A stretch of 64,000 bases of DNA from Candidatus Jingweiarchaeum tengchongense (lineage in GTDB: Archaea; Nanobdellota; Nanobdellia; Jingweiarchaeales; Jingweiarchaeaceae): contig JAPDLJ010000003.1 in assembly GCA_025920705.1 (NCBI GenBank), positions 1-64,000 on the forward strand, read 5' to 3'. The number at the start of each line of letters is the position of its first letter. Position 1 is the first letter of the stretch. Below the pieces are notes generated by a model that worked only from the letters and a program-made list of their open reading frames with translations, had not been told where the DNA came from and did no database searches. Below, piece after piece: positions 1 through 64,000 of this stretch. The translations under genes were made by a program, and so were the position numbers.

Positions 1-195
1 ATTGAGAAAGAGGATTTGGACATACATGAAAGAAACATAAAACTTTTGAATAAGGTTAGAAGCAGGTATAAAAAATTAGCAAGAAACAATATATTCGCGA
101 AGAAGTGGTACATAGTCAATTCCTCGAAAGACATGGGAGAGGTACATAAAAAGATAAAAAAAATCATTATGTTTGAGCTCGGGATTAAGAAATGA
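1..195 (+). CDS. Thymidylate kinase-like protein, C-terminal end only (gene enters from the left)
   Basis: An open frame runs from base 1 to a TGA at 193-195. The 64 visible residues read like the LID and C-terminal helices of a dTMP kinase: an acidic EKEDLDIHE segment, then a VRSRYKKLA helix and a late EVHKKI helix. The enzyme would phosphorylate dTMP to dTDP in the cytoplasm. The next gene, also thymidylate kinase-like, starts inside this stop codon (ATGA overlap), so the two are translationally coupled. The P-loop lies outside the window, so the catalytic state of this copy cannot be judged. Family assignment rests on this short piece plus the neighbour. Confidence 0.6.
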   Translation: MEKEDLDIHERNIKLLNKVRSRYKKLARNNIFAKKWYIVNSSKDMGEVHKKIKKIIMFELGIKK

Positions 196-797
196 AAGGT
201 GCATTCATTGTATTTGAAGGGCCAGATGGAGCTGGTTTAAGCACACAGGCAGAGCTTCTTGATAAGTATTTAAGAAAAAAAGGTTACAAAGTTGTCTTAA
301 CAAAAGAGCCAACGATTGGTCTGATTGGTGGGTTAATAAAAGCTGCGTTAAAAAATGAGTGGAAAACTTCACCATTGGCAATGCAACTTTTATTCACAGC
401 AGATAGAGCACACCACATTGACATGGAAATACTACCAGCAATCGATAAAGGGAAGATTGTGATAAGCGATCGATATTTTTTCTCAACATTTGCCTATGGT
501 GAGGCCAGCGGATTGGATGTTGAGTGGCTCAAAAAATTAAATTCGAAATTTCCGATGCCTGATTTAACGATATTTATTGATGTGCCAGTTGATGTTTCAA
601 TTGAAAGAATAAAAACATCTAGATTTGAGATGGAACTATTTGAAGAAAAGGAAAAGCTTGAGAAGATTAGAAAAGCATATTTGAAGATCGCAGAAATTTA
701 TAACAGCGATAAAACAGTTGTAATTGACGGAACAAAAAGTGTTGAAGAAATTCATGCCAAGATTGTTAAAATTGTGGCAGATAAACTTAAAATTTAA
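192..797 (+). CDS. Thymidylate kinase family protein with an altered P-loop
   Basis: The 201-residue length is typical of dTMP kinase. The N-terminal IVFEGPDGAGLST is the family P-loop, but the Walker A lysine is replaced by leucine at residue 16 (codon TTA). The SDRYFFSTFAYGEA segment carries the family DRY motif, and the FEEKEKLEKIRKAYLKIAE stretch matches the helix after the LID. It overlaps the preceding thymidylate kinase-like gene by ATGA, so the pair is a tandem duplication within one transcript. Loss of the P-loop lysine would normally weaken phosphate binding. This copy may be a low-activity partner or use a different contact; that is inference. It converges on the endonuclease IV gene with an 11-bp overlap. 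Confidence 0.8.
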   Translation: MKGAFIVFEGPDGAGLSTQAELLDKYLRKKGYKVVLTKEPTIGLIGGLIKAALKNEWKTSPLAMQLLFTADRAHHIDMEILPAIDKGKIVISDRYFFSTFAYGEASGLDVEWLKKLNSKFPMPDLTIFIDVPVDVSIERIKTSRFEMELFEEKEKLEKIRKAYLKIAEIYNSDKTVVIDGTKSVEEIHAKIVKIVADKLKI

Positions 798-1626
798 CAC
801 CCACCTTTTCCAATACTTTCTTCATCTCCAATGAATCTTTTTCTAATATTGGACTCTCACTTATTATTGTACAATTGTCTATTCCATATTTTTTCATCGC
901 TCTCGCCAATAATTCAAAATCAGGATCCTTAGCGCTTAATGGTAAATGATTTTTTTCACCTTTTTCATTGTAATTTACACATGTAAAATGGGAATGAAAA
1001 TTTTTTATGTAATTTTTTCCAAGTGCTTTTTCAATTTTCTCGAACATGTTAATATAATCCTCCTCTTTTTTGAACATTCCGTTGTACCTTGAATGGATAT
1101 GTGCAAAGTCAATTGTTGGTGAAATTCCTTTTATTTCAAGTGCTAGTGATGTTAGCTCAGAAACTGTTCCAAATTTTGTTTCATTTCCCATCGTTTCAGG
1201 TGAAATTAACACATCCTTGATCTTTTCCTCTCTAAGTCTATTTATGATCTCTTTTAAATTTTCTCTCACAATCACATAAACATCCTGTGGTTTCAATTTT
1301 CCGTAGAAGCCAGTGTGAAAAACAACATGACTTGCATGCATGAGGTGCGCCAGCCTTGCACTCTTCAAGATTCTTTCTTTACTTGCTTCGATCACTTCCT
1401 TTTTTTCGGAGCACAGATTTATAAAATATGGCGCATGTACAGAAACTGATATACCATTTACCTTAGCTTTTTCACCGAATTCAATCGCTTGTTTCTCATT
1501 CATCCATACTTGTCTCACAAATTGCACTTCAACTGCGTTTAAACCAATTTCCTTTAAATAAAGAGTACAATCCAAGAAATTTCCTTTAAACCCAATCGGC
1601 TTTCCAGCCGGACCAAGTTTTATCAT
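787..1626 (-). CDS. nfo: Endonuclease IV (AP endonuclease, base excision repair)
   Basis: A TIM-barrel AP endonuclease that cleaves the phosphodiester bond 5' of abasic sites. The trinuclear zinc ligands of the family can be followed in order: the H of HAPY (residue 64), of HTG (104), the E of PETMG (144), D and H of DFAHIH (173, 176), the HSH segment near 211-213, the H of NHLPL (227) and the E of ISES near 257. Its 279 residues match the family length. I place the start at the ATG at 1626. An in-frame TTG lies two codons upstream, but the ATG gives the usual MIKLGPAG opening. It is monocistronic and converges on the thymidylate kinase gene. Confidence 0.9.
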   Translation of the reverse strand: MIKLGPAGKPIGFKGNFLDCTLYLKEIGLNAVEVQFVRQVWMNEKQAIEFGEKAKVNGISVSVHAPYFINLCSEKKEVIEASKERILKSARLAHLMHASHVVFHTGFYGKLKPQDVYVIVRENLKEIINRLREEKIKDVLISPETMGNETKFGTVSELTSLALEIKGISPTIDFAHIHSRYNGMFKKEEDYINMFEKIEKALGKNYIKNFHSHFTCVNYNEKGEKNHLPLSAKDPDFELLARAMKKYGIDNCTIISESPILEKDSLEMKKVLEKVGVKF

Positions 1627-1751
1627 AATCAAGATAAGTATGACTCAAAATAAATTTCTTACTAATTATTTAAAAATTTTTAAATTCAACATTGTAATTC
1701 AAGAGACTTTTTAATACATTATAAATGAATATAATATGCTAAATAAAAAAA

Positions 1752-1767
1752 TTAAAAGCTTAAATAG
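1752..1767 (+). promoter_or_regulatory. TATA/BRE promoter of the ParB-like gene
   Basis: An A-rich BRE-like stretch followed by CTTAAATA at 1759-1766. A start site about 26 bases downstream falls at about 1788-1790, right at the candidate TTG/GTG starts, so the mRNA may be leaderless. Confidence 0.45.
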
Positions 1768-1790
1768 AAAGAGAATAAAGGTTTAATTTG

Positions 1791-2651
1791 GTGCTTAGAA
1801 TGGATGAAGTCGTTGAAATTGAGCTTGAAAAGCTTTTTGTTGGAGAGTGCAATGTTAGAAAAGAAAAGGGAGACCTAACTGAGCTCTCAAATTCAATCAA
1901 AGAAAAAGGGATTCTTGAACCACTCGTTGTTAGACCAATTGGAGAGAAGTATGAAGTAATCGTGGGGTCAAGGAGATTAGAAGCAGCAAAAATTGCAGGT
2001 TTACAAAAAGTGCCAGTGATAATAAAACAGATGGATGATAAGGAAGCCATGGTCACTTCTTTGATTGAAAATATCCAAAGAGAGAACCTGCAGCCAGAGG
2101 AGGAAGCAGCGGCATATCAGAAGTTGATCAAGATACTTGGAAGTATAAGGAAGGTTGCCAAATCAATTGGCAAGTCTGAAGCATCAATAAGAGAAGTACT
2201 TGAAGCAAATGAGCTTGTTTTAAAGCTAAGGGAGCTTGGATTGAATGTGCGAGCGAGGCGCGCACCTAGCAAAGCGGAAAGGGAAAGCCTTCAAGTAATA
2301 CCTTTAAGAGATGCCAGGATGATTGTGGAAGCACTAAAAAGTAAAAAGGTTGCTGCACTACCAGAAGAGGAGAAGAACAAGAAAATAGTTGAACTTTTTA
2401 AGACAATTGTACCATTACCAGAACACAAGGCAATGGAGATAATAAAAAAATTTAAGAGGAATCCAGATAAATCGATAGATGCAATCAAGCAAGAAGTACT
2501 CTCAATGGAAAAGGGTTTTAGTATGTTGATATATTTTGACCCAAAATTAGCAAGCGCGATCAGCAAAGCAGCTGAGGAAAAAAACATTGAACAGAAGAAA
2601 CTTGTAATTGAAATATTAAAGAACTGGTTGAAGGAGTCAAACTATCTCTAA
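1791..2651 (+). CDS. ParB-like DNA-binding protein with a ribbon-helix-helix-like tail
   Basis: The N-terminal 100 residues are a ParB/Srx-fold domain, with the EKGILEPLVVR strand-helix, the GSRRLEAAKIAG box and the ENIQRENLQPEEEA box. The KVAKSIGKSEASIREVLE segment (about 120-140) is the HTH. The last 45 residues (MLIYFDPKLASAISKAAEE and a following helix) look like a ribbon-helix-helix unit, a fusion not usual for chromosomal ParB. The family loads at parS-like sites for segregation or acts as a nucleoid or transcription factor. No ParA gene is adjacent; the nearest ParA-superfamily ATPase is the MinD-like gene about 43 kb away. Start is uncertain: GTG 1791 follows AAAGGT by 8 nt and lies near the predicted transcription start, TTG 1788 and ATG 1800 are alternatives. 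Confidence 0.8.
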   Translation: MLRMDEVVEIELEKLFVGECNVRKEKGDLTELSNSIKEKGILEPLVVRPIGEKYEVIVGSRRLEAAKIAGLQKVPVIIKQMDDKEAMVTSLIENIQRENLQPEEEAAAYQKLIKILGSIRKVAKSIGKSEASIREVLEANELVLKLRELGLNVRARRAPSKAERESLQVIPLRDARMIVEALKSKKVAALPEEEKNKKIVELFKTIVPLPEHKAMEIIKKFKRNPDKSIDAIKQEVLSMEKGFSMLIYFDPKLASAISKAAEEKNIEQKKLVIEILKNWLKESNYL

Positions 2652-2652
2652 T

Positions 2653-3549
2653 TCATTTTAATGCGATTTTATCGAGGAAATCGATGATCAATTCACTTGG
2701 CCAATACATAAAGAATATAATCAAACTTAAGATTGATTTGTTTTCACCGTAATATTTTGTGACAATACTACTTGCTTCATCGACCATTATTTCAGGTACT
2801 TCCCCCTCTAGTATCGATAAAAAATAAGAGATTGGCGCAACATAATCGATAAATCTGAACGCTAACATAAGCTTCCTGATCACCACTCTAAAATTTTGGG
2901 AATAGAGTGAGGCTATTGGTGACCAGGCTTCCTGGTACTTCGTTTTTAAATATAGTGATATTGAGAGCAAGTACAATAATTTCATCTTGATTAATCTTAG
3001 AATGTCAACCTCCTCTTCCCTTATGTTCGAGACACTCCATTCAAAGAACAATTCATTTGGATTTAACACTTTAAATAAGAGCATGAAGAAGTAGTATTCA
3101 GGTATGATTTCACCATCCTCGGCTAGGAGATAAAAAAATAGGTTTGAAAGGTCAGCGACATATACATATTTACTCTTCCCAGTTATCTTATACTTCTTCT
3201 TAAATATTTCATTCCATTCGACTTCATTGATAAACCCATTCTTTTCCAATTTTTCTATTGCTTCGTCTATTACTCTTCTCGCAATATTCTTCTTTCTTTG
3301 ATAATATGTACTTGCAATGCCAAATTTGTTGTATGGTCTAAGCATGAGCATGTAAAATAGTCTTGAAGCTATTTCATCTTTTAGAACATTCATTTTTTCA
3401 TGAGTTATACCACCGATGAGAATCTTCTCTCCTTCTTTCTCCAAAATTTCATATTCGCTGCCATCTTTAAATACAAATTTAACAATTCCTCTACCCATTA
3501 GTATCTTTAATTCGCTACCTTCTTTTCTTAATTTTTCTTCAATTCCCAT
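2653..3549 (-). CDS. Uncharacterised 298-residue protein, probable winged-helix N-terminal half
   Basis: I do not recognise the family. Residues about 1-60 are strand-rich with a KDGSEYEILEKEGEKILIGG segment. Residues about 75-130 look like a winged helix (a helix with ARRVIDEAIEKLEKNGFI, then basic KKKYKITGKSKYVYV). The C-terminal half is helical and hydrophobic, with aromatic-rich stretches (LLAEDGEIIPEYYFFMLLF and SIVTKYYGENKSILSLIIFF) that could pack in a soluble bundle or associate with membrane. I chose the ATG at 3549 over an in-frame start 17 codons upstream because a TATA-like element at 3577-3587 sits about 30 bp before it, giving a leaderless mRNA. It converges on the ParB-like gene, 1 bp apart. 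Confidence 0.6.
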   Translation of the reverse strand: MGIEEKLRKEGSELKILMGRGIVKFVFKDGSEYEILEKEGEKILIGGITHEKMNVLKDEIASRLFYMLMLRPYNKFGIASTYYQRKKNIARRVIDEAIEKLEKNGFINEVEWNEIFKKKYKITGKSKYVYVADLSNLFFYLLAEDGEIIPEYYFFMLLFKVLNPNELFFEWSVSNIREEEVDILRLIKMKLLYLLSISLYLKTKYQEAWSPIASLYSQNFRVVIRKLMLAFRFIDYVAPISYFLSILEGEVPEIMVDEASSIVTKYYGENKSILSLIIFFMYWPSELIIDFLDKIALK

Positions 3550-3691
3550 ATGTGTATTAAAGATACATAAAATTTCAAATTTAAAAATTTGTCCAAACAA
3601 ACAGTTCAGACGGGTTTTTAAAAGCTCAAAAATAGGCTTAAAGTCTAAAAATTGAAAAAATTTTTAAAAAATACGTGTCTTTTAGACACTT

Positions 3692-3844
3692 ATGGTTGGA
3701 TTTTTTGATTTTTTTGGATCTAAAAAACACAAATGTTTGAAATGCAAAGTGAAAATGGTAGAGTGTGGTACGATAAAATACAAGAAAAAGATGAAAAAAG
3801 TGTTTAGATGCCCTGTTTGTGGACATAGAGAAATGGAAGAATGA
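3692..3844 (+). CDS. 50-residue zinc-ribbon protein
   Basis: This short frame encodes 50 residues with two CxxC knuckles: CLKC at 15-18 and CPVC at 40-43, with a further Cys at 25. The N-terminus is hydrophobic and aromatic (MVGFFDFFG) and the middle is Lys-rich. This fits a small zinc ribbon that may bind nucleic acid or protein, but function is unknown. A TATA-like A/T stretch at 3661-3672 lies about 25 bp upstream. A 6-bp hairpin (GTGTCT at 3675-3680, AGACAC at 3684-3689) ends two bases before the ATG and could act on initiation. It ends exactly where the convergent coiled-coil gene ends. Confidence 0.65.
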   Translation: MVGFFDFFGSKKHKCLKCKVKMVECGTIKYKKKMKKVFRCPVCGHREMEE

Positions 3845-5038
3845 TCATTCCTTAGTGAATTTTAGATTTTTCAATTTTTCAAACATTTCATCCAGCTTCC
3901 TTTTCTCAATTCGACCCTTATTCAGTATGGCATTTATCTCCTCGATTAATGAATTCACATTTTCAAGCTTGCTTTTTGCCATGTCACTTATCTCTTTGTA
4001 TGTTTTCTCTGAAATTAGCGCCTCCCTATACTGATCTTCTATGATGTTTATCGTTGATTCGATTGTATTCTTCTCTTCCTGCAGAGAATTAACATATTCT
4101 CTAAGCTTTGTCTCATCTTCTTTTGAAATCGCTTCTTCCTTTACCTCTTCTCTCACTTTATTCATTTCGTCTTCCAATTTCTTGAATTTCTCTTCTATTG
4201 TGGCTAATTCACTTTTTGTGAGACAATCACCCAATTTTACCTTAAATGTATCCAATGATTTTATGAATTCTAATGAAAGGCTATCCAACTTCTTCACTTT
4301 TTCAACAAGAAATGGAAAATCCTCAAATCTCCTATTCATTTCAACATACATACTCTCAATTTTGTGTGAATATCTTTCAATTTCTTTCCTCATCTCATCT
4401 ATTCTTGAAACTTTTTCTCCAATCTCCTTACTCAAATCAACTAAGGCACTCATATTTTTTAATCTCTCAAACATTTCCTTTGTTTCCATTGATTTTTTTA
4501 ACAAGTCTTTTATGATACTTTCATACTCTAGGAGTTTTGATTTTATCGTTGTCAATTCAGTAAGCGTTTTTCTTCTATCTTCTATTATCCTATTCGGTTC
4601 AAGCTCAGCGATTATCTCGTTCGTCTTTTTTACAGAAAGTAAAACATCTTTGATTGTTGTTTCTCTTTCAAAAAATAAACCCCTTAATTCACCAATTTTT
4701 TCAGATGCAGCAGTTATTCTTTCATTTAGTTGCTTATTCAACTCTTTCAATGCATTTATCTGCACCATTATGTCTTTAATTTCCTCCTCTAATTTCAGCA
4801 ATCTCTCCTCAACCCCCAATGTTTCCCCTTTCCCAACCTTCTTTTCTTCAGCAATTTCCCCACTCTCAACCACTTTTTCTTCTGTTTTCTCCGTCGTTAC
4901 CTCTTTTACTTCAGTTTTTTCCTCAGCTTTCTCACTCACTTCTTCTCCACCTTCTTTCTTTTCTTTCTCTAATTTTTCCTTTTCTTTGGTTTCTTCCTTT
5001 TTCTCTTCTTTACTCTTTCCAAGAATTTTCTCAAACAT
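3845..5038 (-). CDS. 397-residue charged coiled-coil protein, last gene of the giant-protein operon
   Basis: There is no signal peptide or membrane helix, so it is cytoplasmic. Residues 1-75 are a low-complexity Lys/Glu region. Residues about 75-110 hold a heptad segment (VEERLLKLEEEIKDIMVQIN) nearly identical to one in the upstream coiled-coil gene. Most of 110-390 is predicted coiled coil broken near 205-260. A motif near 335 (LISEKTYKEI) resembles a SHOCT-like or short oligomerisation motif found in two neighbours. The general look recalls archaellum accessory proteins of the FlaC/D/E kind, but no specific homology can be claimed. It starts 4 bp after the preceding gene's stop, so it is cotranscribed. 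A scaffold under the cytoplasmic ATPase of the giant protein is my inference. Confidence 0.7.
   Translation of the reverse strand: MFEKILGKSKEEKKEETKEKEKLEKEKKEGGEEVSEKAEEKTEVKEVTTEKTEEKVVESGEIAEEKKVGKGETLGVEERLLKLEEEIKDIMVQINALKELNKQLNERITAASEKIGELRGLFFERETTIKDVLLSVKKTNEIIAELEPNRIIEDRRKTLTELTTIKSKLLEYESIIKDLLKKSMETKEMFERLKNMSALVDLSKEIGEKVSRIDEMRKEIERYSHKIESMYVEMNRRFEDFPFLVEKVKKLDSLSLEFIKSLDTFKVKLGDCLTKSELATIEEKFKKLEDEMNKVREEVKEEAISKEDETKLREYVNSLQEEKNTIESTINIIEDQYREALISEKTYKEISDMAKSKLENVNSLIEEINAILNKGRIEKRKLDEMFEKLKNLKFTKE
4732..4816. repeat. 85-bp direct repeat, copy 1
   Basis: Identical over 85 bp to 5132-5216, exactly 400 bp away. It encodes the shared coiled-coil heptad segment in the downstream of the two coiled-coil genes. 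Identity at the DNA level points to recent duplication or gene conversion. Confidence 0.9.
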
Positions 5039-5042
5039 TGTT

Positions 5043-5717
5043 TTAGCCCTTTCTCTTTAAGATCAATCTAACTATTTCTCTGTTCATTGTTTTGATTTCA
5101 ATGGCTTCTTGGGTGATTTGCTCAGATAATCGCTTATTCAACTCTTTCAATGCATTTATCTGCACCATTATGTCTTTAATTTCCTCCTCTAATTTCAGCA
5201 ATCTCTCCTCAACCCCAAATATCACTTCTTTTTTCTCAATTTTCTTCTTCTCTTCAACTCCTTCCCTTTTCTCCTCAATTATCTTTTCTTCTGCTTTTTC
5301 TGTTGTAACTTCCTCTTTCTTACTCTCAACTTCTTGTTTTATTTCCTCCCCATGGATTTCTTCACCAGTTTTTTCCTTTTTTATATATCTTTTCTTTTTC
5401 TTTTCTTCCTCAACTTCTACCTTTTCCTCTTCCTTTACTTCAGCTTCTTCCCCACCCTTCACTTCTATTCCCACTCCTTCTTCTTTTTTCAGCGCAGCTA
5501 AAACTTCTTGATAGCTCTTGTCAGAGATCGCACCTTTTTTATGCTCTTCTTCAAGCTCACTCAGGATTTCACTCATTCCCTTGATTTTTTCCTCTTTTTG
5601 TTCAACTTTTTCCTCAATTTTCTTTATGTCTTTTATAATCTTGCTTGTATCTTCTACCTTTTCCTCTTCGTCTTTCTTTTTCTTCAAAATCTCTTTTATG
5701 TCCGGAATTTTTAACAT
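5043..5717 (-). CDS. 224-residue Lys/Glu-rich coiled-coil protein, cotranscribed with the giant gene
   Basis: A soluble, highly charged protein. Residues about 1-80 are helical with a GAISDKSYQEVLAALKK motif (about 61-77). About 85-160 is low-complexity E/K/V. About 163-200 is the coiled-coil segment shared with the next gene, and the tail is basic (IVRLILKRKG). The start at 5717 is supported by GGTGAT, a good match to the predicted Shine-Dalgarno, which overlaps the stop codon of the giant gene 6 nt upstream. That arrangement indicates translational coupling. It has no recognisable catalytic motif. A cytoplasmic partner or regulator of the giant protein is inferred from position only. Confidence 0.7.
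   Translation of the reverse strand: MLKIPDIKEILKKKKDEEEKVEDTSKIIKDIKKIEEKVEQKEEKIKGMSEILSELEEEHKKGAISDKSYQEVLAALKKEEGVGIEVKGGEEAEVKEEEKVEVEEEKKKKRYIKKEKTGEEIHGEEIKQEVESKKEEVTTEKAEEKIIEEKREGVEEKKKIEKKEVIFGVEERLLKLEEEIKDIMVQINALKELNKRLSEQITQEAIEIKTMNREIVRLILKRKG
5132..5216. repeat. 85-bp direct repeat, copy 2
   Basis: Second copy of the exact 85-bp sequence at 4732-4816. It lies in the C-terminal coiled-coil of the upstream gene. Confidence 0.9.
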
Positions 5718-5723
5718 CCCTTA

Positions 5724-6846
5724 TCACCCTTTTTTCAACCTCGTTTTTAATGATTCAATATAAGACTCTGCCATGTGTATTGAACCTTCTTTCAATTTAT
5801 CTTTTGCAAGATTCAATTCAAGCTCCATATCATATGTATCTATCCCTTTCTTCTTTAATTTATTTATCTCCTCCTCAACTTTTTCTATTTCTTCTTTTGT
5901 CTTAAAGTAATTCTTCAACTCTTCATCACTTAATCTTGAAGTATCGTGAAGCAATGGTCTGAATTGTATAAAGTAAGGAACACCATTATTATAAGCTGGA
6001 TTTTGGAAGAGACCACTTCCAATCTCCAATTTAGGTATTATAGAAGCGTACTGTGGACCATATTTCTGTTTCACTCTTCCAATATCACCTTCGTATTTCG
6101 TCCTTAGCTGTATCTCCGTCCCAATGTTTGCCCTTATCGCTCCTCTAAAGTCCATCAATACCTGCGATATCATGAACAATCCAATTCCCCATTTCCTAAA
6201 TTCTCTACATCCCCTCTCAAGCGCGGTGTAACCACCCTTTCCACCGTATTTCGGCAGTAATCTATGCACCTCATCATATATCAATAGTAACTTCAATTTC
6301 TTTGATTCAGGTAATGCTAATTTGAATATAGAGTTAATTGTATGTCTGACAAATGCATCGATGTCATCAGGACTCAATTCATTTATTGTGAATACAGTAA
6401 TTTCTCCAGATCCCCAATATTTCCTTATATCTATCTCCATCTTCGGATCAGTCACCCGAATGATATTTGTCTTGAAACCAGTCGCATTTGAAGGTTTAAG
6501 TCCAAAGCGCGCATAATTCTTTAACATTCCTTCATCCTTACACGGATTCATAAAACCTGTCCATTGTAGTGTTGGATCAAATACAATTACAGGAATTCCT
6601 TTCTTTAGCAATTCTTCAACAATCACCATTACTGAAACTGTTTTACCAGCACCAGTACCACCAGCCGCTATTCCATGCATCATTAATTGATTGATTTCAA
6701 GATATGCATTTCTGTCAGTATCCGCGATCCTGCCCAACCAGATTGTCTCTGGTCCAGCACTTGGAACTTTTGAAAAGTCAACAGGGAATGCATACTTCGC
6801 TCTCGCTCTCCTTCTCTCTAACCATATCACGTATAATCTCCTACCA
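5724..6846 (-). other. C-terminal cytoplasmic ATPase region of the giant protein
   Basis: Residues about 11,682-12,055. The order is a basic juxtamembrane segment, a short beta-rich region (ETIWLGRIADTDRNAYLEIN), Walker A coded at 6639-6662, an IPVIVFDPTLQWTGF strand, Walker B coded around 6270-6290, MISQ, RANIGTEIQLRT with a candidate arginine finger, and a C-terminal helical hairpin from about 11,985. This is the pattern of DUF87/HerA, VirB4 and FtsK-like hexameric pumps that move DNA or protein. All key catalytic residues are visible. Which subfamily it belongs to cannot be settled by eye. Confidence 0.8.
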
Positions 6847-9800
6847 GTGAACAGTAAGAATACAAGCGCAATAAGTGCGTATGTGAGAATTGATGTTGCT
6901 AAGTAAGATAATATTTTTATTGGGAGTGGGGTTTCAACAACCTTGAACGTTGCCAAGCTACTTGCAATTTTTGTGTCATAGTGAGCAATTGCCTCGATTA
7001 CGTACACACCAGGCTTTGCCTCACTTGGGATCCTTTCCTCTTTAGATACATCCAACGAATTTTCCACAGCTAATGTTTCCTCTCTTGCAACGATTAATTT
7101 CTTTGTCTGTACTTCTCTTATTGTATAGTTAAGCCAAACATCTACCTTCTTTGTTAATCCCAAGTTGTAAAGCGATATTGCAAATTTCACTTTTTCACCA
7201 GGATCTATTTCTGGTGTTAATATTTTGAGTTGCACATCAAGGAGCGCTTCTTTCTCTGGTATGACTTTCAATGTTGTTGCAACCCTTCTTTGTTCATTTC
7301 CAGCTGCAACAATAATTTCACCATCATATATACCGATTTGTGTAGAAGGTAATGTATAGTACTTGAATTTGATTGTTCTCGTTGATTTTCCTGGTAAAGT
7401 GAATGCAGGATTTTCAATCTGGATGTACTGCCATATATTACCTTCAACAGAAACAGTGACACTGATTGGATTTGGTTGGTTATTTGTTAGATCCAATGAG
7501 ACGATTTCAAATTCTCCTGGTTTTAATTCCACAGTAATTGAATTCTTTGATAACATTGTTGGCGCTGGAGTTATTTGTTCTAATGGTATCGTTGGTGCAC
7601 CACCAACACCACCCACCCCACCTGCCCCCCCAGCTCCTGCGCCCGCTGTAAAGTTTGCAGGTATGCATGCCTTTGTTTCTTCTTGATAAGTTGGTTTGTT
7701 TTTAGTTGTATTGCAATTGTTTAAATCAGTCCATTCCAAACAAGTTCTATTTTGTTGGAAGTTGATACATTCTGACCAGTTTGACCATGAACTGCACACC
7801 CAATTCTCAACACATACTTGTGGTGGAGGAGGTGGAGGTGGAGCTCCACCACCCCCTCCACCTCCAATTAATGGGCAATCAGAAGCGCAATTTAACGATG
7901 ATTCACCATACTCTAATTCACATTCAAAGTTACCACAAACATATTCAGCCAATGCATATGCTCTTCCCTGGATGGAAGTTTCATTTGACCAGACGATTTC
8001 ATTTAATGTATCAAGATGTGACCATCTTCTATACCATCCACTATAACACTTTAGATTTCCAAAATCCCAATCATCACACCTGTACACACCCAAATTATTT
8101 ATACTCGTAATGTTCATTTTATCATTTGAATAATTAAATGCAATCATTACATTACTATAATTTAATGTTGTATTAATCGAAAATCCTCTTAATGAGCCAG
8201 TACCAATGTTCTTTGCAGGTATATAACCAACTTTTACTGGATCAATGACGCTGTTAAAGATTGGCACCAAGAATAACTTGTAAGAAGCATTGAACATGTT
8301 TCCCTTCACGTCATAATTTCTTGCTGTTATTTCTTGTGAATAAATACCCGTTGTCGCATTTGATTCAAATTCATAAATCAAGCTGTCAGTACCCGCCCTA
8401 TACAATTGGAATAACACGTAAATTGGTGGCTTCGATGCAGACTCCTCATTCAACGCAGTACCATTAAACCAAATTGGGCTGACCACATCAAAGTAAGTGG
8501 TTGTTGTGTTACAATTTCCAGTATAATCGCAACACCTTATTACAGCATTATAGTCTCCAACTAAATTTGTACCCGTGAAGTTATATCCAAATATGTAACT
8601 ATCTGCCATCACACCCATCAATATCATTGGCATATTTGTATAAATTGTACCATTTGGTAATGTCACATTTAACATTGAGTTTTTAATCCCACCCATATCA
8701 GTTGCATTCACAATAATCAGAACAGTTTCAGAAGCATTTACCTTATCTGGAATCGATGATGCTGTTAAAATTGGAGGTATTGTATCATTATATATGATTG
8801 CCTTTCTCTCTTTGTCAAAGTATGTGATGTTCTCAGTTAAGTAATCTACACTTACATTCAAATCATAACCACGATTTAATGTTAGATTTGGTGCTTGTAT
8901 TCTCACAATCCAATAAGAATCTGACCAGCTATATGCAATGCTTGTGATGTTAGCTGTTGTATATTCATTTTCATAATTTAGAATTATCTTCCAATTCAAT
9001 TCAGAACCACTCGTGATTGGTAAGTTTGCATATGTTACATTTACATGAAGTTCAAGTGTATCATTTGGCATTACATTTATAAATGGATTTGTTTCAATTG
9101 GTGAAATGATGCTTACGGCATACGGATGCACAGTCAGATTTATTGTCGTATTCCTAGTTTGTGGATAAGCCGATGCATTCGACGTAATTAGATATTGTGT
9201 GAAATTTGTTTTGGAATTAACGGTCGGGACCGAGTAATTCACGCGCACAACACCACTTTCATTGAATGCAAGATAAAGCATAGTTGTGTTTGTACTTATA
9301 TAGCTCCCATTTACACTTACATTCAATCTAAGTCTTGAACTACCAAGATTATTTATTACAACATTACCAACCGTACCATTCGTTCCTTGTATTACATTCT
9401 TACTGATGAATACTGGAACGTGCTCCCACCAAAGTGGAACTGAAATGTTGAGCATAAATACTTCATATGCTTCAAGTGCACTTACATTGATTAATGCTTG
9501 GTAAATGCCATGCGTATAGTTCGGTGGTACTGTTATTGTTACATTCACTTCTACTCCTTCACCAACGTTTAATGCTTCGATGAAATCCGGATCGAAAGTA
9601 ATATTAAAGTCATTACATGGAATTCCAGATTTACATGTAAATGTGATGTTATGTAATGGTAGATTTCCAGTTGAATTCACATGGAATGTTGTTGAATTCG
9701 TTAGACCGATTATCGTTAAATTCACTACATTTTCAAGTACGTCAAGAATTGGATATTGTGTTATTTCAAATAATATTGTTGTTTTGTTTTCCCCCATGCT

Positions 9801-12800
9801 TCCGTTTATATTTAACCATACGAGCGTAATGTTTACTGTGTAATTACCGACCCCTTCTCCAGCAGGTACGATGATGTTTGTGATATTTGTTACGGAAGTA
9901 TTTTTCAGTACTTCACCATATTTAAACGAACTTGGCTGCGAACTCCAATTTTCTGGGACTTGGATGCTCATGTTCACATAATAACCTCTTGCGTGACCAA
10001 TATTTTTTATCGTCACATTTATTGGTACCGTCTTGTTTTGATGCACGTCCATATCAGGTATAATTACATGTGTCACATTCGGTGAAATCATAAAGCTTGT
10101 GTTATCTATCACAAAGAATTCCATTTGAGATGTACATCCAAGTACATTTTCAGTATCATTGGCACAGACGATTAACTTATATTCACCCGTTAAATTTGGT
10201 GAATAAACAATTGAATAATTTGAATTATTTGCATTCAAGTACACTTTTTCAGTTTCATTATCCGGTCTTGTAATATTTGTCCAAACATGACTAACACCAA
10301 GATTATCAGTCACAATTGCACTTATTGTTACATTCTCATAACCTTTCTCAACATTTATTGGAGTGATTGTCACATTTTGTATTATAGGTTCAGGATTCGT
10401 TACATTTAACCACATTGTTGAGAATTTCTGTACTTTATCCTCAGTCTCTTCGAATACAATCTGTAATTGATAAATTCCCCTTATTGCATTTATTGCTGCT
10501 GAATAGTTCACTTCAACATCTCTGGTCGTTTGTTTCTCAACGCTTAAGTAGTCCGGAGTTACAATTGTAATGAAACCAGTGAATTGTGTACCATTACCAA
10601 CCCTACTCACATTATACCACATTTTCACATTTCCAATGTTCGTCACATTTATTCTTGAAAGTGTTCCACTGGTATTTACCGGTACTTTAATCATGCCAAC
10701 ATTTTCAGGATAAACACTCCAATTCTTATCCAATGGCACTGTTAAATTTAGAGCCTTAAGATTAGATCCAGCATTGCTCGCATTTGCATTTATGTAAGTC
10801 CAATAAAATCCGGGTGATTGTCCAAGAGGTACGCTAACTGTAACTAGTGATGTGAGATTCTCTCCTGTTGCTAGGAAACCATAACCAGAAGGTACGAACG
10901 TGATCATACAGGTTGGACAGCCAGTTGACATGTTACCACCAACAGTATCTATGTTTATGTCTCTCAAGTAATCGTTGCCAAGCGATTGAATGGTTAGATT
11001 TTTTTGTGATGAATTACCATGCCATATTGTGAAATTTAATCCTTCGTAAATATTGATCACTGGGTTCGATGCAACACGGAGCATCGTATAGTTTTGAGTT
11101 CCATTATAAGATTTATCAGGATTCATCCACGTCGCATTTGTATAAACATAAATCGTTGAAGGTGGGGTCCCATTTTTTACCGTAACTAATACATACCAAA
11201 GACAACTGTTGTTTACACTCACATTTCCACAGTCAGTTGATGTTGTATTAAACGATGTATATCCGCTTGTCTCAATTATATTAAGTGTAGTATAATAAGT
11301 GGGTGTGGGTCCAAGATTTGTAAAGTTTATCTTCAATGGGAATGAATAGCTATCTATGATCGTGATGTTTGGAATCATCACTTCTCTCACTTGCTCTATT
11401 TTAGCATTTGTTTTTCCCCAAACATAGAAATATCCTGCGAATGTGCTATTAACATTACTTTCAGGAGATTCATCTTGTGCATATATTGTTACATTGTGTT
11501 CACCATGCAGGTAAGGATAATAATATACTCTGTAATTTCCAATTCTTCTTGGATGACTTCCTAGATAATTCATCGTTTTGTTTTCATAACTTCCATTTGG
11601 TAGACCAATCACAACCCAAACTTTATCATATGCAATCCCATAGTTATCCCAAACACTTGCATTTATCATTACTTGGTCTTTGTTTGCCTCTATTTCAATT
11701 GTTGGCTGAATTAGTGTGTTGTTTATTATTGGCGCTTCCTCATCCTTTATCCATGCATCAACACTACTTTCAGCAGTACCAGCATCATAGAATTTTGCTG
11801 GATCATTTGTGATATTACACTTGAATGTAATGTTACCTTTTTCAGGAGGCGTCCAATTATATTCAACAGTTCCATCACTACTTGTGTTGAATGTTCCGAT
11901 ATAATTTATTTCGTATGGAGTGAAATTGTACCACATTTTTAGTGTGTAGTTTGGTATTCCTTCCAATGAATCAGCATCTTCAACTTTGCACTTTAATGTT
12001 ATATTATATGGATAAGGTAATATCTGCCCTGGATTTGGATACAGTAATACAACATTTGCAATTCCATTTATTGTGATCCATCTTACATCCGTACCAGTAT
12101 CATAATAAATTTTAGTTGCTTTTACTGTGATATTCTGATATCCTGGTATTGCATTTACTGGTTGCCAGGTCGTTGATGTTCCTGTACCAATCAAATTGTT
12201 GAACTGGTCAAACCATTCTACAGTTGCAGATATTGGATTTCCATTTTCATCTTTTAGATTTGCTTGGAGTGGTATTGTACTTGCTTTGTTCCAGCTTGAA
12301 TTTTCTGCAGGCTGCGTTATTGTTATATTTAGTCTTCCCCTCACTGTAATACTGGTAGAATGGGTCGTTGATGGTTCCATACCAGTTTTTGTTGAATTTA
12401 TATAGATTGTGTAAGTACCTGGTAAAGTAGCATCATCCGGATTATAAATTATTGAACACCAACCTTGCGCATTTGTTGTACAATTGTCAAATAAATCAGT
12501 AGTATTATAGAACCAAACACTTGCATTTTCAGCATCTCCAATATTTGCATCCCTTACATGTACACTTATGTTACTTGCATACGGTAAAAAGCTATTGTTT
12601 CTATAAATTGTTGAATTATCAACCAGGATTTGATCTATAATTAAAGGTCTATTGATTATTATTGTTGTGTTCTTTGAATTTTGTGAGGATACGTAGTAAA
12701 AGTTTTCTGTGAAGTTTGTAATATTACATAAAATTAAGTAATTACCTGAACTTTCATTTGTAGTATCCCATGTCCAAATGGCATTTCCAAATGCATCTGT

Positions 12801-15800
12801 CATTTCACTTGCTTTGAATACATTATCCTTGTAGAAACTCACATTGTAGTTTGAAATGTTTTCTTGTGTGTGCAAATCTTTCACATTACACGTCACATCC
12901 ACCATCGTTCCAGCTAAGAAATTTGTACCATTTGCAGGCGTAATGTTAGCTACATAACTCCATCCATAAACAAATAAAGTCACGTTACTTGAGCCATTCA
13001 AATAATTTGTTCTGCTTGCGATTGATTTAATGATTGTTTTATTTATTTTATACATAGAAGGTACTTGCCATGTAGTATTGTAACCTGTTGCCAATAAAAT
13101 ATCGCTTTCATTGTACCAAGAAACCGTGGAATCATCTACTGTTAAGTTACACTCATCTTTTACGCTTGAATTGAACTGTACATAATCAAGTCTTTTCACA
13201 TTCGTGTTGTTTGATGGGCTCGAAATATTTACGATCAACTGTCCTCTCACATTGAAATTTCCATTGCTACTGTTCACAATTTGATAACATGCATCGATTG
13301 CTCCACCTTTCCAATATTGTTGACCAACGGTTGAGTTACAATCGGGTGTGTAATAGACAGTACACAAACTATCTGATGTCGTTGTGCAACTTAAATTGTA
13401 ATCAAATTGAGAACCATCTCTTGTGAACCATATCGTTCCATTTACTCCAGCACCCACGTACATATTCCTGTCAGTGTCTTTAATCTTTATTCTAAACGAT
13501 TGAGTACTTCCCCTCTGAACAGTTGTTCCATCACCATATGTCCTTTCGACAGTTGCATTGTCTCTTTCTATTGTAAAGTTTAAAACAATCGTCTCATTCG
13601 TATAGCCCCAAACATCGGTTGCATTGAATTTATATTGGTTTTGTCCAATTTCAGCACATGAGAAATTCGTCGTGAACACCACTTCTGTGCCAACACCACT
13701 GGCATTCTTTGAATCGATGTATGTCCAATTTCCATCTGTCAACATCTTTCTCCAAAGTGTGATATTTACAATGTTTTGGTCATAATCAGTCAAGTAAACC
13801 TTGAACGTGAACGTCTCCCCCCACCCACCAGATCCAGGCAGTACGGATGGATTACTTAATACAGGCTTCGTTGCTAGGAAGAATGCATTCTCTTTAAATG
13901 TGTAATTAACTGGATAGTAACTCTTTGTCACGTTCACACTTATATTGTACCAACCATATGAAGGCAAGTTGGCAGAGTTTATTGTACAATTGTAAACTCC
14001 ATTTCCTTCATAATAGACTGGTGTACAAGTGTCCTCAAAAGCACCTTGTTTATATTTTATCAATACATTTGCTCCACTGACCCCACCACATTCATCACTT
14101 AAGTTTACTTTGATCGTTATGTTATCAATACCTTTAAGATAAGATTCACCATTGGGTTGTATGATAAAAGGTAAAAAGTGTGACCAAATGTGAACGAGAA
14201 ATTCACTTGAGTTTTTATCCTTGAAATAATCATTATTTACTGTTCCAGCCTTCCATTTTTGTGTTCCAACATTGTACTCACACCCAGGATCAAAATAATA
14301 AATTACAATACCGCTCGAATCTGTGATATTTAGTGTACCACTATCATAATTAATACCATCATATGTAACCCAGAACTTAACATTCTGCGAAGGAATCAAA
14401 GTTTCATTTTTATCATCATCATAAATTTGAACTTTTAGCAATGAATACTCATTTGTATCTCTCCAAACTGTTGTGTTATTTCCACTTAAATGTTCAATCC
14501 TAACATCATCTTTCTCAACCGTAAAGTTCTTTGTATCAGATGAATTATCATAATTCCTTGTATCGATTCCATAAAAGTAATATTCCCATTCTCCTTGCTG
14601 CGCACCACTGAAACCTTTATATGTAAGCACAACTGTTTGATTTATTGGACTTATAATAATTGTTTCATTCGCCTTCGTGAAGCTTGGATCTCCAATTTTT
14701 CTGATCCAGACACTCACCGTAACATTGTCTAAGTCTTCATCCGTCACATTCACCTTGAACGTGAACGTCTCCCCCCATCCACCAATTTCAGGTGTAACAC
14801 TCTGATTTGTGAAAACTGGTTTTGTTTCAATAAAGAACGCATTTGATTTTACTGTTACGTTCGAGTTATAATAAGTCTTATTTGACATCATCGTCGCATT
14901 GTACCATCTTGCAGGTTTACCACCACTGTTCCAATCACAACCATAATATCCTGAACCAAGTTCGAATACAGGCGTACATGAAAATACATTTAAATTTTCG
15001 TTTGTTACATTCAAACTAACATTTGCATTTTCTATACCTACCAAACAATCATCTTTAACTTCTCCTCTTAATTGAACTGTACTTCCTCTGAGATAATTGC
15101 CACCAGTTGGCTGCGTTATTGTACCAAAGAGCGTCCCAATAACAGTCAAATTATATTCTGTGGTGTTTGTTTGAATGTAACATTCATCCATCAATCCAAC
15201 CTTCCATTTTTGCGTTCCTACTTCATATTTCACAGGTGCACACGTTGGATCAAAGTTATAATTTAAATAACCTGAACTGTTTGTTTGGTTGAAATTACCA
15301 CTATCATACTCACTACCATCTTTTGTTATCCATATCGTTCCATTTACTCCGCTTGGTACATAAGATTTTGATGAATTGTCATATATTCTAACACTGAGGA
15401 GGAGTGTGTTAGTTGAAGTCCTGTTTACGAAACCATTATTTCCAGTTATGTAATATATTGTAACCGTATCTCTGGTCACATTTGGCTCATTGAACACAGA
15501 TGTGTTGAATGCATTCCCAGGCGTACCATCATCAATCTCAAATTTAAAGTAATTCTGACCGATCCAGGAACAATCAAAATCACTCACATTTATTACACAT
15601 CTACCAACACCGTTACTTAGATAGGTAGAACCCTTGTAGTACCAAGTGTTGTTATCCTTTGAAACATACAGCTTACATGTTACATTATCATTTTGGAGAT
15701 CATCTATATCCACTCCATAACTGAATATATCTCCCCATCCTGCTGTACTTGGAGTAACAGAGATGTTTCCGAAATTTGGAGGCGTATTCACAAGGAAGAA

Positions 15801-18800
15801 CCAATCATCGTAAGTGGTGGAATTATCATGATAATTTGAAGAGTAGGTTGAATTTAATCTAACATCCCAATACCCACCTTCTTTGAATGAAGAGTTCCAA
15901 TTGCAATAATATGTTCCATTTGTCAAATTATTTACAGGTGTACAACTCTCCCACACACCAGATGGAGATCTCAATTCAATGCTAACTTGTGCATTTGGTA
16001 ATGCACCCTCATCTTCGCAATCAGTTAATAAGTTGAATGTTATATTCACGATTTCTCCAACTGCAAATGTTTGGTTGAATATTGGTTTAGTTAAATTATT
16101 TTTTAATTGTCCAATAACATTCAATGAAAAGCTGGAAGAATTACTGTCTTTATAGCAAGCATCATTTCTTACTCCACCTTTCCAATTCTGCACACCAACG
16201 AAATAGCTACAATTCGGATCGAAATAGTAGTTAATGTAACCACTTGAATTTGTGATTAGACTTGCACCGTGATCCCAAGCAGAACCATCTAAAGTCACAT
16301 AAATTGTGCTGTTTATATTTGCTCCAACATATTGTTCATTATCAGTATCATATATCCTAAGAATTAGTGTAGTGTTTGAATTTCCTTCCCTATCAACATA
16401 AGAGCCAGTTCCATACACATATTGCGAAACAGTGTTATCTTTCTCTATTGTGAATGTGTTTGTGATATTTGCTTTGTAATTCTTTGTATCACTTGCATTG
16501 ATCATAAAACTTCTTATACCAATGTTACTGCAACTGAAAGAATGACCGAAAAAGTTGATTTGGGTTGGATTATTACAAGAATAACAAGTGGTTGAATTTA
16601 ATAATTCCCAATTTCCAGTTAAATTAACCCACAAATAAACATTTACATCATTAGCATCTAGGTCTTGAACTGTAGCAGAGAATGTCCAATTTTCTCCCCA
16701 TCCACCAACCGAACTTCCTTGTTCAGAAGTTGCATAAGCATTTGATAGTGTTGGCCTAGTAGCCAAGTAATATGCATCTACTCTTTTCAATACATAAGAT
16801 GGGTCATAATACTGTTTACTTGCATTCATTGTTATATTGTAATAACCTAATGGTCTTCCTGAATGTGCAACTCCAGGAATTGTGCAATTGTACCATCCAT
16901 TTCCCTCGTCATAGACAGGAGAACATGAATAAATCGTTTCTCCTTTTTCTGAATTAAATTCGATAGTTACACCAGATAATAAACCACATTCATCTGACGC
17001 ATTTCCGCGTATTAAAATTGGGTCAATCCCTCTCAAATAACTTCCTCCATTTGGAACAGAAAGATTTACTTGTATTGGGATCGTTGTAATGTTAATATTG
17101 AAAACACTTGAATTCGTGTCTTTGTACCATTCATTACCCACGATTCCAGCCTTCCATTTCTGTGGCCCAATTTCGTACTTTGGACCACTACACTTTGGAG
17201 CAAAGTTTGTGAAATTGAGATAACCACTATTATCTGTAACCGGTGAAAACACATCATAATAATTATTAAAATCAGTTGTTATCCAAAATTTACCCGACAC
17301 CCCACTTCCCAAATAAACATTTTTATCTATATCCTTTACTCTTACAGTTAGATATGTACTACCTGTGGTCCTATTCACAATGGAATTATTACCAAACACA
17401 TATTCAATGACCACATCATCCTTCTCGACTGTAAAGTTCTTTGTTATAGTTTCATCACTCCAATTATCATCTTCAGTTACATTGAACTTGTATTCCCATT
17501 CTCCAATTGCAGTACCATCTATAAATGTCTTTACAAATGTGACTGTTTGATTTATACCAGAAACAGACGAATTAACACCACTTGGACTTGATCCCCAATC
17601 TTCTCCTTTTCTTCTCAACCAGAAGTTCACAGTCAATACATCCAAGTCTTCATCCGTCACATTCACCTTGAACGTGAACGTCTCCCCCCACCCACCAATT
17701 TCAGGTGTGACAGATGGAGCTTCTAGAATTGGTGCTGTCTCAACCCAGAATGCATCTATCTTCGTTGTTGTGTTTGTGTGGTAGTATGCTTTACTTGAAT
17801 TCATCGTAATGTTCCAGTATCGTACTGCATAGCCACTTGTATTAAATGTACAATTATATGAACCATTCAGTTCATCGTTTACTGGTGAACAAGAGTAATT
17901 TGTGCTCCCTTTATTTAGTATGAAGCTTACATTGGCCTGAGAAATTGGAATTGAACATTCATCCACAAGATTGGCCATTATTGTTACATTGCTCCCTCTC
18001 AAGTATTCCTCACCATTTGGATTATTTATTGAATTTTGTAAATAGCCAATCAAAGTTAAATTATAATCAGTTGAATTTACTTCAACATAGCAAGCATCAT
18101 TTCTTACTCCACCCTTCCATTTCTGCACACCAACGGAATAGCTACAGTTTGGCATGAAATTGTAATTTAGATAACCAGTCGAATTGCTTTGCAAGTTAGT
18201 TCCACTATCAAAATTGTTATTGTCAAATGTAATCCAAATTGTTGCATTTACACCACTTGGATAACTATCATTTTCAATATCCTTTATTCTGAGTATCAGA
18301 TTTCCATTGCCATATGTTCTATTTATTTCTGTACTATCTCCATAAACATGTAGCAATTCAACATTTGATCTAGTAATATTTGGACCCTGAGATATTCCAA
18401 ATATCTCACTTGTGTTTATTGTATTGAAAGTATCATTAACAACAAAATAGAAGCTTGCATTGCTTTTATCTGCACAAGTAAAATCATGCACACTAACAGT
18501 ACATGTACCTGGCGTGGCTATCGTTGAAGAACCTTTGTACACAAAACTACTTATTGTCTTTACATAAAGCTTACATGTAACCGTATCATTTTCTGGATCA
18601 GTTATGTTTATACTATAATTATAAATCCTTGACCATCCACCCAAACTTGGACTTACAATTGGTTCTGATACATTTGGAGCAAGATTGTTCAAGAAAAACC
18701 AATCATAATACACGGTCGAATTCGGATTGAATGTACTCTTACTTGAATTCAATCTAATTGACCAATAACCTTCTTCCTTTCCTGTCGAATTCCAAGTACA

Positions 18801-21800
18801 ATTGTACCATCCATTCCCCTCGTCATAAACAGGTGTACAACTCTCCCATACACCAGATGGAGATCTCAATTCTATTGTATAGCTAGCGGCATTTATTACT
18901 GGATTCTCATCTTCTCTATACTCAGAGCAATCACTCAATGTAGTGAAATTTATTGGAATTAAATTTGTAACATTAAAGTTTTGTTGATAATATGGATATG
19001 TTAAATTATTTTTGAGTTGACCAATGACAGTAATTGTTGAGGATGCATTTACACCAAATTCAACAAATCTATAGTCATTAAAAACGCCAGCCCTCCAATT
19101 CTGTGATCCAACAGAATAACTACAATTCGGATCGAAATAATAATGCGCAATACCTGTTGAATTTGTTTGGTTAATAAATCCACTATCAAAACTGTTTGGA
19201 TCACTTGCATTCGTTGTTACCCAGAAGCTTACATTCACTCCTTCATAAAGGTCAATCCCAGCATCCAAATCTCTCACTTTTACCCTTAATATCCCCTTTG
19301 CGCTTCCCTCTCTATTTACTGAAGAATCTGATGTTTGTAACAGACTATCAACTTCATCCTCTTTTATCACAAAATTACTCACAATACTTTCATTCGTGTT
19401 GTTATAACCATCTGTAGCATTAAATTTGAAATATCTTGTTCCTATATTGTTAGGTAAGAATCTGTGACCAACAAAATTAATTTGCTGCGTTCCTCCAGTA
19501 GCAGTTATAATCGTTGAATTTAATAATTCCCAATTTCCAGTTAAATTAACCCACAAATAAACATTTACGTTGTCACCCGCATCCTTATCCCTGAAACTAA
19601 CACTGAATGTCCAGCTTTCATTCCAACCACCATCGCTTGTACCTTCTGATGAAAATGTTGAGTAACTTGGATTACTTAACTCAGGTTGAGAAACAACTTT
19701 GAATGCATCCACATATGTGATTGTTTGTGAAGCATTGTAATACTGTTTTGTTGCATTTATTGTGATATTGTAGTTACCTAGACTCCAAGTATCATCTAAA
19801 TTGAAAGTACATTTATAAGTACCATTTTGTTCGTCTATTGCTGGTGTGCATGAACCATAAACTATACCTGATTGTTCTGCATAAATATTCACACTAGCAC
19901 CCGTTAACAACCTGCATTCATCAGAAACATTTGCATAAACTACAATGCTATCATAATTCACAGGCCCTCTTCTATACTTTTCATTTGATCTTGGAGAAAT
20001 CAAATCGACATTTAACGATATCGTGGTAACGTTGAAGTAAAATGTCGTTGAGTTCTTATCTTCCAAATCACTTTGCCCAGCCAATCCAGCCTTCCATTTC
20101 TGTGGCCCAACCTCAAAATCACACTTGTCTCCCCTAGCATATAGATTGAATGTGTAGTTTGCAATTCCACCAGAAGCAGTTATTGCATCACCAATCTTGG
20201 TAAATGTATTTGGATAAGATAAATTCTTTGTTGAATAGAAATCTATTGTTCTACCATTGACTTGCGTATTTCTGTCGATATCTGTTAAATTAACAACGAA
20301 GTAAATCGTGGAAGAGGGATCAGACCTATTTATCACAGAATTGTTACCTTCTATATGTGTAATTGTAACATTATCTTTTTCAATGAAGAAATTCTGTGGT
20401 ACGGTTTCATTCACATTTTCCTCGAAATCAACAGACGTTTCACTCACATTAAATTTAAACATTCTCCAGCTATTTGCCAACGCAGATGAGAAGGCAGGCG
20501 ATGGTATCACAAATGTCACGGTTATATTTATTCCTGAAACGCTTGTATTACTTGCTTTTAATTCCCATGCGCCACCTGTGGATGTATTCGTGTAAAGTCT
20601 AACGGTCAATACATCCAAGTCTTCATCCGTCACATTCACCTTGAACGTGAACGTCTCCCCCCACCCACCAGATCCAGGCATAACACTCGGTGCAAATAAG
20701 AATGGTTTTGTTTCTACAAAGAATCTGTTATTGTAAATTGTTGTATTGCTATTATAGTTTGTTGCATTTGAAGTGAAGTTAATATTGTACCATCTTGCAG
20801 GCATCGAAGAAGTATTGAAAGTGCAATTGTAATATCCATTACTTTCATTCAGAATTGGAGTACAATAAAACTGCTGGCCCGTATCAACATGAATTGATGT
20901 GAAATTCACAACTGCGTTTGTAATATCAATGCCACATTCATCCGACACGTTTCCTTTTATCGTGATGTTACTTCCTCTCTGATACTTTTCACCATTCGGT
21001 TGAGATAGATTTACTAAAAGACTACCAATTATATTTAGTGTGAAATTACTACTCGTATTTGCATTTTGATAACTTTCATCATTTGCCACCCCACCAATCC
21101 AATATTGCTTACCAACGCCGTAACTACAATTTGGATTGAAGTAGGCAATTGCATAGCCAGATTCGTTCGTCTCACTCAAATTACTTAAAATATAATTATT
21201 ACCATCGTTTGTTACCCAAAAGCTTACACTTACACCAGATTGTACGTAACTATTGTTCTCGGTATCAAACACTCGCAAAATAAGTGTTGTTATGTTACCA
21301 GTGAATAAATCACTTCTATTTACAAAACTATTATTGCCCTGAATATAAGATACATTTACAATCGATTTTGTTAAATTTGGCGCATTTGTCGGAGTAGTGT
21401 TATAATAATTATTCTGCTCAGCGTCTCTGATTTCCCATTTAAACCAATTATTCGTTCCAATGTTTGAATAATTGAAACCTTGATAAATGACTTCACATCT
21501 TGCTTGTGTAGGAGTACCAGGGCTACCATTTACTTGATACGATCCAATAAACAACCACGTATTTTGGTTGTCTTTGCTTATGTACAAAGAACAAGTTACA
21601 TTATCCCCTTCTTTATCATAAATATCAATTGTATAATTGAATTTCCTGCTCCACCCCAATGTTCTCCCAGCTAGATCTTCCCATCCACCCGTAGTGTAGT
21701 TATAAATCCATACTGTTTCATTTCCACTTGTTGTGTTTAAATTCTCTAACCAGAACCAATCATAATACACGGTCGAATTCGGATTGAATGTACTCTTACT

Positions 21801-24800
21801 TGAATTCAATCTAATTGACCAATAACCTTCTTCCTTTCCTATTGAATTCCAAGTACAATTGTACCATCCATTCCCCTCGTCATAAACAGGTGTACAACTC
21901 TCCCATACACCAGATGGAGATCTCAATTCAATGCTAACTTGTGCATTTGGTATCAATCCCTCATCTTCGCAATCAGAGGTAGTATTAAATCTTATCAAGA
22001 TCTGATCTGTAACATTGAAAATGCTATCCTTTGCTGGAACATCCAAATTATTCTTTAATTGCCCAGTTATGTTTAGATAGTAAGCTGGTTCAGGATTCTT
22101 ATCATTTGTTGTGTTTACATCCTTATAACAAGTGTTATTATATGTTCCAGCAACCCAATATTGTTTACCAGTGGTGTAGCTACAATTTGGATTAAATTCT
22201 AATTTTAATTTACTATCAGATGTTGTATAATTTAGATAATATATATTGTAATTAACACCATCCGTTGTCAAATAGAATCTTCCACTTATCCCAGCACTAA
22301 TACCCACATTTCTATCAAAGTCTTTTACCTCAACCATCAACAAACCACTTTCATCACCTTCTCTATTTATCACAATACCATAACCATTCAATAGATTAAT
22401 GTCAATATCATCCTTTTCTATCGTGATGTTTGGATTTGAAGGAATAGTCTCATTCGTAAAGCCATGGCTATCAACAGCAGTAAATTTGTACTGCGTATAT
22501 TCGCCTTGTGGTGTGATATCTGAGCAATTGAATGTTTCATAAAAATAAGTAGCTGGTGTCCAATCTGTTTTTGAAGATATTTGTTTTGTTTCAATCGCCA
22601 CCCATTCACTACTTGGTGTCAATCTCTTCCAGAGTGTGATATTGAATGAATCAGCTTCTATATCTCTAGCTTCTATGGAAAATGTCCAATTTTCTCCCCA
22701 CCCACCAATTATTTTATTCACACTTGGATTTCTAAGTTCAGGTGGTTCTCCAAGGATGAATGCATTGATTTTTGTATTATTTACTAAGACATAATTATCC
22801 TTTTGGACTTCGAATGTTAGATTGTAGGTTCCTAGTGATCTTCCATTTGAATCCCAGTTATAACTATAAGTCCCATTGTTGTGGTCAGTTATACCAGTAG
22901 TTATTAGATAGCTAGCACCACTCGTCACTAAATATATCTTTGTTGTGTTTGCATTTGGAACTCCATTATCACATTCATCATAGACAAATGTTTCTATGTA
23001 TATACTTTGTCCCCTTTTGTAATTTTCACCTTGTGGTCTTGTTATGTTTTCTTGGAGATAAGATTTAATTGTAATATTGAATGTGGATGAGTTGGTATCT
23101 TTATAATACATGTTTCCTAATGTACCTGTTTTCCAATATTGAACACCGATACCATAATCACATCCTGGTTCGAATGTGTAATTGAAATAACCACCTGGTT
23201 GGGTACTTAACTCATAACCATCATCATAATTCACACCATCATGTGTCATCCATATCCTACCACTCACACCAGTACCAAGATAAGTACCGCTATCGATGTC
23301 ATAAACTCTTGTCGTCAAGTACTTTACATCGGTTCCATTTCTCCAAATCCATTCATTATTTCCTAATACATGTTGAATTTCCACATCATCCTTCTCAACC
23401 GTGAAATTCAAAGGTGTCGTATTTGCTATATATGAATGTGTGTCCGTTGCGTTCCACATGAATTGGTATGTACCAATATCAGAAGGCTGAAAATCATCTT
23501 TTGTTATTGAGAGTAATGTATTATTACAGTCAGAACAGGTGACATAAGGCACGGATGGATTTGGAATTGTCCATTCACCCCAGTTCCCAGCACTTTCGTT
23601 CCATTTTCTTATCCAAACCCTCACAGTCACCAAGTCACCGTCTTCATCTGTTACTCTAATTGTAAAATTAAATTTTTCAGAGAAACCGCCAACATTACTT
23701 GTATCACCATCTTCAGCACTTGTGTTAACCATTGGTGATTGGAGTGTAAGTTGTGTTTTTATGAAGAATGAATTATTGAATATTGATACATTCGTGTTAT
23801 AGAATTGTTTTGATGTGTTCACTTTTGTATTGTACCATCTTGCAGGCATCGAAGAAGTATTGAAAGTGCAATTGTAATATCCATTTGAATTATTATAGAT
23901 TGGTGAGCAGAAAAATTCACTACCATACCAATTACTGATCACACTTAAATTAACAGTCGCATTCATTGGAAGATTGCAATCATTTGTAACATTTGCTTCC
24001 AATGTTACATTATCTCCTTTCAAGAATTCCTGTCCATTTGGTGCAATTAAAGTATTATTAAGGCTCCCAATTACGGTTAAATTGTAAATTTGTGATTGAT
24101 TATTGAAATAGCATGTTTCGCCTTCAATGTAAGTGAACCAGTTTTGATTTCCGACATTGTAATCGCACGCTGGAGTAAAATTATAAGTTGCAATTCCATT
24201 TACACTTGTATTTGATCCTTCCAATTTATAAGATAAGCCATCGGTGGTTATGTTAAATTTCACTGTAACTGCTTGCGCGAGTAATGCATTTTTATCTAAA
24301 TCAGTTATATTTACCTTCAATTGTAAACTTCCATAAGTTCTATTTACATTTTGTAAATGACCGAAGACATGTTGAATGTATACTGAATCCTTTGTTATAT
24401 TTGGTCCTGTTTGGATACTTGTATTCAAACTATGATAACCATCATTTAATTCGAATTTGTATGATGTATTCGAATCCATATCATCACAACTGAAATCCGA
24501 AACAAGAATGCTACAAGTACCCACACCATTCACGATCATTGAACCCTTATTCAACCACGTTTGATTTCCGTCTTTTGAAATATAAAGTGTACAATTCACA
24601 TCATCCAAATCAGGATCATCGATATATACGGTGTAATTGTATGTTCTTCCCCATCCTGCCTGCTGGGGTGTCACATTCATGTTATCATAAGTCATTGGTT
24701 GATTTTGCAGGTAGAATCTATCTTCGAAGATTGAAGAATTTGTATTATAATAATTAATTCCACTTGTATTTATTCTCACATCCCACCATCCTGGTTCTTT

Positions 24801-27800
24801 ATATATTGAATTCCAAGTACAATTGTACCATCCATTCCCCTCGTCATAAACAGGTGTACAACTCTCCCATACACCAGATGGAGATCTCAATTCAATGCTT
24901 CTTGTAGCTCCACTTAATAATCCATCTCCAATACAATCAGTAGATAAATTAAATGTGAAGTTAATGATTGTTCCTGTTGGATAAATTGTTCCATTTGCAG
25001 GCTGATCCAAATTGTTCTTTAACTGACCGTAAATGTTTACAGTTTTATTTGCTGATAGGAACACATCATAATAGCAATTATCATTTTCAACACCAGCATT
25101 CCATGCTTTTGAACCAGCACTAAAATCACAACCAGGATTGAAATCATAAGTTAAGTGACCAGTTGAATTTGTTTTTGTTGTGTTGTACCTATACCATCCT
25201 GTTCTATTCATTAAGTAAAAGCTACCATTTACATTTTCAATCGGTTCTCCATTATAAGTAACCTTGATTATTAATGGGACTAAAAATGTACCTTCCCTTG
25301 TAACATTTACATTATCTCCTGCAATGTATTCAATTGTTGCAGTTCTCTTATCTATTGTAAATATATCATAAGGCGCTGGAGTTTCAGTAGTAAAGTTCCA
25401 TGAATCAGAAGCATTAAATTTATATTCATTTTGTCCAACATTATCACAATTTGATGTCCAATTCAATTTTATTGTAGCTCCTTCGCTAGGTGTTGGACCG
25501 TAGTATGTTGTTTGATTCGCAAGTTGCCATTCTCCACCAGATTTCCTTATCCATAGATAAACAGTAACATTATCTCCATCAAAATTCTTTACCTTTATTT
25601 CAAATGTGAATGTTGTCCCCCATTCACCAGAACCAGGAGTAATGCTCCACGAACCTTCAACAAATTCAGGCCTATGATTTATGTAAAATGCATTCTCATA
25701 TGTTGAATTTTCATCTGCATAATAACTCTTACTACCATTCATCGTTAAGTTATGCCATCCCCAGTTCCAGTTCCAAGTATCACCACCAAGTATTGTGGCT
25801 GTATAGTTACCATAACCTGTATCGGTTGCAAGATAAAATGCATTTTCACTTGGCACAGAGAAATAAACAGTAGCACCAGGAACTAGACCACAATTTGCAT
25901 CGTCTGATAAATTACCTGAAAGAGGAATGTTATCGACACCCCTTTCAAATGCTGGATTGTTCTTTGGCCCAATTGGTTGATTTATCTTAGGAGTGAATTC
26001 TGAAGTTATTGTAACATTGAAAATACTTGAGTTTGCATCTTTCCACTTCTGATCATTATACACTCCACCTTTCCACTTTTGCTTTCCAACATTATAAACA
26101 CATTTATTAACTCCAACTGGGAAGTATAGATAGAAGTGACCAGTAGAATTTGAATCACTACCTGGTATTCTTGGTCCCCATGAATTTGGATCACTTGCAT
26201 TCGTTGTTACCCAGAAACTTGTTTTTGCACCTGATGCACTTTGTCCCAAATCCAAATCAATTACTCTCAATATAAATGTCGTATTTTCTGAGACCCTATT
26301 GAATGTTGTTTCATTTCCTGCGATGTATTCAATTGAAACATCATTTTTTTCTACCGTTATATTCAGTATCTTAGTATCGTTTCCCAAATCAACATCAGAT
26401 TCATACACACTTTCGTTTACAAAGAACATAATTGACCAATTTCCTTGTTGTTGGTAATTGAATGTTGTAGTTCTCGTTGCAGTTCTATTCGTACTACTGC
26501 TTCCTGAACTTGTACCGATTAGATGCCAGTCATCAGATACTGGATTGCCATTCGCATCTGTCAATTGTTTTTTATAGAAATAAACCACGTCAGTATCCTC
26601 ATCCGGATCGCTTACATTCACTGAAAGTATAAATGTCTCTCCCCACCCTCCAATCTGAGGAGTTACATTTGGGTAATATAGTTCTGGTTTTGTTTCTATC
26701 CAAAATGAATTGGATCCGTAGGTGGTATATGTAAGTGTGGTAATGTTTTCATTGTAATTTGTTTTGTTTGTTTTCATCGTTAGATTGTAAGCTTTTGGTG
26801 GCATTGAAGAGGTATTGAATGTACAATTGTAATGTCCGTCACCTTCACTTAAAACAGGTTCGCAAATGAAAAGCTCATTTGTTTTTAATGATTTGGTTGT
26901 AAAGTTTACAGTTACTGGATCAATGATGACATTGCAGTCATCTGTAACATTTGCCCTTATTGTTACATTATCACCTCTTAAGAATTTTTCACCATCTGGT
27001 TGAATTACTGTATTAAACAAGCTCCCAATCACATTTACTGTGTAATTTTCAGTTGAATTTACTTCAACATAGCAAGCATCATTTGTTACTCCACCTTTCC
27101 AATATTGCTTACCTACAGAATAACTACAATTCGGATCAAAATCAAGCGTAAGATAACCATTTGAATCCCCATTTATCACATAAGCAAAATTATAATTTTG
27201 TGAATCATTTGTGATCCAAATCGTTCCATTTGGATTTATCGCTGGTTGTGATCTGTTTAAGTCATAAATTCTTAATTTCAATTGTTGGCTAGCTCCATAT
27301 CGATTTACGTTCGTGTTATTTCCAGCAATGTAGGTTACATTTACAATGTCTTTATGTAAAATTGGACCACTAGCGATCGTTGTGTTGATTACATTTGTCG
27401 AATCATTTAATTCAAAGATGAAACTGTTTTCAGCCTGCAATAAGTAATCGTTGCATGTGAAGTCATTAACTGTAATCGAACAATTTCCTTTCCCATTTGT
27501 TACTGTGCTGCTTCCTTTATATATCCATTCACCCGTTGTGTTTACGTACAGCTTGCAAACAACAGTATCATTCTCAGGATCATCTATTGTAACATTATAT
27601 CTATACACATCACCAAATCCACCTTCACTTGGAGTAACAATTAAATTTGAATAATATGGATTGATATTCTCTAACCAAAAGCGATTCCAATAAATTGTGA
27701 TATTATTATTATAGTAGTTCCTCGATGTTTCTATTCTAACACTATAATTTCCTTCTGGTTTATTTGTTGAATTCCAAGTACAATTGTACCATCCATTTCC

Positions 27801-30800
27801 CTCGTTATTTATGTTTGTACATGAGTACTCATTACCAGTCTGATTATGTATTAATTTGATTGTAATAGATGAAACATCATTTATTAAGCCCTCATCGCTA
27901 CAATCAGTTGATACATTGAATCTTATTGGAATTTGATCACTCACATTATAAACAAGTGAATCAGGTTTTTCCAAGTTATTCTTCAGCTGTCCATATAAGT
28001 AATAACTTTCCCAAGAAGTCATTTCTTTTGTTTCATAACAGTCTCCACCATTTATTGTTAATTTCCAATATTGCATTCCAGTACTATAACTACAATTCGG
28101 ATCAAAACCATAATAACTTATTCTACCATTCTCATCTGTTGTATTTGTATGATCAGAATCCCATACAGGAGTTGTGTTGTAGCTGAAATTGAAATAACCA
28201 TTTAATCCCTGAGGTACGGGTATCCCTTTATCCGTATCATTGATAAGAACAATAAATGTTCCGTAATTTATTCCCTCCCTATTTATGGTTATTCCAGAAC
28301 CTTGTTCAACAATGAATGAAACATTGTCTTTTTGGAATGTAATATTGAAAATGCTTGATGTTTTAGTTAAATTATAGTTATCACTTGAATTGAATTTGAA
28401 ATAAACAATCGGTCCGCTTTGTAAATCATTACATGTAAAAACAGGATAAAAGTTGAGTGTGTTCTCACTCAAACAATTCGTGCAATTTTTTGATTCCAAA
28501 TATATCCATGGACCATTTTGGTTATATGCTTTCCATAGACTCACATTTACAACATCATCCGGATCGGAATCTTGAACTGATACATTCAATGTGAAATTGT
28601 ATCCCCAACCCTCACTACTTGGATGAGCACCAGCACCGCTTAACTGTGATCTTGCTCTTAACTGGAACGCATTTATTTTCTCAACGAATGTGCCATTATA
28701 GAAATTCTTTGAAACATTAAAGCTTACATTGTACCAACCTAATGGATCACCTGTTGTATCAAAAGTACATGTGTAATTTCCATTTCCTAAATCATTTGCA
28801 TTGCAAGTATGATAGGAACTCCCATCTTGCATTACATTAAATTGTTTAATTGTTGCGCCACTTACACTTCCGCAATCATCGGAAACATTTGCATTTACGA
28901 TTAAAGATTCACCAACTGCAATTACTTCCCCATTGGGTTGGGTAATATTTGAATTTAGAACTGAGAGAATATTCACAAAATAAGCAGATGAATTGTTTGC
29001 AAAGTAATAATCACTTTCAAATCCAATCTTCCAATATTGTAAATTGACCGCATAACTGCAACTTGGATTAAAGCTGAAGTTTAAGTAATTTGAAACAGCA
29101 CTTGTTGTACTGTCCAATATGTAATTGCTCTGATCAGTTGTAACATAGAGTTTTCCCGTAGGTCCTGATATACCCCTACCCGGCTCTACAGCATCTATCA
29201 CTTTAACAGAGAGTAATGTTACATTCGAGCCAATTCTTGAAACATTCGTGTTATTCCCAGCAATGTATTCAAAGTAAACATTTCTTTTTGTGATGTTGAA
29301 ATAACCACCAAAACTTTCATTTGTTTGCCCGTATTTATCCGTAACATTGATTTTCCATTCATATTCTCCGATCTGTGATGAGCTGAAGCTCTCAGTAAAT
29401 GTAACTCTTGTATTTATTGGATTTGTCACATTTTGAGAATCTTTTAATGTGAATGATGTATCAGAAATTTTCTTTACCCACAAACTCACATTTACAACAT
29501 CGTCCCTATCACTTACATTGCAATAAAAGTTTATGTTTACACCCCAAGGAACAGAAGATGGTGAAACATTTAGGCCGAATAAATTTGGAGGAACTTCGAT
29601 AAACATCGCATTTGTGTATGTTGTTAAATTGCTATTGTAATTTTCAGTGTATGAGAACATCTTCACATCATACAAACCACCAGCAAGATCTGTTGAATTC
29701 CAAGTACAATTGTAATAACCATCAGTATAATTATTTGCATAACATGCAAATGTTTCATAACCAATTCTTGAAACATTAAAGCTTACATTACCATTACTTA
29801 TTTTAATCCCACATTCATCCGTAACATTTGCTTCAAATGTTACATTTGAATATTGTTGATATACATTGTCCCCCCCAGGTTCTGTATTTCCATTTGGTTC
29901 AATTAAGATATTATTTAACCATCCTTTTATTGTCAATGTGTAATTCTGAGTGCTATTCACATTCTTGTAACATGAGTTGTTTACTGTTCCAGCCTTCCAA
30001 TATTGTTGACCCACAGAATAACTACAATTTGGTATGAAGCCATAATTTACATAACCATCAGAATTTGTAGTGTTTATACCACCATTATCGAAATTTGATT
30101 GATCAAATGTTACCCAAAAGCTTACATTCACTCCGCTGAACACATAACTCTTATTATCAGTATCATTTATTCTAACACCAAGTAACGTGCTTTCACTTCT
30201 ATTCACTTGTGAATTGTTTCCAAGTACATATTCAATGACCACATCATCCTTGTCTAATGTGAAGTCTATTCCAGCTCTGTCTGTTGTATTATGCGCATCA
30301 CTCGCATTAAACTTGAAATAAGCAGTTGGTATGTAGTCACATGTGAAACCTTTATAGTAGAATACTAATTCTTGCTCTGTCCCACAATCATAACAAATCT
30401 GAGAACTTACGTACTGCCATGTTAAATTATCAGGAGATATCCATAAGCTTACATTTACATTTTCACCGTTTGCATCACTTACATTCACTTTAAATGTGAA
30501 ATTCTCACCCCATCCCCAATCTTGCTCCGGTAAAACGGTTTCATTTTTGAGAACAGGAGGTTGCCAAACTTGTACGATGTTAAATGCATTATTTTTCGTG
30601 GAACTTCCATTATTGTAGAAATTTATATTACTTGCATTCATTTCAACATTATACCAACCTTGTACTGCATCAGTAGCATTCCAAGTACAATTGTATGTTC
30701 CATTGCCTAGATCATTTATTTCATCACAGAAGTAATTTGTTCCTGGAAATGCAACACTTTTTATTGTGAAGTTCACATTTGCGCCAGCAAAGTAATGTAA

Positions 30801-33800
30801 GTTACATTCATCATACACGTCACCCGTTATGTTTATTGTCAAGTACTGCTCTCTCTGATATGTTTGACCATTTGGGAATGTGACGTTCGGCGTTAAGAAA
30901 CCTTTTATTACCACATTGAAGGTATCTGAGTTCTTGTCTTTGTAACAAGAATCAGCAGAACTGTAAGCATACCAATTCCTATTTCCAGCTTCATAACTAC
31001 AATTCGGAGCAAAATTATACTCTACATATCCACTTGAATTTGTCGTGTTCCAACCAGGAATGATATAAGTTGTACCGTTATGCACCTTAAACCATATTTT
31101 TGCTGCACCGTAGCTTGGATTGTATGCCGGAATGCCAGCATCCGTATCATTCACAAACAAGATAAATTTAGTTGGAGTACCACTTCTATTCACTTGTGAA
31201 TTGTTTCCAGCAATGTAGATAATATCAATGTCATCCTTTTCCAAAAGATGTGAACTTTCAGTTGTTTCAGCGTATGTATCTGGTTCTCCGGGCTCTGACG
31301 CATTGAACTTGTAATATTTAAGTGCAGCATCTTGGTAATCACTACAACTGTAATTTCTTGTAAAGTTTACGAGCGTATTGCTTGGATTTTGGATATACTT
31401 ACATTCAGTGATCTGATAATTCGAAGTTGCAGTCATTTTTTCTAAAAGACAAACATTCACATTTGCATAATGTGTAACAGTAACAGAGAAATTGAACGTC
31501 TCCCCCCATCCACCTGGATTTGGATTCACTTGTGCGGCACTTAAAACAACTGGGGTTCTGAGGAAAAATGCATTTGTTTTTAAATCAGTACCATTATTGT
31601 AATAATCATTCCAAGAATTCATTGTTACATTAAACCATCCACCACTAATCGCCTCAGATGAGTTCCAAGTACAATTATAATAACCATTACCATCATAAGT
31701 TACATTCCCGACACCTTTACAGTAATAGACATTACTTCCAGATTGTATTTTGAATTCTATCCTGCTTTCTAAACCAGTCACAGGCTGATTGCAATCGTCC
31801 AAAACTCTTCCTCTAAACGTAATATTTTCTCCCTTTGTGTAATTTGCTGATCCATCCGGTAGCACAATTTGATTTAAAAGATTACCATAGATCTCAATGT
31901 AAAAGTTCTCTGTTTGATTGTCTTTATAACATGAGGCTCCGGAAACTGTTACATTCCAATATTTTTTACCAGGTGTATATGAGCAATTTGGATTGAATTC
32001 ACGGTAGTAATGTGTTTCATTCTTATACTCTTCATTTTCATTTTCCAACCAATACCCATTTGCTTTCACCCGGAAATGTACATTTGAAAGATCAATAACA
32101 TTTGTATAATTGTTTGTTACTAAGTCCCATATTTGGACCGTAAGATTTACCTTATTATTTTCGCTTGAATCGCTCCTGTTCACTTGGCTATTGTTTCCAC
32201 TTACATAATTAATCGAAATTGCTGATTTTGTTACATTGAAAGCAGTCTCAGATGTGGTTGCACTGAAACCAGTTACGCTACTTGCATTGAATTTAAAGTA
32301 CCAATTATCTATGTTGTCACAACTGAAGTTCTTTTGATAAGAATAATCGAAATTGTTACAATTTACACAGGAAGTTGAGTTCTCTAGGAACCAATTATAA
32401 GTTGTGTTCTTTAACCATAGCATGATTGTTACATTTTGATTGTCTTCGGATGTTACAATTAGAGAGAAATTGAATGGTTTTATTTCCCAGCTTCCTTCTG
32501 GATGGGGCTGGACTTGTGGATTAGTTAGACTAATATTACTCGCTAGGAAAAATGCATTTAAAATGTTCTTTGTTCCGTTCCAATATTTATTCCCATTTTC
32601 ACCCTTACCAAATGCAATCATTGTGACATTGTACCAACCATATGGGAAACTCGAATTTGTTTCAATTTGACATGAGAAACCAGTTGTGGTTATACAAGTT
32701 CCATAAACATTTCCATTTTGCATCATTCTGAACTCTAAACCAAATTTGCTTGGATCAGTTTGTGTAACAGAACAATCATCGATCACGCTTCCAGAAAATG
32801 CAATTGTTTGTCCTCTAGTGAAGTTTTGATTGAACGATTGAATCGTTGAATTGCTTAAATCACCCATAAGCCAAAATAGAAGTGCATTGTATGGTGATGG
32901 TTCGGTTAAATTGTTATTGTAATAACTTGAATCAATTGCTCCACCTTTCCAATAATTCTGCCCAAGATAAAAGTTATTTGCAGTTGGGCACCAATCACTT
33001 AATGTCATTGTTTGTGTCATGTAACCGCTCTCATTCACAACTGGTGATTGGGGATAATATGTCTTATAAGTTGTATTGCTTCCGAATTGAGAAATTTGGA
33101 TGAAACCTTTACCAAATTCTAGAAGTGTCGCAGGTGTTTGATTGTCACGATCATATATTTCTAATGTGAAATTGTAAGGTGTACTCCTGTTTATGTTTTC
33201 ATTCCAGCTCGGAGTGATATTTATTACATCGATATCATCTTTCTCAACTTTAAAATTGTATCCACCAATTTCAGTACTACCATCAACATTGGTTGCATTG
33301 AATTTAAAGTACCAATTATCACTTATGTTAAGATGTGAGTAATCATAACTGAAATTGGCTTGCGTCCAGCTAGCACAATTTACACATTCCCAACTCCCAA
33401 TTAAATTGTAATCCTCTACTCCTTTTTTATGCCATGCATAAACAGTAACATTCCTACCGAATCTATCTTTGACCATCACAGAGAAATTGAATTGTTCCCC
33501 CCATCCACCAGTTGTTAGAGATGGATTTCCATTTACGTAGAGCGTTGCATTTTCCAAAAGTGGAGCATAACTATATTCTTTCACCTTCATGAACAAATGC
33601 TGGGTCTCATTAAACAAGAGTCCATATAACCAAGTGTAATAAATTTTTGTTATATTCGATGTTGTATTTGCACCATAAGTACCCGTTGCATAGGAATGTA
33701 AGTACAATGGGTGTTGCAATTGCCTGAATCTCCAACTTTGATCTTCGGTGAGGTTATATATTGTTTCGTATTCAAAGTAAATGCTTCCAAAAAAGTTTCT

Positions 33801-36800
33801 CTCAAAGAAAAGTGATTCTACATTATCATCAGTTTCAGTTTTTATTGAAAGTTCAGAAATTGTGAGATTTTCACCTGTCGCATTGAATGTGAAGTTTATA
33901 CCACCATTAATGATTCTCTGGTAATTTTTATTGGGTGATTGCAATGTGTGGTAGATTGTTTTATCACATGAGGCACCTGAGCAAACATAGTTAGGATAGT
34001 CGGTATAATTTATTGTTCCCCTTGTATCTTTGATTGCGTATGGATTTAATACAATTCCACCTTCTGAACTGCAGTTTATTGTGAAATTCAGATAAGTTGT
34101 ATTCCTTACATTGAGGTTACTCAAATTCCATTCAATTGTTCTTGTGCTCGAATTCCAGCTTCCATTCCAAACTTGGGTTACATCACAAATTCCAGGAATT
34201 GGTAAATAAATCGTCCAATTGTTCGCTTGTGTGTCTCCAATGTTCCTCACGATTAAACTAGCATTATAAGTATAATTTGGTTGCAAACTTCTCGGCTCAT
34301 TCCAGGGAAAGTCAGGAAGCTGCCATAAAGCAAGATCGAATTCTATATGACTCTCATTTGTGTAATTTGCCGTTTGCAAATGATGGAACTCATGCGGCTC
34401 ATCCCAATCCACATTCTCATAGTTTAAATTCCACTTCATATTTCCTGTAGCTCCAATTGTCGTCGGAGCTTTTACTTGATAAGTAGCTACTCCATACTCA
34501 TTCACATCAAAACCAGCAATTTGCCATATCACAAGATTGTTTTCCAAATCAACTGAGGAATTGAAATTCAATCCACCCAGCAAATTTGGATTTGCTGGTG
34601 TCCATCCAGGTTTTATCTCTTCTTTAAGTATCACATTTCCATTTATCGGTGCACATCCTTTGTTATGCAGTACTAGTGCACTTTCGAAAACACCATTCGG
34701 ATAAACCCTTGTTGGTGTTTCCCTTATTACTTCGATCACAGAATGGTTTGCGTTACTCACATTCAATTGGTAAAGTTTAGTAATGTTGAACTCTAAAAAC
34801 TCCTGCAAATAGGAAATCGAGACATTTATTGTTGCATTTTCTGCATTGTTAGGAGATGTGATGTTAAATTCAAACTTAATGTCCTCTGGTGTGAAAATGA
34901 CATACTCTAAATAACCAGGCGATACATCCCAACCAGGAGGCACGCTCACACTTACATTTATTATTGTGTTTTCATCAGCATGGATCCCTTCTAATTCAAC
35001 ATTTAATGTTTCAGAAGTTCCGGGACACATTCTTGGATTGAGTGTTAGGTAAACTTGTTCAGGTATATTATAAAATCTCTCAAATCTGGTTGTCGAATTT
35101 CCATCGCTGAAATTCAAGGTTGTATTGACAACCAACATCTCGTGTGGCATATTCAGCGTGTTTACGAGAAATGTATAATTTATTAAGCTGTTTGGGGTCA
35201 AATTTAGATAAGTCGAATTTTCATAATAACTGACATTCCCATCCCAATTTGTTATGTTGATTGAAAGTAATGTGTCATTGTACCATTCATTGAATGGGTT
35301 TTTGATCGAAATGACCATATTAACCGTGTCATCACTTCTTAAATAAGTGACATCAGTTACTACGACTCTTTCTATCATGTAAATCGATGCATTCACATAA
35401 TCAATCATCAATGGCTCCGGACCATAATTTCGAAGTTGTAAGCCACAAGAACCATTGTTAAAAAGGCCAACATCCGGACCAAGTGGTCCAAGGGGCTTCA
35501 TTGTGATATTTTCAGTCACAATCTGTGTGCTTGCAACCGTGAACCATTCTTTCTTTCCGTAGCCAATGATAACAGCATTGGCAGTACCATTCAATGCTTC
35601 CCAGAAGATTTTTATGTCTGCTACTCTTGGCTCAATTGCACCACAATCCCATTCAAGCAATATACTTTCTCCAGGATCAACTTTTGCTTCAGCACTTTCA
35701 TTATCAAAATCGTTACCAATCACCCCATCCAAAGAACAAACTTTGCTTGTAACATCTATCCCCTTTAATGTTAATCTGGCATTTGGACACCCAAGATACT
35801 TATAACCCCAGACAATTGGATTCACATATTCTGTGTCATCATTACCTAATGAGTTATTTACATATATTGAAATACTAAAATTACCATAAGTTGTTGCATT
35901 GATTGTCCATTTTACTTTCTTTAGTTCTCCAACCCCAATTGAACCAATATATTTAGTTCTATTATCTACCTGCCATTCTGAAGGGGCGTTCAATGTCACA
36001 TAAACATCATTTGAAGTACTAACGAGGCTTGAAATCGTTGCATTTATTGTGAAGTTATTGTATTGGAATACTTCAATCGGAGAAAGCGCTTCTACGATTG
36101 TTGGTTGTGGTTCACAACCAGTTACGTCGATCGTTATTGTGAAATTCTCACTTATGTTACTATAGTAAGCACTGTCTTCACTAATCCATGCAAACCATTT
36201 CTGGGCTCCTGGATTAAAATTACAATTTGGTGTGAATGTCACTGTTGCTATTCCATTTGTATCAGTTGTTGTTGAATTGACAAGATAATTGTATATTCCA
36301 TCATAACTCACATTGAAATAAACAGTCGTAGCGGGTGTCAAATTGTAAGTGTCAGCAATCAAATCCTTTACTCTTACTTTAAAAGTAGCTGCTTGTGTTA
36401 GATTCGCATAGCTATTGTTTCCAGAAACATATTCGATCGAAGTGTTATCTTTTTTGATTACAAAACTATCATAACCTGATGTTGATTCAGTAGCTAAACT
36501 GAACATGTAAAACCAAGTGCCAACATCTTGAGATGTAAAATTCTTGTACCAATACTTTGTTTGATTTATACAATCAGGATAACTACAATTCAAAGGTGTT
36601 TGATTCACACAATCTGAGCACTCAGTGAAACCAGTCGGAGAACCCTTTGCTAATAATAATTTTACTTCATATGAATCTGTATCTCCACTGCTTGATATAA
36701 TAGAAAAATTCCAATTTTTATAACCCCAGCCTTGTGAGCTTGGAATCACACTTGGATTTTCCAATTTATAAATAGGGAAAAGATAGAATAATCCAGGAGA

Positions 36801-39800
36801 AATTAATCTATAACTCACATTTGAATAGTAATAATTTGCTTCTGCGTACATCGTGGTATTGTACCATCCTTTTGGTGTGGTCACATTTGTATTCCAATCA
36901 CAAGTATAAGCATTTGCACCTACTTGGCTTACTGGTGAGCACTCATAACCTGCTGTTGAATGATTCGCATAGAACTTTACATTTGTGCTTAATGGATCTC
37001 CGCAATCATCCGTTGTAGCACCTAAGAAAGGAATTTTTTGCTCCTGCGTATAATTCGTTGACCCATCTGGCTTTTGGAAATCCAAATTTATATCTCCAGT
37101 TACAAGAATGCTTAAATTGTAGTAATTTTCCGTTGAATTGTCCTCATAGCATGCTTGTCCAGAAATTACAGCTTTCCATTTTTGATTTCCCACTTGGTAT
37201 TTCGGAGAACATTTCGCCTGGAAATAGTAATTGGCATATGCGGATGAATTTGTTGTATTGCTCGTACCAACATCGTATATAGATCCATCCAATGTTACAT
37301 AGAAGGTAATCGGTAGATTTGTGATCAAAGTTCCATTTGCGTCTCTCACTCTTAATGCAAGTAATGTGGTCGTCTTTCCTCTTCTTGTTTCAGTGTTATT
37401 ACCAATTACATCCTCAAAAATCGTCTTGTCTTTTGTTATCGTGAAAGTTTTCGTCGTTGAGTTCGTTGTTCCTGCATCATTCGTCGCATTGAATTTCGCA
37501 AATACTGTTGAACCAATATCCTCACAATCTGGATCGAATTCGAATGTGAAATTTGTCCATTGTCCTGTCCCAGAGCCAGGTGCTTGATATATCTGACAGT
37601 TTCCTACTTGTTTCCATGGTTCACTACCAGTCTTACTGAACCAGGCGCAAACGCTTACATTATTCTCGGAATTACTTACTCTTACAGTAATATTAAAAGT
37701 GAAATTGAATCCCCAAGCACCAGATGAACTTCCTGTTTCATTCGATACAATTGTTGCATTCTCCATTTCAATTGAGGCAGGAGGAGCTAGCACTTGTACA
37801 TCTTTACAATTAAAAACAATCGTTGAGTTTTCAGTTGCATTTGCTTTTATGCAAAATGTATAAGTCCCTGGTGTTGTCCCAGATGTGTTAACAATGTAAG
37901 TGTAATCAGTATGTGCATTTCTTGATTGTAACGGACCTATTGTTCCAAGGTAAGTAAGATTACTAATTTCATTTGTGGAATTCCTAACTTCAAATTTGCC
38001 TGTATAGTTTATCTCAACAATTACATTACTTGCATTGCCAGGACCAGCATTATAAATTGTTGATGAAATGTTGAAAACATCACCAGCATATATCGTACTT
38101 GGTATTGTCGTTGGCTTTGAAACGTTTAATGAGGCACCACACGAAGCTGAGAAAATGTATGGTTTATTATAGTATATCAATGTTCCATTTAAAGGTATTG
38201 CTTGGAATCTGAAAGTACCATTTGTTTGATATGTTACATTTAATGTGTAATTGTAATATTTTGAATAAGGCTTTCCATACGGAGATTGGAAATTTATATT
38301 ATTGTCCCAGGTTATTTTTACTGAATCGTTTATCGTTGCAGGACTGCCTTCGCTTGACCATGTGTTTTGGAATATCAAATCTTGTGGATGCGTTACAGTT
38401 AAATTTTCCTTATTTTCAGTAAAGTTGAAATTGCTTCCTGGCTGGTTTCCTTTGTTGAAAACTTGGAATGAAACATTGAAAGTACCGCACCCGAACGAGC
38501 TTGGAAAACCTATGAGCCACTGGGAAGAAGATGCATCATAATAATTTCTAATTGTTTTAATCCAAGGACCAAGAAGCGTTATTGTTCTCTTGTTTTTTGT
38601 CCACCACTCTCCCTTATTCCTTGCTGCTTCACCTAAGAGATTTTGATACCATGGTTTTCCTCCAGGTGCAAATTGAAGAATGCTTCCTATGGTTGTTTGT
38701 ATGTTAGAAATCGTCACCAGACCACCTATCGTTGTTGATGTGGTGATGTAACCATTCGTAAATGCACCAAGTCTAGACCATCTAATCCACCAACCCTCAT
38801 ACATAGAACCTACTGGATAACCTGGATCAGGTGTATATCCACCACTAAAACTATCTCTACTTATATTGAAACCAGGAGGTATCCAAAGATCAATCACATA
38901 CACATAACCAGCAGTTGCAGATCCTGTTCTTATCGCATATTGTATTGTTGCCGAGGAGCTCTCTCCAATTTCTGTAATGTTTAGGAATGGATCAGGAGAA
39001 CCGGAATGTCCCGTAGCAGCATTAGCAGAGATAAATGTGTCCGTTTTTGTGATCGTTTGTGAGCTCTGAGTAACGGGATCTACCCAAACTACTTCTGTAA
39101 CAAATTGACCATCTGCACTTGCCTCTTCTGGACCAACCCATTGGATTGTTGCATTGAAGCATGAAGATGTTGGTATTTCTCTATTTAACCATTGAACTAG
39201 ACTTGCAGTTATTGTATTCGCGCTTGGTCCTTCTATAATTGTTGGTGCTGTTGATGGTGATTGGCCAGAAGGATATACAGTAATATTAACTGTTAAGTTA
39301 TAATCACCAAAATTACATACACTTAGTCTTTGGTAATTCCTACTACCACTATCACCTGTTCCTCTATTTGGATAAGTGGTAAATATGATAAGTGGAGCAA
39401 GGTTGCCTTCTTCGGATTGATAAATATCAAATGTTTTTGTATAAGTAAGAGTTGGTCGATTAGTTTGATTTATTTCAACTTTTAAAGTATAAGTTTTTTG
39501 AGGAATATCCTCTGGAACTTCAAATCTCCAGGTTAAAATACTCTCATTCCAATATGGGATTGTACTCGTTGCTCCAATGGAAAATGGTTTAGTAGTGTTG
39601 TCCCAGAAAAACCAATCTAACTGTGTGTCACCATCCCACAAACTAACTGTAACATTTCCAGAAACACTCGCAGTGGTATTGTAATTCGCTAGAGGAACCG
39701 CGATGAAAGCAATATGTCCTCTTATTATTTTTTGGTCCTCACCAGTAGGAGAATAAATTTTTATATCTCTGACCAGGTTTGCATTTGTACAGTTTATTAC

Positions 39801-41891
39801 TCTGACCGTAAGGATATTCGTATTTTCTCTGAATGCACCAGGATAAACAGATGAGGTTAACTTGAGCTTATATGTACCTGTTGCTGCGTCATTTGTGATG
39901 TTTAAAAGTCTTGTCTCGAAATAACACGCATCAGCTACACCATTTGTACAAGTTAAAGCAGCGTTACTTAATTCATTAGATACTGAATGATCATTTGTAT
40001 CCCCGCCCCAGTATGTCCAGCCAGCGTACGGTAAATTATTATATGTTGATGCACCTCCTGGAAGAAGTTGCAGTCTGAGAATCTGTGCTGACGATGCTGA
40101 GTCATAGGCAGCATCAACGACCTGTACGCTTACATTATAGTATTCTCCTCTACAAACAGTTAATGTATCCGTTATATTACTTGTGTCTCTCCATCTCCAA
40201 GTCCATTTTACATAATAATAGAAAATTGTATCAACTGCGATACTCCATGGTCTCACTTCTTCAAAGCTCTTAGCTTCTGAATCTTGTATATAATCAATGT
40301 GTAATGGTCCAACTAAATAGAGCATCGGTGAGATTTGCGGCGTTTTATAAGTATATTCCAGAATTACATTATCAGATGGATTTTCATATTCCCATAAAAT
40401 GAATTTTCCGCTTTCATTCTGTATTACGATTCCATTGGTTTGTGTTATTATGAAGTCATCCGGTATCGGTTCAATTATTTTAACACTTGAAGCGTTGAGA
40501 TATGGTTTAATGTATATTTTCATTTTTGTTGGTGGCTCTGGATATATCACTGTCTCAGATTCCCGAAGTATATCGAACTCAACACTTTCACGAACCTCAA
40601 AGATTGTTTCATAATCAGCATCGACGTCTTCCCAAATAGCTCTTGCATAAATTTTGTAAATACCGATTTCTTCTGGATAATAAGTCAAGTTATAAGTTCC
40701 ATCACCATTACTAATTATCCCATCATTTGTTGAGAATTCTTCTATTTTACCAGAAGGTGTTATTATTTTTAATGAAATGGAAGCATCAGGTACTCGATGA
40801 CCATATTTATTTAGTACGCCAACTATTATCTTAGTTTCTTCACCTACTAAATAAATCGATTTTGGTGTGTTTATATTTACCAAGCCAACGGAAAACTCAC
40901 TCTCACTTAAAATTTTATCAAGAAGCATTAGTCTCAATTTGTATAAACCTGGTTTGAAATTTCTACTTGTATCTATCAAGAATTCTTTTCTTAATTCATT
41001 AAATCGAATCTGTGTTTCATTTCCTTCTGGATCAATTAGAATTACTCTTAATTTTCCGAGCCATTTTGTTATGTTTTCATTTGTTAATATTTCAAAATTT
41101 ATCTTTTCACCAATTTTAAAGGATTTTTTTGGCAGTTTAATTTCTATACGTTGTTCACCCACTTGTACCTGTTCCTGTTCTAAGATGCTCTGATTTTTGC
41201 TTATTTCTGTTGTTGTATCTTGCCCAGTTGCTAACCCATTCTGCGTTTCACTTAAAGAAATAAAATTTATATGTTCAATCGTAGAGAAGTTTTCGGTACT
41301 TGCAACAAATGTGTATTCACCACTTTCATTCCAATTGGCAGTTATTGTGAAATTGAAAGTATTTTCTGATAGATCCAGTTCTCTTTCAAACACACTCAAA
41401 TTACTCGGAGAAATGATCTTTATTTTTATGATTGTTCCATTCGTTTCATTGACAATACCAAAAATAGTGAGATTTTCACCATAACTTAGATTAAGTTTAT
41501 CTAAGATCACGATTTCCTGCCCACTTGATGGATTCAAGGCTTCACTAATATTAAGGATGCTGAATCCTGTAATACTTCCATTAAGAACGATTAAAGATTC
41601 ACTGAGCACAATTGCGCCAAAAATTAAAATCAATAAAAATTTTATTTGAGATCTCACCTGGGATTTTGCACTGAGCTTATTACTTTTGTAATTCATCTGT
41701 TCTTTCAAAAACCAAAGATGCCTGCCACTCGTGCTGATTCTATCAATCTTATCTTCTATCTGCATCTCTAGAAGTATTTCATGTACTCTATGCCAAGATA
41801 TATTTAATTCCTCAGCAATTTCACCAGTACTTCTAGGGCTACTTCTTTTGAGAAGTTCCAGTATTTTTTCCTTGATTTCTTTATGATTCAT
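5724..41891 (-). CDS. Giant 12,055-residue membrane protein: winged HTH, TM, Ig-like repeat ectodomain, TM, HerA/FtsK-type ATPase
   Basis: One uninterrupted frame of 36,168 bp. Residues 1-65 are a winged HTH (GEIAEELNISWHRVHEIL). Residues about 84-103 are a TM helix after a basic segment. Then come about 11,550 residues of beta-sandwich modules dense in N-x-S/T sequons and paired cysteines, including about 23 related units of about 330 residues. A Cys-rich TSP1-like module with Gly/Pro linkers (about 11,316-11,435) follows, then Ig-like domains, TM2 (about 11,658-11,682) with basic flank GRRLYVIWLERRRARAK, and a HerA/FtsK-superfamily ATPase with Walker A GGTGAGKT (11,744-11,751), Walker B LLLIYDEVH (D11873, E11874) and a sensor-like MISQ. 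A helical hairpin ends it. Both termini should be cytoplasmic. Function is unknown: a contact organelle coupled to a DNA or protein pump is one possibility. A misassembly within repeats cannot be excluded, but the frame is never broken. Confidence 0.9.
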   Translation of the reverse strand: MNHKEIKEKILELLKRSSPRSTGEIAEELNISWHRVHEILLEMQIEDKIDRISTSGRHLWFLKEQMNYKSNKLSAKSQVRSQIKFLLILIFGAIVLSESLIVLNGSITGFSILNISEALNPSSGQEIVILDKLNLSYGENLTIFGIVNETNGTIIKIKIISPSNLSVFERELDLSENTFNFTITANWNESGEYTFVASTENFSTIEHINFISLSETQNGLATGQDTTTEISKNQSILEQEQVQVGEQRIEIKLPKKSFKIGEKINFEILTNENITKWLGKLRVILIDPEGNETQIRFNELRKEFLIDTSRNFKPGLYKLRLMLLDKILSESEFSVGLVNINTPKSIYLVGEETKIIVGVLNKYGHRVPDASISLKIITPSGKIEEFSTNDGIISNGDGTYNLTYYPEEIGIYKIYARAIWEDVDADYETIFEVRESVEFDILRESETVIYPEPPTKMKIYIKPYLNASSVKIIEPIPDDFIITQTNGIVIQNESGKFILWEYENPSDNVILEYTYKTPQISPMLYLVGPLHIDYIQDSEAKSFEEVRPWSIAVDTIFYYYVKWTWRWRDTSNITDTLTVCRGEYYNVSVQVVDAAYDSASSAQILRLQLLPGGASTYNNLPYAGWTYWGGDTNDHSVSNELSNAALTCTNGVADACYFETRLLNITNDAATGTYKLKLTSSVYPGAFRENTNILTVRVINCTNANLVRDIKIYSPTGEDQKIIRGHIAFIAVPLANYNTTASVSGNVTVSLWDGDTQLDWFFWDNTTKPFSIGATSTIPYWNESILTWRFEVPEDIPQKTYTLKVEINQTNRPTLTYTKTFDIYQSEEGNLAPLIIFTTYPNRGTGDSGSRNYQRLSVCNFGDYNLTVNITVYPSGQSPSTAPTIIEGPSANTITASLVQWLNREIPTSSCFNATIQWVGPEEASADGQFVTEVVWVDPVTQSSQTITKTDTFISANAATGHSGSPDPFLNITEIGESSSATIQYAIRTGSATAGYVYVIDLWIPPGFNISRDSFSGGYTPDPGYPVGSMYEGWWIRWSRLGAFTNGYITTSTTIGGLVTISNIQTTIGSILQFAPGGKPWYQNLLGEAARNKGEWWTKNKRTITLLGPWIKTIRNYYDASSSQWLIGFPSSFGCGTFNVSFQVFNKGNQPGSNFNFTENKENLTVTHPQDLIFQNTWSSEGSPATINDSVKITWDNNINFQSPYGKPYSKYYNYTLNVTYQTNGTFRFQAIPLNGTLIYYNKPYIFSASCGASLNVSKPTTIPSTIYAGDVFNISSTIYNAGPGNASNVIVEINYTGKFEVRNSTNEISNLTYLGTIGPLQSRNAHTDYTYIVNTSGTTPGTYTFCIKANATENSTIVFNCKDVQVLAPPASIEMENATIVSNETGSSSGAWGFNFTFNITVRVSNSENNVSVCAWFSKTGSEPWKQVGNCQIYQAPGSGTGQWTNFTFEFDPDCEDIGSTVFAKFNATNDAGTTNSTTKTFTITKDKTIFEDVIGNNTETRRGKTTTLLALRVRDANGTLITNLPITFYVTLDGSIYDVGTSNTTNSSAYANYYFQAKCSPKYQVGNQKWKAVISGQACYEDNSTENYYNLSILVTGDINLDFQKPDGSTNYTQEQKIPFLGATTDDCGDPLSTNVKFYANHSTAGYECSPVSQVGANAYTCDWNTNVTTPKGWYNTTMYAEANYYYSNVSYRLISPGLFYLFPIYKLENPSVIPSSQGWGYKNWNFSIISSSGDTDSYEVKLLLAKGSPTGFTECSDCVNQTPLNCSYPDCINQTKYWYKNFTSQDVGTWFYMFSLATESTSGYDSFVIKKDNTSIEYVSGNNSYANLTQAATFKVRVKDLIADTYNLTPATTVYFNVSYDGIYNYLVNSTTTDTNGIATVTFTPNCNFNPGAQKWFAWISEDSAYYSNISENFTITIDVTGCEPQPTIVEALSPIEVFQYNNFTINATISSLVSTSNDVYVTLNAPSEWQVDNRTKYIGSIGVGELKKVKWTINATTYGNFSISIYVNNSLGNDDTEYVNPIVWGYKYLGCPNARLTLKGIDVTSKVCSLDGVIGNDFDNESAEAKVDPGESILLEWDCGAIEPRVADIKIFWEALNGTANAVIIGYGKKEWFTVASTQIVTENITMKPLGPLGPDVGLFNNGSCGLQLRNYGPEPLMIDYVNASIYMIERVVVTDVTYLRSDDTVNMVISIKNPFNEWYNDTLLSINITNWDGNVSYYENSTYLNLTPNSLINYTFLVNTLNMPHEMLVVNTTLNFSDGNSTTRFERFYNIPEQVYLTLNPRMCPGTSETLNVELEGIHADENTIINVSVSVPPGWDVSPGYLEYVIFTPEDIKFEFNITSPNNAENATINVSISYLQEFLEFNITKLYQLNVSNANHSVIEVIRETPTRVYPNGVFESALVLHNKGCAPINGNVILKEEIKPGWTPANPNLLGGLNFNSSVDLENNLVIWQIAGFDVNEYGVATYQVKAPTTIGATGNMKWNLNYENVDWDEPHEFHHLQTANYTNESHIEFDLALWQLPDFPWNEPRSLQPNYTYNASLIVRNIGDTQANNWTIYLPIPGICDVTQVWNGSWNSSTRTIEWNLSNLNVRNTTYLNFTINCSSEGGIVLNPYAIKDTRGTINYTDYPNYVCSGASCDKTIYHTLQSPNKNYQRIINGGINFTFNATGENLTISELSIKTETDDNVESLFFERNFFGSIYFEYETIYNLTEDQSWRFRQLQHPLYLHSYATGTYGANTTSNITKIYYTWLYGLLFNETQHLFMKVKEYSYAPLLENATLYVNGNPSLTTGGWGEQFNFSVMVKDRFGRNVTVYAWHKKGVEDYNLIGSWECVNCASWTQANFSYDYSHLNISDNWYFKFNATNVDGSTEIGGYNFKVEKDDIDVINITPSWNENINRSTPYNFTLEIYDRDNQTPATLLEFGKGFIQISQFGSNTTYKTYYPQSPVVNESGYMTQTMTLSDWCPTANNFYLGQNYWKGGAIDSSYYNNNLTEPSPYNALLFWLMGDLSNSTIQSFNQNFTRGQTIAFSGSVIDDCSVTQTDPSKFGLEFRMMQNGNVYGTCITTTGFSCQIETNSSFPYGWYNVTMIAFGKGENGNKYWNGTKNILNAFFLASNISLTNPQVQPHPEGSWEIKPFNFSLIVTSEDNQNVTIMLWLKNTTYNWFLENSTSCVNCNNFDYSYQKNFSCDNIDNWYFKFNASSVTGFSATTSETAFNVTKSAISINYVSGNNSQVNRSDSSENNKVNLTVQIWDLVTNNYTNVIDLSNVHFRVKANGYWLENENEEYKNETHYYREFNPNCSYTPGKKYWNVTVSGASCYKDNQTENFYIEIYGNLLNQIVLPDGSANYTKGENITFRGRVLDDCNQPVTGLESRIEFKIQSGSNVYYCKGVGNVTYDGNGYYNCTWNSSEAISGGWFNVTMNSWNDYYNNGTDLKTNAFFLRTPVVLSAAQVNPNPGGWGETFNFSVTVTHYANVNVCLLEKMTATSNYQITECKYIQNPSNTLVNFTRNYSCSDYQDAALKYYKFNASEPGEPDTYAETTESSHLLEKDDIDIIYIAGNNSQVNRSGTPTKFILFVNDTDAGIPAYNPSYGAAKIWFKVHNGTTYIIPGWNTTNSSGYVEYNFAPNCSYEAGNRNWYAYSSADSCYKDKNSDTFNVVIKGFLTPNVTFPNGQTYQREQYLTINITGDVYDECNLHYFAGANVNFTIKSVAFPGTNYFCDEINDLGNGTYNCTWNATDAVQGWYNVEMNASNINFYNNGSSTKNNAFNIVQVWQPPVLKNETVLPEQDWGWGENFTFKVNVSDANGENVNVSLWISPDNLTWQYVSSQICYDCGTEQELVFYYKGFTCDYIPTAYFKFNASDAHNTTDRAGIDFTLDKDDVVIEYVLGNNSQVNRSESTLLGVRINDTDNKSYVFSGVNVSFWVTFDQSNFDNGGINTTNSDGYVNYGFIPNCSYSVGQQYWKAGTVNNSCYKNVNSTQNYTLTIKGWLNNILIEPNGNTEPGGDNVYQQYSNVTFEANVTDECGIKISNGNVSFNVSRIGYETFACYANNYTDGYYNCTWNSTDLAGGLYDVKMFSYTENYNSNLTTYTNAMFIEVPPNLFGLNVSPSSVPWGVNINFYCNVSDRDDVVNVSLWVKKISDTSFTLKDSQNVTNPINTRVTFTESFSSSQIGEYEWKINVTDKYGQTNESFGGYFNITKRNVYFEYIAGNNTNVSRIGSNVTLLSVKVIDAVEPGRGISGPTGKLYVTTDQSNYILDSTTSAVSNYLNFSFNPSCSYAVNLQYWKIGFESDYYFANNSSAYFVNILSVLNSNITQPNGEVIAVGESLIVNANVSDDCGSVSGATIKQFNVMQDGSSYHTCNANDLGNGNYTCTFDTTGDPLGWYNVSFNVSKNFYNGTFVEKINAFQLRARSQLSGAGAHPSSEGWGYNFTLNVSVQDSDPDDVVNVSLWKAYNQNGPWIYLESKNCTNCLSENTLNFYPVFTCNDLQSGPIVYFKFNSSDNYNLTKTSSIFNITFQKDNVSFIVEQGSGITINREGINYGTFIVLINDTDKGIPVPQGLNGYFNFSYNTTPVWDSDHTNTTDENGRISYYGFDPNCSYSTGMQYWKLTINGGDCYETKEMTSWESYYLYGQLKNNLEKPDSLVYNVSDQIPIRFNVSTDCSDEGLINDVSSITIKLIHNQTGNEYSCTNINNEGNGWYNCTWNSTNKPEGNYSVRIETSRNYYNNNITIYWNRFWLENINPYYSNLIVTPSEGGFGDVYRYNVTIDDPENDTVVCKLYVNTTGEWIYKGSSTVTNGKGNCSITVNDFTCNDYLLQAENSFIFELNDSTNVINTTIASGPILHKDIVNVTYIAGNNTNVNRYGASQQLKLRIYDLNRSQPAINPNGTIWITNDSQNYNFAYVINGDSNGYLTLDFDPNCSYSVGKQYWKGGVTNDACYVEVNSTENYTVNVIGSLFNTVIQPDGEKFLRGDNVTIRANVTDDCNVIIDPVTVNFTTKSLKTNELFICEPVLSEGDGHYNCTFNTSSMPPKAYNLTMKTNKTNYNENITTLTYTTYGSNSFWIETKPELYYPNVTPQIGGWGETFILSVNVSDPDEDTDVVYFYKKQLTDANGNPVSDDWHLIGTSSGSSSTNRTATRTTTFNYQQQGNWSIMFFVNESVYESDVDLGNDTKILNITVEKNDVSIEYIAGNETTFNRVSENTTFILRVIDLDLGQSASGAKTSFWVTTNASDPNSWGPRIPGSDSNSTGHFYLYFPVGVNKCVYNVGKQKWKGGVYNDQKWKDANSSIFNVTITSEFTPKINQPIGPKNNPAFERGVDNIPLSGNLSDDANCGLVPGATVYFSVPSENAFYLATDTGYGNYTATILGGDTWNWNWGWHNLTMNGSKSYYADENSTYENAFYINHRPEFVEGSWSITPGSGEWGTTFTFEIKVKNFDGDNVTVYLWIRKSGGEWQLANQTTYYGPTPSEGATIKLNWTSNCDNVGQNEYKFNASDSWNFTTETPAPYDIFTIDKRTATIEYIAGDNVNVTREGTFLVPLIIKVTYNGEPIENVNGSFYLMNRTGWYRYNTTKTNSTGHLTYDFNPGCDFSAGSKAWNAGVENDNCYYDVFLSANKTVNIYGQLKNNLDQPANGTIYPTGTIINFTFNLSTDCIGDGLLSGATRSIELRSPSGVWESCTPVYDEGNGWYNCTWNSIYKEPGWWDVRINTSGINYYNTNSSIFEDRFYLQNQPMTYDNMNVTPQQAGWGRTYNYTVYIDDPDLDDVNCTLYISKDGNQTWLNKGSMIVNGVGTCSILVSDFSCDDMDSNTSYKFELNDGYHSLNTSIQTGPNITKDSVYIQHVFGHLQNVNRTYGSLQLKVNITDLDKNALLAQAVTVKFNITTDGLSYKLEGSNTSVNGIATYNFTPACDYNVGNQNWFTYIEGETCYFNNQSQIYNLTVIGSLNNTLIAPNGQEFLKGDNVTLEANVTNDCNLPMNATVNLSVISNWYGSEFFCSPIYNNSNGYYNCTFNTSSMPARWYNTKVNTSKQFYNTNVSIFNNSFFIKTQLTLQSPMVNTSAEDGDTSNVGGFSEKFNFTIRVTDEDGDLVTVRVWIRKWNESAGNWGEWTIPNPSVPYVTCSDCNNTLLSITKDDFQPSDIGTYQFMWNATDTHSYIANTTPLNFTVEKDDVEIQHVLGNNEWIWRNGTDVKYLTTRVYDIDSGTYLGTGVSGRIWMTHDGVNYDDGYELSTQPGGYFNYTFEPGCDYGIGVQYWKTGTLGNMYYKDTNSSTFNITIKSYLQENITRPQGENYKRGQSIYIETFVYDECDNGVPNANTTKIYLVTSGASYLITTGITDHNNGTYSYNWDSNGRSLGTYNLTFEVQKDNYVLVNNTKINAFILGEPPELRNPSVNKIIGGWGENWTFSIEARDIEADSFNITLWKRLTPSSEWVAIETKQISSKTDWTPATYFYETFNCSDITPQGEYTQYKFTAVDSHGFTNETIPSNPNITIEKDDIDINLLNGYGIVINREGDESGLLMVEVKDFDRNVGISAGISGRFYLTTDGVNYNIYYLNYTTSDSKLKLEFNPNCSYTTGKQYWVAGTYNNTCYKDVNTTNDKNPEPAYYLNITGQLKNNLDVPAKDSIFNVTDQILIRFNTTSDCEDEGLIPNAQVSIELRSPSGVWESCTPVYDEGNGWYNCTWNSIGKEEGYWSIRLNSSKSTFNPNSTVYYDWFWLENLNTTSGNETVWIYNYTTGGWEDLAGRTLGWSRKFNYTIDIYDKEGDNVTCSLYISKDNQNTWLFIGSYQVNGSPGTPTQARCEVIYQGFNYSNIGTNNWFKWEIRDAEQNNYYNTTPTNAPNLTKSIVNVSYIQGNNSFVNRSDLFTGNITTLILRVFDTENNSYVQSGVSVSFWVTNDGNNYILSNLSETNESGYAIAYFNPNCSYGVGKQYWIGGVANDESYQNANTSSNFTLNIIGSLLVNLSQPNGEKYQRGSNITIKGNVSDECGIDITNAVVNFTSIHVDTGQQFYCTPILNESNGYYNCTFNTSSMPARWYNINFTSNATNYNSNTTIYNNRFFVETKPFLFAPSVMPGSGGWGETFTFKVNVTDEDLDVLTVRLYTNTSTGGAWELKASNTSVSGINITVTFVIPSPAFSSALANSWRMFKFNVSETSVDFEENVNETVPQNFFIEKDNVTITHIEGNNSVINRSDPSSTIYFVVNLTDIDRNTQVNGRTIDFYSTKNLSYPNTFTKIGDAITASGGIANYTFNLYARGDKCDFEVGPQKWKAGLAGQSDLEDKNSTTFYFNVTTISLNVDLISPRSNEKYRRGPVNYDSIVVYANVSDECRLLTGASVNIYAEQSGIVYGSCTPAIDEQNGTYKCTFNLDDTWSLGNYNITINATKQYYNASQTITYVDAFKVVSQPELSNPSYSTFSSEGTSDGGWNESWTFSVSFRDKDAGDNVNVYLWVNLTGNWELLNSTIITATGGTQQINFVGHRFLPNNIGTRYFKFNATDGYNNTNESIVSNFVIKEDEVDSLLQTSDSSVNREGSAKGILRVKVRDLDAGIDLYEGVNVSFWVTTNASDPNSFDSGFINQTNSTGIAHYYFDPNCSYSVGSQNWRAGVFNDYRFVEFGVNASSTITVIGQLKNNLTYPYYQQNFNVTNLIPINFTTLSDCSEYREDENPVINAASYTIELRSPSGVWESCTPVYDEGNGWYNCTWNSTGKEEGYWSIRLNSSKSTFNPNSTVYYDWFFLNNLAPNVSEPIVSPSLGGWSRIYNYSINITDPENDTVTCKLYVKTISSFVYKGSSTIATPGTCTVSVHDFTCADKSNASFYFVVNDTFNTINTSEIFGISQGPNITRSNVELLHVYGDSTEINRTYGNGNLILRIKDIENDSYPSGVNATIWITFDNNNFDSGTNLQSNSTGYLNYNFMPNCSYSVGVQKWKGGVRNDACYVEVNSTDYNLTLIGYLQNSINNPNGEEYLRGSNVTIMANLVDECSIPISQANVSFILNKGSTNYSCSPVNDELNGSYNCTFNTSGYAVRYWNITMNSSKAYYHTNTTTKIDAFWVETAPILEAPSVTPEIGGWGETFTFKVNVTDEDLDVLTVNFWLRRKGEDWGSSPSGVNSSVSGINQTVTFVKTFIDGTAIGEWEYKFNVTEDDNWSDETITKNFTVEKDDVVIEYVFGNNSIVNRTTGSTYLTVRVKDIDKNVYLGSGVSGKFWITTDFNNYYDVFSPVTDNSGYLNFTNFAPKCSGPKYEIGPQKWKAGIVGNEWYKDTNSSVFNINITTIPIQVNLSVPNGGSYLRGIDPILIRGNASDECGLLSGVTIEFNSEKGETIYSCSPVYDEGNGWYNCTIPGVAHSGRPLGYYNITMNASKQYYDPSYVLKRVDAYYLATRPTLSNAYATSEQGSSVGGWGENWTFSATVQDLDANDVNVYLWVNLTGNWELLNSTTCYSCNNPTQINFFGHSFSCSNIGIRSFMINASDTKNYKANITNTFTIEKDNTVSQYVYGTGSYVDREGNSNTTLILRIYDTDNEQYVGANINSTIYVTLDGSAWDHGASLITNSSGYINYYFDPNCSYFVGVQNWKGGVRNDACYKDSNSSSFSLNVIGQLKNNLTKPIFNQTFAVGEIVNITFNLLTDCEDEGALPNAQVSIELRSPSGVWESCTPVNNLTNGTYYCNWNSSFKEGGYWDVRLNSTYSSNYHDNSTTYDDWFFLVNTPPNFGNISVTPSTAGWGDIFSYGVDIDDLQNDNVTCKLYVSKDNNTWYYKGSTYLSNGVGRCVINVSDFDCSWIGQNYFKFEIDDGTPGNAFNTSVFNEPNVTRDTVTIYYITGNNGFVNRTSTNTLLLSVRIYDNSSKSYVPSGVNGTIWITKDGSEYDSGNFNQTNSSGYLNYNFDPTCAPVKYEVGTQKWKVGLMDECYIQTNTTEYNLTVIGTLFGTITQPTGGNYLRGSTVQLRGEVKDDCLVGIENANVSLNVTNENLNVFSCTPVFELGSGYYGCDWNSGGKPARWYNATMMSNKTYYNSNVTVKSNAFFIETKPVFTNQSVTPEIGGWGETFTFKVNVTDEDLDNVTVSVWIRKIGDPSFTKANETIIISPINQTVVLTYKGFSGAQQGEWEYYFYGIDTRNYDNSSDTKNFTVEKDDVRIEHLSGNNTTVWRDTNEYSLLKVQIYDDDKNETLIPSQNVKFWVTYDGINYDSGTLNITDSSGIVIYYFDPGCEYNVGTQKWKAGTVNNDYFKDKNSSEFLVHIWSHFLPFIIQPNGESYLKGIDNITIKVNLSDECGGVSGANVLIKYKQGAFEDTCTPVYYEGNGVYNCTINSANLPSYGWYNISVNVTKSYYPVNYTFKENAFFLATKPVLSNPSVLPGSGGWGETFTFKVYLTDYDQNIVNITLWRKMLTDGNWTYIDSKNASGVGTEVVFTTNFSCAEIGQNQYKFNATDVWGYTNETIVLNFTIERDNATVERTYGDGTTVQRGSTQSFRIKIKDTDRNMYVGAGVNGTIWFTRDGSQFDYNLSCTTTSDSLCTVYYTPDCNSTVGQQYWKGGAIDACYQIVNSSNGNFNVRGQLIVNISSPSNNTNVKRLDYVQFNSSVKDECNLTVDDSTVSWYNESDILLATGYNTTWQVPSMYKINKTIIKSIASRTNYLNGSSNVTLFVYGWSYVANITPANGTNFLAGTMVDVTCNVKDLHTQENISNYNVSFYKDNVFKASEMTDAFGNAIWTWDTTNESSGNYLILCNITNFTENFYYVSSQNSKNTTIIINRPLIIDQILVDNSTIYRNNSFLPYASNISVHVRDANIGDAENASVWFYNTTDLFDNCTTNAQGWCSIIYNPDDATLPGTYTIYINSTKTGMEPSTTHSTSITVRGRLNITITQPAENSSWNKASTIPLQANLKDENGNPISATVEWFDQFNNLIGTGTSTTWQPVNAIPGYQNITVKATKIYYDTGTDVRWITINGIANVVLLYPNPGQILPYPYNITLKCKVEDADSLEGIPNYTLKMWYNFTPYEINYIGTFNTSSDGTVEYNWTPPEKGNITFKCNITNDPAKFYDAGTAESSVDAWIKDEEAPIINNTLIQPTIEIEANKDQVMINASVWDNYGIAYDKVWVVIGLPNGSYENKTMNYLGSHPRRIGNYRVYYYPYLHGEHNVTIYAQDESPESNVNSTFAGYFYVWGKTNAKIEQVREVMIPNITIIDSYSFPLKINFTNLGPTPTYYTTLNIIETSGYTSFNTTSTDCGNVSVNNSCLWYVLVTVKNGTPPSTIYVYTNATWMNPDKSYNGTQNYTMLRVASNPVINIYEGLNFTIWHGNSSQKNLTIQSLGNDYLRDINIDTVGGNMSTGCPTCMITFVPSGYGFLATGENLTSLVTVSVPLGQSPGFYWTYINANASNAGSNLKALNLTVPLDKNWSVYPENVGMIKVPVNTSGTLSRINVTNIGNVKMWYNVSRVGNGTQFTGFITIVTPDYLSVEKQTTRDVEVNYSAAINAIRGIYQLQIVFEETEDKVQKFSTMWLNVTNPEPIIQNVTITPINVEKGYENVTISAIVTDNLGVSHVWTNITRPDNETEKVYLNANNSNYSIVYSPNLTGEYKLIVCANDTENVLGCTSQMEFFVIDNTSFMISPNVTHVIIPDMDVHQNKTVPINVTIKNIGHARGYYVNMSIQVPENWSSQPSSFKYGEVLKNTSVTNITNIIVPAGEGVGNYTVNITLVWLNINGSMGENKTTILFEITQYPILDVLENVVNLTIIGLTNSTTFHVNSTGNLPLHNITFTCKSGIPCNDFNITFDPDFIEALNVGEGVEVNVTITVPPNYTHGIYQALINVSALEAYEVFMLNISVPLWWEHVPVFISKNVIQGTNGTVGNVVINNLGSSRLRLNVSVNGSYISTNTTMLYLAFNESGVVRVNYSVPTVNSKTNFTQYLITSNASAYPQTRNTTINLTVHPYAVSIISPIETNPFINVMPNDTLELHVNVTYANLPITSGSELNWKIILNYENEYTTANITSIAYSWSDSYWIVRIQAPNLTLNRGYDLNVSVDYLTENITYFDKERKAIIYNDTIPPILTASSIPDKVNASETVLIIVNATDMGGIKNSMLNVTLPNGTIYTNMPMILMGVMADSYIFGYNFTGTNLVGDYNAVIRCCDYTGNCNTTTTYFDVVSPIWFNGTALNEESASKPPIYVLFQLYRAGTDSLIYEFESNATTGIYSQEITARNYDVKGNMFNASYKLFLVPIFNSVIDPVKVGYIPAKNIGTGSLRGFSINTTLNYSNVMIAFNYSNDKMNITSINNLGVYRCDDWDFGNLKCYSGWYRRWSHLDTLNEIVWSNETSIQGRAYALAEYVCGNFECELEYGESSLNCASDCPLIGGGGGGGAPPPPPPPQVCVENWVCSSWSNWSECINFQQNRTCLEWTDLNNCNTTKNKPTYQEETKACIPANFTAGAGAGGAGGVGGVGGAPTIPLEQITPAPTMLSKNSITVELKPGEFEIVSLDLTNNQPNPISVTVSVEGNIWQYIQIENPAFTLPGKSTRTIKFKYYTLPSTQIGIYDGEIIVAAGNEQRRVATTLKVIPEKEALLDVQLKILTPEIDPGEKVKFAISLYNLGLTKKVDVWLNYTIREVQTKKLIVAREETLAVENSLDVSKEERIPSEAKPGVYVIEAIAHYDTKIASSLATFKVVETPLPIKILSYLATSILTYALIALVFLLFTGRRLYVIWLERRRARAKYAFPVDFSKVPSAGPETIWLGRIADTDRNAYLEINQLMMHGIAAGGTGAGKTVSVMVIVEELLKKGIPVIVFDPTLQWTGFMNPCKDEGMLKNYARFGLKPSNATGFKTNIIRVTDPKMEIDIRKYWGSGEITVFTINELSPDDIDAFVRHTINSIFKLALPESKKLKLLLIYDEVHRLLPKYGGKGGYTALERGCREFRKWGIGLFMISQVLMDFRGAIRANIGTEIQLRTKYEGDIGRVKQKYGPQYASIIPKLEIGSGLFQNPAYNNGVPYFIQFRPLLHDTSRLSDEELKNYFKTKEEIEKVEEEINKLKKKGIDTYDMELELNLAKDKLKEGSIHMAESYIESLKTRLKKG
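7590..7945 (-). other. Cys-rich TSP1-like module with poly-Gly/poly-Pro linkers in the giant protein
   Basis: The translation shows VCGNFECELEYGESSLNCASDC, a run of seven glycines and seven prolines, a thrombospondin-1-like CVENWVCSSWSNWSEC segment with RTC, then an Ala/Gly-rich linker (GAGAGGAGGVGGVGG). The same CGxGxC...NCxxDC plus Pro/Gly linker architecture occurs in the 50,478 gene. These look like disulfide-bonded spacers between rigid extracellular parts. The Gly/Pro junction DNA at 7817-7868 is itself a near palindrome around GGTGGAGCTCCACC. Confidence 0.7.
12960..33560 (-). repeat. About 21 tandem units of roughly 0.94-1.03 kb within the giant gene
   Basis: Each unit of about 330 residues has three beta-sandwich parts. 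Part a opens with GGWGETFTFKVNVTDED and ends with a VEKDDVxIEYVxGNN..VNR box. Part b ends with PNCSYxVGxQxWKxG..NDxCY. Part c has PNGExYxRGxNVTIxANVxDEC, then CxPV and YNCTWN. Unit starts, read from the WGE box, lie near 33545, 32525, 31545, 30545, 29575, 28640, 27650, 26680, 25660, 24685, 23745, 22735, 21720, 20690, 19670, 18665, 17720, 16740, 15770, 14800 and 13850. Conserved cysteines suggest disulfides, hence an extracellular location. I counted about two dozen N-x-S/T sites in the unit starting near 30545. Confidence 0.9.
13860..28640 (-). repeat. Higher-order repeat: five blocks of three different units, period about 3 kb
   Basis: Units recur in an A-B-C order. Type A carries GQLKNNL and often RSPSGVWESC. 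Type B carries a D-x-x-N/D-D-x-V-x-C-x-LYV box. Type C carries GGWGETFTFKVNVTDEDLD. Blocks start near 28640, 25660, 22735, 19670 and 16740. DNA copies are very close: 18697-18783 equals 21754-21840 over 87 bp and the match continues with 2 mismatches to 18872, with a further copy of the second half near 24806. 17632-17697 equals 20605-20670 over 66 bp. Confidence 0.8.
33560..36110 (-). other. Non-repeat spacer region inside the giant protein
   Basis: About 850 residues between the second and third repeat units with no PNCSY, KDD or GWGE boxes. They look like a run of NEW1/CARDB-like Ig folds (for example PPGWDVSPGYLEYV and KPGWTPANPNLLGG segments) with sequons. They mark a change of architecture close to the N-proximal end of the ectodomain. 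No known binding domain is recognised. Confidence 0.55.
36110..37765 (-). repeat. Two divergent repeat units separated from the main array
   Basis: Units with the same part a/b/c order begin near 37745 (GAWGFNFTFNITV) and 36765 (QGWGYKNWNFSI). They keep the VGNQKWK and PGAQKWF boxes, but the second lacks part c. They are less similar to the rest and are probably the oldest copies. Confidence 0.75.
41583..41891 (-). other. N-terminal cytoplasmic winged HTH and first TM of the giant protein
   Basis: Residues 1-65 form a compact wHTH (helices at 3-16, 22-29 and 33-43, wing near 50-62). A basic linker and TM helix at about 84-103 (FLLILIFGAIVLSESLIVL) follow, then the GSITGF motif. A membrane-tethered HTH on the same polypeptide as an ATPase and a giant ectodomain suggests surface-to-gene signalling or DNA handling at the membrane. 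That role is inference. Confidence 0.75.
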
Positions 41892-41897
41892 TAACTA

Positions 41898-41926
41898 GAC
41901 CTTTTGCAGACTATCTGCTATAGGTC
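41898..41926 (-). promoter_or_regulatory. Hairpin just upstream of the giant gene start, covering its Shine-Dalgarno
   Basis: In the mRNA an outer stem GACCT/AGGTC and an inner stem GCAGA/TCTGC with a TAG loop form a bulged hairpin ending 6 nt before the ATG. The AGGT that could pair with the 16S 3' end lies in the 3' strand of the outer stem, so folding would hide it. Confidence 0.5.
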
Positions 41927-41973
41927 ATTTTTCATTTTCCGTCCATCGTACGTAAAGTAATCTAAGAATTGGA

Positions 41974-41983
41974 TTATTTATAA
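41974..41983 (-). promoter_or_regulatory. TATA box of the giant gene
   Basis: Read on the minus strand this is TTATAAATAA preceded by an AAAAGC BRE-like sequence. The predicted transcript starts near 41950 and leaves about a 60-nt leader holding the hairpin at 41898-41926. Confidence 0.6.
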
Positions 41984-41991
41984 GCTTTTAC

Positions 41992-42023
41992 AAGTATTTG
42001 TACAAATATTTGTACAAATACTT
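41992..42023. promoter_or_regulatory. Perfect 32-bp palindrome: two overlapping TATTTGTACAAATA operator-like sites
   Basis: The 14-bp palindrome TATTTGTACAAATA occurs at 41995-42008 and 42007-42020, and the flanks AAG/CTT extend the whole to a perfect 32-bp palindrome. It lies directly upstream of the BRE/TATA of the giant gene and overlaps the stop codon of the preceding gene. The two site centres are 12 bp apart, so two dimers would bind on nearly the same helix face. This fits a dedicated regulator site; the regulator is unknown. Confidence 0.75.
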
Positions 42024-44205
42024 AAGAAGTTTTGTTTACTAAAATTGTGATATTACCTGTATAAACATCAGCTACTTGCCCTGCTGGAACGAAAAGCCAC
42101 CAATAAATTGGGATTATACTACCACTTTGTATGTTCTGTTGGAACAATATGAATTGATTCAAGAGTAAATTCATTTTTGAAGCAGGATTTGAATTGTTTG
42201 CGCATTTTAAATTATTTACACTTATTGAACTTGCGCTTCCAATTAAATCTGTGTCTCCTCTCAGCCAAATCGATGTGTTCACATTTGATTCAATGTAAAC
42301 ATTCATTGGAAACCCCTGAATTCCTGTACCACATTCTGTTTTCGAACCATCACTCGCATTTATTTCTATTCCAGTTCCGGTCACGCTACCAAAGCAAATC
42401 GGATAATTTGAAAGTGTGACGCTTAAGAATTCTTCAACTATATTTACAGTGGTGTAGTCTGTTTTATTTGATTGTACATAGGGACTATCAGAAACAAAAT
42501 TAACATCGAGTTTGTAACTGCTCCCAACATTACCAGTGACATTCACGGTCCATTTTAAGCTGCAAGGTGGACTATTTAAATTTAAATTTCCACATTCTTG
42601 TGGGTTTGATTCAATCGTATAGAAAGGTATTGCATATACACCGTTCCCCTGTACATTCGTGTCTGGATTTGAGTTTGATGTATTGTATCTCAATGTACCA
42701 TTTACTTTTCCACAAACAGCACCCTGTGGTCCAGCGCAGGTAACATTTGCTATCAATACAAAAGTTTGATTTTGTGCATAATTATTCGTTCCAGTTGGCG
42801 ATATTAGTGTCACATTGAGATATCCGACCGGCGGATGGAATGATATTGAATAGGCCTCAAAAGTAGAAACCGTTGTGTCTGCTGTTATTATAGAATCACC
42901 GTAATTTACATAATTAGTTCCATCAAAACTGAATGAACCAATGTCAAAATTACTATTTAATCTTGCACCGATTATGTTGATAGTATCACTATCTGTTGGA
43001 TTCGTGTATAATGATATCCATGCGCCAGTTCCAGCATAACTTGAAAAAGTAGTTGTGGAAGAAGTACATAGTGGTGAACAGGTTCTTTGGCTTAGAGTTG
43101 TACCAGTCGTATCTGTATCCCAAACCAATCTACCAGTAGAGCCAGATGGGTTCCATGCAAAGTCAGCACATCTTGCTGTTGCCAAATCAACTGTTCCATC
43201 TATATTGGCTGTTATCGTCCATGAAGAACCATTCCAGTACATGGTATCTAGATCAGAGCCACTGTTGATGGAAACCGCCATTAAATCATCACTAGCAGGA
43301 TCTGCTTTTAATGTAAGCCATCTGGTATCCTGGTTATCCCCAGCATCCAAATCACCGATGTCTGCAACAGTCCAAGTTGAACCATCCCAATATCGTCCGA
43401 CTACTGCACCGATAGTGCCAGTCGCGCTTATGACCATGCCCTTACTTCCATCTGATGCGTATTTTACTGCTATGGCTTCATATCCACCCGTAGCAGTCGC
43501 AGCATCTGTTAATTCTACTCTATTACCCCAAGTGTTTCCGTTCCAAACCCAAGCATTTACATCACTACCCGAGGAATCAAAGCCGACTAGTATTATTTCT
43601 TCGCTATTACTAACAGGTTTTCTATCTAATTTTACCCAACTATATTGAAGATCACTACCACCATTAGCACTATCATCATCTATACAATATTCGACAGATT
43701 CTGAAAAGCTTGTTGAAGTTGCTGGCAAAATTTTGTAAGCCAAATCACAATTCACGCTTGTATTTAAAACACCATAAACCACTAATAAATCCCCAGTCTT
43801 TGTTTCGAATTCAATATCAAACCTTCTTGAGTGTGGTGTAGGTGCTGTGCTCCAGACTTGCCCAATGTTATTAGTGATAATCCATGAATTTGTGTTGTTA
43901 CAATTAGAAGTGCAAACATATGCGTCTAAATAACCATCATCACTTTGCGTAACTAAAACAATTTTTTCCGAGACAGGAGAATACTTAACTATCACTTCTC
44001 TTATAGGTGAACCTGCTGTTGGTAATTCGATTTCACTTCCCCAACTACCAGCATTAGATGAATTCCAAAATCTGATTTTTGGTGAATTTAATCCGTAGGT
44101 CCCAGTATTTGATCTATAAGCAATAATCGCATCCGTAGCGCTTACTGGTGACAGGGTGAAAGTTAAAATAAAAAAAGATAGCGCGAGAAGAAATTTTGAT
44201 TTCAT
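42022..44205 (-). CDS. Secreted 727-residue protein: propeller-like repeats, Ig domain, FGSxxPG-type C-terminal domain
   Basis: A signal peptide (MKSKFLLALSFFILTFTLSPVSA) is followed by about 430 residues with repeated W/Y-N/D-G-x-x-W blades (WNGNTWG, YWDGSTW, YWNGSSW), like a beta-propeller. An Ig-like domain (about 470-590) with LNVTLISPTGTNNYAQNQ follows. The C-terminal about 135 residues (VEEFLSVTLSNYPICFGSV to VPAGQVADVYTGNITILV) match the ectodomains of the 47,802 and 49,108 genes. There is no C-terminal TM, so it should be released or held by partners. It sits 6 bp after the LamG gene with a GTGA ahead of its ATG, so the two are cotranscribed. A ligand-binding subunit of the surface complex is inferred. 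Confidence 0.75.
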   Translation of the reverse strand: MKSKFLLALSFFILTFTLSPVSATDAIIAYRSNTGTYGLNSPKIRFWNSSNAGSWGSEIELPTAGSPIREVIVKYSPVSEKIVLVTQSDDGYLDAYVCTSNCNNTNSWIITNNIGQVWSTAPTPHSRRFDIEFETKTGDLLVVYGVLNTSVNCDLAYKILPATSTSFSESVEYCIDDDSANGGSDLQYSWVKLDRKPVSNSEEIILVGFDSSGSDVNAWVWNGNTWGNRVELTDAATATGGYEAIAVKYASDGSKGMVISATGTIGAVVGRYWDGSTWTVADIGDLDAGDNQDTRWLTLKADPASDDLMAVSINSGSDLDTMYWNGSSWTITANIDGTVDLATARCADFAWNPSGSTGRLVWDTDTTGTTLSQRTCSPLCTSSTTTFSSYAGTGAWISLYTNPTDSDTINIIGARLNSNFDIGSFSFDGTNYVNYGDSIITADTTVSTFEAYSISFHPPVGYLNVTLISPTGTNNYAQNQTFVLIANVTCAGPQGAVCGKVNGTLRYNTSNSNPDTNVQGNGVYAIPFYTIESNPQECGNLNLNSPPCSLKWTVNVTGNVGSSYKLDVNFVSDSPYVQSNKTDYTTVNIVEEFLSVTLSNYPICFGSVTGTGIEINASDGSKTECGTGIQGFPMNVYIESNVNTSIWLRGDTDLIGSASSISVNNLKCANNSNPASKMNLLLNQFILFQQNIQSGSIIPIYWWLFVPAGQVADVYTGNITILVNKTS

Positions 44206-44211
44206 CTTTGT

Positions 44212-45459
44212 TCACTTGTATATTTTAACATACTTTATAACTCCATTGAAATTATCAAATGTTTGTCCTGTCCATTTGTAGTATCCTACATCCGCCCCAA
44301 TTGAGATTGGAACTTCACTATTAATACTCTTTATTCTTGAAATATCTCCTTGAGCTTCGAGCATGCCGTCAACATACAATAATATATCATTTTGATTTAA
44401 AAGCACGAATATTTGATGGAATTTTCCATCATTATACGCTTTGTTTGTCTCAATCGATACAGAGTTATCACCATCACCAATATCAAATCTTATCGTTCCT
44501 TCAGAATTGACTGCTAATACAAAAAACTTCCCATTCAAATAATCATTTCTGGATATAATCGTACCACTTGAATTTGGATATATTTTAACATCAGTTTCTA
44601 TTTTGAAAAAATTATCATTTAAATAGAATTTCTCTGAGTCTTTGATTATTACATAATCTTTCTCTCCGTCGAAATATAGACCTCCATCTTTCATCTTGAA
44701 TTTATCTCCCGACGAATAGTCCCAAGTGAGCACATCTAATTTTGATGGAATGTTTTGGTTAATTGGAGAAATTACCGGTTGGCTGATATACTGATCACTT
44801 TGATTTAGTGTTTGCATTTGAATTGGTTCATAACCCAAAAATTTATAATCTATTTTTTCAATTTTAATTGTCATATTTCCATCAAAGGTTAAAATAAGAT
44901 CATAAGTACTATCAGTTAAATTTAAAATATCACATATCTCTCCACACATATTTTCAAAATAAAATGTTTCAGGTTCTTCGATCGTGAAATTGATTTCCTC
45001 CGTTACATTTATTGTTTGTGTAATTGTTTCATTTGTTGTCTCATTCACAAATGTGATGTTTTGTTCTCTTGTAACGTTCTCTGTAACTATTGTTTGATTT
45101 AATTCAAAGTTTTTGGAAAGTATAGTATATATCTTCCCATTATTCTCCAAGTAAATACTTAGGTTACCAGAACTATTTGCGATTACATAACCAGAAATTT
45201 TTACGGAAGTTAAAGTACAATTTGTTAGGTTGCAAGAATTTTTTAATATCCAATTGTAAATAGTAGGTTCATTTGTTTCAAAATTAATCTCATCCACATA
45301 GTTCAATTCAACCGGGTTCCATGTTTCGTAGATAAAGAAACCCGTGATTGAACTAATTTCATTGAACCCAATGAATATCACGTAGAGAGATAGAAATAAC
45401 AGAACTAAACTTATCAGATTTAGTAATGACCATTTGCTGAAAATTATTTTTTTCCTCAT
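44212..45459 (-). CDS. Membrane-anchored LamG/concanavalin-like protein, 415 residues
   Basis: An N-terminal TM helix (about 13-33) acts as anchor, followed by SSITGFFIYETWN. The middle (about 50-230) is Thr/Asn-rich Ig-like with many sequons and a CGEIC pair. The C-terminal 180 residues are a LamG/laminin-G3-like jellyroll (GGLYFDGEKDYVIIKDSEKF, then the FHQIFVLLNQNDILLYVDG strand pattern and GVIKYVKIY end). Such domains bind glycans or adhesion partners. The start is supported by GTGAG upstream and a TATA-like TTTTATATAT at 45498-45508. It lies between the MinD-like gene and the secreted propeller gene on the same strand. Confidence 0.8.
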   Translation of the reverse strand: MRKKIIFSKWSLLNLISLVLLFLSLYVIFIGFNEISSITGFFIYETWNPVELNYVDEINFETNEPTIYNWILKNSCNLTNCTLTSVKISGYVIANSSGNLSIYLENNGKIYTILSKNFELNQTIVTENVTREQNITFVNETTNETITQTINVTEEINFTIEEPETFYFENMCGEICDILNLTDSTYDLILTFDGNMTIKIEKIDYKFLGYEPIQMQTLNQSDQYISQPVISPINQNIPSKLDVLTWDYSSGDKFKMKDGGLYFDGEKDYVIIKDSEKFYLNDNFFKIETDVKIYPNSSGTIISRNDYLNGKFFVLAVNSEGTIRFDIGDGDNSVSIETNKAYNDGKFHQIFVLLNQNDILLYVDGMLEAQGDISRIKSINSEVPISIGADVGYYKWTGQTFDNFNGVIKYVKIYK

Positions 45460-45519
45460 TTTTTCTCACTGTAAGATAATTAAATTAATTCATTTGGATA
45501 TATAAAACTTAGAGATGGT

Positions 45520-46281
45520 TTATTCTAGTCTGAGTAAGAATCTAGCAATTTTATCAATTATGCTTCTCTCTTCCTCTTCTATGCCACAAAGCTTTTTTGC
45601 TAGTTCCTTGAATTTTTTCGAAGAACTTGCATTCGGATTCAGTAAAACAACAGGTATCTTGAAAAATAAACTTCTTGCGACTTCATCATCATGTGGTATT
45701 ACCGACAATATTGGAATATCACACATTTCTTCGATTTCTTCAATTTTCATTCTGTATTTTTTCTTATACATGTTCACAACAAGCCCAGTCAATTTTACAT
45801 TGTATTCATTCAACACATCTTTAACTCTCATCACATCAACAACACTCATGAAATTTGGATTTGCTACTAAAAGAACTTCGCTTGAGGCGAGTAATGTTCC
45901 CATCGTTTCTCTTCCGAATCCTGGTGCAGAATCAAGAAGTACGAAGTCTGCCATACCTAATACATCTTTTATCTTTTTCCTTAGGTTCACGATATCAACA
46001 CCAATCATGCTGTGCGAGGAAAGAGAAGCAGGAATGATTTTCACACCACTTTTGTGTTCGTATATTGCATCATAGATTTCATATTTTCCCTTTAACACGT
46101 CATTTATCGTAACAGAATAATCATGAATTCCGAAATAGAGCGCCAAATGCGAAGTAGATATATTGCAATCAACAATTATCACTTCCTTACCCAATTGCGC
46201 AAGACATACGGCCAGATTTGCAGTTACTGTCGTCTTACCAACTCCACCCTTTCCAGACATAATTCCAATTACCCTGGTCAT
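45520..46281 (-). CDS. MinD-like P-loop ATPase with amphipathic C-terminal tail
   Basis: 253 residues of the MinD/ParA family. A deviant Walker A KGGVGKTT lies at 11-18, VIIVDCN (33-39) is the switch I/A' strand, and FVLLDSAPGFG is the Walker B/switch II. The tail SIIDKIARFLLRLE can form an amphipathic helix as in the MinD membrane-targeting sequence. These ATPases form ATP-dependent dimers at the membrane and position cell machines. Its ATG overlaps the stop of the upstream membrane protein (ATGA), so the two are coupled. Position in this cluster suggests it places or clusters the surface complex; that is inference. No MinE-like gene is seen. Confidence 0.85.
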   Translation of the reverse strand: MTRVIGIMSGKGGVGKTTVTANLAVCLAQLGKEVIIVDCNISTSHLALYFGIHDYSVTINDVLKGKYEIYDAIYEHKSGVKIIPASLSSHSMIGVDIVNLRKKIKDVLGMADFVLLDSAPGFGRETMGTLLASSEVLLVANPNFMSVVDVMRVKDVLNEYNVKLTGLVVNMYKKKYRMKIEEIEEMCDIPILSVIPHDDEVARSLFFKIPVVLLNPNASSSKKFKELAKKLCGIEEEERSIIDKIARFLLRLE

Positions 46282-47687
46282 TTCTCTTCCTCTCTACTTT
46301 CCAATGCCTTTAATCTTTCTTCACATTTTTCCTTTATTTCATCATATGCATTCTTTGATATATTGCCAATTGCATATTCTTTTTCAATTATCTTCAATAG
46401 TTGTCTGAGTCGCTTTATTTTCTCTTTTGGTGCTGTCTCTTTTTCTTCAGCTATCTTTTCCTTTACGGCCTCCATGAACTTCTTATCTATTTCTCCCTTC
46501 ATCTTCTTTACATCGATTTGAGCACCAGGTATTCCTTTCTCCATCGTTCTCAATACTTCTGAACTATAGAAACTCAATATTCTAGCAAGCCTTTTTTCTG
46601 ACCATCGATGGTAAATGTAAATCGCAATGATTGGTATTGTGATTAACACGATATAAGAAATGATAATTAATGTATTCATCTTTGCATATTCTGGTAGATA
46701 TGGTAAATTGTTTATCTGTTCTTCACTTTTTGTCAGCAATTCATCCGCACTTGCAAGCGCAATCAATGCTTGGTCAAATTTTTCCTGCTCCAAGTACTGC
46801 TTGGCAAAATTTAATTGCATCTCAGCCTGTTGTATTAGCAATGAAATTGAAGACGTATTTCTTCCTTCAAATATCGCTGCTTGCATCTTTAACTTTGCAT
46901 CATTCAATCTAACTTCAAGTTTCTGCATATCGAACATGGCAAGTTCCTTTGCAGAGGTGAAAACGCGCATTAATGCCTTCTTGACATCAAACAAACCTTC
47001 TGCTGATGAAACACGCATCGTTATTTCATAATTCTTTGTTGTTGCATTTGGGGGCACATTTATTCTAAAAGAAAACACAAGCTCTGTGTTTGGTAGTATA
47101 CGATCGTAAATTTCCGGTGAAATCGTGTACCAATCATTTTCAATACCATCAATTGTGAACGTTAAATTGTGGAGTATTTCATCTCCACTGTTCCTCACTT
47201 TTAATGTAAAAAGTTTTGACCACCCACGTTCAGCGCTTATCTCAATTGGATATTCAGTGATGTTGAGATTTGTGGTAGTTATGTTTACGATTCCCTTTGC
47301 AACGTAAAATTGTTTGTTCGTAGATAAATCAGTACTCGTATTGCTGAACTTTAACTTTACCTTTAATAAGTAATTTCCTGGGGGTTGTATTGAGAAGATG
47401 TAAACTTCTCTAGACAAATTAACAAAGGCAGGAGCATCGCTAATATAAACGATTGTTGTTTCCCTTATCCAAGTACCACCATCCATCGATTCAATCCAAT
47501 ACTCTATTGATGCATCAGCGCCAGGACCACGTGTTTTGTTTATTAAGATATTAAAGGGTAAAAATTCTCCCTGTCTTACAATTGTCTTATCCAATTCAAT
47601 ACTGACTGTACCTTCCTGAATTTGAGCATTTGAAATAGAAAAAATCAATAGTGGAAGTACGATGAAGATGAAAATCTTTTTTTCCAT
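46278..47687 (-). CDS. Receptor-like membrane protein with Ig ectodomain and cytoplasmic coiled coil, 469 residues
   Basis: A signal peptide (1-21, ending SNA) is followed by two Ig/CARDB-like domains (about 25-130 and 135-245). A helical hairpin (about 250-330, with LEVRLNDAKLKMQAAIFEG and EQEKFDQALIALASADELL) precedes a TM helix (about 337-360). A charged cytoplasmic segment ends with GNISKNAYDEIKEKCEERL near 440. The IS-x-x-x-Y motif recurs in the two coiled-coil proteins beside the giant gene. It is first in the minus-strand cluster, coupled to MinD, and divergent from the plus-strand operon. I read it as a membrane recruiter for the MinD-like ATPase; that is inference. Confidence 0.75.
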   Translation of the reverse strand: MEKKIFIFIVLPLLIFSISNAQIQEGTVSIELDKTIVRQGEFLPFNILINKTRGPGADASIEYWIESMDGGTWIRETTIVYISDAPAFVNLSREVYIFSIQPPGNYLLKVKLKFSNTSTDLSTNKQFYVAKGIVNITTTNLNITEYPIEISAERGWSKLFTLKVRNSGDEILHNLTFTIDGIENDWYTISPEIYDRILPNTELVFSFRINVPPNATTKNYEITMRVSSAEGLFDVKKALMRVFTSAKELAMFDMQKLEVRLNDAKLKMQAAIFEGRNTSSISLLIQQAEMQLNFAKQYLEQEKFDQALIALASADELLTKSEEQINNLPYLPEYAKMNTLIIISYIVLITIPIIAIYIYHRWSEKRLARILSFYSSEVLRTMEKGIPGAQIDVKKMKGEIDKKFMEAVKEKIAEEKETAPKEKIKRLRQLLKIIEKEYAIGNISKNAYDEIKEKCEERLKALESREEEK

Positions 47688-47801
47688 TAAAACTAATTTA
47701 AAGATTTGCGTTTTATAATTCTTTCTTTTTAAATCTTTTCCTGCATCTGTTTTTAAGTAAATCCGAAAGAGATTTAAATGATGAAAGTTTCTTATTAGAA
47801 C
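47688..47801. promoter_or_regulatory. Divergent promoter region of the two surface-protein operons
   Basis: Plus-strand TATA GATTTAAATG at 47771-47780 lies 22-31 bp before the ATG at 47802, so the mRNA is probably leaderless. On the minus strand, ATTATAAAACG around 47713-47723 lies about 26-36 bp before the ATG at 47687. No strong palindrome is seen between them. Confidence 0.6.
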
Positions 47802-48353
47802 ATGAACAAAGAATTTGATGCCATGTTAGTAGTAACAATTGCCATCATTGTTTTAGGAGTTTTTTCTGTGATCGCATACAGGGAAAACCTTGTTTCTGGA
47901 ATTGCTTCATTGACCGGTTACGCAACATGGAATCAAACAACTTCCGCGAGTGTTACAGTGAATGAGTACATCTCAGCAACTCTTTCAAACATACCAATTG
48001 ATTTCGGTAGCTTAGATCCAGGTACAACAAACCAACCTGCAACGAATAATCCATTATTAGTTCAAGTCGGAGCAGAAACAAATGTTGAATATAACATCAC
48101 TTTGAATGGTACCACTAATTTCGTCTCAGGTGGAAATAGTTTCTCTGTAGGAAATCTCTCTTACAACACAACAGAAATTACAACACCAACACCTTATGAA
48201 TTAAATGTTGAAAAAAATGCATACACGAATGAACCATGTCCCTGCGGAACACAAGCAGATAGAAACGTCTGGCATTACATTTCTGTGCCAGCTGGACAAG
48301 TAGCTGGAGCGTATTCAGCAAACATAAAAATCACAGTGAAGAAGAGTACGTAA
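47802..48353 (+). CDS. 183-residue membrane-anchored surface protein, FGSxDPG domain
   Basis: An N-terminal TM (about 9-27) is followed by SLTGYATWN and a beta-rich ectodomain with IDFGSLDPG, SVGNLSYNT, CPCGTQADRNVWH and a terminal VPAGQVAGAYSANIKITV strand. The same domain ends the 42,022 gene and forms the 49,108 gene product. No classical type III signal peptide (prepilin) cleavage motif is obvious, though the size and N-terminal helix resemble pilin-like subunits. It is first in the plus-strand operon and followed by a partner gene that is duplicated with it. A repeating surface subunit is a reasonable guess. Confidence 0.7.
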   Translation: MNKEFDAMLVVTIAIIVLGVFSVIAYRENLVSGIASLTGYATWNQTTSASVTVNEYISATLSNIPIDFGSLDPGTTNQPATNNPLLVQVGAETNVEYNITLNGTTNFVSGGNSFSVGNLSYNTTEITTPTPYELNVEKNAYTNEPCPCGTQADRNVWHYISVPAGQVAGAYSANIKITVKKST

Positions 48354-48400
48354 ATATTAAATATCAAAATTACCTAAGTTAAGAAAGCGAGGTGCAAAAA

Positions 48401-49111
48401 ATGACAAGAATAGTTAGCTCTTTAAAAATTGTTTCCATGCTTCTACTCTTTATAATGTTTCTAAACATTTCACACGCACAAAAGTGTAGTCTTGGAATGA
48501 CTCCTCTTTCTGCATCTGTGAGAGCGACCCCAGGACAAACTGCGATCATAATTTGGAATTTATATAACATTTATGGTGATAGATTAACACATGTAAGTTT
48601 GACATACACTTCAGATGTTGATTGGCCTGTTACATTTGATCCAGCGCTTAAAAATGTAACGTATGACATTGCAGGACAAATAGTAACTGTTACTGAGAAC
48701 TTGGCATTGGAACCAAATCCACCAGTAACAGTAAAACCTGAAGTAATTCCACCAGGAACAAACTATGTAAAACATCCATTCACTGATGAGTACATTCCTG
48801 TAAAGACTGTTAAAATATCAATAAAAATTCCTGAAAATGCTGAGGTTTGGAAGACACATGAATTTACAATATTGGCTGAGGGAAATTGCTTCACTGCACC
48901 TGGTGCAGTTATACCATCACTTTCAACTCCATTGAAAATTACACTTCAAGTGGTTCCAAGAGAATTTTATGAAAAGGCAGTTTTACAAATACCATGGTAC
49001 GTCCAATATAGCTATGTGATTATTGCAATCGTGATAATCGTGCTCTTAGGAATAATATATTGGAGTTATAGAAGAGGAAAAAAATTAACCCAAAAAGTGA
49101 GTAAAAAATGA
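48401..49111 (+). CDS. 236-residue exported protein with C-terminal TM (paralogue of the 49,751 gene)
   Basis: The start ATG follows GAGGTG at 48389-48394 by 6 nt, a strong Shine-Dalgarno that decides against the GTG at 48392. A signal peptide ends at SHAQ. The ectodomain starts CSLGMTPLSASVRATPGQT and holds an IWNLYNIYG box and NAEVWKTHEFTILAEGNC. A C-terminal TM (about 204-225) and a basic tail follow. It shares the NLYG, NAE-x-WKT and VVP-x-E-F/Y-YE boxes with the 49,751 product. Probably a partner that holds the preceding FGS-domain protein. Confidence 0.7.
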   Translation: MTRIVSSLKIVSMLLLFIMFLNISHAQKCSLGMTPLSASVRATPGQTAIIIWNLYNIYGDRLTHVSLTYTSDVDWPVTFDPALKNVTYDIAGQIVTVTENLALEPNPPVTVKPEVIPPGTNYVKHPFTDEYIPVKTVKISIKIPENAEVWKTHEFTILAEGNCFTAPGAVIPSLSTPLKITLQVVPREFYEKAVLQIPWYVQYSYVIIAIVIIVLLGIIYWSYRRGKKLTQKVSKK

Positions 49112-49761
49112 AATTTGAAATACCACTAGGACATATCATTGCAATTCTAATAGGATTACTTGTATTTTTTCCTGTGTACAACTACCTAAGCTTTGGAAGA
49201 ATAGGAGTCGAAGTTACAGGTTTCGAAGCATTACCAAAAACACAGCAAGCACAAGCAATTCTAAGCATAAATAGATACATCAATACAGGCATCGATAAAG
49301 TACCAATTGATTTTGGTTCTGTAGATCCAGGTTACACATACAATGCAACTCCAAATTCTGGATGGCCTTCAGAATTAATATTATATTGGGAAACAAACGT
49401 TGAAACAAATGTAACATTTTGGGGCACTCAATACTTTTGCAGAAGTAATACAGCCTGTGATGTTGAGCTCGTGAATAGGTTTCAAATTGGTAACTTAACG
49501 TTCAATACCACAAGCATTAATTTCACGCAGCCAGGGGATGCATGGATGCATTACATTTGGGGAAAGTTTGATAATACAATTCCACAGAAATCAGTTAATT
49601 ATACAGAAGCGAATGCTGATTTGATATATAACACAACTTGCCCTTGCGGTGAAGAAAATTATACATTACCAAATTACTTCAGATTGTCTGTTCCCCCAGG
49701 TGTCAGAACAGGAAATTGGAACGCAACCGTCACTTGGAAAGTGATAGATATTGGAACATAA
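49108..49761 (+). CDS. 217-residue membrane-anchored surface protein, second FGSxDPG-domain copy
   Basis: ATGA overlap with the preceding gene. The N-terminal TM (about 8-27) is followed by VEVTGFEALPK and an ectodomain with IDFGSVDPGY, an inserted loop around CRSNTACDVE, FQIGNLTFNT, CPCGEENYTLPNYF and the final VPPGVRTGNWNATVTW strand. It is paralogous to the 47,802 product but about 35 residues longer in loops. Together with the next gene it forms a second copy of the two-gene module. Confidence 0.7.
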   Translation: MKFEIPLGHIIAILIGLLVFFPVYNYLSFGRIGVEVTGFEALPKTQQAQAILSINRYINTGIDKVPIDFGSVDPGYTYNATPNSGWPSELILYWETNVETNVTFWGTQYFCRSNTACDVELVNRFQIGNLTFNTTSINFTQPGDAWMHYIWGKFDNTIPQKSVNYTEANADLIYNTTCPCGEENYTLPNYFRLSVPPGVRTGNWNATVTWKVIDIGT

Positions 49762-50473
49762 AATAATCCAAAAACTTTCAATTTGTAGCCTTTTTTTATT
49801 TGTACTTTTCTCTATCTCTTTTGCCCAATGTGATTTTGGAACAATGCAGCCAGTGCTCGCTTATAGTGCTGCACCTGGTGCAATCATAAATGCAAAAATC
49901 TATTTGTACAATCTTTACGGTACTTATCCAACACATGTCTTGTTCAATGTTACAACAGCACCCCCAAATTGGGTAATTAATATTAATCCTCCAGCCAGGA
50001 ATGTGATTTATGAGATTCCAGGAGGAACAACAACCATATTTGAAAATGTTGGCGTCGAGCAGATGGATAGGGTAAATGAAACACCCGCTACACCTCCCGA
50101 AGGAATTGAATATATAAGAGACCCAGTTAAGATTGGTATGTTTATACCAGCAAAAGTTGTTTATGTGAACATAGAAGTACCAAACAACGCTGAACTTTGG
50201 AAGACGTACGATATAAAGATCTCAGCAAGTGCTTGGTGCACTGGTGGCGCTCCTGGTACAGTTGGAGCAACGCAATCAAGGGACTTCAATTTCCAAGTTA
50301 AAGTTGTACCAACGGAATATTATGAGAGAGCACAAGTGAAAGTTGGATGGATTGAATTTTTAAGACAAAACGCAATTCTCGTTGCATTAATTGTAGCAAT
50401 CATTGTCGTAATTCTCATAATCTTCGTATTAAAGAGGATGGGAAAATTAATATTGAAAGTTGAACTTAAATAG
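49751..50473 (+). CDS. 240-residue exported protein with C-terminal TM, TTG start
   Basis: There is no ATG near the signal peptide (SICSLFLFVLFSISFAQC). The TTG at 49751 lies about 5 nt after GTGAT, a match to the Shine-Dalgarno core, and overlaps the previous gene's end by 11 nt. The ectodomain starts CDFGTMQPVLAYSAAPGA, with YLYNLYG, NAELWKTYDIKISASAWC and VVPTEYYERA. A C-terminal TM (about 212-233) follows. Clear paralogue of the 48,401 product. The pairing with an FGS-domain gene is kept in both copies, which suggests the two products interact. Confidence 0.7.
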   Translation: MEHKIIQKLSICSLFLFVLFSISFAQCDFGTMQPVLAYSAAPGAIINAKIYLYNLYGTYPTHVLFNVTTAPPNWVININPPARNVIYEIPGGTTTIFENVGVEQMDRVNETPATPPEGIEYIRDPVKIGMFIPAKVVYVNIEVPNNAELWKTYDIKISASAWCTGGAPGTVGATQSRDFNFQVKVVPTEYYERAQVKVGWIEFLRQNAILVALIVAIIVVILIIFVLKRMGKLILKVELK

Positions 50474-50477
50474 ATTT

Positions 50478-52433
50478 ATGGATAAATCGAAATTGTCCAT
50501 TCTTTTTATTTTCTTCGTACTATTCAGCATTGTATTTGCAAATTCTCCAACTGCTGAATCTAGTGTCACATTCAGCGTCCAAGACCTGTATCCAAACGTC
50601 TCGATTGAACCAAGCCCCATTTTAATTAAGATTAGACCGAATTCAAGTGATAGATACAGTATCGTTGCAAGGTCATTGATTGGAAATTTACCGATAAACG
50701 TTTCATTTGAATTACTTGGCAATGTAACGAACATTTCTTTCATATATCCAACAGAGCTTTCACTTGATGTACTAGAAGCGAAATCAATCGGATTTTATAT
50801 CTCAACTGAAAACATTTCTGTTTCGAATTACACAGGTGAACTTCACTCCATAATAAATGAAACAGGTGTTGAGAACTCAACACCCATATTTATTGAAGTG
50901 AGTGAAAATGTTGGGAGATTTCATATACATGTGGTTGATGAGGCAAACAGATCATTGGAAGGAGCATTCGTGCAAGTGTACCAAGGTGTAAATTTCGTTG
51001 AACAGGGCTATACAGATGGTAATGGGATGTACATTACCCATTATTATGACATGGATTTGTACTATGCCTTTCTCGTGATGAGAGAAGGTTATACCTCTAC
51101 GACAAGAGGTAAAAGACTAACTGAGCCTGAAATGTACTTTGAGATTGTTATGGGAGGTACTCCTCAATTGAATTTCAATCCTAGCAATGTGACAATTTCA
51201 ATGTATATAAATCAAACAAGAAATAAAACACTCACGCTTGAAAATATTGGTACTGGAAAGGAGAAGTGGATAGAAATAATTTCAGATACTAGTTGGTTAG
51301 TTCCGAACGTTAGAGAGATCGAGTACATAGAACCAGGTGGTTATCGTGAAATCACTGTGAACATTGGACCATTTTCACAGAGTGGAACATACACAAGTAG
51401 ACTAAGAGCATTTGGTTACAAATCAAGTGCTATTGCATATTTTACAATCGATGTACGTCTACTTCCTTTTTGTGGTGATGGTGTTTGTGGAGGAAACGAA
51501 ACATGTGAAAATTGTCCAGAAGATTGTGGACCTTGTCCACCCCCACCACCTTTACCACCAGGTCCACCTGGTCCCGGTGGTGGTGCACCCACACAACCAA
51601 CCCAACCAGGTGCAGGAGTGACTCCGGGTGCGGGAGCAGGAGGAGCACCAGGTGCTGGTGCGGGGGGAATAGGAGCAGGTGGCGCTTATCCTTGGGAACA
51701 AATTACCAGATTTCCAAGACTCGATGTCTCATATCCAAGAGAAATCACACTTACGAAGTTGGTTCCAAAATTAGTATTTATTTACATAAAAAATGTCGGT
51801 GAAATTCCGATTACTAATATGGCCCTCTATACGAACGCAACGAATATTTCAATTGAAATTCATCCGATAATGTATTCAATTTTATTCATAAATGAAACCA
51901 GGATTTTTTTATTAAAGCTACTTGCCAGTGAGATAACACAAGGAAACATTATCTTGAAAATTGATTCTGGTGAAATTGAAACATACAATGTCATAAAATT
52001 TAATGTTATTTCATCAGAGGTTGATCCAGAGGCACTTTTGAGAGAAATTGATTCAATCATAAATGTTCTTAGGAAAGCAAATGAGGAAGTTGAAGAACTG
52101 GCAAAGGAGGGTTACACAGTAGCACCAGCTGTTTCGCTCATAAATGCAATTGAAAGCAAGTTATTAAAAGCAAGAGATGCAGTTCGTGCTAAGGCGTATT
52201 ATGAAGCAAAGGCAAGGATCGATGATTCACTTAGGGACATCGATGACTTGTATATGATGATTTCGAAGATAAGGGAGCAAGGTCCTGCAAAGCCAGCAGG
52301 AATAAATTGGTGGCTCATTTTATTATTAATAATTTTATTGATTTTAATCTTAATTTTAATAATTAAGAGAAGGAAGAAAAAGGAGGAGGTTGAGGAAGTT
52401 AAAATACCAAAGAAAAAAGCTGAGAAAAAATGA
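50478..52433 (+). CDS. 651-residue multi-domain surface protein with helical stalk and C-terminal TM
   Basis: A signal peptide (ending VFAN) is followed by an Ig-like domain (about 30-140), a carboxypeptidase-regulatory-like domain (about 145-220; VDEANRSLEGAFVQVYQG, TDGNGMY), a BACON-like domain (about 225-325), CGDGVCGGNETCENCPEDC, a Pro/Gly-rich linker (about 350-410), another Ig-like domain (about 420-510), a helical hairpin (about 515-605; KAYYEAKARIDDSLRDIDD), a TM (about 612-633) and a Lys/Glu tail. The Cys module and linkers resemble the giant protein. I take ATG 50478, just after the preceding stop. An in-frame TTG at 50460 is an alternative. Confidence 0.75.
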   Translation: MDKSKLSILFIFFVLFSIVFANSPTAESSVTFSVQDLYPNVSIEPSPILIKIRPNSSDRYSIVARSLIGNLPINVSFELLGNVTNISFIYPTELSLDVLEAKSIGFYISTENISVSNYTGELHSIINETGVENSTPIFIEVSENVGRFHIHVVDEANRSLEGAFVQVYQGVNFVEQGYTDGNGMYITHYYDMDLYYAFLVMREGYTSTTRGKRLTEPEMYFEIVMGGTPQLNFNPSNVTISMYINQTRNKTLTLENIGTGKEKWIEIISDTSWLVPNVREIEYIEPGGYREITVNIGPFSQSGTYTSRLRAFGYKSSAIAYFTIDVRLLPFCGDGVCGGNETCENCPEDCGPCPPPPPLPPGPPGPGGGAPTQPTQPGAGVTPGAGAGGAPGAGAGGIGAGGAYPWEQITRFPRLDVSYPREITLTKLVPKLVFIYIKNVGEIPITNMALYTNATNISIEIHPIMYSILFINETRIFLLKLLASEITQGNIILKIDSGEIETYNVIKFNVISSEVDPEALLREIDSIINVLRKANEEVEELAKEGYTVAPAVSLINAIESKLLKARDAVRAKAYYEAKARIDDSLRDIDDLYMMISKIREQGPAKPAGINWWLILLLIILLILILILIIKRRKKKEEVEEVKIPKKKAEKK

Positions 52434-54046
52434 GGAGAATTATCTTAATATTAACTATTCTTTTGTTAATTGAAACATCACTTGCATTAGAACCAGTAAT
52501 ATCTGTTTCGCCAGTACAAGTGAATAAATCAGTTCTAATACTAGGTAAAATATCAAACTTTTTTGAAGTTTTCACATTTGATGGAAATGAATCTGCAAAC
52601 ATAACATTCAGCACAGAAGGTGAAATTGCTGGTTGGATAAAATTACAAGATAATTCAATTATGATCGGACCTAATAGCAGCAGGAAAGTATACTACACGA
52701 TCAATGTGCCAAGGACAAATCCAGGAACGTATGGTGGGAAAATTAAGTTAGCAACGAGTAAGGGCCAAGTAGATGAGATCAATTTGACGATAAGTACCAG
52801 TTATGCATTAGGTAAATTTGTGATTGAAGGTTTATCTGGAAATAAAATTGTTTCCAATTTTTCTGTTTTTGTTTATAAAAACAATGATCTTATCTATCAC
52901 GATTCAACGTCAAACGGATATTTAATTTCGGACTACTTCCCATATGGCGAGTACAAAGTTATTGTTAGAAGTGATTTTTTTTATGAAGCATCCAAAAATA
53001 TTTTTTTGAATGCACCAGAGATAGTATTGCTTTACAATTTGACGAGAGTTCCAACAATCTCAATCAAACTAATTCCCGAACAAGTAGTGATGGATGTGTG
53101 CGAAACAGAAACTGGTTCATTTTCAATCACGATAAAGAATGATGGCGAAGAGGATTTTAATGCAAGTGTAAGATATGATGATAAACTTATAAAGCCAGAG
53201 ATTGAACAAATGAAAATTTCATCCAAAAATTCTTTTAATTTAGGATTCAAGACAAAAAAATTGAGTGAAGGCAATTACACAACAACAATAGGTATCGGCA
53301 ATGAGAATTTGACGAGAAATGTTTCATTAAATTTGCGGATTATACCTCTCTCACAATGTAGCATTACACAGATTGCAGAAATAAAAGTGAGAGACAGGGT
53401 AGAAGTCGCTAAGAATTATATTTCACCAATCGTGGTCATTGTAAGAGCAAATCAAAAATTGGGAACGCTGATCATCAGTGTGAAATCCAAATTTTTCACT
53501 GAGGTCTATCCACAAAATTATTTAAATTTGAAGATTGACGAAGAAGCACCATTTTTGATTCGAATAATTCCAAATGAAACAACGAATGATACGCTGCTAA
53601 TAAGTTTAAGAAGCAATGTTGGTGAAATGAGTGATGTGGTAAGCGTTTCTGTTTATGATTCATTGAATAAGGAGATTGTTGGGAGAGAAATAAATGATAC
53701 AAGGGAGCTCCTGAATAATATTAGATCGAAAATCATTCAAAAAGGCATTCTGGGAGAAAGGATTGATGAGCCAATGCTTTTGGTCGGTGAGTATTTAACA
53801 AAACTAGATATGGCTTCAACATTGTACGAAAGCGACCTAAAAAGTGCAAAAGAATACGTTGATATGGCCACAGTTGGTGCAAGACAAATGCTGGTTGACT
53901 ATGTAGCAGTAACGGAAGTTAAAAAAACAAATTATGCGATTATCATTCTCGTTCTGATCATTATTGCATTCATTGCTACCTTACTGTACTGGAAGTTCAT
54001 TCTTCCAAAAAGGAAAAAAGAAGAAGCTGAGAGAAAGGGATTTTAA
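52430..54046 (+). CDS. 538-residue surface protein with Ig-like domains and C-terminal TM
   Basis: Begins with an ATGA overlap. A signal peptide (MRRIILILTILLLIETSLA) is followed by four beta-rich domains: a BACON/Ig type (about 22-125), a regulatory-like domain (about 125-205), a CARDB-like one (about 215-300) and a further Ig (about 310-415). A helical segment (about 420-505) and a TM (about 507-528) follow, with a basic tail. It shares the stalk-plus-TM layout with the 50,478 and 46,278 products. Last gene of the plus operon; its 3' end overlaps the convergent Sec61beta gene by 4 bp. Confidence 0.75.
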   Translation: MRRIILILTILLLIETSLALEPVISVSPVQVNKSVLILGKISNFFEVFTFDGNESANITFSTEGEIAGWIKLQDNSIMIGPNSSRKVYYTINVPRTNPGTYGGKIKLATSKGQVDEINLTISTSYALGKFVIEGLSGNKIVSNFSVFVYKNNDLIYHDSTSNGYLISDYFPYGEYKVIVRSDFFYEASKNIFLNAPEIVLLYNLTRVPTISIKLIPEQVVMDVCETETGSFSITIKNDGEEDFNASVRYDDKLIKPEIEQMKISSKNSFNLGFKTKKLSEGNYTTTIGIGNENLTRNVSLNLRIIPLSQCSITQIAEIKVRDRVEVAKNYISPIVVIVRANQKLGTLIISVKSKFFTEVYPQNYLNLKIDEEAPFLIRIIPNETTNDTLLISLRSNVGEMSDVVSVSVYDSLNKEIVGREINDTRELLNNIRSKIIQKGILGERIDEPMLLVGEYLTKLDMASTLYESDLKSAKEYVDMATVGARQMLVDYVAVTEVKKTNYAIIILVLIIIAFIATLLYWKFILPKRKKEEAERKGF

Positions 54047-54207
54047 CCAAATACCTTTGATATGTGTAAAAATATTACGAAAATAATTACGATGATTGTT
54101 AACACGATCACCATCTCTGGTTTTAGAGGTATCTTACTTTTGTATTCATTGTAATAGGTGATTATACCCCCATAACTTGATGGTAAGGCAATTTTATCTT
54201 CTGCCAT
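54043..54207 (-). CDS. Preprotein translocase Sec61beta (SecG homologue), 54 residues
   Basis: This short frame has the archaeal Sec61beta layout: a short N-terminal segment MAEDKIALPSSYGG, then ITYYNEYKSKIPLKPEM, and one hydrophobic helix (about 33-48, VIVLTIIVIIFVIFLH). It is the tail-anchored, non-essential third subunit of the SecYEbeta channel through which the nearby exported proteins would pass. TATA-like GATTTTTAATG at 54230-54240 is about 25-33 bp upstream, so the mRNA has little or no leader. The stop codon lies within the last codons of the convergent surface-protein gene. Confidence 0.85.
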   Translation of the reverse strand: MAEDKIALPSSYGGIITYYNEYKSKIPLKPEMVIVLTIIVIIFVIFLHISKVFG

Positions 54208-54253
54208 GCTTTCCACTTAATTAATTTAACATTAAAAATCTTTTCATTAGAAT

Positions 54254-54355
54254 TGGGGGCACAAGAACTCGCTATTATCCTTGTTCTTTGTAAATAATGC
54301 AAGTACTTACATAAACAATGGACGGAGTCCTTTTGATATTCAATTTGTGCCCCCA
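54254..54355. other. 102-bp element bounded by an 11-bp perfect inverted repeat
   Basis: TGGGGGCACAA at 54254-54264 and TTGTGCCCCCA at 54345-54355 pair perfectly. Inside are a GGAC/GTCC hairpin (54320-54330), a near palindrome around AAGTACTT (54301-54308) and a competing AAGAAC/GTTCTT stem (54263-54268 with 54283-54288). The C/G-rich arms stand out in AT-rich intergenic DNA. It could be a structured RNA on either strand or a small mobile element remnant. No known RNA family is recognised. Confidence 0.5.
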
Positions 54356-54414
54356 GTTAACTTAGGCCACATTTAGAATTCAGCACTTCATCGTTAGTTC
54401 TAACTAAAATCAAT

Positions 54415-54467
54415 AAATATATAAATTTTTGTTACCAAATTATTTGTTACTTTGGTAACAAAAATTT
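54415..54467 (+). promoter_or_regulatory. TATA box and 17-bp inverted-repeat operator of the TrmB-like gene
   Basis: AAATATATAAAT at 54415-54426 is the TATA box. AAATTTTTGTTACCAAA (54423-54439) and its perfect complement at 54451-54467 flank an 11-bp spacer that holds another TTTGTTAC half site. The repeat covers the expected start site near 54450, the right place for autorepression. Confidence 0.75.
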
Positions 54468-54491
54468 TATTTAAGGTAAAGTGAAGGAAAA

Positions 54492-55352
54492 ATGAAAATT
54501 TTTGAGGAAGATGTAATCAAAATATTGAATGATCTTGGATTAACAAATTATGAAGCCCGGGTATACCTAACACTCATCTCTCTCGGAGCTATGACTGCAA
54601 CACAGCTAAGTTTTCAAGCAAAGATTCCTAGGCCAAAGGTTTATGGTGCAATCAGAAAGCTCGTTGAAAAAGGTTTGGTTTTTATTCTTCCAGAAAAACC
54701 AGAAAAATACACCGGTGCAAGTCCAAGCATATTTTACTCGATTCTCGAAGACAGAGCAAGACAAATTAGAACAACAAATACAATCATTAAAATTTTGGAG
54801 AAAAAATACAAAGAAATGAAACGCTCAGAATATGAAAGTGAACGAGAAATACTCGTAATTAAGGGAAGGGAAAACATATATCAAAAAATAAAAGAGGCCG
54901 CAAATAGGATGAGGAAAGAAGCGCTATTACTCACGACTGCAAATGGCTTGATAAGGACATATAGAGGTTTTAAAGATTTGATCGCGAAGAAAAAAGGCAA
55001 AGGAATTAATCTTAAAATAATAACTTGCATCAATCAGTTTAACTATGAATTTGTTGAAAAATTGATTTCACTTAGCCCAAAAGAAATACAAATAAGACAC
55101 ATGAATGAATTAACAAAAATGAGGATTCTGATCATAGATAATAAAGAGATGATTTTATTCGAGGCAGTACCAGATAATATAAGTACGAGTAGCATGGCAG
55201 ATATTGGTATATGGACAAATTCAAAATCATTTTTGAGTTTAATGAAATACTGTTTTTATGCATATTGGGAGAGAGCGAGTGATGCTTTAGAAGTTATAAA
55301 AAAGATAGAGAAAAATCAAAGGGGTGGCAGGGCTGTAGCCCGTCTTCTGTAA
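54492..55352 (+). CDS. TrmB-family transcriptional regulator
   Basis: 286 residues. The N-terminal winged HTH (about 10-75; LTNYEARVYLTLISLGAMTA, then KIPRPKVYGAIRKLVEKGLV) is typical of TrmB, and a coiled-coil linker (about 85-115) leads to a PLD-like TrmB C-terminal domain (EREILVIKGRENIYQKI, MRILIIDNKEMILFEA). TrmB proteins regulate sugar uptake and metabolism, or act as broader regulators in archaea; the ligand here is unknown. The 17-bp inverted repeat upstream suggests autoregulation. Its last 11 codons lie antisense to the conserved 3' end of RNase P RNA, so its mRNA converges on that gene. Confidence 0.85.
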   Translation: MKIFEEDVIKILNDLGLTNYEARVYLTLISLGAMTATQLSFQAKIPRPKVYGAIRKLVEKGLVFILPEKPEKYTGASPSIFYSILEDRARQIRTTNTIIKILEKKYKEMKRSEYESEREILVIKGRENIYQKIKEAANRMRKEALLLTTANGLIRTYRGFKDLIAKKKGKGINLKIITCINQFNYEFVEKLISLSPKEIQIRHMNELTKMRILIIDNKEMILFEAVPDNISTSSMADIGIWTNSKSFLSLMKYCFYAYWERASDALEVIKKIEKNQRGGRAVARLL

Positions 55353-55613
55353 GGGAGCTATACAGCATTCCCTTCTTTAGCATTCGACTTAGCGTTTTAA
55401 ACTTGCACCGACTGGGTCGGCCGTTTCAACTTACTTTGAGATTCTTCAGCTTCGCCAGCATCACAAACATTTCACAAAGCAGTCTCGTTTCTGATCCGTT
55501 GCCATCCTTTTACGGATGAGCATTGCTGCTCCAGTCTTTTTTTGGGTGGACGGACTTCCTCAGCACTTTTGGTTTTATCCAAAAGCACCGACAGCTAAAC
55601 ACCCCACCACCCT
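55321..55613 (-). ncRNA. rnpB: RNase P RNA
   Basis: On the minus strand the 5' end AGGGTGG pairs with the 3' CCACCC as P1. GAGGAAGTCCGTCC (55548-55561) is the conserved P4/CR I strand, and ACAGAAGACGGGCTAC (55335-55350) is CR V. The roughly 293-nt length fits archaeal RNase P RNA. It is the catalytic RNA that removes tRNA 5' leaders. A/T-rich candidate promoter sequence lies at about 55625-55645. The 3' 32 nt overlap the end of the TrmB-like coding sequence on the other strand. Exact ends are estimated. Confidence 0.9.
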
Positions 55614-55652
55614 TCTCGTCTAATTAAATCTTTTACTTTTTAAGATTTTTGA

Positions 55653-56003
55653 TTATACAGAGGATTGCACCAAATTACTAAGTTCCTGTCTTTTGCTTTG
55701 TTCTAGTTTATTTTCTATCCCCGCTTTCTTCCTCTTCTCTTTTACCTTTCTGTAAATTTCGTATCCAATGAAAGTAGTTAGAAAAGCCGGTGGACTTAGC
55801 ATGTAAGCTCCAAGACCAGTGAATAGTGCAGCCAGCGCATACTTCTTTTCATTTTTTTTGTCATTGCCACTCCTGTATTTAATAGATTTGCGTGCAAGTT
55901 CGGAGGTTGGAATAGCGAGAACTGCACCTAATGCGTGTCTTGCAATCTCTATTGTTAATGCGGGTGGAAATCCAGCAGCCAATGTTGACAAATAATCCTG
56001 CAT
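55653..56003 (-). CDS. Small membrane-associated protein of unknown function, 116 residues
   Basis: Two hydrophobic segments (about 18-35, weak, and about 57-83 with ALAALFTGLGAYMLSPPAFL) suggest a membrane protein. Between and after them it is basic (SIKYRSGNDKKNEKKYA and YRKVKEKRKKAG), and the tail is Gln/Ser-rich. I do not recognise a family. It lies between 23S rRNA and RNase P RNA on the same strand. An A/T-rich TATA-like stretch lies at about 56030-56042, overlapping a TACTACTTAGTA motif. Confidence 0.6.
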   Translation of the reverse strand: MQDYLSTLAAGFPPALTIEIARHALGAVLAIPTSELARKSIKYRSGNDKKNEKKYALAALFTGLGAYMLSPPAFLTTFIGYEIYRKVKEKRKKAGIENKLEQSKRQELSNLVQSSV

Positions 56004-56020
56004 TTTTGATCAATAGAAAC

Positions 56021-56032
56021 TACTACTTAGTA
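56021..56032. promoter_or_regulatory. TACTACTTAGTA motif, copy 1
   Basis: A near palindrome (TACT-N4-AGTA) 18-29 bp upstream of the 55,653 gene start, in its promoter. The identical 12-mer occurs at 63120-63131 before another membrane protein gene. Confidence 0.4.
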
Positions 56033-56091
56033 ATTAATAAATTTTACTCTTTAACTGACTTGGCAATTTGAACTGATAAAGAAATAATAGA

Positions 56092-59076
<2,985 letters not shown>

Positions 59077-59316
59077 ATTAGAACATTAACTGTGTTTGAA
59101 ACAGCACAGTTTCTGTTCCTTGAATCTTACTTCACGACCTTTTGGTCATGAAGCGCATGATGAACATGAAAATGGATTGGAAATGATTGACAACAAATTG
59201 AAGCTCACACTAAAATCATCGCAGAAAAATGCTCAATTAGCAGCTAACCATATGCATCACTTCAGTTCATTTATTACGCTTGCATCCTTTAAAAACTTTT
59301 CGTTTTTTACTTAGAA
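59077..59316 (-). promoter_or_regulatory. 23S rRNA leader and promoter region
   Basis: Downstream of the ValRS stop on the same strand is AAAAGTTTTTAAAGG (59286-59300), a good BRE/TATA, predicting transcription from about 59265 through a leader of about 190 nt. The leader has two hairpins: AACTGTG/CACAGTT at 59087-59111 and GACC-TTTT-GGTC near 59136-59147. No protein gene is visible here. Confidence 0.6.
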
Positions 59317-61638
59317 TCAAAGTACAAAATTCAATTTTTTGATGTTATGCATTTGCCTCAGATCATCCTTAAAAATTTCTAATTCTTTTGGAGCATCAAA
59401 TTCATCCAGTTTTTCATTCAATGCCATTCCCTTTTCTTTCTTATACTTCCAAACCGATGAATTGAGAGTGACGATTTTTTCTGTAAAATTGATTAACTGC
59501 TTGCTTACTTTTATTTTTCCTGGCAATCTTTCATGGTGGACACTTTTATTATATAATTCTCGATAGATCTTATCCGTGATGAATGGACAAATTGGTGCAA
59601 ATAACCTTAGGAGAATTTCCAAGCAAAAGTGGAGTGTGTATATTGCAGATTTATCTCCTTCGTATGCCCTCGATTTCACCATTTCTATGTAATGCGGTGC
59701 GAACAAATTCCAAACAAATCCACGGATCGCCTGTGCAGGTATGCTGAAATCAAGTTCATTATATCCATTCAAACATTTCTCTATTACCTCATTCAATTCA
59801 GCAATTATCCATTCATCACTTTTTTTCATCTTCTTTGGCTTCTTACAATTCTTGAAGCATGAGATGAACCTAGCCACGTTCCAGAACTTTGTTAGAAATT
59901 TGAAAGCACCATTCACTCTCTCCTCATTGTATCTAAAATCAGAGCCAAGTGAAGCTTCGCTCACACTCCACAATCTAAGCGCATCTCCACCATATTTATC
60001 TAACACAGGTTGTGGTAGCACGATATTACCTAGGCTCTTACTCATTTTCTGTCCTTTTTCATCAACACCCAAACCTGAGATCCATACATATTTAAAAGCT
60101 GGTTTTTTGAAAAGTTGGTATGCTCTGAGCAATGTGTAATACAACCATGTCCTCACGATTTCCTTTCCTTGTGGTCTAATCGAGCATGGGAATGTTCTTT
60201 TGAAAAGTTCATCGTCCCTCATATAACCACAAACAACCAGTTCAGATATACTTGAATCGAACCATGTATCAAATGTCCTTGTCTCTCCAACGAATTCGTT
60301 ACTGCCACACTTACATCTCTTTATTGGAGGTTTCTCCTTCCATGGTTGATAGTAATTCCCAGGTTTTGGTAGAAAGACTTCTTTACAATTCTTACAATAC
60401 CAGATTGGAATTTCTGTTCCATAGTATCTCCTTCTTGAAATCGGCCAATCGATTGTAATTGAATTCATCCAATCAATTAAGTATTGCTTTGATTCTGGTG
60501 GATGAAACTTTATTTTATCCACAATTTTTCTTAACTCATCTAAAAATTCAATTTGTTTTAAGTAAAATTCTTTCATGTTCACAAATTCAATTGGATTCTT
60601 TGACCTCCAACAGATAGGTGTTCGATGCATGATCTTTTCTTCTTTTTCAATTAAACCCATTTCTTTTAAGTCAGAGATTATTTTTTCTCTTGCTTGCTCT
60701 ACTTTCATTCCTTTGTATTTTCCACTTACATCAGTCATTTCACCTTTCTCATTTATTGCATATATTGGTTTGAGTTTCAATTCTCTAAACAAGCGAACAT
60801 CGGAGTAATCACCATAACTACAGATCATCACGAGTCCTGTTCCAAATTCTGGTTTTGCATATTCATGTGATCTCACTTCAACAACATTCTCGTAAATCGG
60901 TACGATCAAATGCTTACCTTCCAACTCTTTGTATCTTGAATCGCTTGGATTGAAAATAACGCAAGCACAGGCACATAAGAGCTCAGGTCTCGTTGTTGCA
61001 ATTACAACATCCTCATTCGTTTCCTTTACCTTGAACTTCAGATAGACCAACTTTGTCTCCATCTCTTTATATTCAATCTCAGCATCAGCAATCGTTGTTC
61101 TACAAACTGGGCAATAATTCGTTGGTCTTTCATCCTCGTATATTAAACCTTTTTTCCATAGTTCAATGAATGTCGCCTGTGTTATTTTTCTATAGCTCGG
61201 CCAATCAGTCCTATAGTAAAAATTAGAATATCCAATACCACTCCTCTCCATTACTTTCAACATTTCTTTTTCAAGTTCATCAAGTGCAGTGCTGCACAAT
61301 TGAATAAACTTTTCTCTTGGAACTTCATGTAATTTTATTTTGTACTTTTTTTCTGTGTAAACTTCAACAGGTAAACCATTCCTATCAATTCCACATGGGA
61401 AAAGAACCTCATAACCCTTCATTCTCATCGTCCTGGCAATCATGTCTATCTGTGAATAATGCGCGCTTGCACCAATATGCCATGTGCCACTCGGATATGG
61501 AGGAGGCGTATCAATTGTAAAAATTTTTTTCTTTGTTTTTTTATTGAAATCATAAATTTTTTCTTTCTTCCAAATTCTAATTATCTCCTCTTCAATCTTA
61601 GGATTCCATGATTTCTCCTTTATTTTTGGTTTGAGCAT
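59317..61638 (-). CDS. valS: Valyl-tRNA synthetase
   Basis: Class I synthetase that charges tRNA-Val. TPPPYPSGTWHIG is the HIGH region, GQKMSKSLGN the KMSKS loop. The CP1 editing domain runs about 170-370 (TTRPELLCACACVI). DWPISRRRYYGTEIPIWYC and a zinc-binding CKNC...CKCG follow. RPQGKEIVRTWLYYTLLRAY precedes the KMSKS part, then the anticodon helices. At 773 residues it is shorter than many archaeal ValRS, mainly in the C-terminal part. I use ATG 61638; an upstream TTG would add only seven residues. It lies on the same strand between 16S and 23S rRNA, an unusual place, and is divergent from a zinc-ribbon gene. Confidence 0.88.
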   Translation of the reverse strand: MLKPKIKEKSWNPKIEEEIIRIWKKEKIYDFNKKTKKKIFTIDTPPPYPSGTWHIGASAHYSQIDMIARTMRMKGYEVLFPCGIDRNGLPVEVYTEKKYKIKLHEVPREKFIQLCSTALDELEKEMLKVMERSGIGYSNFYYRTDWPSYRKITQATFIELWKKGLIYEDERPTNYCPVCRTTIADAEIEYKEMETKLVYLKFKVKETNEDVVIATTRPELLCACACVIFNPSDSRYKELEGKHLIVPIYENVVEVRSHEYAKPEFGTGLVMICSYGDYSDVRLFRELKLKPIYAINEKGEMTDVSGKYKGMKVEQAREKIISDLKEMGLIEKEEKIMHRTPICWRSKNPIEFVNMKEFYLKQIEFLDELRKIVDKIKFHPPESKQYLIDWMNSITIDWPISRRRYYGTEIPIWYCKNCKEVFLPKPGNYYQPWKEKPPIKRCKCGSNEFVGETRTFDTWFDSSISELVVCGYMRDDELFKRTFPCSIRPQGKEIVRTWLYYTLLRAYQLFKKPAFKYVWISGLGVDEKGQKMSKSLGNIVLPQPVLDKYGGDALRLWSVSEASLGSDFRYNEERVNGAFKFLTKFWNVARFISCFKNCKKPKKMKKSDEWIIAELNEVIEKCLNGYNELDFSIPAQAIRGFVWNLFAPHYIEMVKSRAYEGDKSAIYTLHFCLEILLRLFAPICPFITDKIYRELYNKSVHHERLPGKIKVSKQLINFTEKIVTLNSSVWKYKKEKGMALNEKLDEFDAPKELEIFKDDLRQMHNIKKLNFVL

Positions 61639-61722
61639 CAAAAATGATAAAATATACAAAAATTAAAACTTTTTTACAGGGATAAAGTTTTAATTGAATG
61701 GAAATTGATTTCTATTTAGAAA
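61639..61722. promoter_or_regulatory. Divergent promoter region, valS and zinc-ribbon gene
   Basis: 84 bp. For the plus gene, AAAGTTTTAATTG at about 61684-61696 lies about 27-39 bp before its ATG. For valS, minus-strand TTTTAATTTTTGTATATTTT around 61648-61667 is the candidate TATA region. No palindrome is seen. Confidence 0.45.
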
Positions 61723-62052
61723 ATGCCCGTTGATTACAAAGAGCTATACGAAACGAATTTGGCACTGAGAAAGATAAAGTGCCCGAGATGCAGAAATTAC
61801 ACACTCATCGCCTCTCCATCTCTTTTAAGCACGACAATCATCATTACCTGTGAATATTGTAATTATACACCGAATGAGGATGAACTTAAAGAAATAAATG
61901 AGAATGTGAGAAAAGAGATTCAAAGGAGAAAGATTGAGAAGACGATTTTAGGTCCAACCACACCCGAAACATTATGCGCTCATGAAAGATTGACAAAGGT
62001 GAAGGAGAACATTTACAGGTGTGAAGAATGTGGTAAAATATTTAGTTTTTGA
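61723..62052 (+). CDS. Zinc-ribbon protein of unknown function, 109 residues
   Basis: Two zinc-knuckle pairs: CPRC (about 20-23) with CEYC (about 43-46), and a C-terminal CEEC (about 101-104) preceded by a lone CAHE at about 86. A Lys/Glu helix (about 50-75) separates them. The layout suggests one or two small zinc ribbons, as in translation- or transcription-associated proteins. I cannot name a family. It is the only plus-strand gene between 16S and 23S and breaks any common rRNA transcript. Confidence 0.65.
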   Translation: MPVDYKELYETNLALRKIKCPRCRNYTLIASPSLLSTTIIITCEYCNYTPNEDELKEINENVRKEIQRRKIEKTILGPTTPETLCAHERLTKVKENIYRCEECGKIFSF

Positions 62053-62100
62053 GATTTTAACTCTACTTAATTTATGACATCATCCTTCTTAAATAATCTA

Positions 62101-62172
62101 TGGACCGGCTGGGATTCGAACCCAGGGCATCGAGCTTGCAAAGCTCGCGTCATACCACTAGACCACCGGCCC
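62101..62172 (-). tRNA. tRNA-Ala (anticodon TGC)
   Basis: A 72-nt cloverleaf on the minus strand. The acceptor GGGCCGG pairs with CCGGTCC and includes the G3:U70 pair that is the identity element of tRNA-Ala. The anticodon stem CGAGC/GCTCG holds loop TTTGCAA, giving TGC. The T arm has GGTTCGAATCC. CCA is not encoded. tRNA-Ala normally sits in the archaeal 16S-23S spacer; here it is still between the two genes but with its own promoter. Confidence 0.97.
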
Positions 62173-62192
62173 ACGAATTAATTAATTTCTCT

Positions 62193-62203
62193 AAAATTAT
62201 AAG
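62193..62203 (-). promoter_or_regulatory. Promoter of tRNA-Ala
   Basis: CTTATAATTTT on the minus strand lies 21-31 bp upstream of the tRNA 5' end, the correct TATA spacing. It suggests transcription independent of 16S. Confidence 0.55.
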
Positions 62204-62213
62204 TTTTGCTGAA

Positions 62214-63068
62214 TTATTTTATCCCTGCTGGAATTTCTAGATCAGTAACATTAACATAATCTACCCTTTCGATGATGATATATCCTTCAGCATAACCTGC
62301 TTCGCTACCTGTCCTAATAATACTTTCTAATAAGATACCATGCTCGCTCTCAAAACAAATAGAAGCGTTTATATCCGGCATAAATTTTGTAGCATTTGGA
62401 TATATTATCTCACCCAATTTCTTTATACCAATTGGGTTATAATAAAAACCAATTTTTTCACAATTTTTTTCAGCAATCGTTTTGTTTCCAAGATACTTTA
62501 TTTCAATTAATGGCAGTGAGGAAAAATATTTGTAGATATCTGGATTCAAAAGTTCTAAAATATCCTTTCTTTTTATTGTGGATGTGCTGCAGTTCCACGG
62601 AAGCTCATCCAGACCAATACAACCAAGTGAAACATCACTGATATTTCCACGTGCACAATCAATCACTTTACCTGCCTCTTCGTATGAAAATACTTCACAT
62701 GGAATTGTATAGTTCTCTTGTGTTTTATTTCCAGAAATCATCCGAGCAATTTTAAACAACATATTAGAAATTTCTTCAAAACTGAAGTCCTTTGATATGT
62801 TTATCACCTTCATGCTTTTTCTTTCACCATTTTTTCTACTCAAATTAAATTCCAATTCAATTACGTTCTCTGTAAAAGGATCATGTATCTTTAACACCAT
62901 TCTACCATCCAAACTCAAAGATTCAGTTTCATTAAATTTTTTAGAAGCTTTATTCACTATGTTTCTAGCCTCGTTTGATTCTCTACTTAGGACAAAGATA
63001 AAACTACCAATTACTACAACACCCAACAGTAAAACTATAATGATGGGTACAATTGCTTTTTTGTTCAT
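62214..63068 (-). CDS. Membrane-anchored extracellular protein of unknown function, 284 residues
   Basis: The N-terminal TM/signal anchor (about 6-26, VPIIIVLLLGVVVIGSFIFVL) is followed by an ectodomain with sequons and six cysteines, some pairable (CEVF..CARG, CIGL..CSTS, CEKI..CFES). The strand-rich pattern with LSLDGRMVLKIHDPF and a long middle resembles LolA/outer-membrane-lipoprotein-like folds seen in other archaeal exported proteins; this is a weak fold guess. It lies between 16S and tRNA-Ala on the same strand. TATA GATTTAAATGA at 63088-63098 gives a leaderless start at the ATG. Confidence 0.65.
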   Translation of the reverse strand: MNKKAIVPIIIVLLLGVVVIGSFIFVLSRESNEARNIVNKASKKFNETESLSLDGRMVLKIHDPFTENVIELEFNLSRKNGERKSMKVINISKDFSFEEISNMLFKIARMISGNKTQENYTIPCEVFSYEEAGKVIDCARGNISDVSLGCIGLDELPWNCSTSTIKRKDILELLNPDIYKYFSSLPLIEIKYLGNKTIAEKNCEKIGFYYNPIGIKKLGEIIYPNATKFMPDINASICFESEHGILLESIIRTGSEAGYAEGYIIIERVDYVNVTDLEIPAGIK

Positions 63069-63087
63069 AGTCTATTAATAATTTTTA

Positions 63088-63131
63088 TCATTTAAATCTA
63101 TTATTAGAAGAAATTGTCCTACTACTTAGTA
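63088..63131 (-). promoter_or_regulatory. Promoter of the 62,214 gene with TACTACTTAGTA motif, copy 2
   Basis: The TATA at 63088-63098 is about 20-30 bp upstream of the start. The 12-mer at 63120-63131 equals that at 56021-56032 and lies upstream of the TATA box. Confidence 0.45.
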
Positions 63132-63181
63132 GATTAAATTGAAACAAGTTTCAGAATAAAGTTTTGGTGCCTAACTAGAAA

Positions 63182-63189
63182 ATAAAAAA
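63182..63189 (-). terminator. T-rich stretch right after the 16S rRNA 3' end
   Basis: On the minus strand the 16S anti-SD CACCTCC is followed at once by TTTTTTATTTT. Archaeal RNA polymerase stops at such runs, so 16S transcription may end here rather than read into the protein genes. Confidence 0.4.

Positions 63190-64000
<811 letters not shown>

Follow-up and report, generated by a model that had tools for sequence, protein, structure and literature searches.

The closest described counterparts of the protein analyzed here are the SPEARE giants of nanohaloarchaea, described by Hamm et al. 2019 as proteins of 5,998 and 8,553 residues having a C-terminal transmembrane (TM) segment and, inside the cell, a conserved "type III restriction" region, with similar sequences in other DPANN archaea (PMC6642349). 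Peptides from the TM and cytoplasmic parts of a nanohaloarchaeal SPEARE were found only below 315 kDa, and the outer parts were in a different size fraction (PMC6642349). A 2023 study re-read SPEARE as a series of Ig repeats followed by a TM segment, an ATPase and a coiled coil, called the inner domain VirB4/TraG-like and proposed that the proteins form secretion "straws" (PMC10266531). The nanohaloarchaeal SPEARE proteins span 5,998 to 9,409 residues (PMC6642349; SVXNc_0300 and BNXNv_0298 in PMC10266531).

The window (the whole stretch of 64,000 nucleotides analyzed) belongs to contig 23 of a 1.118-Mb draft genome in 40 contigs, taken as Nanobdellota and the sole member of its order among the genomes compared. 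It encodes a giant protein of the same kind on the minus strand. The frame opens with ATG at 41891 and runs for 12,055 codons to a single terminal stop, exactly the extent and length given in the first-pass annotation, and the opposite strand has 624 stops across the same interval. Only two membrane spans were found by hydropathy (residues 78-108 and about 11,658-11,691), and both have basic residues on their inner flanks. The predicted split is an inner N-terminus of 77 residues, an outer part of 11,549 residues and an inner C-terminus of about 364 residues. The annotated order of helix-turn-helix (HTH), TM, ectodomain, TM and ATPase was borne out by hydropathy and domain searches. The coupling proteins of type IV secretion systems (T4SS) have a TM1-external loop-TM2-ATPase topology; that of the giant is the same in outline, its loop being 11,550 residues. 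GC (0.33-0.37) and GC3 (0.25-0.31) are even along the whole gene, and its DNA repeats are diverged (the best pair is 95% identical over 192 nt and most others are 60-85%). Repeat collapse or chimerism is therefore unlikely. A chimera or frame error at the junction of ectodomain and ATPase was rejected on the strength of the uniform GC, the diverged repeats and the occurrence of the same order in relatives.

Table 1 Features of the giant gene, its promoter and its neighbors
Feature	Position in window	Strand	Basis
Giant gene, 12,055 aa: winged HTH, TM1, Ig-like ectodomain, TM2, HerA-type ATPase, helical tail	5724..41891	-	
Winged HTH, residues 1-65, ending RHLWFLK	41697..41891	-	Pfam and homology
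ATG of Met67, shortly past the stop position of stand-alone HTH genes	41691..41693	-	
TM1, residues 78-108	41568..41660	-	hydropathy
Ectodomain, residues 109-11,657, 663 N-glycosylation sequons	6921..41567	-	
Repeat array, 23-26 copies of a unit of about 325 residues, spanning residues about 1213-9870	12282..38255	-	self-comparison
TM2, residues 11,658-11,691, basic inner flank RRRARAK	6819..6920	-	hydropathy
HerA-superfamily ATPase, residues 11,695-12,055, three-helix C-terminal tail	5727..6809	-	profiles, model
Two abutting copies of palindrome ATTTGTACAAAT	41996..42019	.	operator-like
Degenerate third 12-bp copy ACTTGTAAAAGC, between palindromes and TATA box	41984..41995	-	
TATA-box-like TTATAAATAA (putative)	41974..41983	-	sequence
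Predicted leader hairpin, z-score -2.3 over a 76-nt fold	41898..41926	-	
315-aa protein, weak winged-helix match	2653..3600	-	
397-aa coiled-coil protein, member of partner family f1	3845..5038	-	
224-aa charged protein, predicted soluble, directly 3' of the giant	5043..5717	-	
727-aa predicted secreted protein	42022..44205	-	
415-aa TM-anchored protein with laminin-G domain	44212..45459	-	
MinD-type ATPase, TIGR01969 above cut-off	45520..46281	-	
469-aa protein: NEW3-like ectodomain, TM, cytoplasmic tail	46278..47687	-	

The giant shares with SPEARE an Ig-repeat ectodomain, a C-proximal TM, a P-loop ATPase matching the type III restriction (ResIII) model and a helical C-terminal tail. It differs in size (12,055 residues versus at most 9,409) and in its N-terminal winged HTH (wHTH). 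By the 2019 definition a SPEARE ectodomain carries one or more laminin-G domains, whereas none was found in that of the giant at E 0.01 (a neighboring gene has one), and the protein is therefore filed as SPEARE-like rather than as a strict 2019 SPEARE. Likened by published descriptions rather than by sequence, the giant fits the SPEARE plan in every tested feature except laminin-G. Uniqueness of the architecture is not supported: the nanohaloarchaeal giants are built in the same way, and secretion has already been proposed for them (PMC6642349, PMC10266531). The kind of protein is thus already known, and the suggestion of contact-driven transfer in the first-pass annotation is close to the straw proposal. 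New here are the size, the affinity of the ATPase to HerA without a HAS barrel, a family that spans two DPANN phyla with conserved neighbors, an ectodomain unit of about 325 residues that accompanies the ATPase, and the N-terminal HTH.

The ATPase model (pLDDT 93.9) has a RecA fold. Its best structural match in the PDB is the Sulfolobus solfataricus HerA 4d2i (E 8e-13), followed by more HerA, TcpA and FtsK entries, and the PDB profile search also gave 4d2i (E 2e-14). Pfam, NCBIfam and the PDB, searched both by sequence and by fold, all put HerA nearest, in support of the earlier call of a cytoplasmic HerA/FtsK-type ATPase, and Walker A (GGTGAGKT, residues 11,744-11,751) and Walker B (D11873/E11874) are intact at the residues first assigned to them. 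DUF87 and HerA_C were matched by all 40 family ATPases tested and ResIII by 21 of the 40 (E 4.6e-6 for the giant). When aligned over 364 positions, 40 relatives are 43-69% identical to the window ATPase and show no or almost no change in the catalytic motifs. As the ectodomains of the family range from roughly 200 to 11,550 residues while the catalytic motifs stay constant, the motor is the part held by selection.

The giant shares the RecA core, Walker motifs and DUF87/HerA_C matches of HerA (S. solfataricus 4d2i; T. kodakarensis HerA-NurA, 9x1l/9x1m). However, HerA has a HAS barrel, whereas the ATPase of the giant is membrane-bound and lacks one by profile matches and model, the space being too small: only about 30 residues, with no domain between, separate the end of TM2 (11,691) from the start of the DUF87 match (about 11,719). 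The ATPase domain alone scored 35.6 bits against the NCBIfam HerA equivalog, which has a cut-off of 800. In a maximum-likelihood tree, 69 family ATPases stood apart from the two ordinary HerAs of the source genome (support 97/92); the very long outgroup branches make the rooting untrustworthy, although the separation of the family is trustworthy. The missing barrel, the score far below cut-off and the separate tree group set the domain apart from HerA proper. Judged from its sequence, it represents a membrane subfamily within the HerA superfamily.

SPEARE ATPases were called VirB4/TraG (PMC10266531), whereas that of the window giant is nearest HerA and no VirB4 gene adjoins it. PF03135 (CagE_TrbE_VirB, the VirB4 N-terminal domain) was absent from the whole source genome at E 1, and a VirB4-type T4SS was rejected on that ground. 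The check proposed for the C-terminal end, an HMM search plus structure prediction, gave DUF87/HerA_C, a confident model with HerA as first fold match, and no VirB4 N-terminal domain. Profile, fold and tree evidence favors HerA rather than VirB4 as the nearest family. The crenarchaeal DNA import proteins CedB/CedD and TedB likewise have HerA/VirB4-type ATPases, with a TM in CedD, and Ted loci have a MinD/ParA gene nearby, as does the giant; in contrast to these proteins the giant lacks a VirB4-like N-terminal domain and has a giant ectodomain (PMC11868833, PMC9905601). The NCBIfam CedD match of its ATPase (E 4e-8) covers the Walker A region only, and no CedA-like channel gene was recognized in its cluster. 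The ATPase had no match among phages; among plasmids it gave just weak DUF87 matches (25%), on three from haloarchaea. A viral or plasmid origin was rejected, given this lack of phage matches and the 23S, 16S, RNase P and tRNA genes of the window. Those genes (RNase P, 23S, tRNA-Ala and 16S, archaeal) lie at 55324-64000 on the minus strand, and long ORFs inside the rRNA genes are spurious. Elsewhere in the comparison, locus L014 (contig 6) has viral-looking gene content, namely a 224-aa ATPase of the packaging type alongside unannotated proteins.

The ectodomain was described as glycosylation-rich, and indeed its 11,549 residues hold 663 N-X-S/T sequons compared with 235 +/- 13 in shuffled sequences (an excess of 34 SD) and 246 copies of the reversed motif. 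The cytoplasmic C-terminal part has one sequon in 363 residues. This excess gives independent support to the predicted extracellular location of the middle of the protein. Self-comparison showed units 24-41% identical to a reference unit, with self-similarity strongest at 966-991 residues, or three units. An AlphaFold model of the unit from a 23-row alignment (pLDDT 87.5) is all-beta with 20 strands, and its structural matches are the MG domains of alpha-2-macroglobulin and complement, RbmA, a titin Ig tandem and S-layer proteins. From the model we read each unit as about three Ig-like beta-sandwich domains. At about 108 residues each, roughly 107 domains is a reasonable figure for the ectodomain, in keeping with the earlier count of about 110 Ig-like modules; Pfam itself recognized just a few Big_7, Filamin and NEW3 domains. 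The published accounts of giant bacterial Ig adhesins (Mobiluncus, 7,651 aa, PMC10619420; the ice adhesin, PMC4083281) give the same rod of about 100-residue Ig-like domains with different anchors, and a cytoplasmic ATPase is not mentioned in the parts of those accounts drawn on here. Note that residues about 11,319-11,409 (window about 7665-7937) form a Gly/Pro-rich linker and a Cys/Trp-rich thrombospondin-1-like module immediately ahead of the membrane-proximal domains. As read from its sequence, the giant is a HerA-superfamily ATPase in the cytoplasm tethered by two predicted TM helices to a rod of about 107 Ig-like domains.

The family ATPase was present in 50 of 378 genomes of the class (31 of the 191 near-complete ones) and in 55 of 156 genomes of a second DPANN phylum (that of G379, an Aenigmatarchaeota record). 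At 13% of the class genomes sampled, the distribution is too patchy for a universal contact organelle. The source genome has three members of 12,055, 4,862 and 1,095 residues, and frames of 8,055, 8,189, 11,249 and 11,262 residues were found in independent genomes. Separate genes for ATPase and ectodomain throughout the relatives had been named as possible counter-evidence; what was found is that 65 of 69 distinct proteins from two phyla have a TM directly ahead of the ATPase and behind an ectodomain. Departures from this order include L128 and L134, which have no ectodomain, and L066, where it stands in a separate frame. Moreover, the unit of about 325 residues was found again in giants from other genomes that carry the ATPase, second phylum included, and is almost absent elsewhere in the loci fetched, indicating that ectodomain and motor have a shared history. 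Five genomes (G014, G112, G251, G297 and G349) combine a short-ectodomain copy of about 770-840 aa with a longer one of at least about 1,200 aa, and the two could form a two-subunit ring.

Several neighboring genes recur with the family. At 49 of 65 testable loci an f1 coiled-coil gene follows on the same strand, no more than 2.5 kb downstream; an archaellum coiled-coil identity was rejected as the 28 f1 members tested had no consistent Pfam match. Counterparts of the 315-aa protein also follow f1 in relatives L050 and L019 (35-36% identity). The second giant locus of the source genome, on contig 1, has a MinD paralogue and a larger paralogue of the 469-aa protein, so that both large copies have a MinD ATPase and a protein of the NEW3-TM-tail type nearby. 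Upstream of the ATPase gene, much of the class encodes a PKD/Ig-TM-tail protein (f2; 17 loci). At L052, L054, L057 and L086 the ATPase cluster has a further wHTH-like gene (f4, 165-220 aa) on its downstream side, and next comes the gene for a large TM surface protein. Within the window, a ParB/Noc-family gene (1788-2651; TIGR00180 above cut-off) lies near the giant operon, and a divergent cluster of genes for six membrane or surface proteins occupies 47802-54046; among the six are two TM proteins and two secreted paralogues, one of them weakly DUF4402-like.

Our tentative first choice is that the giant acts as a SPEARE-type "adhesin-pump" performing ATP-driven translocation of a polymer at cell contact. 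By analogy with HerA structures, six copies would form a HerA ring beneath a ring of 12 TM helices. The ectodomain arms would extend about 0.2 micrometre as loops, and up to about 0.4 micrometre with one end freed, and may attach to a partner cell or neighbor, given the many Ig-like domains and the epibiotic lifestyle of DPANN archaea. The ring would dock to the coiled-coil partner f1, perhaps be positioned by MinD, and spend ATP in moving a polymer, either protein or DNA, across the membrane at the contact. The HerA fold, the motif conservation, the TM-ATPase order (65/69), the presence of f1 (49/65 loci), the grouping of the family (97/92), the recurring ectodomain unit, the sequon excess and the published straw plan (PMC10266531) were counted in favor of this mechanism. 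Counted against it, no transport substrate, channel protein or effector was identified, the VirB4 N-terminal domain was absent from the genome, the family is patchy, the cytoplasmic and outer parts of a nanohaloarchaeal SPEARE lay in different size fractions, and some relatives have no ectodomain or have it in a separate frame. A literature search found no experimental test of a SPEARE-type mechanism. We know of no experiment on any family member that shows translocation.

The same missing components are consistent with a giant adhesin in which the HerA-type domain assembles, clusters, orients or retracts the rods at the expense of ATP and no polymer is moved. Adhesive folds dominate the ectodomain, neither a channel, a substrate nor a T4SS N-terminal domain was found, and the partners (f1, MinD and the TM protein whose tail is cytoplasmic) point to a scaffold inside the cell. 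However, the ATPase is of the HerA pump type, the solved relatives of which include DNA translocases, and it is conserved far beyond the needs of a mere anchor. We consider this reading unlikely, yet the strongest competitor to translocation.

The N-terminal domain raises a separate question. Residues 4-62 match several Pfam winged-helix families below threshold (best E 9e-4). The wHTH call, already made in the first-pass annotation, is firm for residues 1-65 because stand-alone wHTH homologues of 60-75 aa match them, with E values as low as 5e-12 when genomes were searched and 1.3e-15 among extracted ORFs. This small family is present in 57 other genomes of the class. All 34 loci examined (L189-L222) have it as a separate gene, mostly of 60-75 codons; at 29 the start of the next gene falls at most 60 nt from the HTH stop, the commonest arrangement being an overlap of exactly 16 nt, and the product of that gene nearly always has a TM close to the N-terminus. 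The 16-nt overlap is seen at L192 (1489-1674 and 1659-2450), a regulator-surface-protein gene pair conserved in Nanobdellota, and the pair at L194 has the HTH at 1477-1698 and the next gene from 1702 onward. In G285 the HTH stop is followed by three nucleotides and then the in-frame ATG of a surface protein, within an open frame of 2,426 residues. Stand-alone proteins end LWLLK-stop, whereas the giant has LWFLK, two sense codons and then ATG67. Among 36 full-length proteins with an N-terminal TM, paralogues included, the giant has 77 residues ahead of TM1 and all others have 37 or fewer; the closest relatives, G073 and G154, end at contig edges and lie outside this comparison. The HTH was therefore rejected as a conserved feature of members with full N-termini, and the earlier view of it as a general part of the machine is not supported, since one of 36 proteins has room for it and its homologues are separate small genes. 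It appears to be a small regulator gene fused onto the giant. The simplest reading would be loss of one stop codon between adjacent genes, for which a base error could also account, and Met67 is a possible second start that would give an HTH-less protein with the N-terminus typical of the family.

The wHTH was probably once an operon-leading regulator encoded just before a surface gene, now read into the giant frame; it would probably control the promoter of the giant through the tandem palindromes, or be bypassed by the Met67 start. Those two copies are the sole exact occurrences of the 12-mer ATTTGTACAAAT in the 1.118-Mb genome, and we read them as a putative operator. The promoters of 14 relatives of the HTH family lacked ATTTGTACAAAT and had AT-rich palindromes of another type, and hence an operator common to the family was rejected. 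Upstream of the HTH genes at L189, L191, L193 and L197, near the TATA region, is an AT-rich palindrome-like sequence resembling TATGAATATTCATA that is possibly an autoregulatory operator. The HTH might instead be live, a tethered regulator like ToxR or CadC that reads tension or contact at the ectodomain and switches the gene through the palindromes. HTH, TM and ectodomain share one frame, and the palindrome is unique to this promoter, tandem and just upstream of a TATA-like box. Yet the HTH occurs in no other member with a known N-terminus, its family normally stands alone before surface genes, one base or the Met67 start would part it from the giant, other HTH promoters have a different AT-rich pattern, and nothing ties the HTH to ATTTGTACAAAT. 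Such sensing is improbable, although it does not exclude translocation.

Scarcely different in likelihood is cleavage after synthesis, whereby the ectodomain would be the adhesin and the TM-ATPase, or the ATPase alone, a separate enzyme of the membrane or nucleoid. The different size fractions of the cytoplasmic and outer parts of SPEARE, with TM and cytoplasmic peptides only below 315 kDa (PMC6642349), mean that the protein may be cut and its parts may work apart, and loci L128, L134 and L066 show that the ATPase can occur without an ectodomain or in its own frame. This is also improbable, since most of the proteins in both phyla hold the two parts in one frame behind one TM and this ATPase is repeatedly found with the same ectodomain unit. 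Finally, that separate genes were wrongly joined in assembly or reading of the frame is very improbable, and for the junction of ectodomain and ATPase largely refuted, as against a draft in 40 contigs and an HTH join that hangs on one codon stand 36 kb of open frame, uniform composition, diverged repeats and the long family frames of independent genomes.

The broadest reading of the locus, which we regard as doubtful, is a largely one-polypeptide system for contact-dependent translocation (rod and HerA pump in one chain, plus the coiled-coil partner) that would be distinct from type IV secretion, occur in at least two DPANN phyla and, with the regulator fused here, link contact, pumping and transcription. 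The family is widespread and barely studied. The ATPase, TM, ectodomain unit and coiled-coil partner trace it through Nanobdellota and a second DPANN phylum, giving named candidates and a search route, and the nanohaloarchaeal "straw" passes from a salt-lake curiosity to a conserved motor family with a recognizable partner gene.

Follow-up and report, generated by a model that had tools for sequence, protein, structure and literature searches.

A putative autoregulatory operator array at the promoter of a giant winged-helix fusion gene in Candidatus Jingweiarchaeum tengchongense

Described small winged-helix regulators and the giant-gene locus

Among the described systems, TubR-tubC, which combines type III plasmid partition with autoregulation and whose tubC iterons are 12 bp long, is by analogy the closest in behaviour to the locus considered here, a 32-bp palindrome at the promoter of a giant ORF in Candidatus Jingweiarchaeum tengchongense. 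TubR, a small winged helix, binds a series of repeats ahead of its own operon, forms a filament-like complex there, and represses this operon (PMC7762940, PMC5016525, PMC9178275). Its partner is the tubulin-like TubZ, whereas the partner in the module described below is a surface protein. No TubR homology was detected by profile search against PDB sequences or among the 50 best fold matches listed, and no tubulin/FtsZ family that would mark a tubZ-like GTPase gene was found among those ORFs scanned with Pfam in the window, i.e., the whole stretch of 64,000 nt analysed. RdfS, BldC, and lambda Xis are small winged helices which oligomerise along promoter or att DNA as head-to-tail filaments, in case of RdfS without a clear motif (PMC11963761). 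In contrast to this type, the sites of the window module are palindromic and sequence-specific.

FaeA/PapI-like proteins (Pfam PF04703) resemble the window module in being small regulators of surface-structure genes. PapI acts together with Lrp and Dam methylation, a context of which nothing was seen for the window module. Residues 1-63 of the giant protein match PF04703 weakly, although the gathering score is passed (24.0 vs. 20.7 bits); within the first 1000 aa of the protein the score is 17.8. As far as hydropathy and charge alone can tell, the order of an N-terminal winged helix, one TM segment, and an extracytoplasmic domain is reminiscent of ToxR and CadC, which belong to the OmpR-type winged-helix group. 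Trans_reg_C (OmpR-type) was not among the Pfam matches of the window winged helix, whose weak links lead instead to FaeA, HTH_24, z-alpha, and others. Furthermore, unlike in ToxR/CadC, the predicted ectodomain comprises ~11,500 residues, a second, C-terminal hydrophobic segment is present, and the fusion occurs in one genome only.

Fold matches of residues 1-63 are Z-alpha, ArsR and MarR-type winged helices, with Z-alpha domains among the best (TM 0.86-0.91). The Pfam z-alpha score is weak and just reaches the cut-off (21.1 vs. 21), and the wing Trp of Z-alpha is present as W60. As differences from Z-alpha, the Asn and Tyr of helix 3, which we take to be the Z-DNA-contacting residues, appear replaced, and the putative operator is not alternating purine-pyrimidine. 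A Z-DNA reading of the locus (12 bp per turn, Z-alpha-like fold) was judged unlikely. No description of the winged-helix/surface-protein module considered here was found in the open-access literature, subscription papers not being covered.

The tandem palindrome and the giant gene

The original prediction described a perfect 32-bp palindrome with two identical 14-bp sites whose centres are 12 bp apart, and this is borne out by the sequence (Table 1). The palindrome is situated in a 130-bp gap ahead of the giant ORF, directly upstream (minus strand) of GTAAAAG and the TATA box, and overlaps the final two bases of the stop codon of the upstream gene (42022-42024). In the minus-strand register, which is that of the giant gene, the region reads TATTTGTACAAA/TATTTGTACAAA/TACTTGTAAAAG/CTTATAAATA (slashes separate the elements). 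The degenerate third unit covers the purine-rich, BRE-like GTAAAAG and abuts the TATA box; the probability of at least 9/12 matches is ~0.001-0.004.

Table 1. Positions of the promoter elements and protein segments of the giant gene in the window.
Feature	Position	Strand	Remark
Perfect 32-bp palindrome, AAGTATTTGTACAAATATTTGTACAAATACTT	41992..42023	.	two overlapping putative operator sites plus AAG/CTT edges
14-bp palindromic site 1, TATTTGTACAAATA	42007..42020	.	array unit 1 = 42009-42020, minus-strand reading
14-bp palindromic site 2, TATTTGTACAAATA	41995..42008	.	array unit 2 = 41997-42008, minus-strand reading
Degenerate third unit, TACTTGTAAAAG	41985..41996	-	9/12 matches to unit, 12-bp register kept
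TATA box of giant gene, CTTATAAATA	41975..41984	-	directly after array
Nested hairpin GACCT-GCAGA-TCTGC-AGGTC	41898..41926	-	putative 5' leader just ahead of ATG; z = -2.5
Giant ORF, 12,055 aa	5724..41891	-	
Winged helix-turn-helix domain, residues 1-63	41703..41891	-	presumed binder of array; AlphaFold2 mean pLDDT 95
Hydrophobic segment, ~residues 79-107	41571..41657	-	basic residues ahead (N-terminus inside)
Second hydrophobic segment, ~residues 11660-11691	6819..6914	-	

The second-longest palindrome in the window measures 18 bp, and the longest one in 4 Mb of Markov-1 sequence of window composition 22 bp, by which a chance palindrome is ruled out. The low chance probability claimed in the original prediction holds, but the 32-mer does not represent 16 independent pairs, because a tandem palindromic unit automatically yields a larger palindrome. 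The most fitting description is a tandem of palindromic 12-bp units. Three observations are independent, namely a 14-bp palindrome, its exact 12-bp duplication, and the matching AAG and CTT edges, and together they are far beyond chance; the 32-mer also holds the sole perfect 14-of-14 lag-12 repeat in the window. That the 32-mer has no function, having arisen when a 12-bp palindrome was by chance duplicated in tandem or being a scar of a mobile element or of the assembly, could still be presumed from its uniqueness in the genome and its AT-richness. We regard this as extremely unlikely: a scar would not reproduce the period, the caps, and the TATA-abutting position which are found in the family (see below).

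In the 1.12-Mb, 92.5% complete genome, the exact 14-mer occurs only twice, both times in the 32-bp palindrome, and copies with 2 mismatches number 26 compared to 34 for the reversed control. The 14-mer is thus not scattered over the genome, its exact copies being confined to the giant promoter. A genome-wide regulon of the 14-mer was ruled out, as further exact copies are lacking and near matches are not enriched.

Due to its overlap with the stop codon, the palindrome might also function in RNA, with the transcript of the upstream gene (42022-44205) carrying a hairpin at its 3' end that aids termination or mRNA stability. The predicted RNA stem of 15 bp is strong (-16.2 kcal/mol, z = -5.95), but it is not followed by a U-run, and a hairpin explains neither the 12-bp tandem arrangement nor the TATA box next to the array. 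Considering also the array positions in relatives reported below, this explanation appears very unlikely.

In the AlphaFold2 model, residues 1-63 form helices at 3-16, 22-29, and 33-45 and a two-stranded wing. Following the second hydrophobic segment, ~360 residues remain to the C-terminus of the giant protein, and hydropathy and charge, the only evidence on this point, suggest that both ends are inside with ~11,500 residues outside. The in-frame fusion of the winged helix to the giant ORF depends on a single T5 run, located at the junction right behind codon W60. With one T fewer, the winged helix would end in LWF and a stop, and the giant ORF would be separate and overlapping, as in the other loci; a sequencing indel as cause of the fusion cannot be excluded. 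An ATG remnant of an overlapping start at the junction was considered and dropped, since TTG is present there and the likeness follows from the LWFLK codons. Within the giant gene, a 12-bp palindrome, GTACAATTGTAC, recurs at window positions 18796, 21853, 24817, and 27778, i.e., in ~3-kb steps, which suggests that the giant protein contains repeats of ~1,000 residues in tandem.

Winged-helix genes and promoter arrays in related archaea

A direct search with the N-terminal 200 aa gave nothing confirmed in the named genomes, and a family alignment and profile were then used. Stand-alone homologues of the N-terminus are encoded by ORFs of ~60-70 aa in relatives. The window winged-helix sequence alone finds them at E values down to 3e-10, and with the A1/A3 profile it is matched at E = 1.5e-27 and 1.5e-25, the window itself being among the profile rows. 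Profile matches at E <= 1e-5 were obtained in 91 of the 378 genomes of the class, with ~50 genomes showing strong matches, usually one copy each; named matches belong to Pacearchaeota, Woesearchaeota, and other Nanoarchaeota MAGs. A weaker match (L085 of G260) is a 1,112-aa ORF of a more distant subgroup. The winged helix is single-copy in the genome of the window, and a search of the order to which the window belongs returned only this genome and no second one with the TATTTGTACAAATA version.

In ~90 other loci of the archaeal class, the winged helix is a stand-alone gene of ~65 residues. Typically, there is an out-of-frame overlap of 16 or 4 nt between its stop and the next gene, which encodes a membrane or secreted protein with an N-terminal hydrophobic segment. 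For 20 loci with extended DNA, partner ORFs reach 4,844, 4,296, 3,901, 3,352, and 3,027 aa, although a few of the partner ORFs at these loci are short or without a clear hydrophobic segment. Beta-helix, lectin, or Ig-like domains occur in some partner proteins. The window shares the winged helix of the A1/A3 profile, a large membrane or secreted protein immediately after it, and 14-bp palindromes with a 12-bp period at the promoter, and it represents the largest surface-protein case among the loci seen. Fusion in frame was seen in no second clear member, L085 being a weaker match. Where the other loci have a separate, out-of-frame overlapping winged-helix gene, the window has one continuous frame and is regarded as a variant. 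Several winged-helix genes of type C (L087-L095, with a VGRQNQFW wing) precede genes of small lipoprotein-like proteins.

Upstream of the stand-alone winged-helix genes, recurring palindromes were first recognised by eye. Allowing up to 2 mismatches, TATGAATATTCATA is present in 16 of 45 upstream regions, with 0.48 expected. Type-A sites are located at -1, -13, -25, -37, -49, and -73 relative to the ATG, pair spacings being multiples of 12; the one at -1 overlaps with the ATG and codes for MNIH. At many type-A loci, the 12-mers make up nearly the whole stretch from TATA to ATG, and the TATA register is biased (16/51 in one of 12, P = 2e-6, uncorrected for register choice). By an EM fit, very long upstream arrays were observed for the type-A loci L165 (13 units, 156 bp) and L141 (called as 15 units).

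The period was also recovered by motif-free autocorrelation, at lags 12, 24, 36, and 48 with z = 22, 13, 13, and 10 for type-A and z = 8.3, 4.0, 4.3, and 4.4 for type-B upstream regions. Control upstream regions of other genes at the same loci show a weak lag-12 excess (0.308 vs. 0.294), such as codon periodicity would produce, and lack peaks at 36 and 48. A strong consensus match is absent at about half of the type-A and at many type-B loci. Exact TATGAATATTCATA was searched in 20 genomes of relatives and occurs at 13 sites in 12 genomes, 12 of the 13 at a winged-helix gene. The single exact site away from any detected winged-helix gene is G370:C234:12240-12253.

Type-A arrays are located between TATA and the start codon, type-B arrays upstream of TATA, and type C has a single TATGATATATCATA palindrome. 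Positions of types A and B speak against the 3' hairpin of the upstream gene, and its terminator version, strong as the RNA hairpin is, was rejected as lacking both a U-run and a parallel in relatives. Type-B arrays end just upstream of TATA, in the best cases with inverted caps AAGTGCGAA...TTCGCACTT; L191 reads AAG/TGCGAATATTAG/TATTAATATTAG/TATCAATATTCG/CA, then TATA, and L184 AAGTGCGAATG...GAATGTTCGCACTT. The window shares this plan (AAG/TATTTGTACAAA/TATTTGTACAAA/TACTTGTAAAAG/TATA, with edges AAG...CTT), but its TATA-to-ATG distance is longer, 93 bp compared to 26-40 bp in type B.

The palindrome was observed to vary with the recognition helix, occurring as TATGAATATTCATA, TGCGAA..TTCGCA, and TATGATATATCATA in relatives and as TATTTGTACAAATA in the window. 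When up to 2 mismatches are allowed ahead of the ATG, TATGAATATTCATA is found at 28/60 type-A winged-helix genes (0.8 in shuffles), TGCGAATATTCGCA at 4/20 of type B (0.00 in shuffles), and TATGATATATCATA at 10/12 of type C (0.07 in shuffles); GCGAA/TTCGC caps are present at 13/20 type-B genes compared to 1.7 in shuffles. The resulting table of helices and palindromes is nearly diagonal, with the window as 1/1 and the type-C motif in 5/60 type-A loci as the largest off-diagonal entry. The subgroups were defined from protein sequence, but after some promoters had been looked at. Type A (SWNTAEKYLLEL) and type B (WHS..HCLKLQ) have recognition helices unlike that of the window, SWHRVHEILLEMQ, and palindromes unlike that of the window as well; the predicted pairing of the window helix with TATTTGTACAAATA is based on this single case and on the pattern of the family. 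In L096 (G146:C7), yet another helix variant, WYTAQMHLFKLQQ, is accompanied by its own near-perfect 22-bp upstream palindrome, ATTATACAATACATTGTATAAT.

Since the sites track the winged-helix gene and change with the helix, a dedicated autoregulator is supported over a global or third-party one. Nevertheless, the window encodes a TrmB-like (54492-55352) and a ParB-like protein (1788-2651) with recognised DNA-associated domains, a MinD/ParA-like ATPase is encoded two genes upstream, and parS sites are short palindromes, too. The 32-mer might accordingly be an operator of one of these proteins or a parS-like site. A third-party regulator would not explain why arrays in relatives follow the winged-helix gene and its recognition helix, the sites are restricted to a single locus, and neither candidate is supported by the comparative data, although no direct test was made. 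We consider a regulator other than the winged helix unlikely.

Predicted autoregulation by the winged helix

In the absence of binding or expression data, the comparative evidence makes it quite probable that the winged helix of the giant protein uses the 32-bp palindrome as a dedicated operator array for autoregulation. The original prediction had put forward this domain as a candidate regulator and had implied the cooperative binding of a dimer. Both points gain support, of a comparative kind only, from the 12-bp-period arrays at the family's promoters in dozens of genomes and from the change of palindrome type with the recognition helix. Winged-helix dimers are inferred to bind adjacent 14-bp palindromes with centres 12 bp apart, probably cooperatively, on an array of two to three units, and occupancy next to BRE/TATA would control transcription of the giant gene itself. 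A spacing of 12 bp corresponds to ~1.14 turns of B-DNA, so each dimer would be turned relative to its neighbour, and a row of them could follow a shallow superhelix. As read from the sequences, the window represents one version of a class-wide module, in which a ~65-aa winged-helix gene lies ahead of, and in most cases overlaps, a gene for a large surface protein, with a dedicated array of 12-bp-period palindromes at their common promoter.

Arrays of type A cover the start site and the leader, which would suit repression. Those of the window and of type B abut BRE/TATA from upstream, where they might obstruct TFB/TBP or, conversely, assist in their recruitment. The sign of regulation can only be inferred, autorepression being slightly more likely than activation.

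As the two genes are fused in frame in the window, tethering of the regulator to the membrane is likewise inferred; the DNA might be reached by the whole membrane-anchored giant chain or by a truncated product. It is tempting to speculate that the giant protein unites, in one chain, the roles of a surface molecule and of a transcription factor tethered to the membrane, with an ectodomain sensing contact or its own assembly and a cytoplasmic winged helix, bound to the 12-bp array, adjusting production of the protein, but this remains doubtful. The split pairs of winged helix and surface protein in relatives would then fulfil the same role via two interacting proteins. If the tethering is true, direct control by a giant surface protein over its own gene would be unusual.

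The 12-bp-spaced putative operator arrays ahead of surface-protein genes in many tiny archaea are a previously unnoticed set. For a recurring surface-protein module of uncultured, often host-dependent archaea, a group with hardly any known regulatory circuits, sequence alone yields a prediction of the regulator, of the gene under its control, and of the exact DNA site. Four helix types with four palindromes and one common 12-bp period provide a ready set for a protein-DNA recognition code.

Further features were noted around the giant gene. An (S/T)ITG motif after the N-terminal hydrophobic segment is present at residues 106-109 of the giant protein and in the partner proteins of L022, L023, and L026, possibly as a processing or anchoring signal. 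The giant gene is followed directly by two genes (3845-5717, minus strand) whose products of 224 and 397 aa lack a Pfam match and are candidate partners of the giant protein. On the same strand, the MinD/ParA-like ATPase gene and an overlapping gene for a protein with an NPCBM-like domain are located upstream of the giant gene, at 45520-47687 (minus strand).
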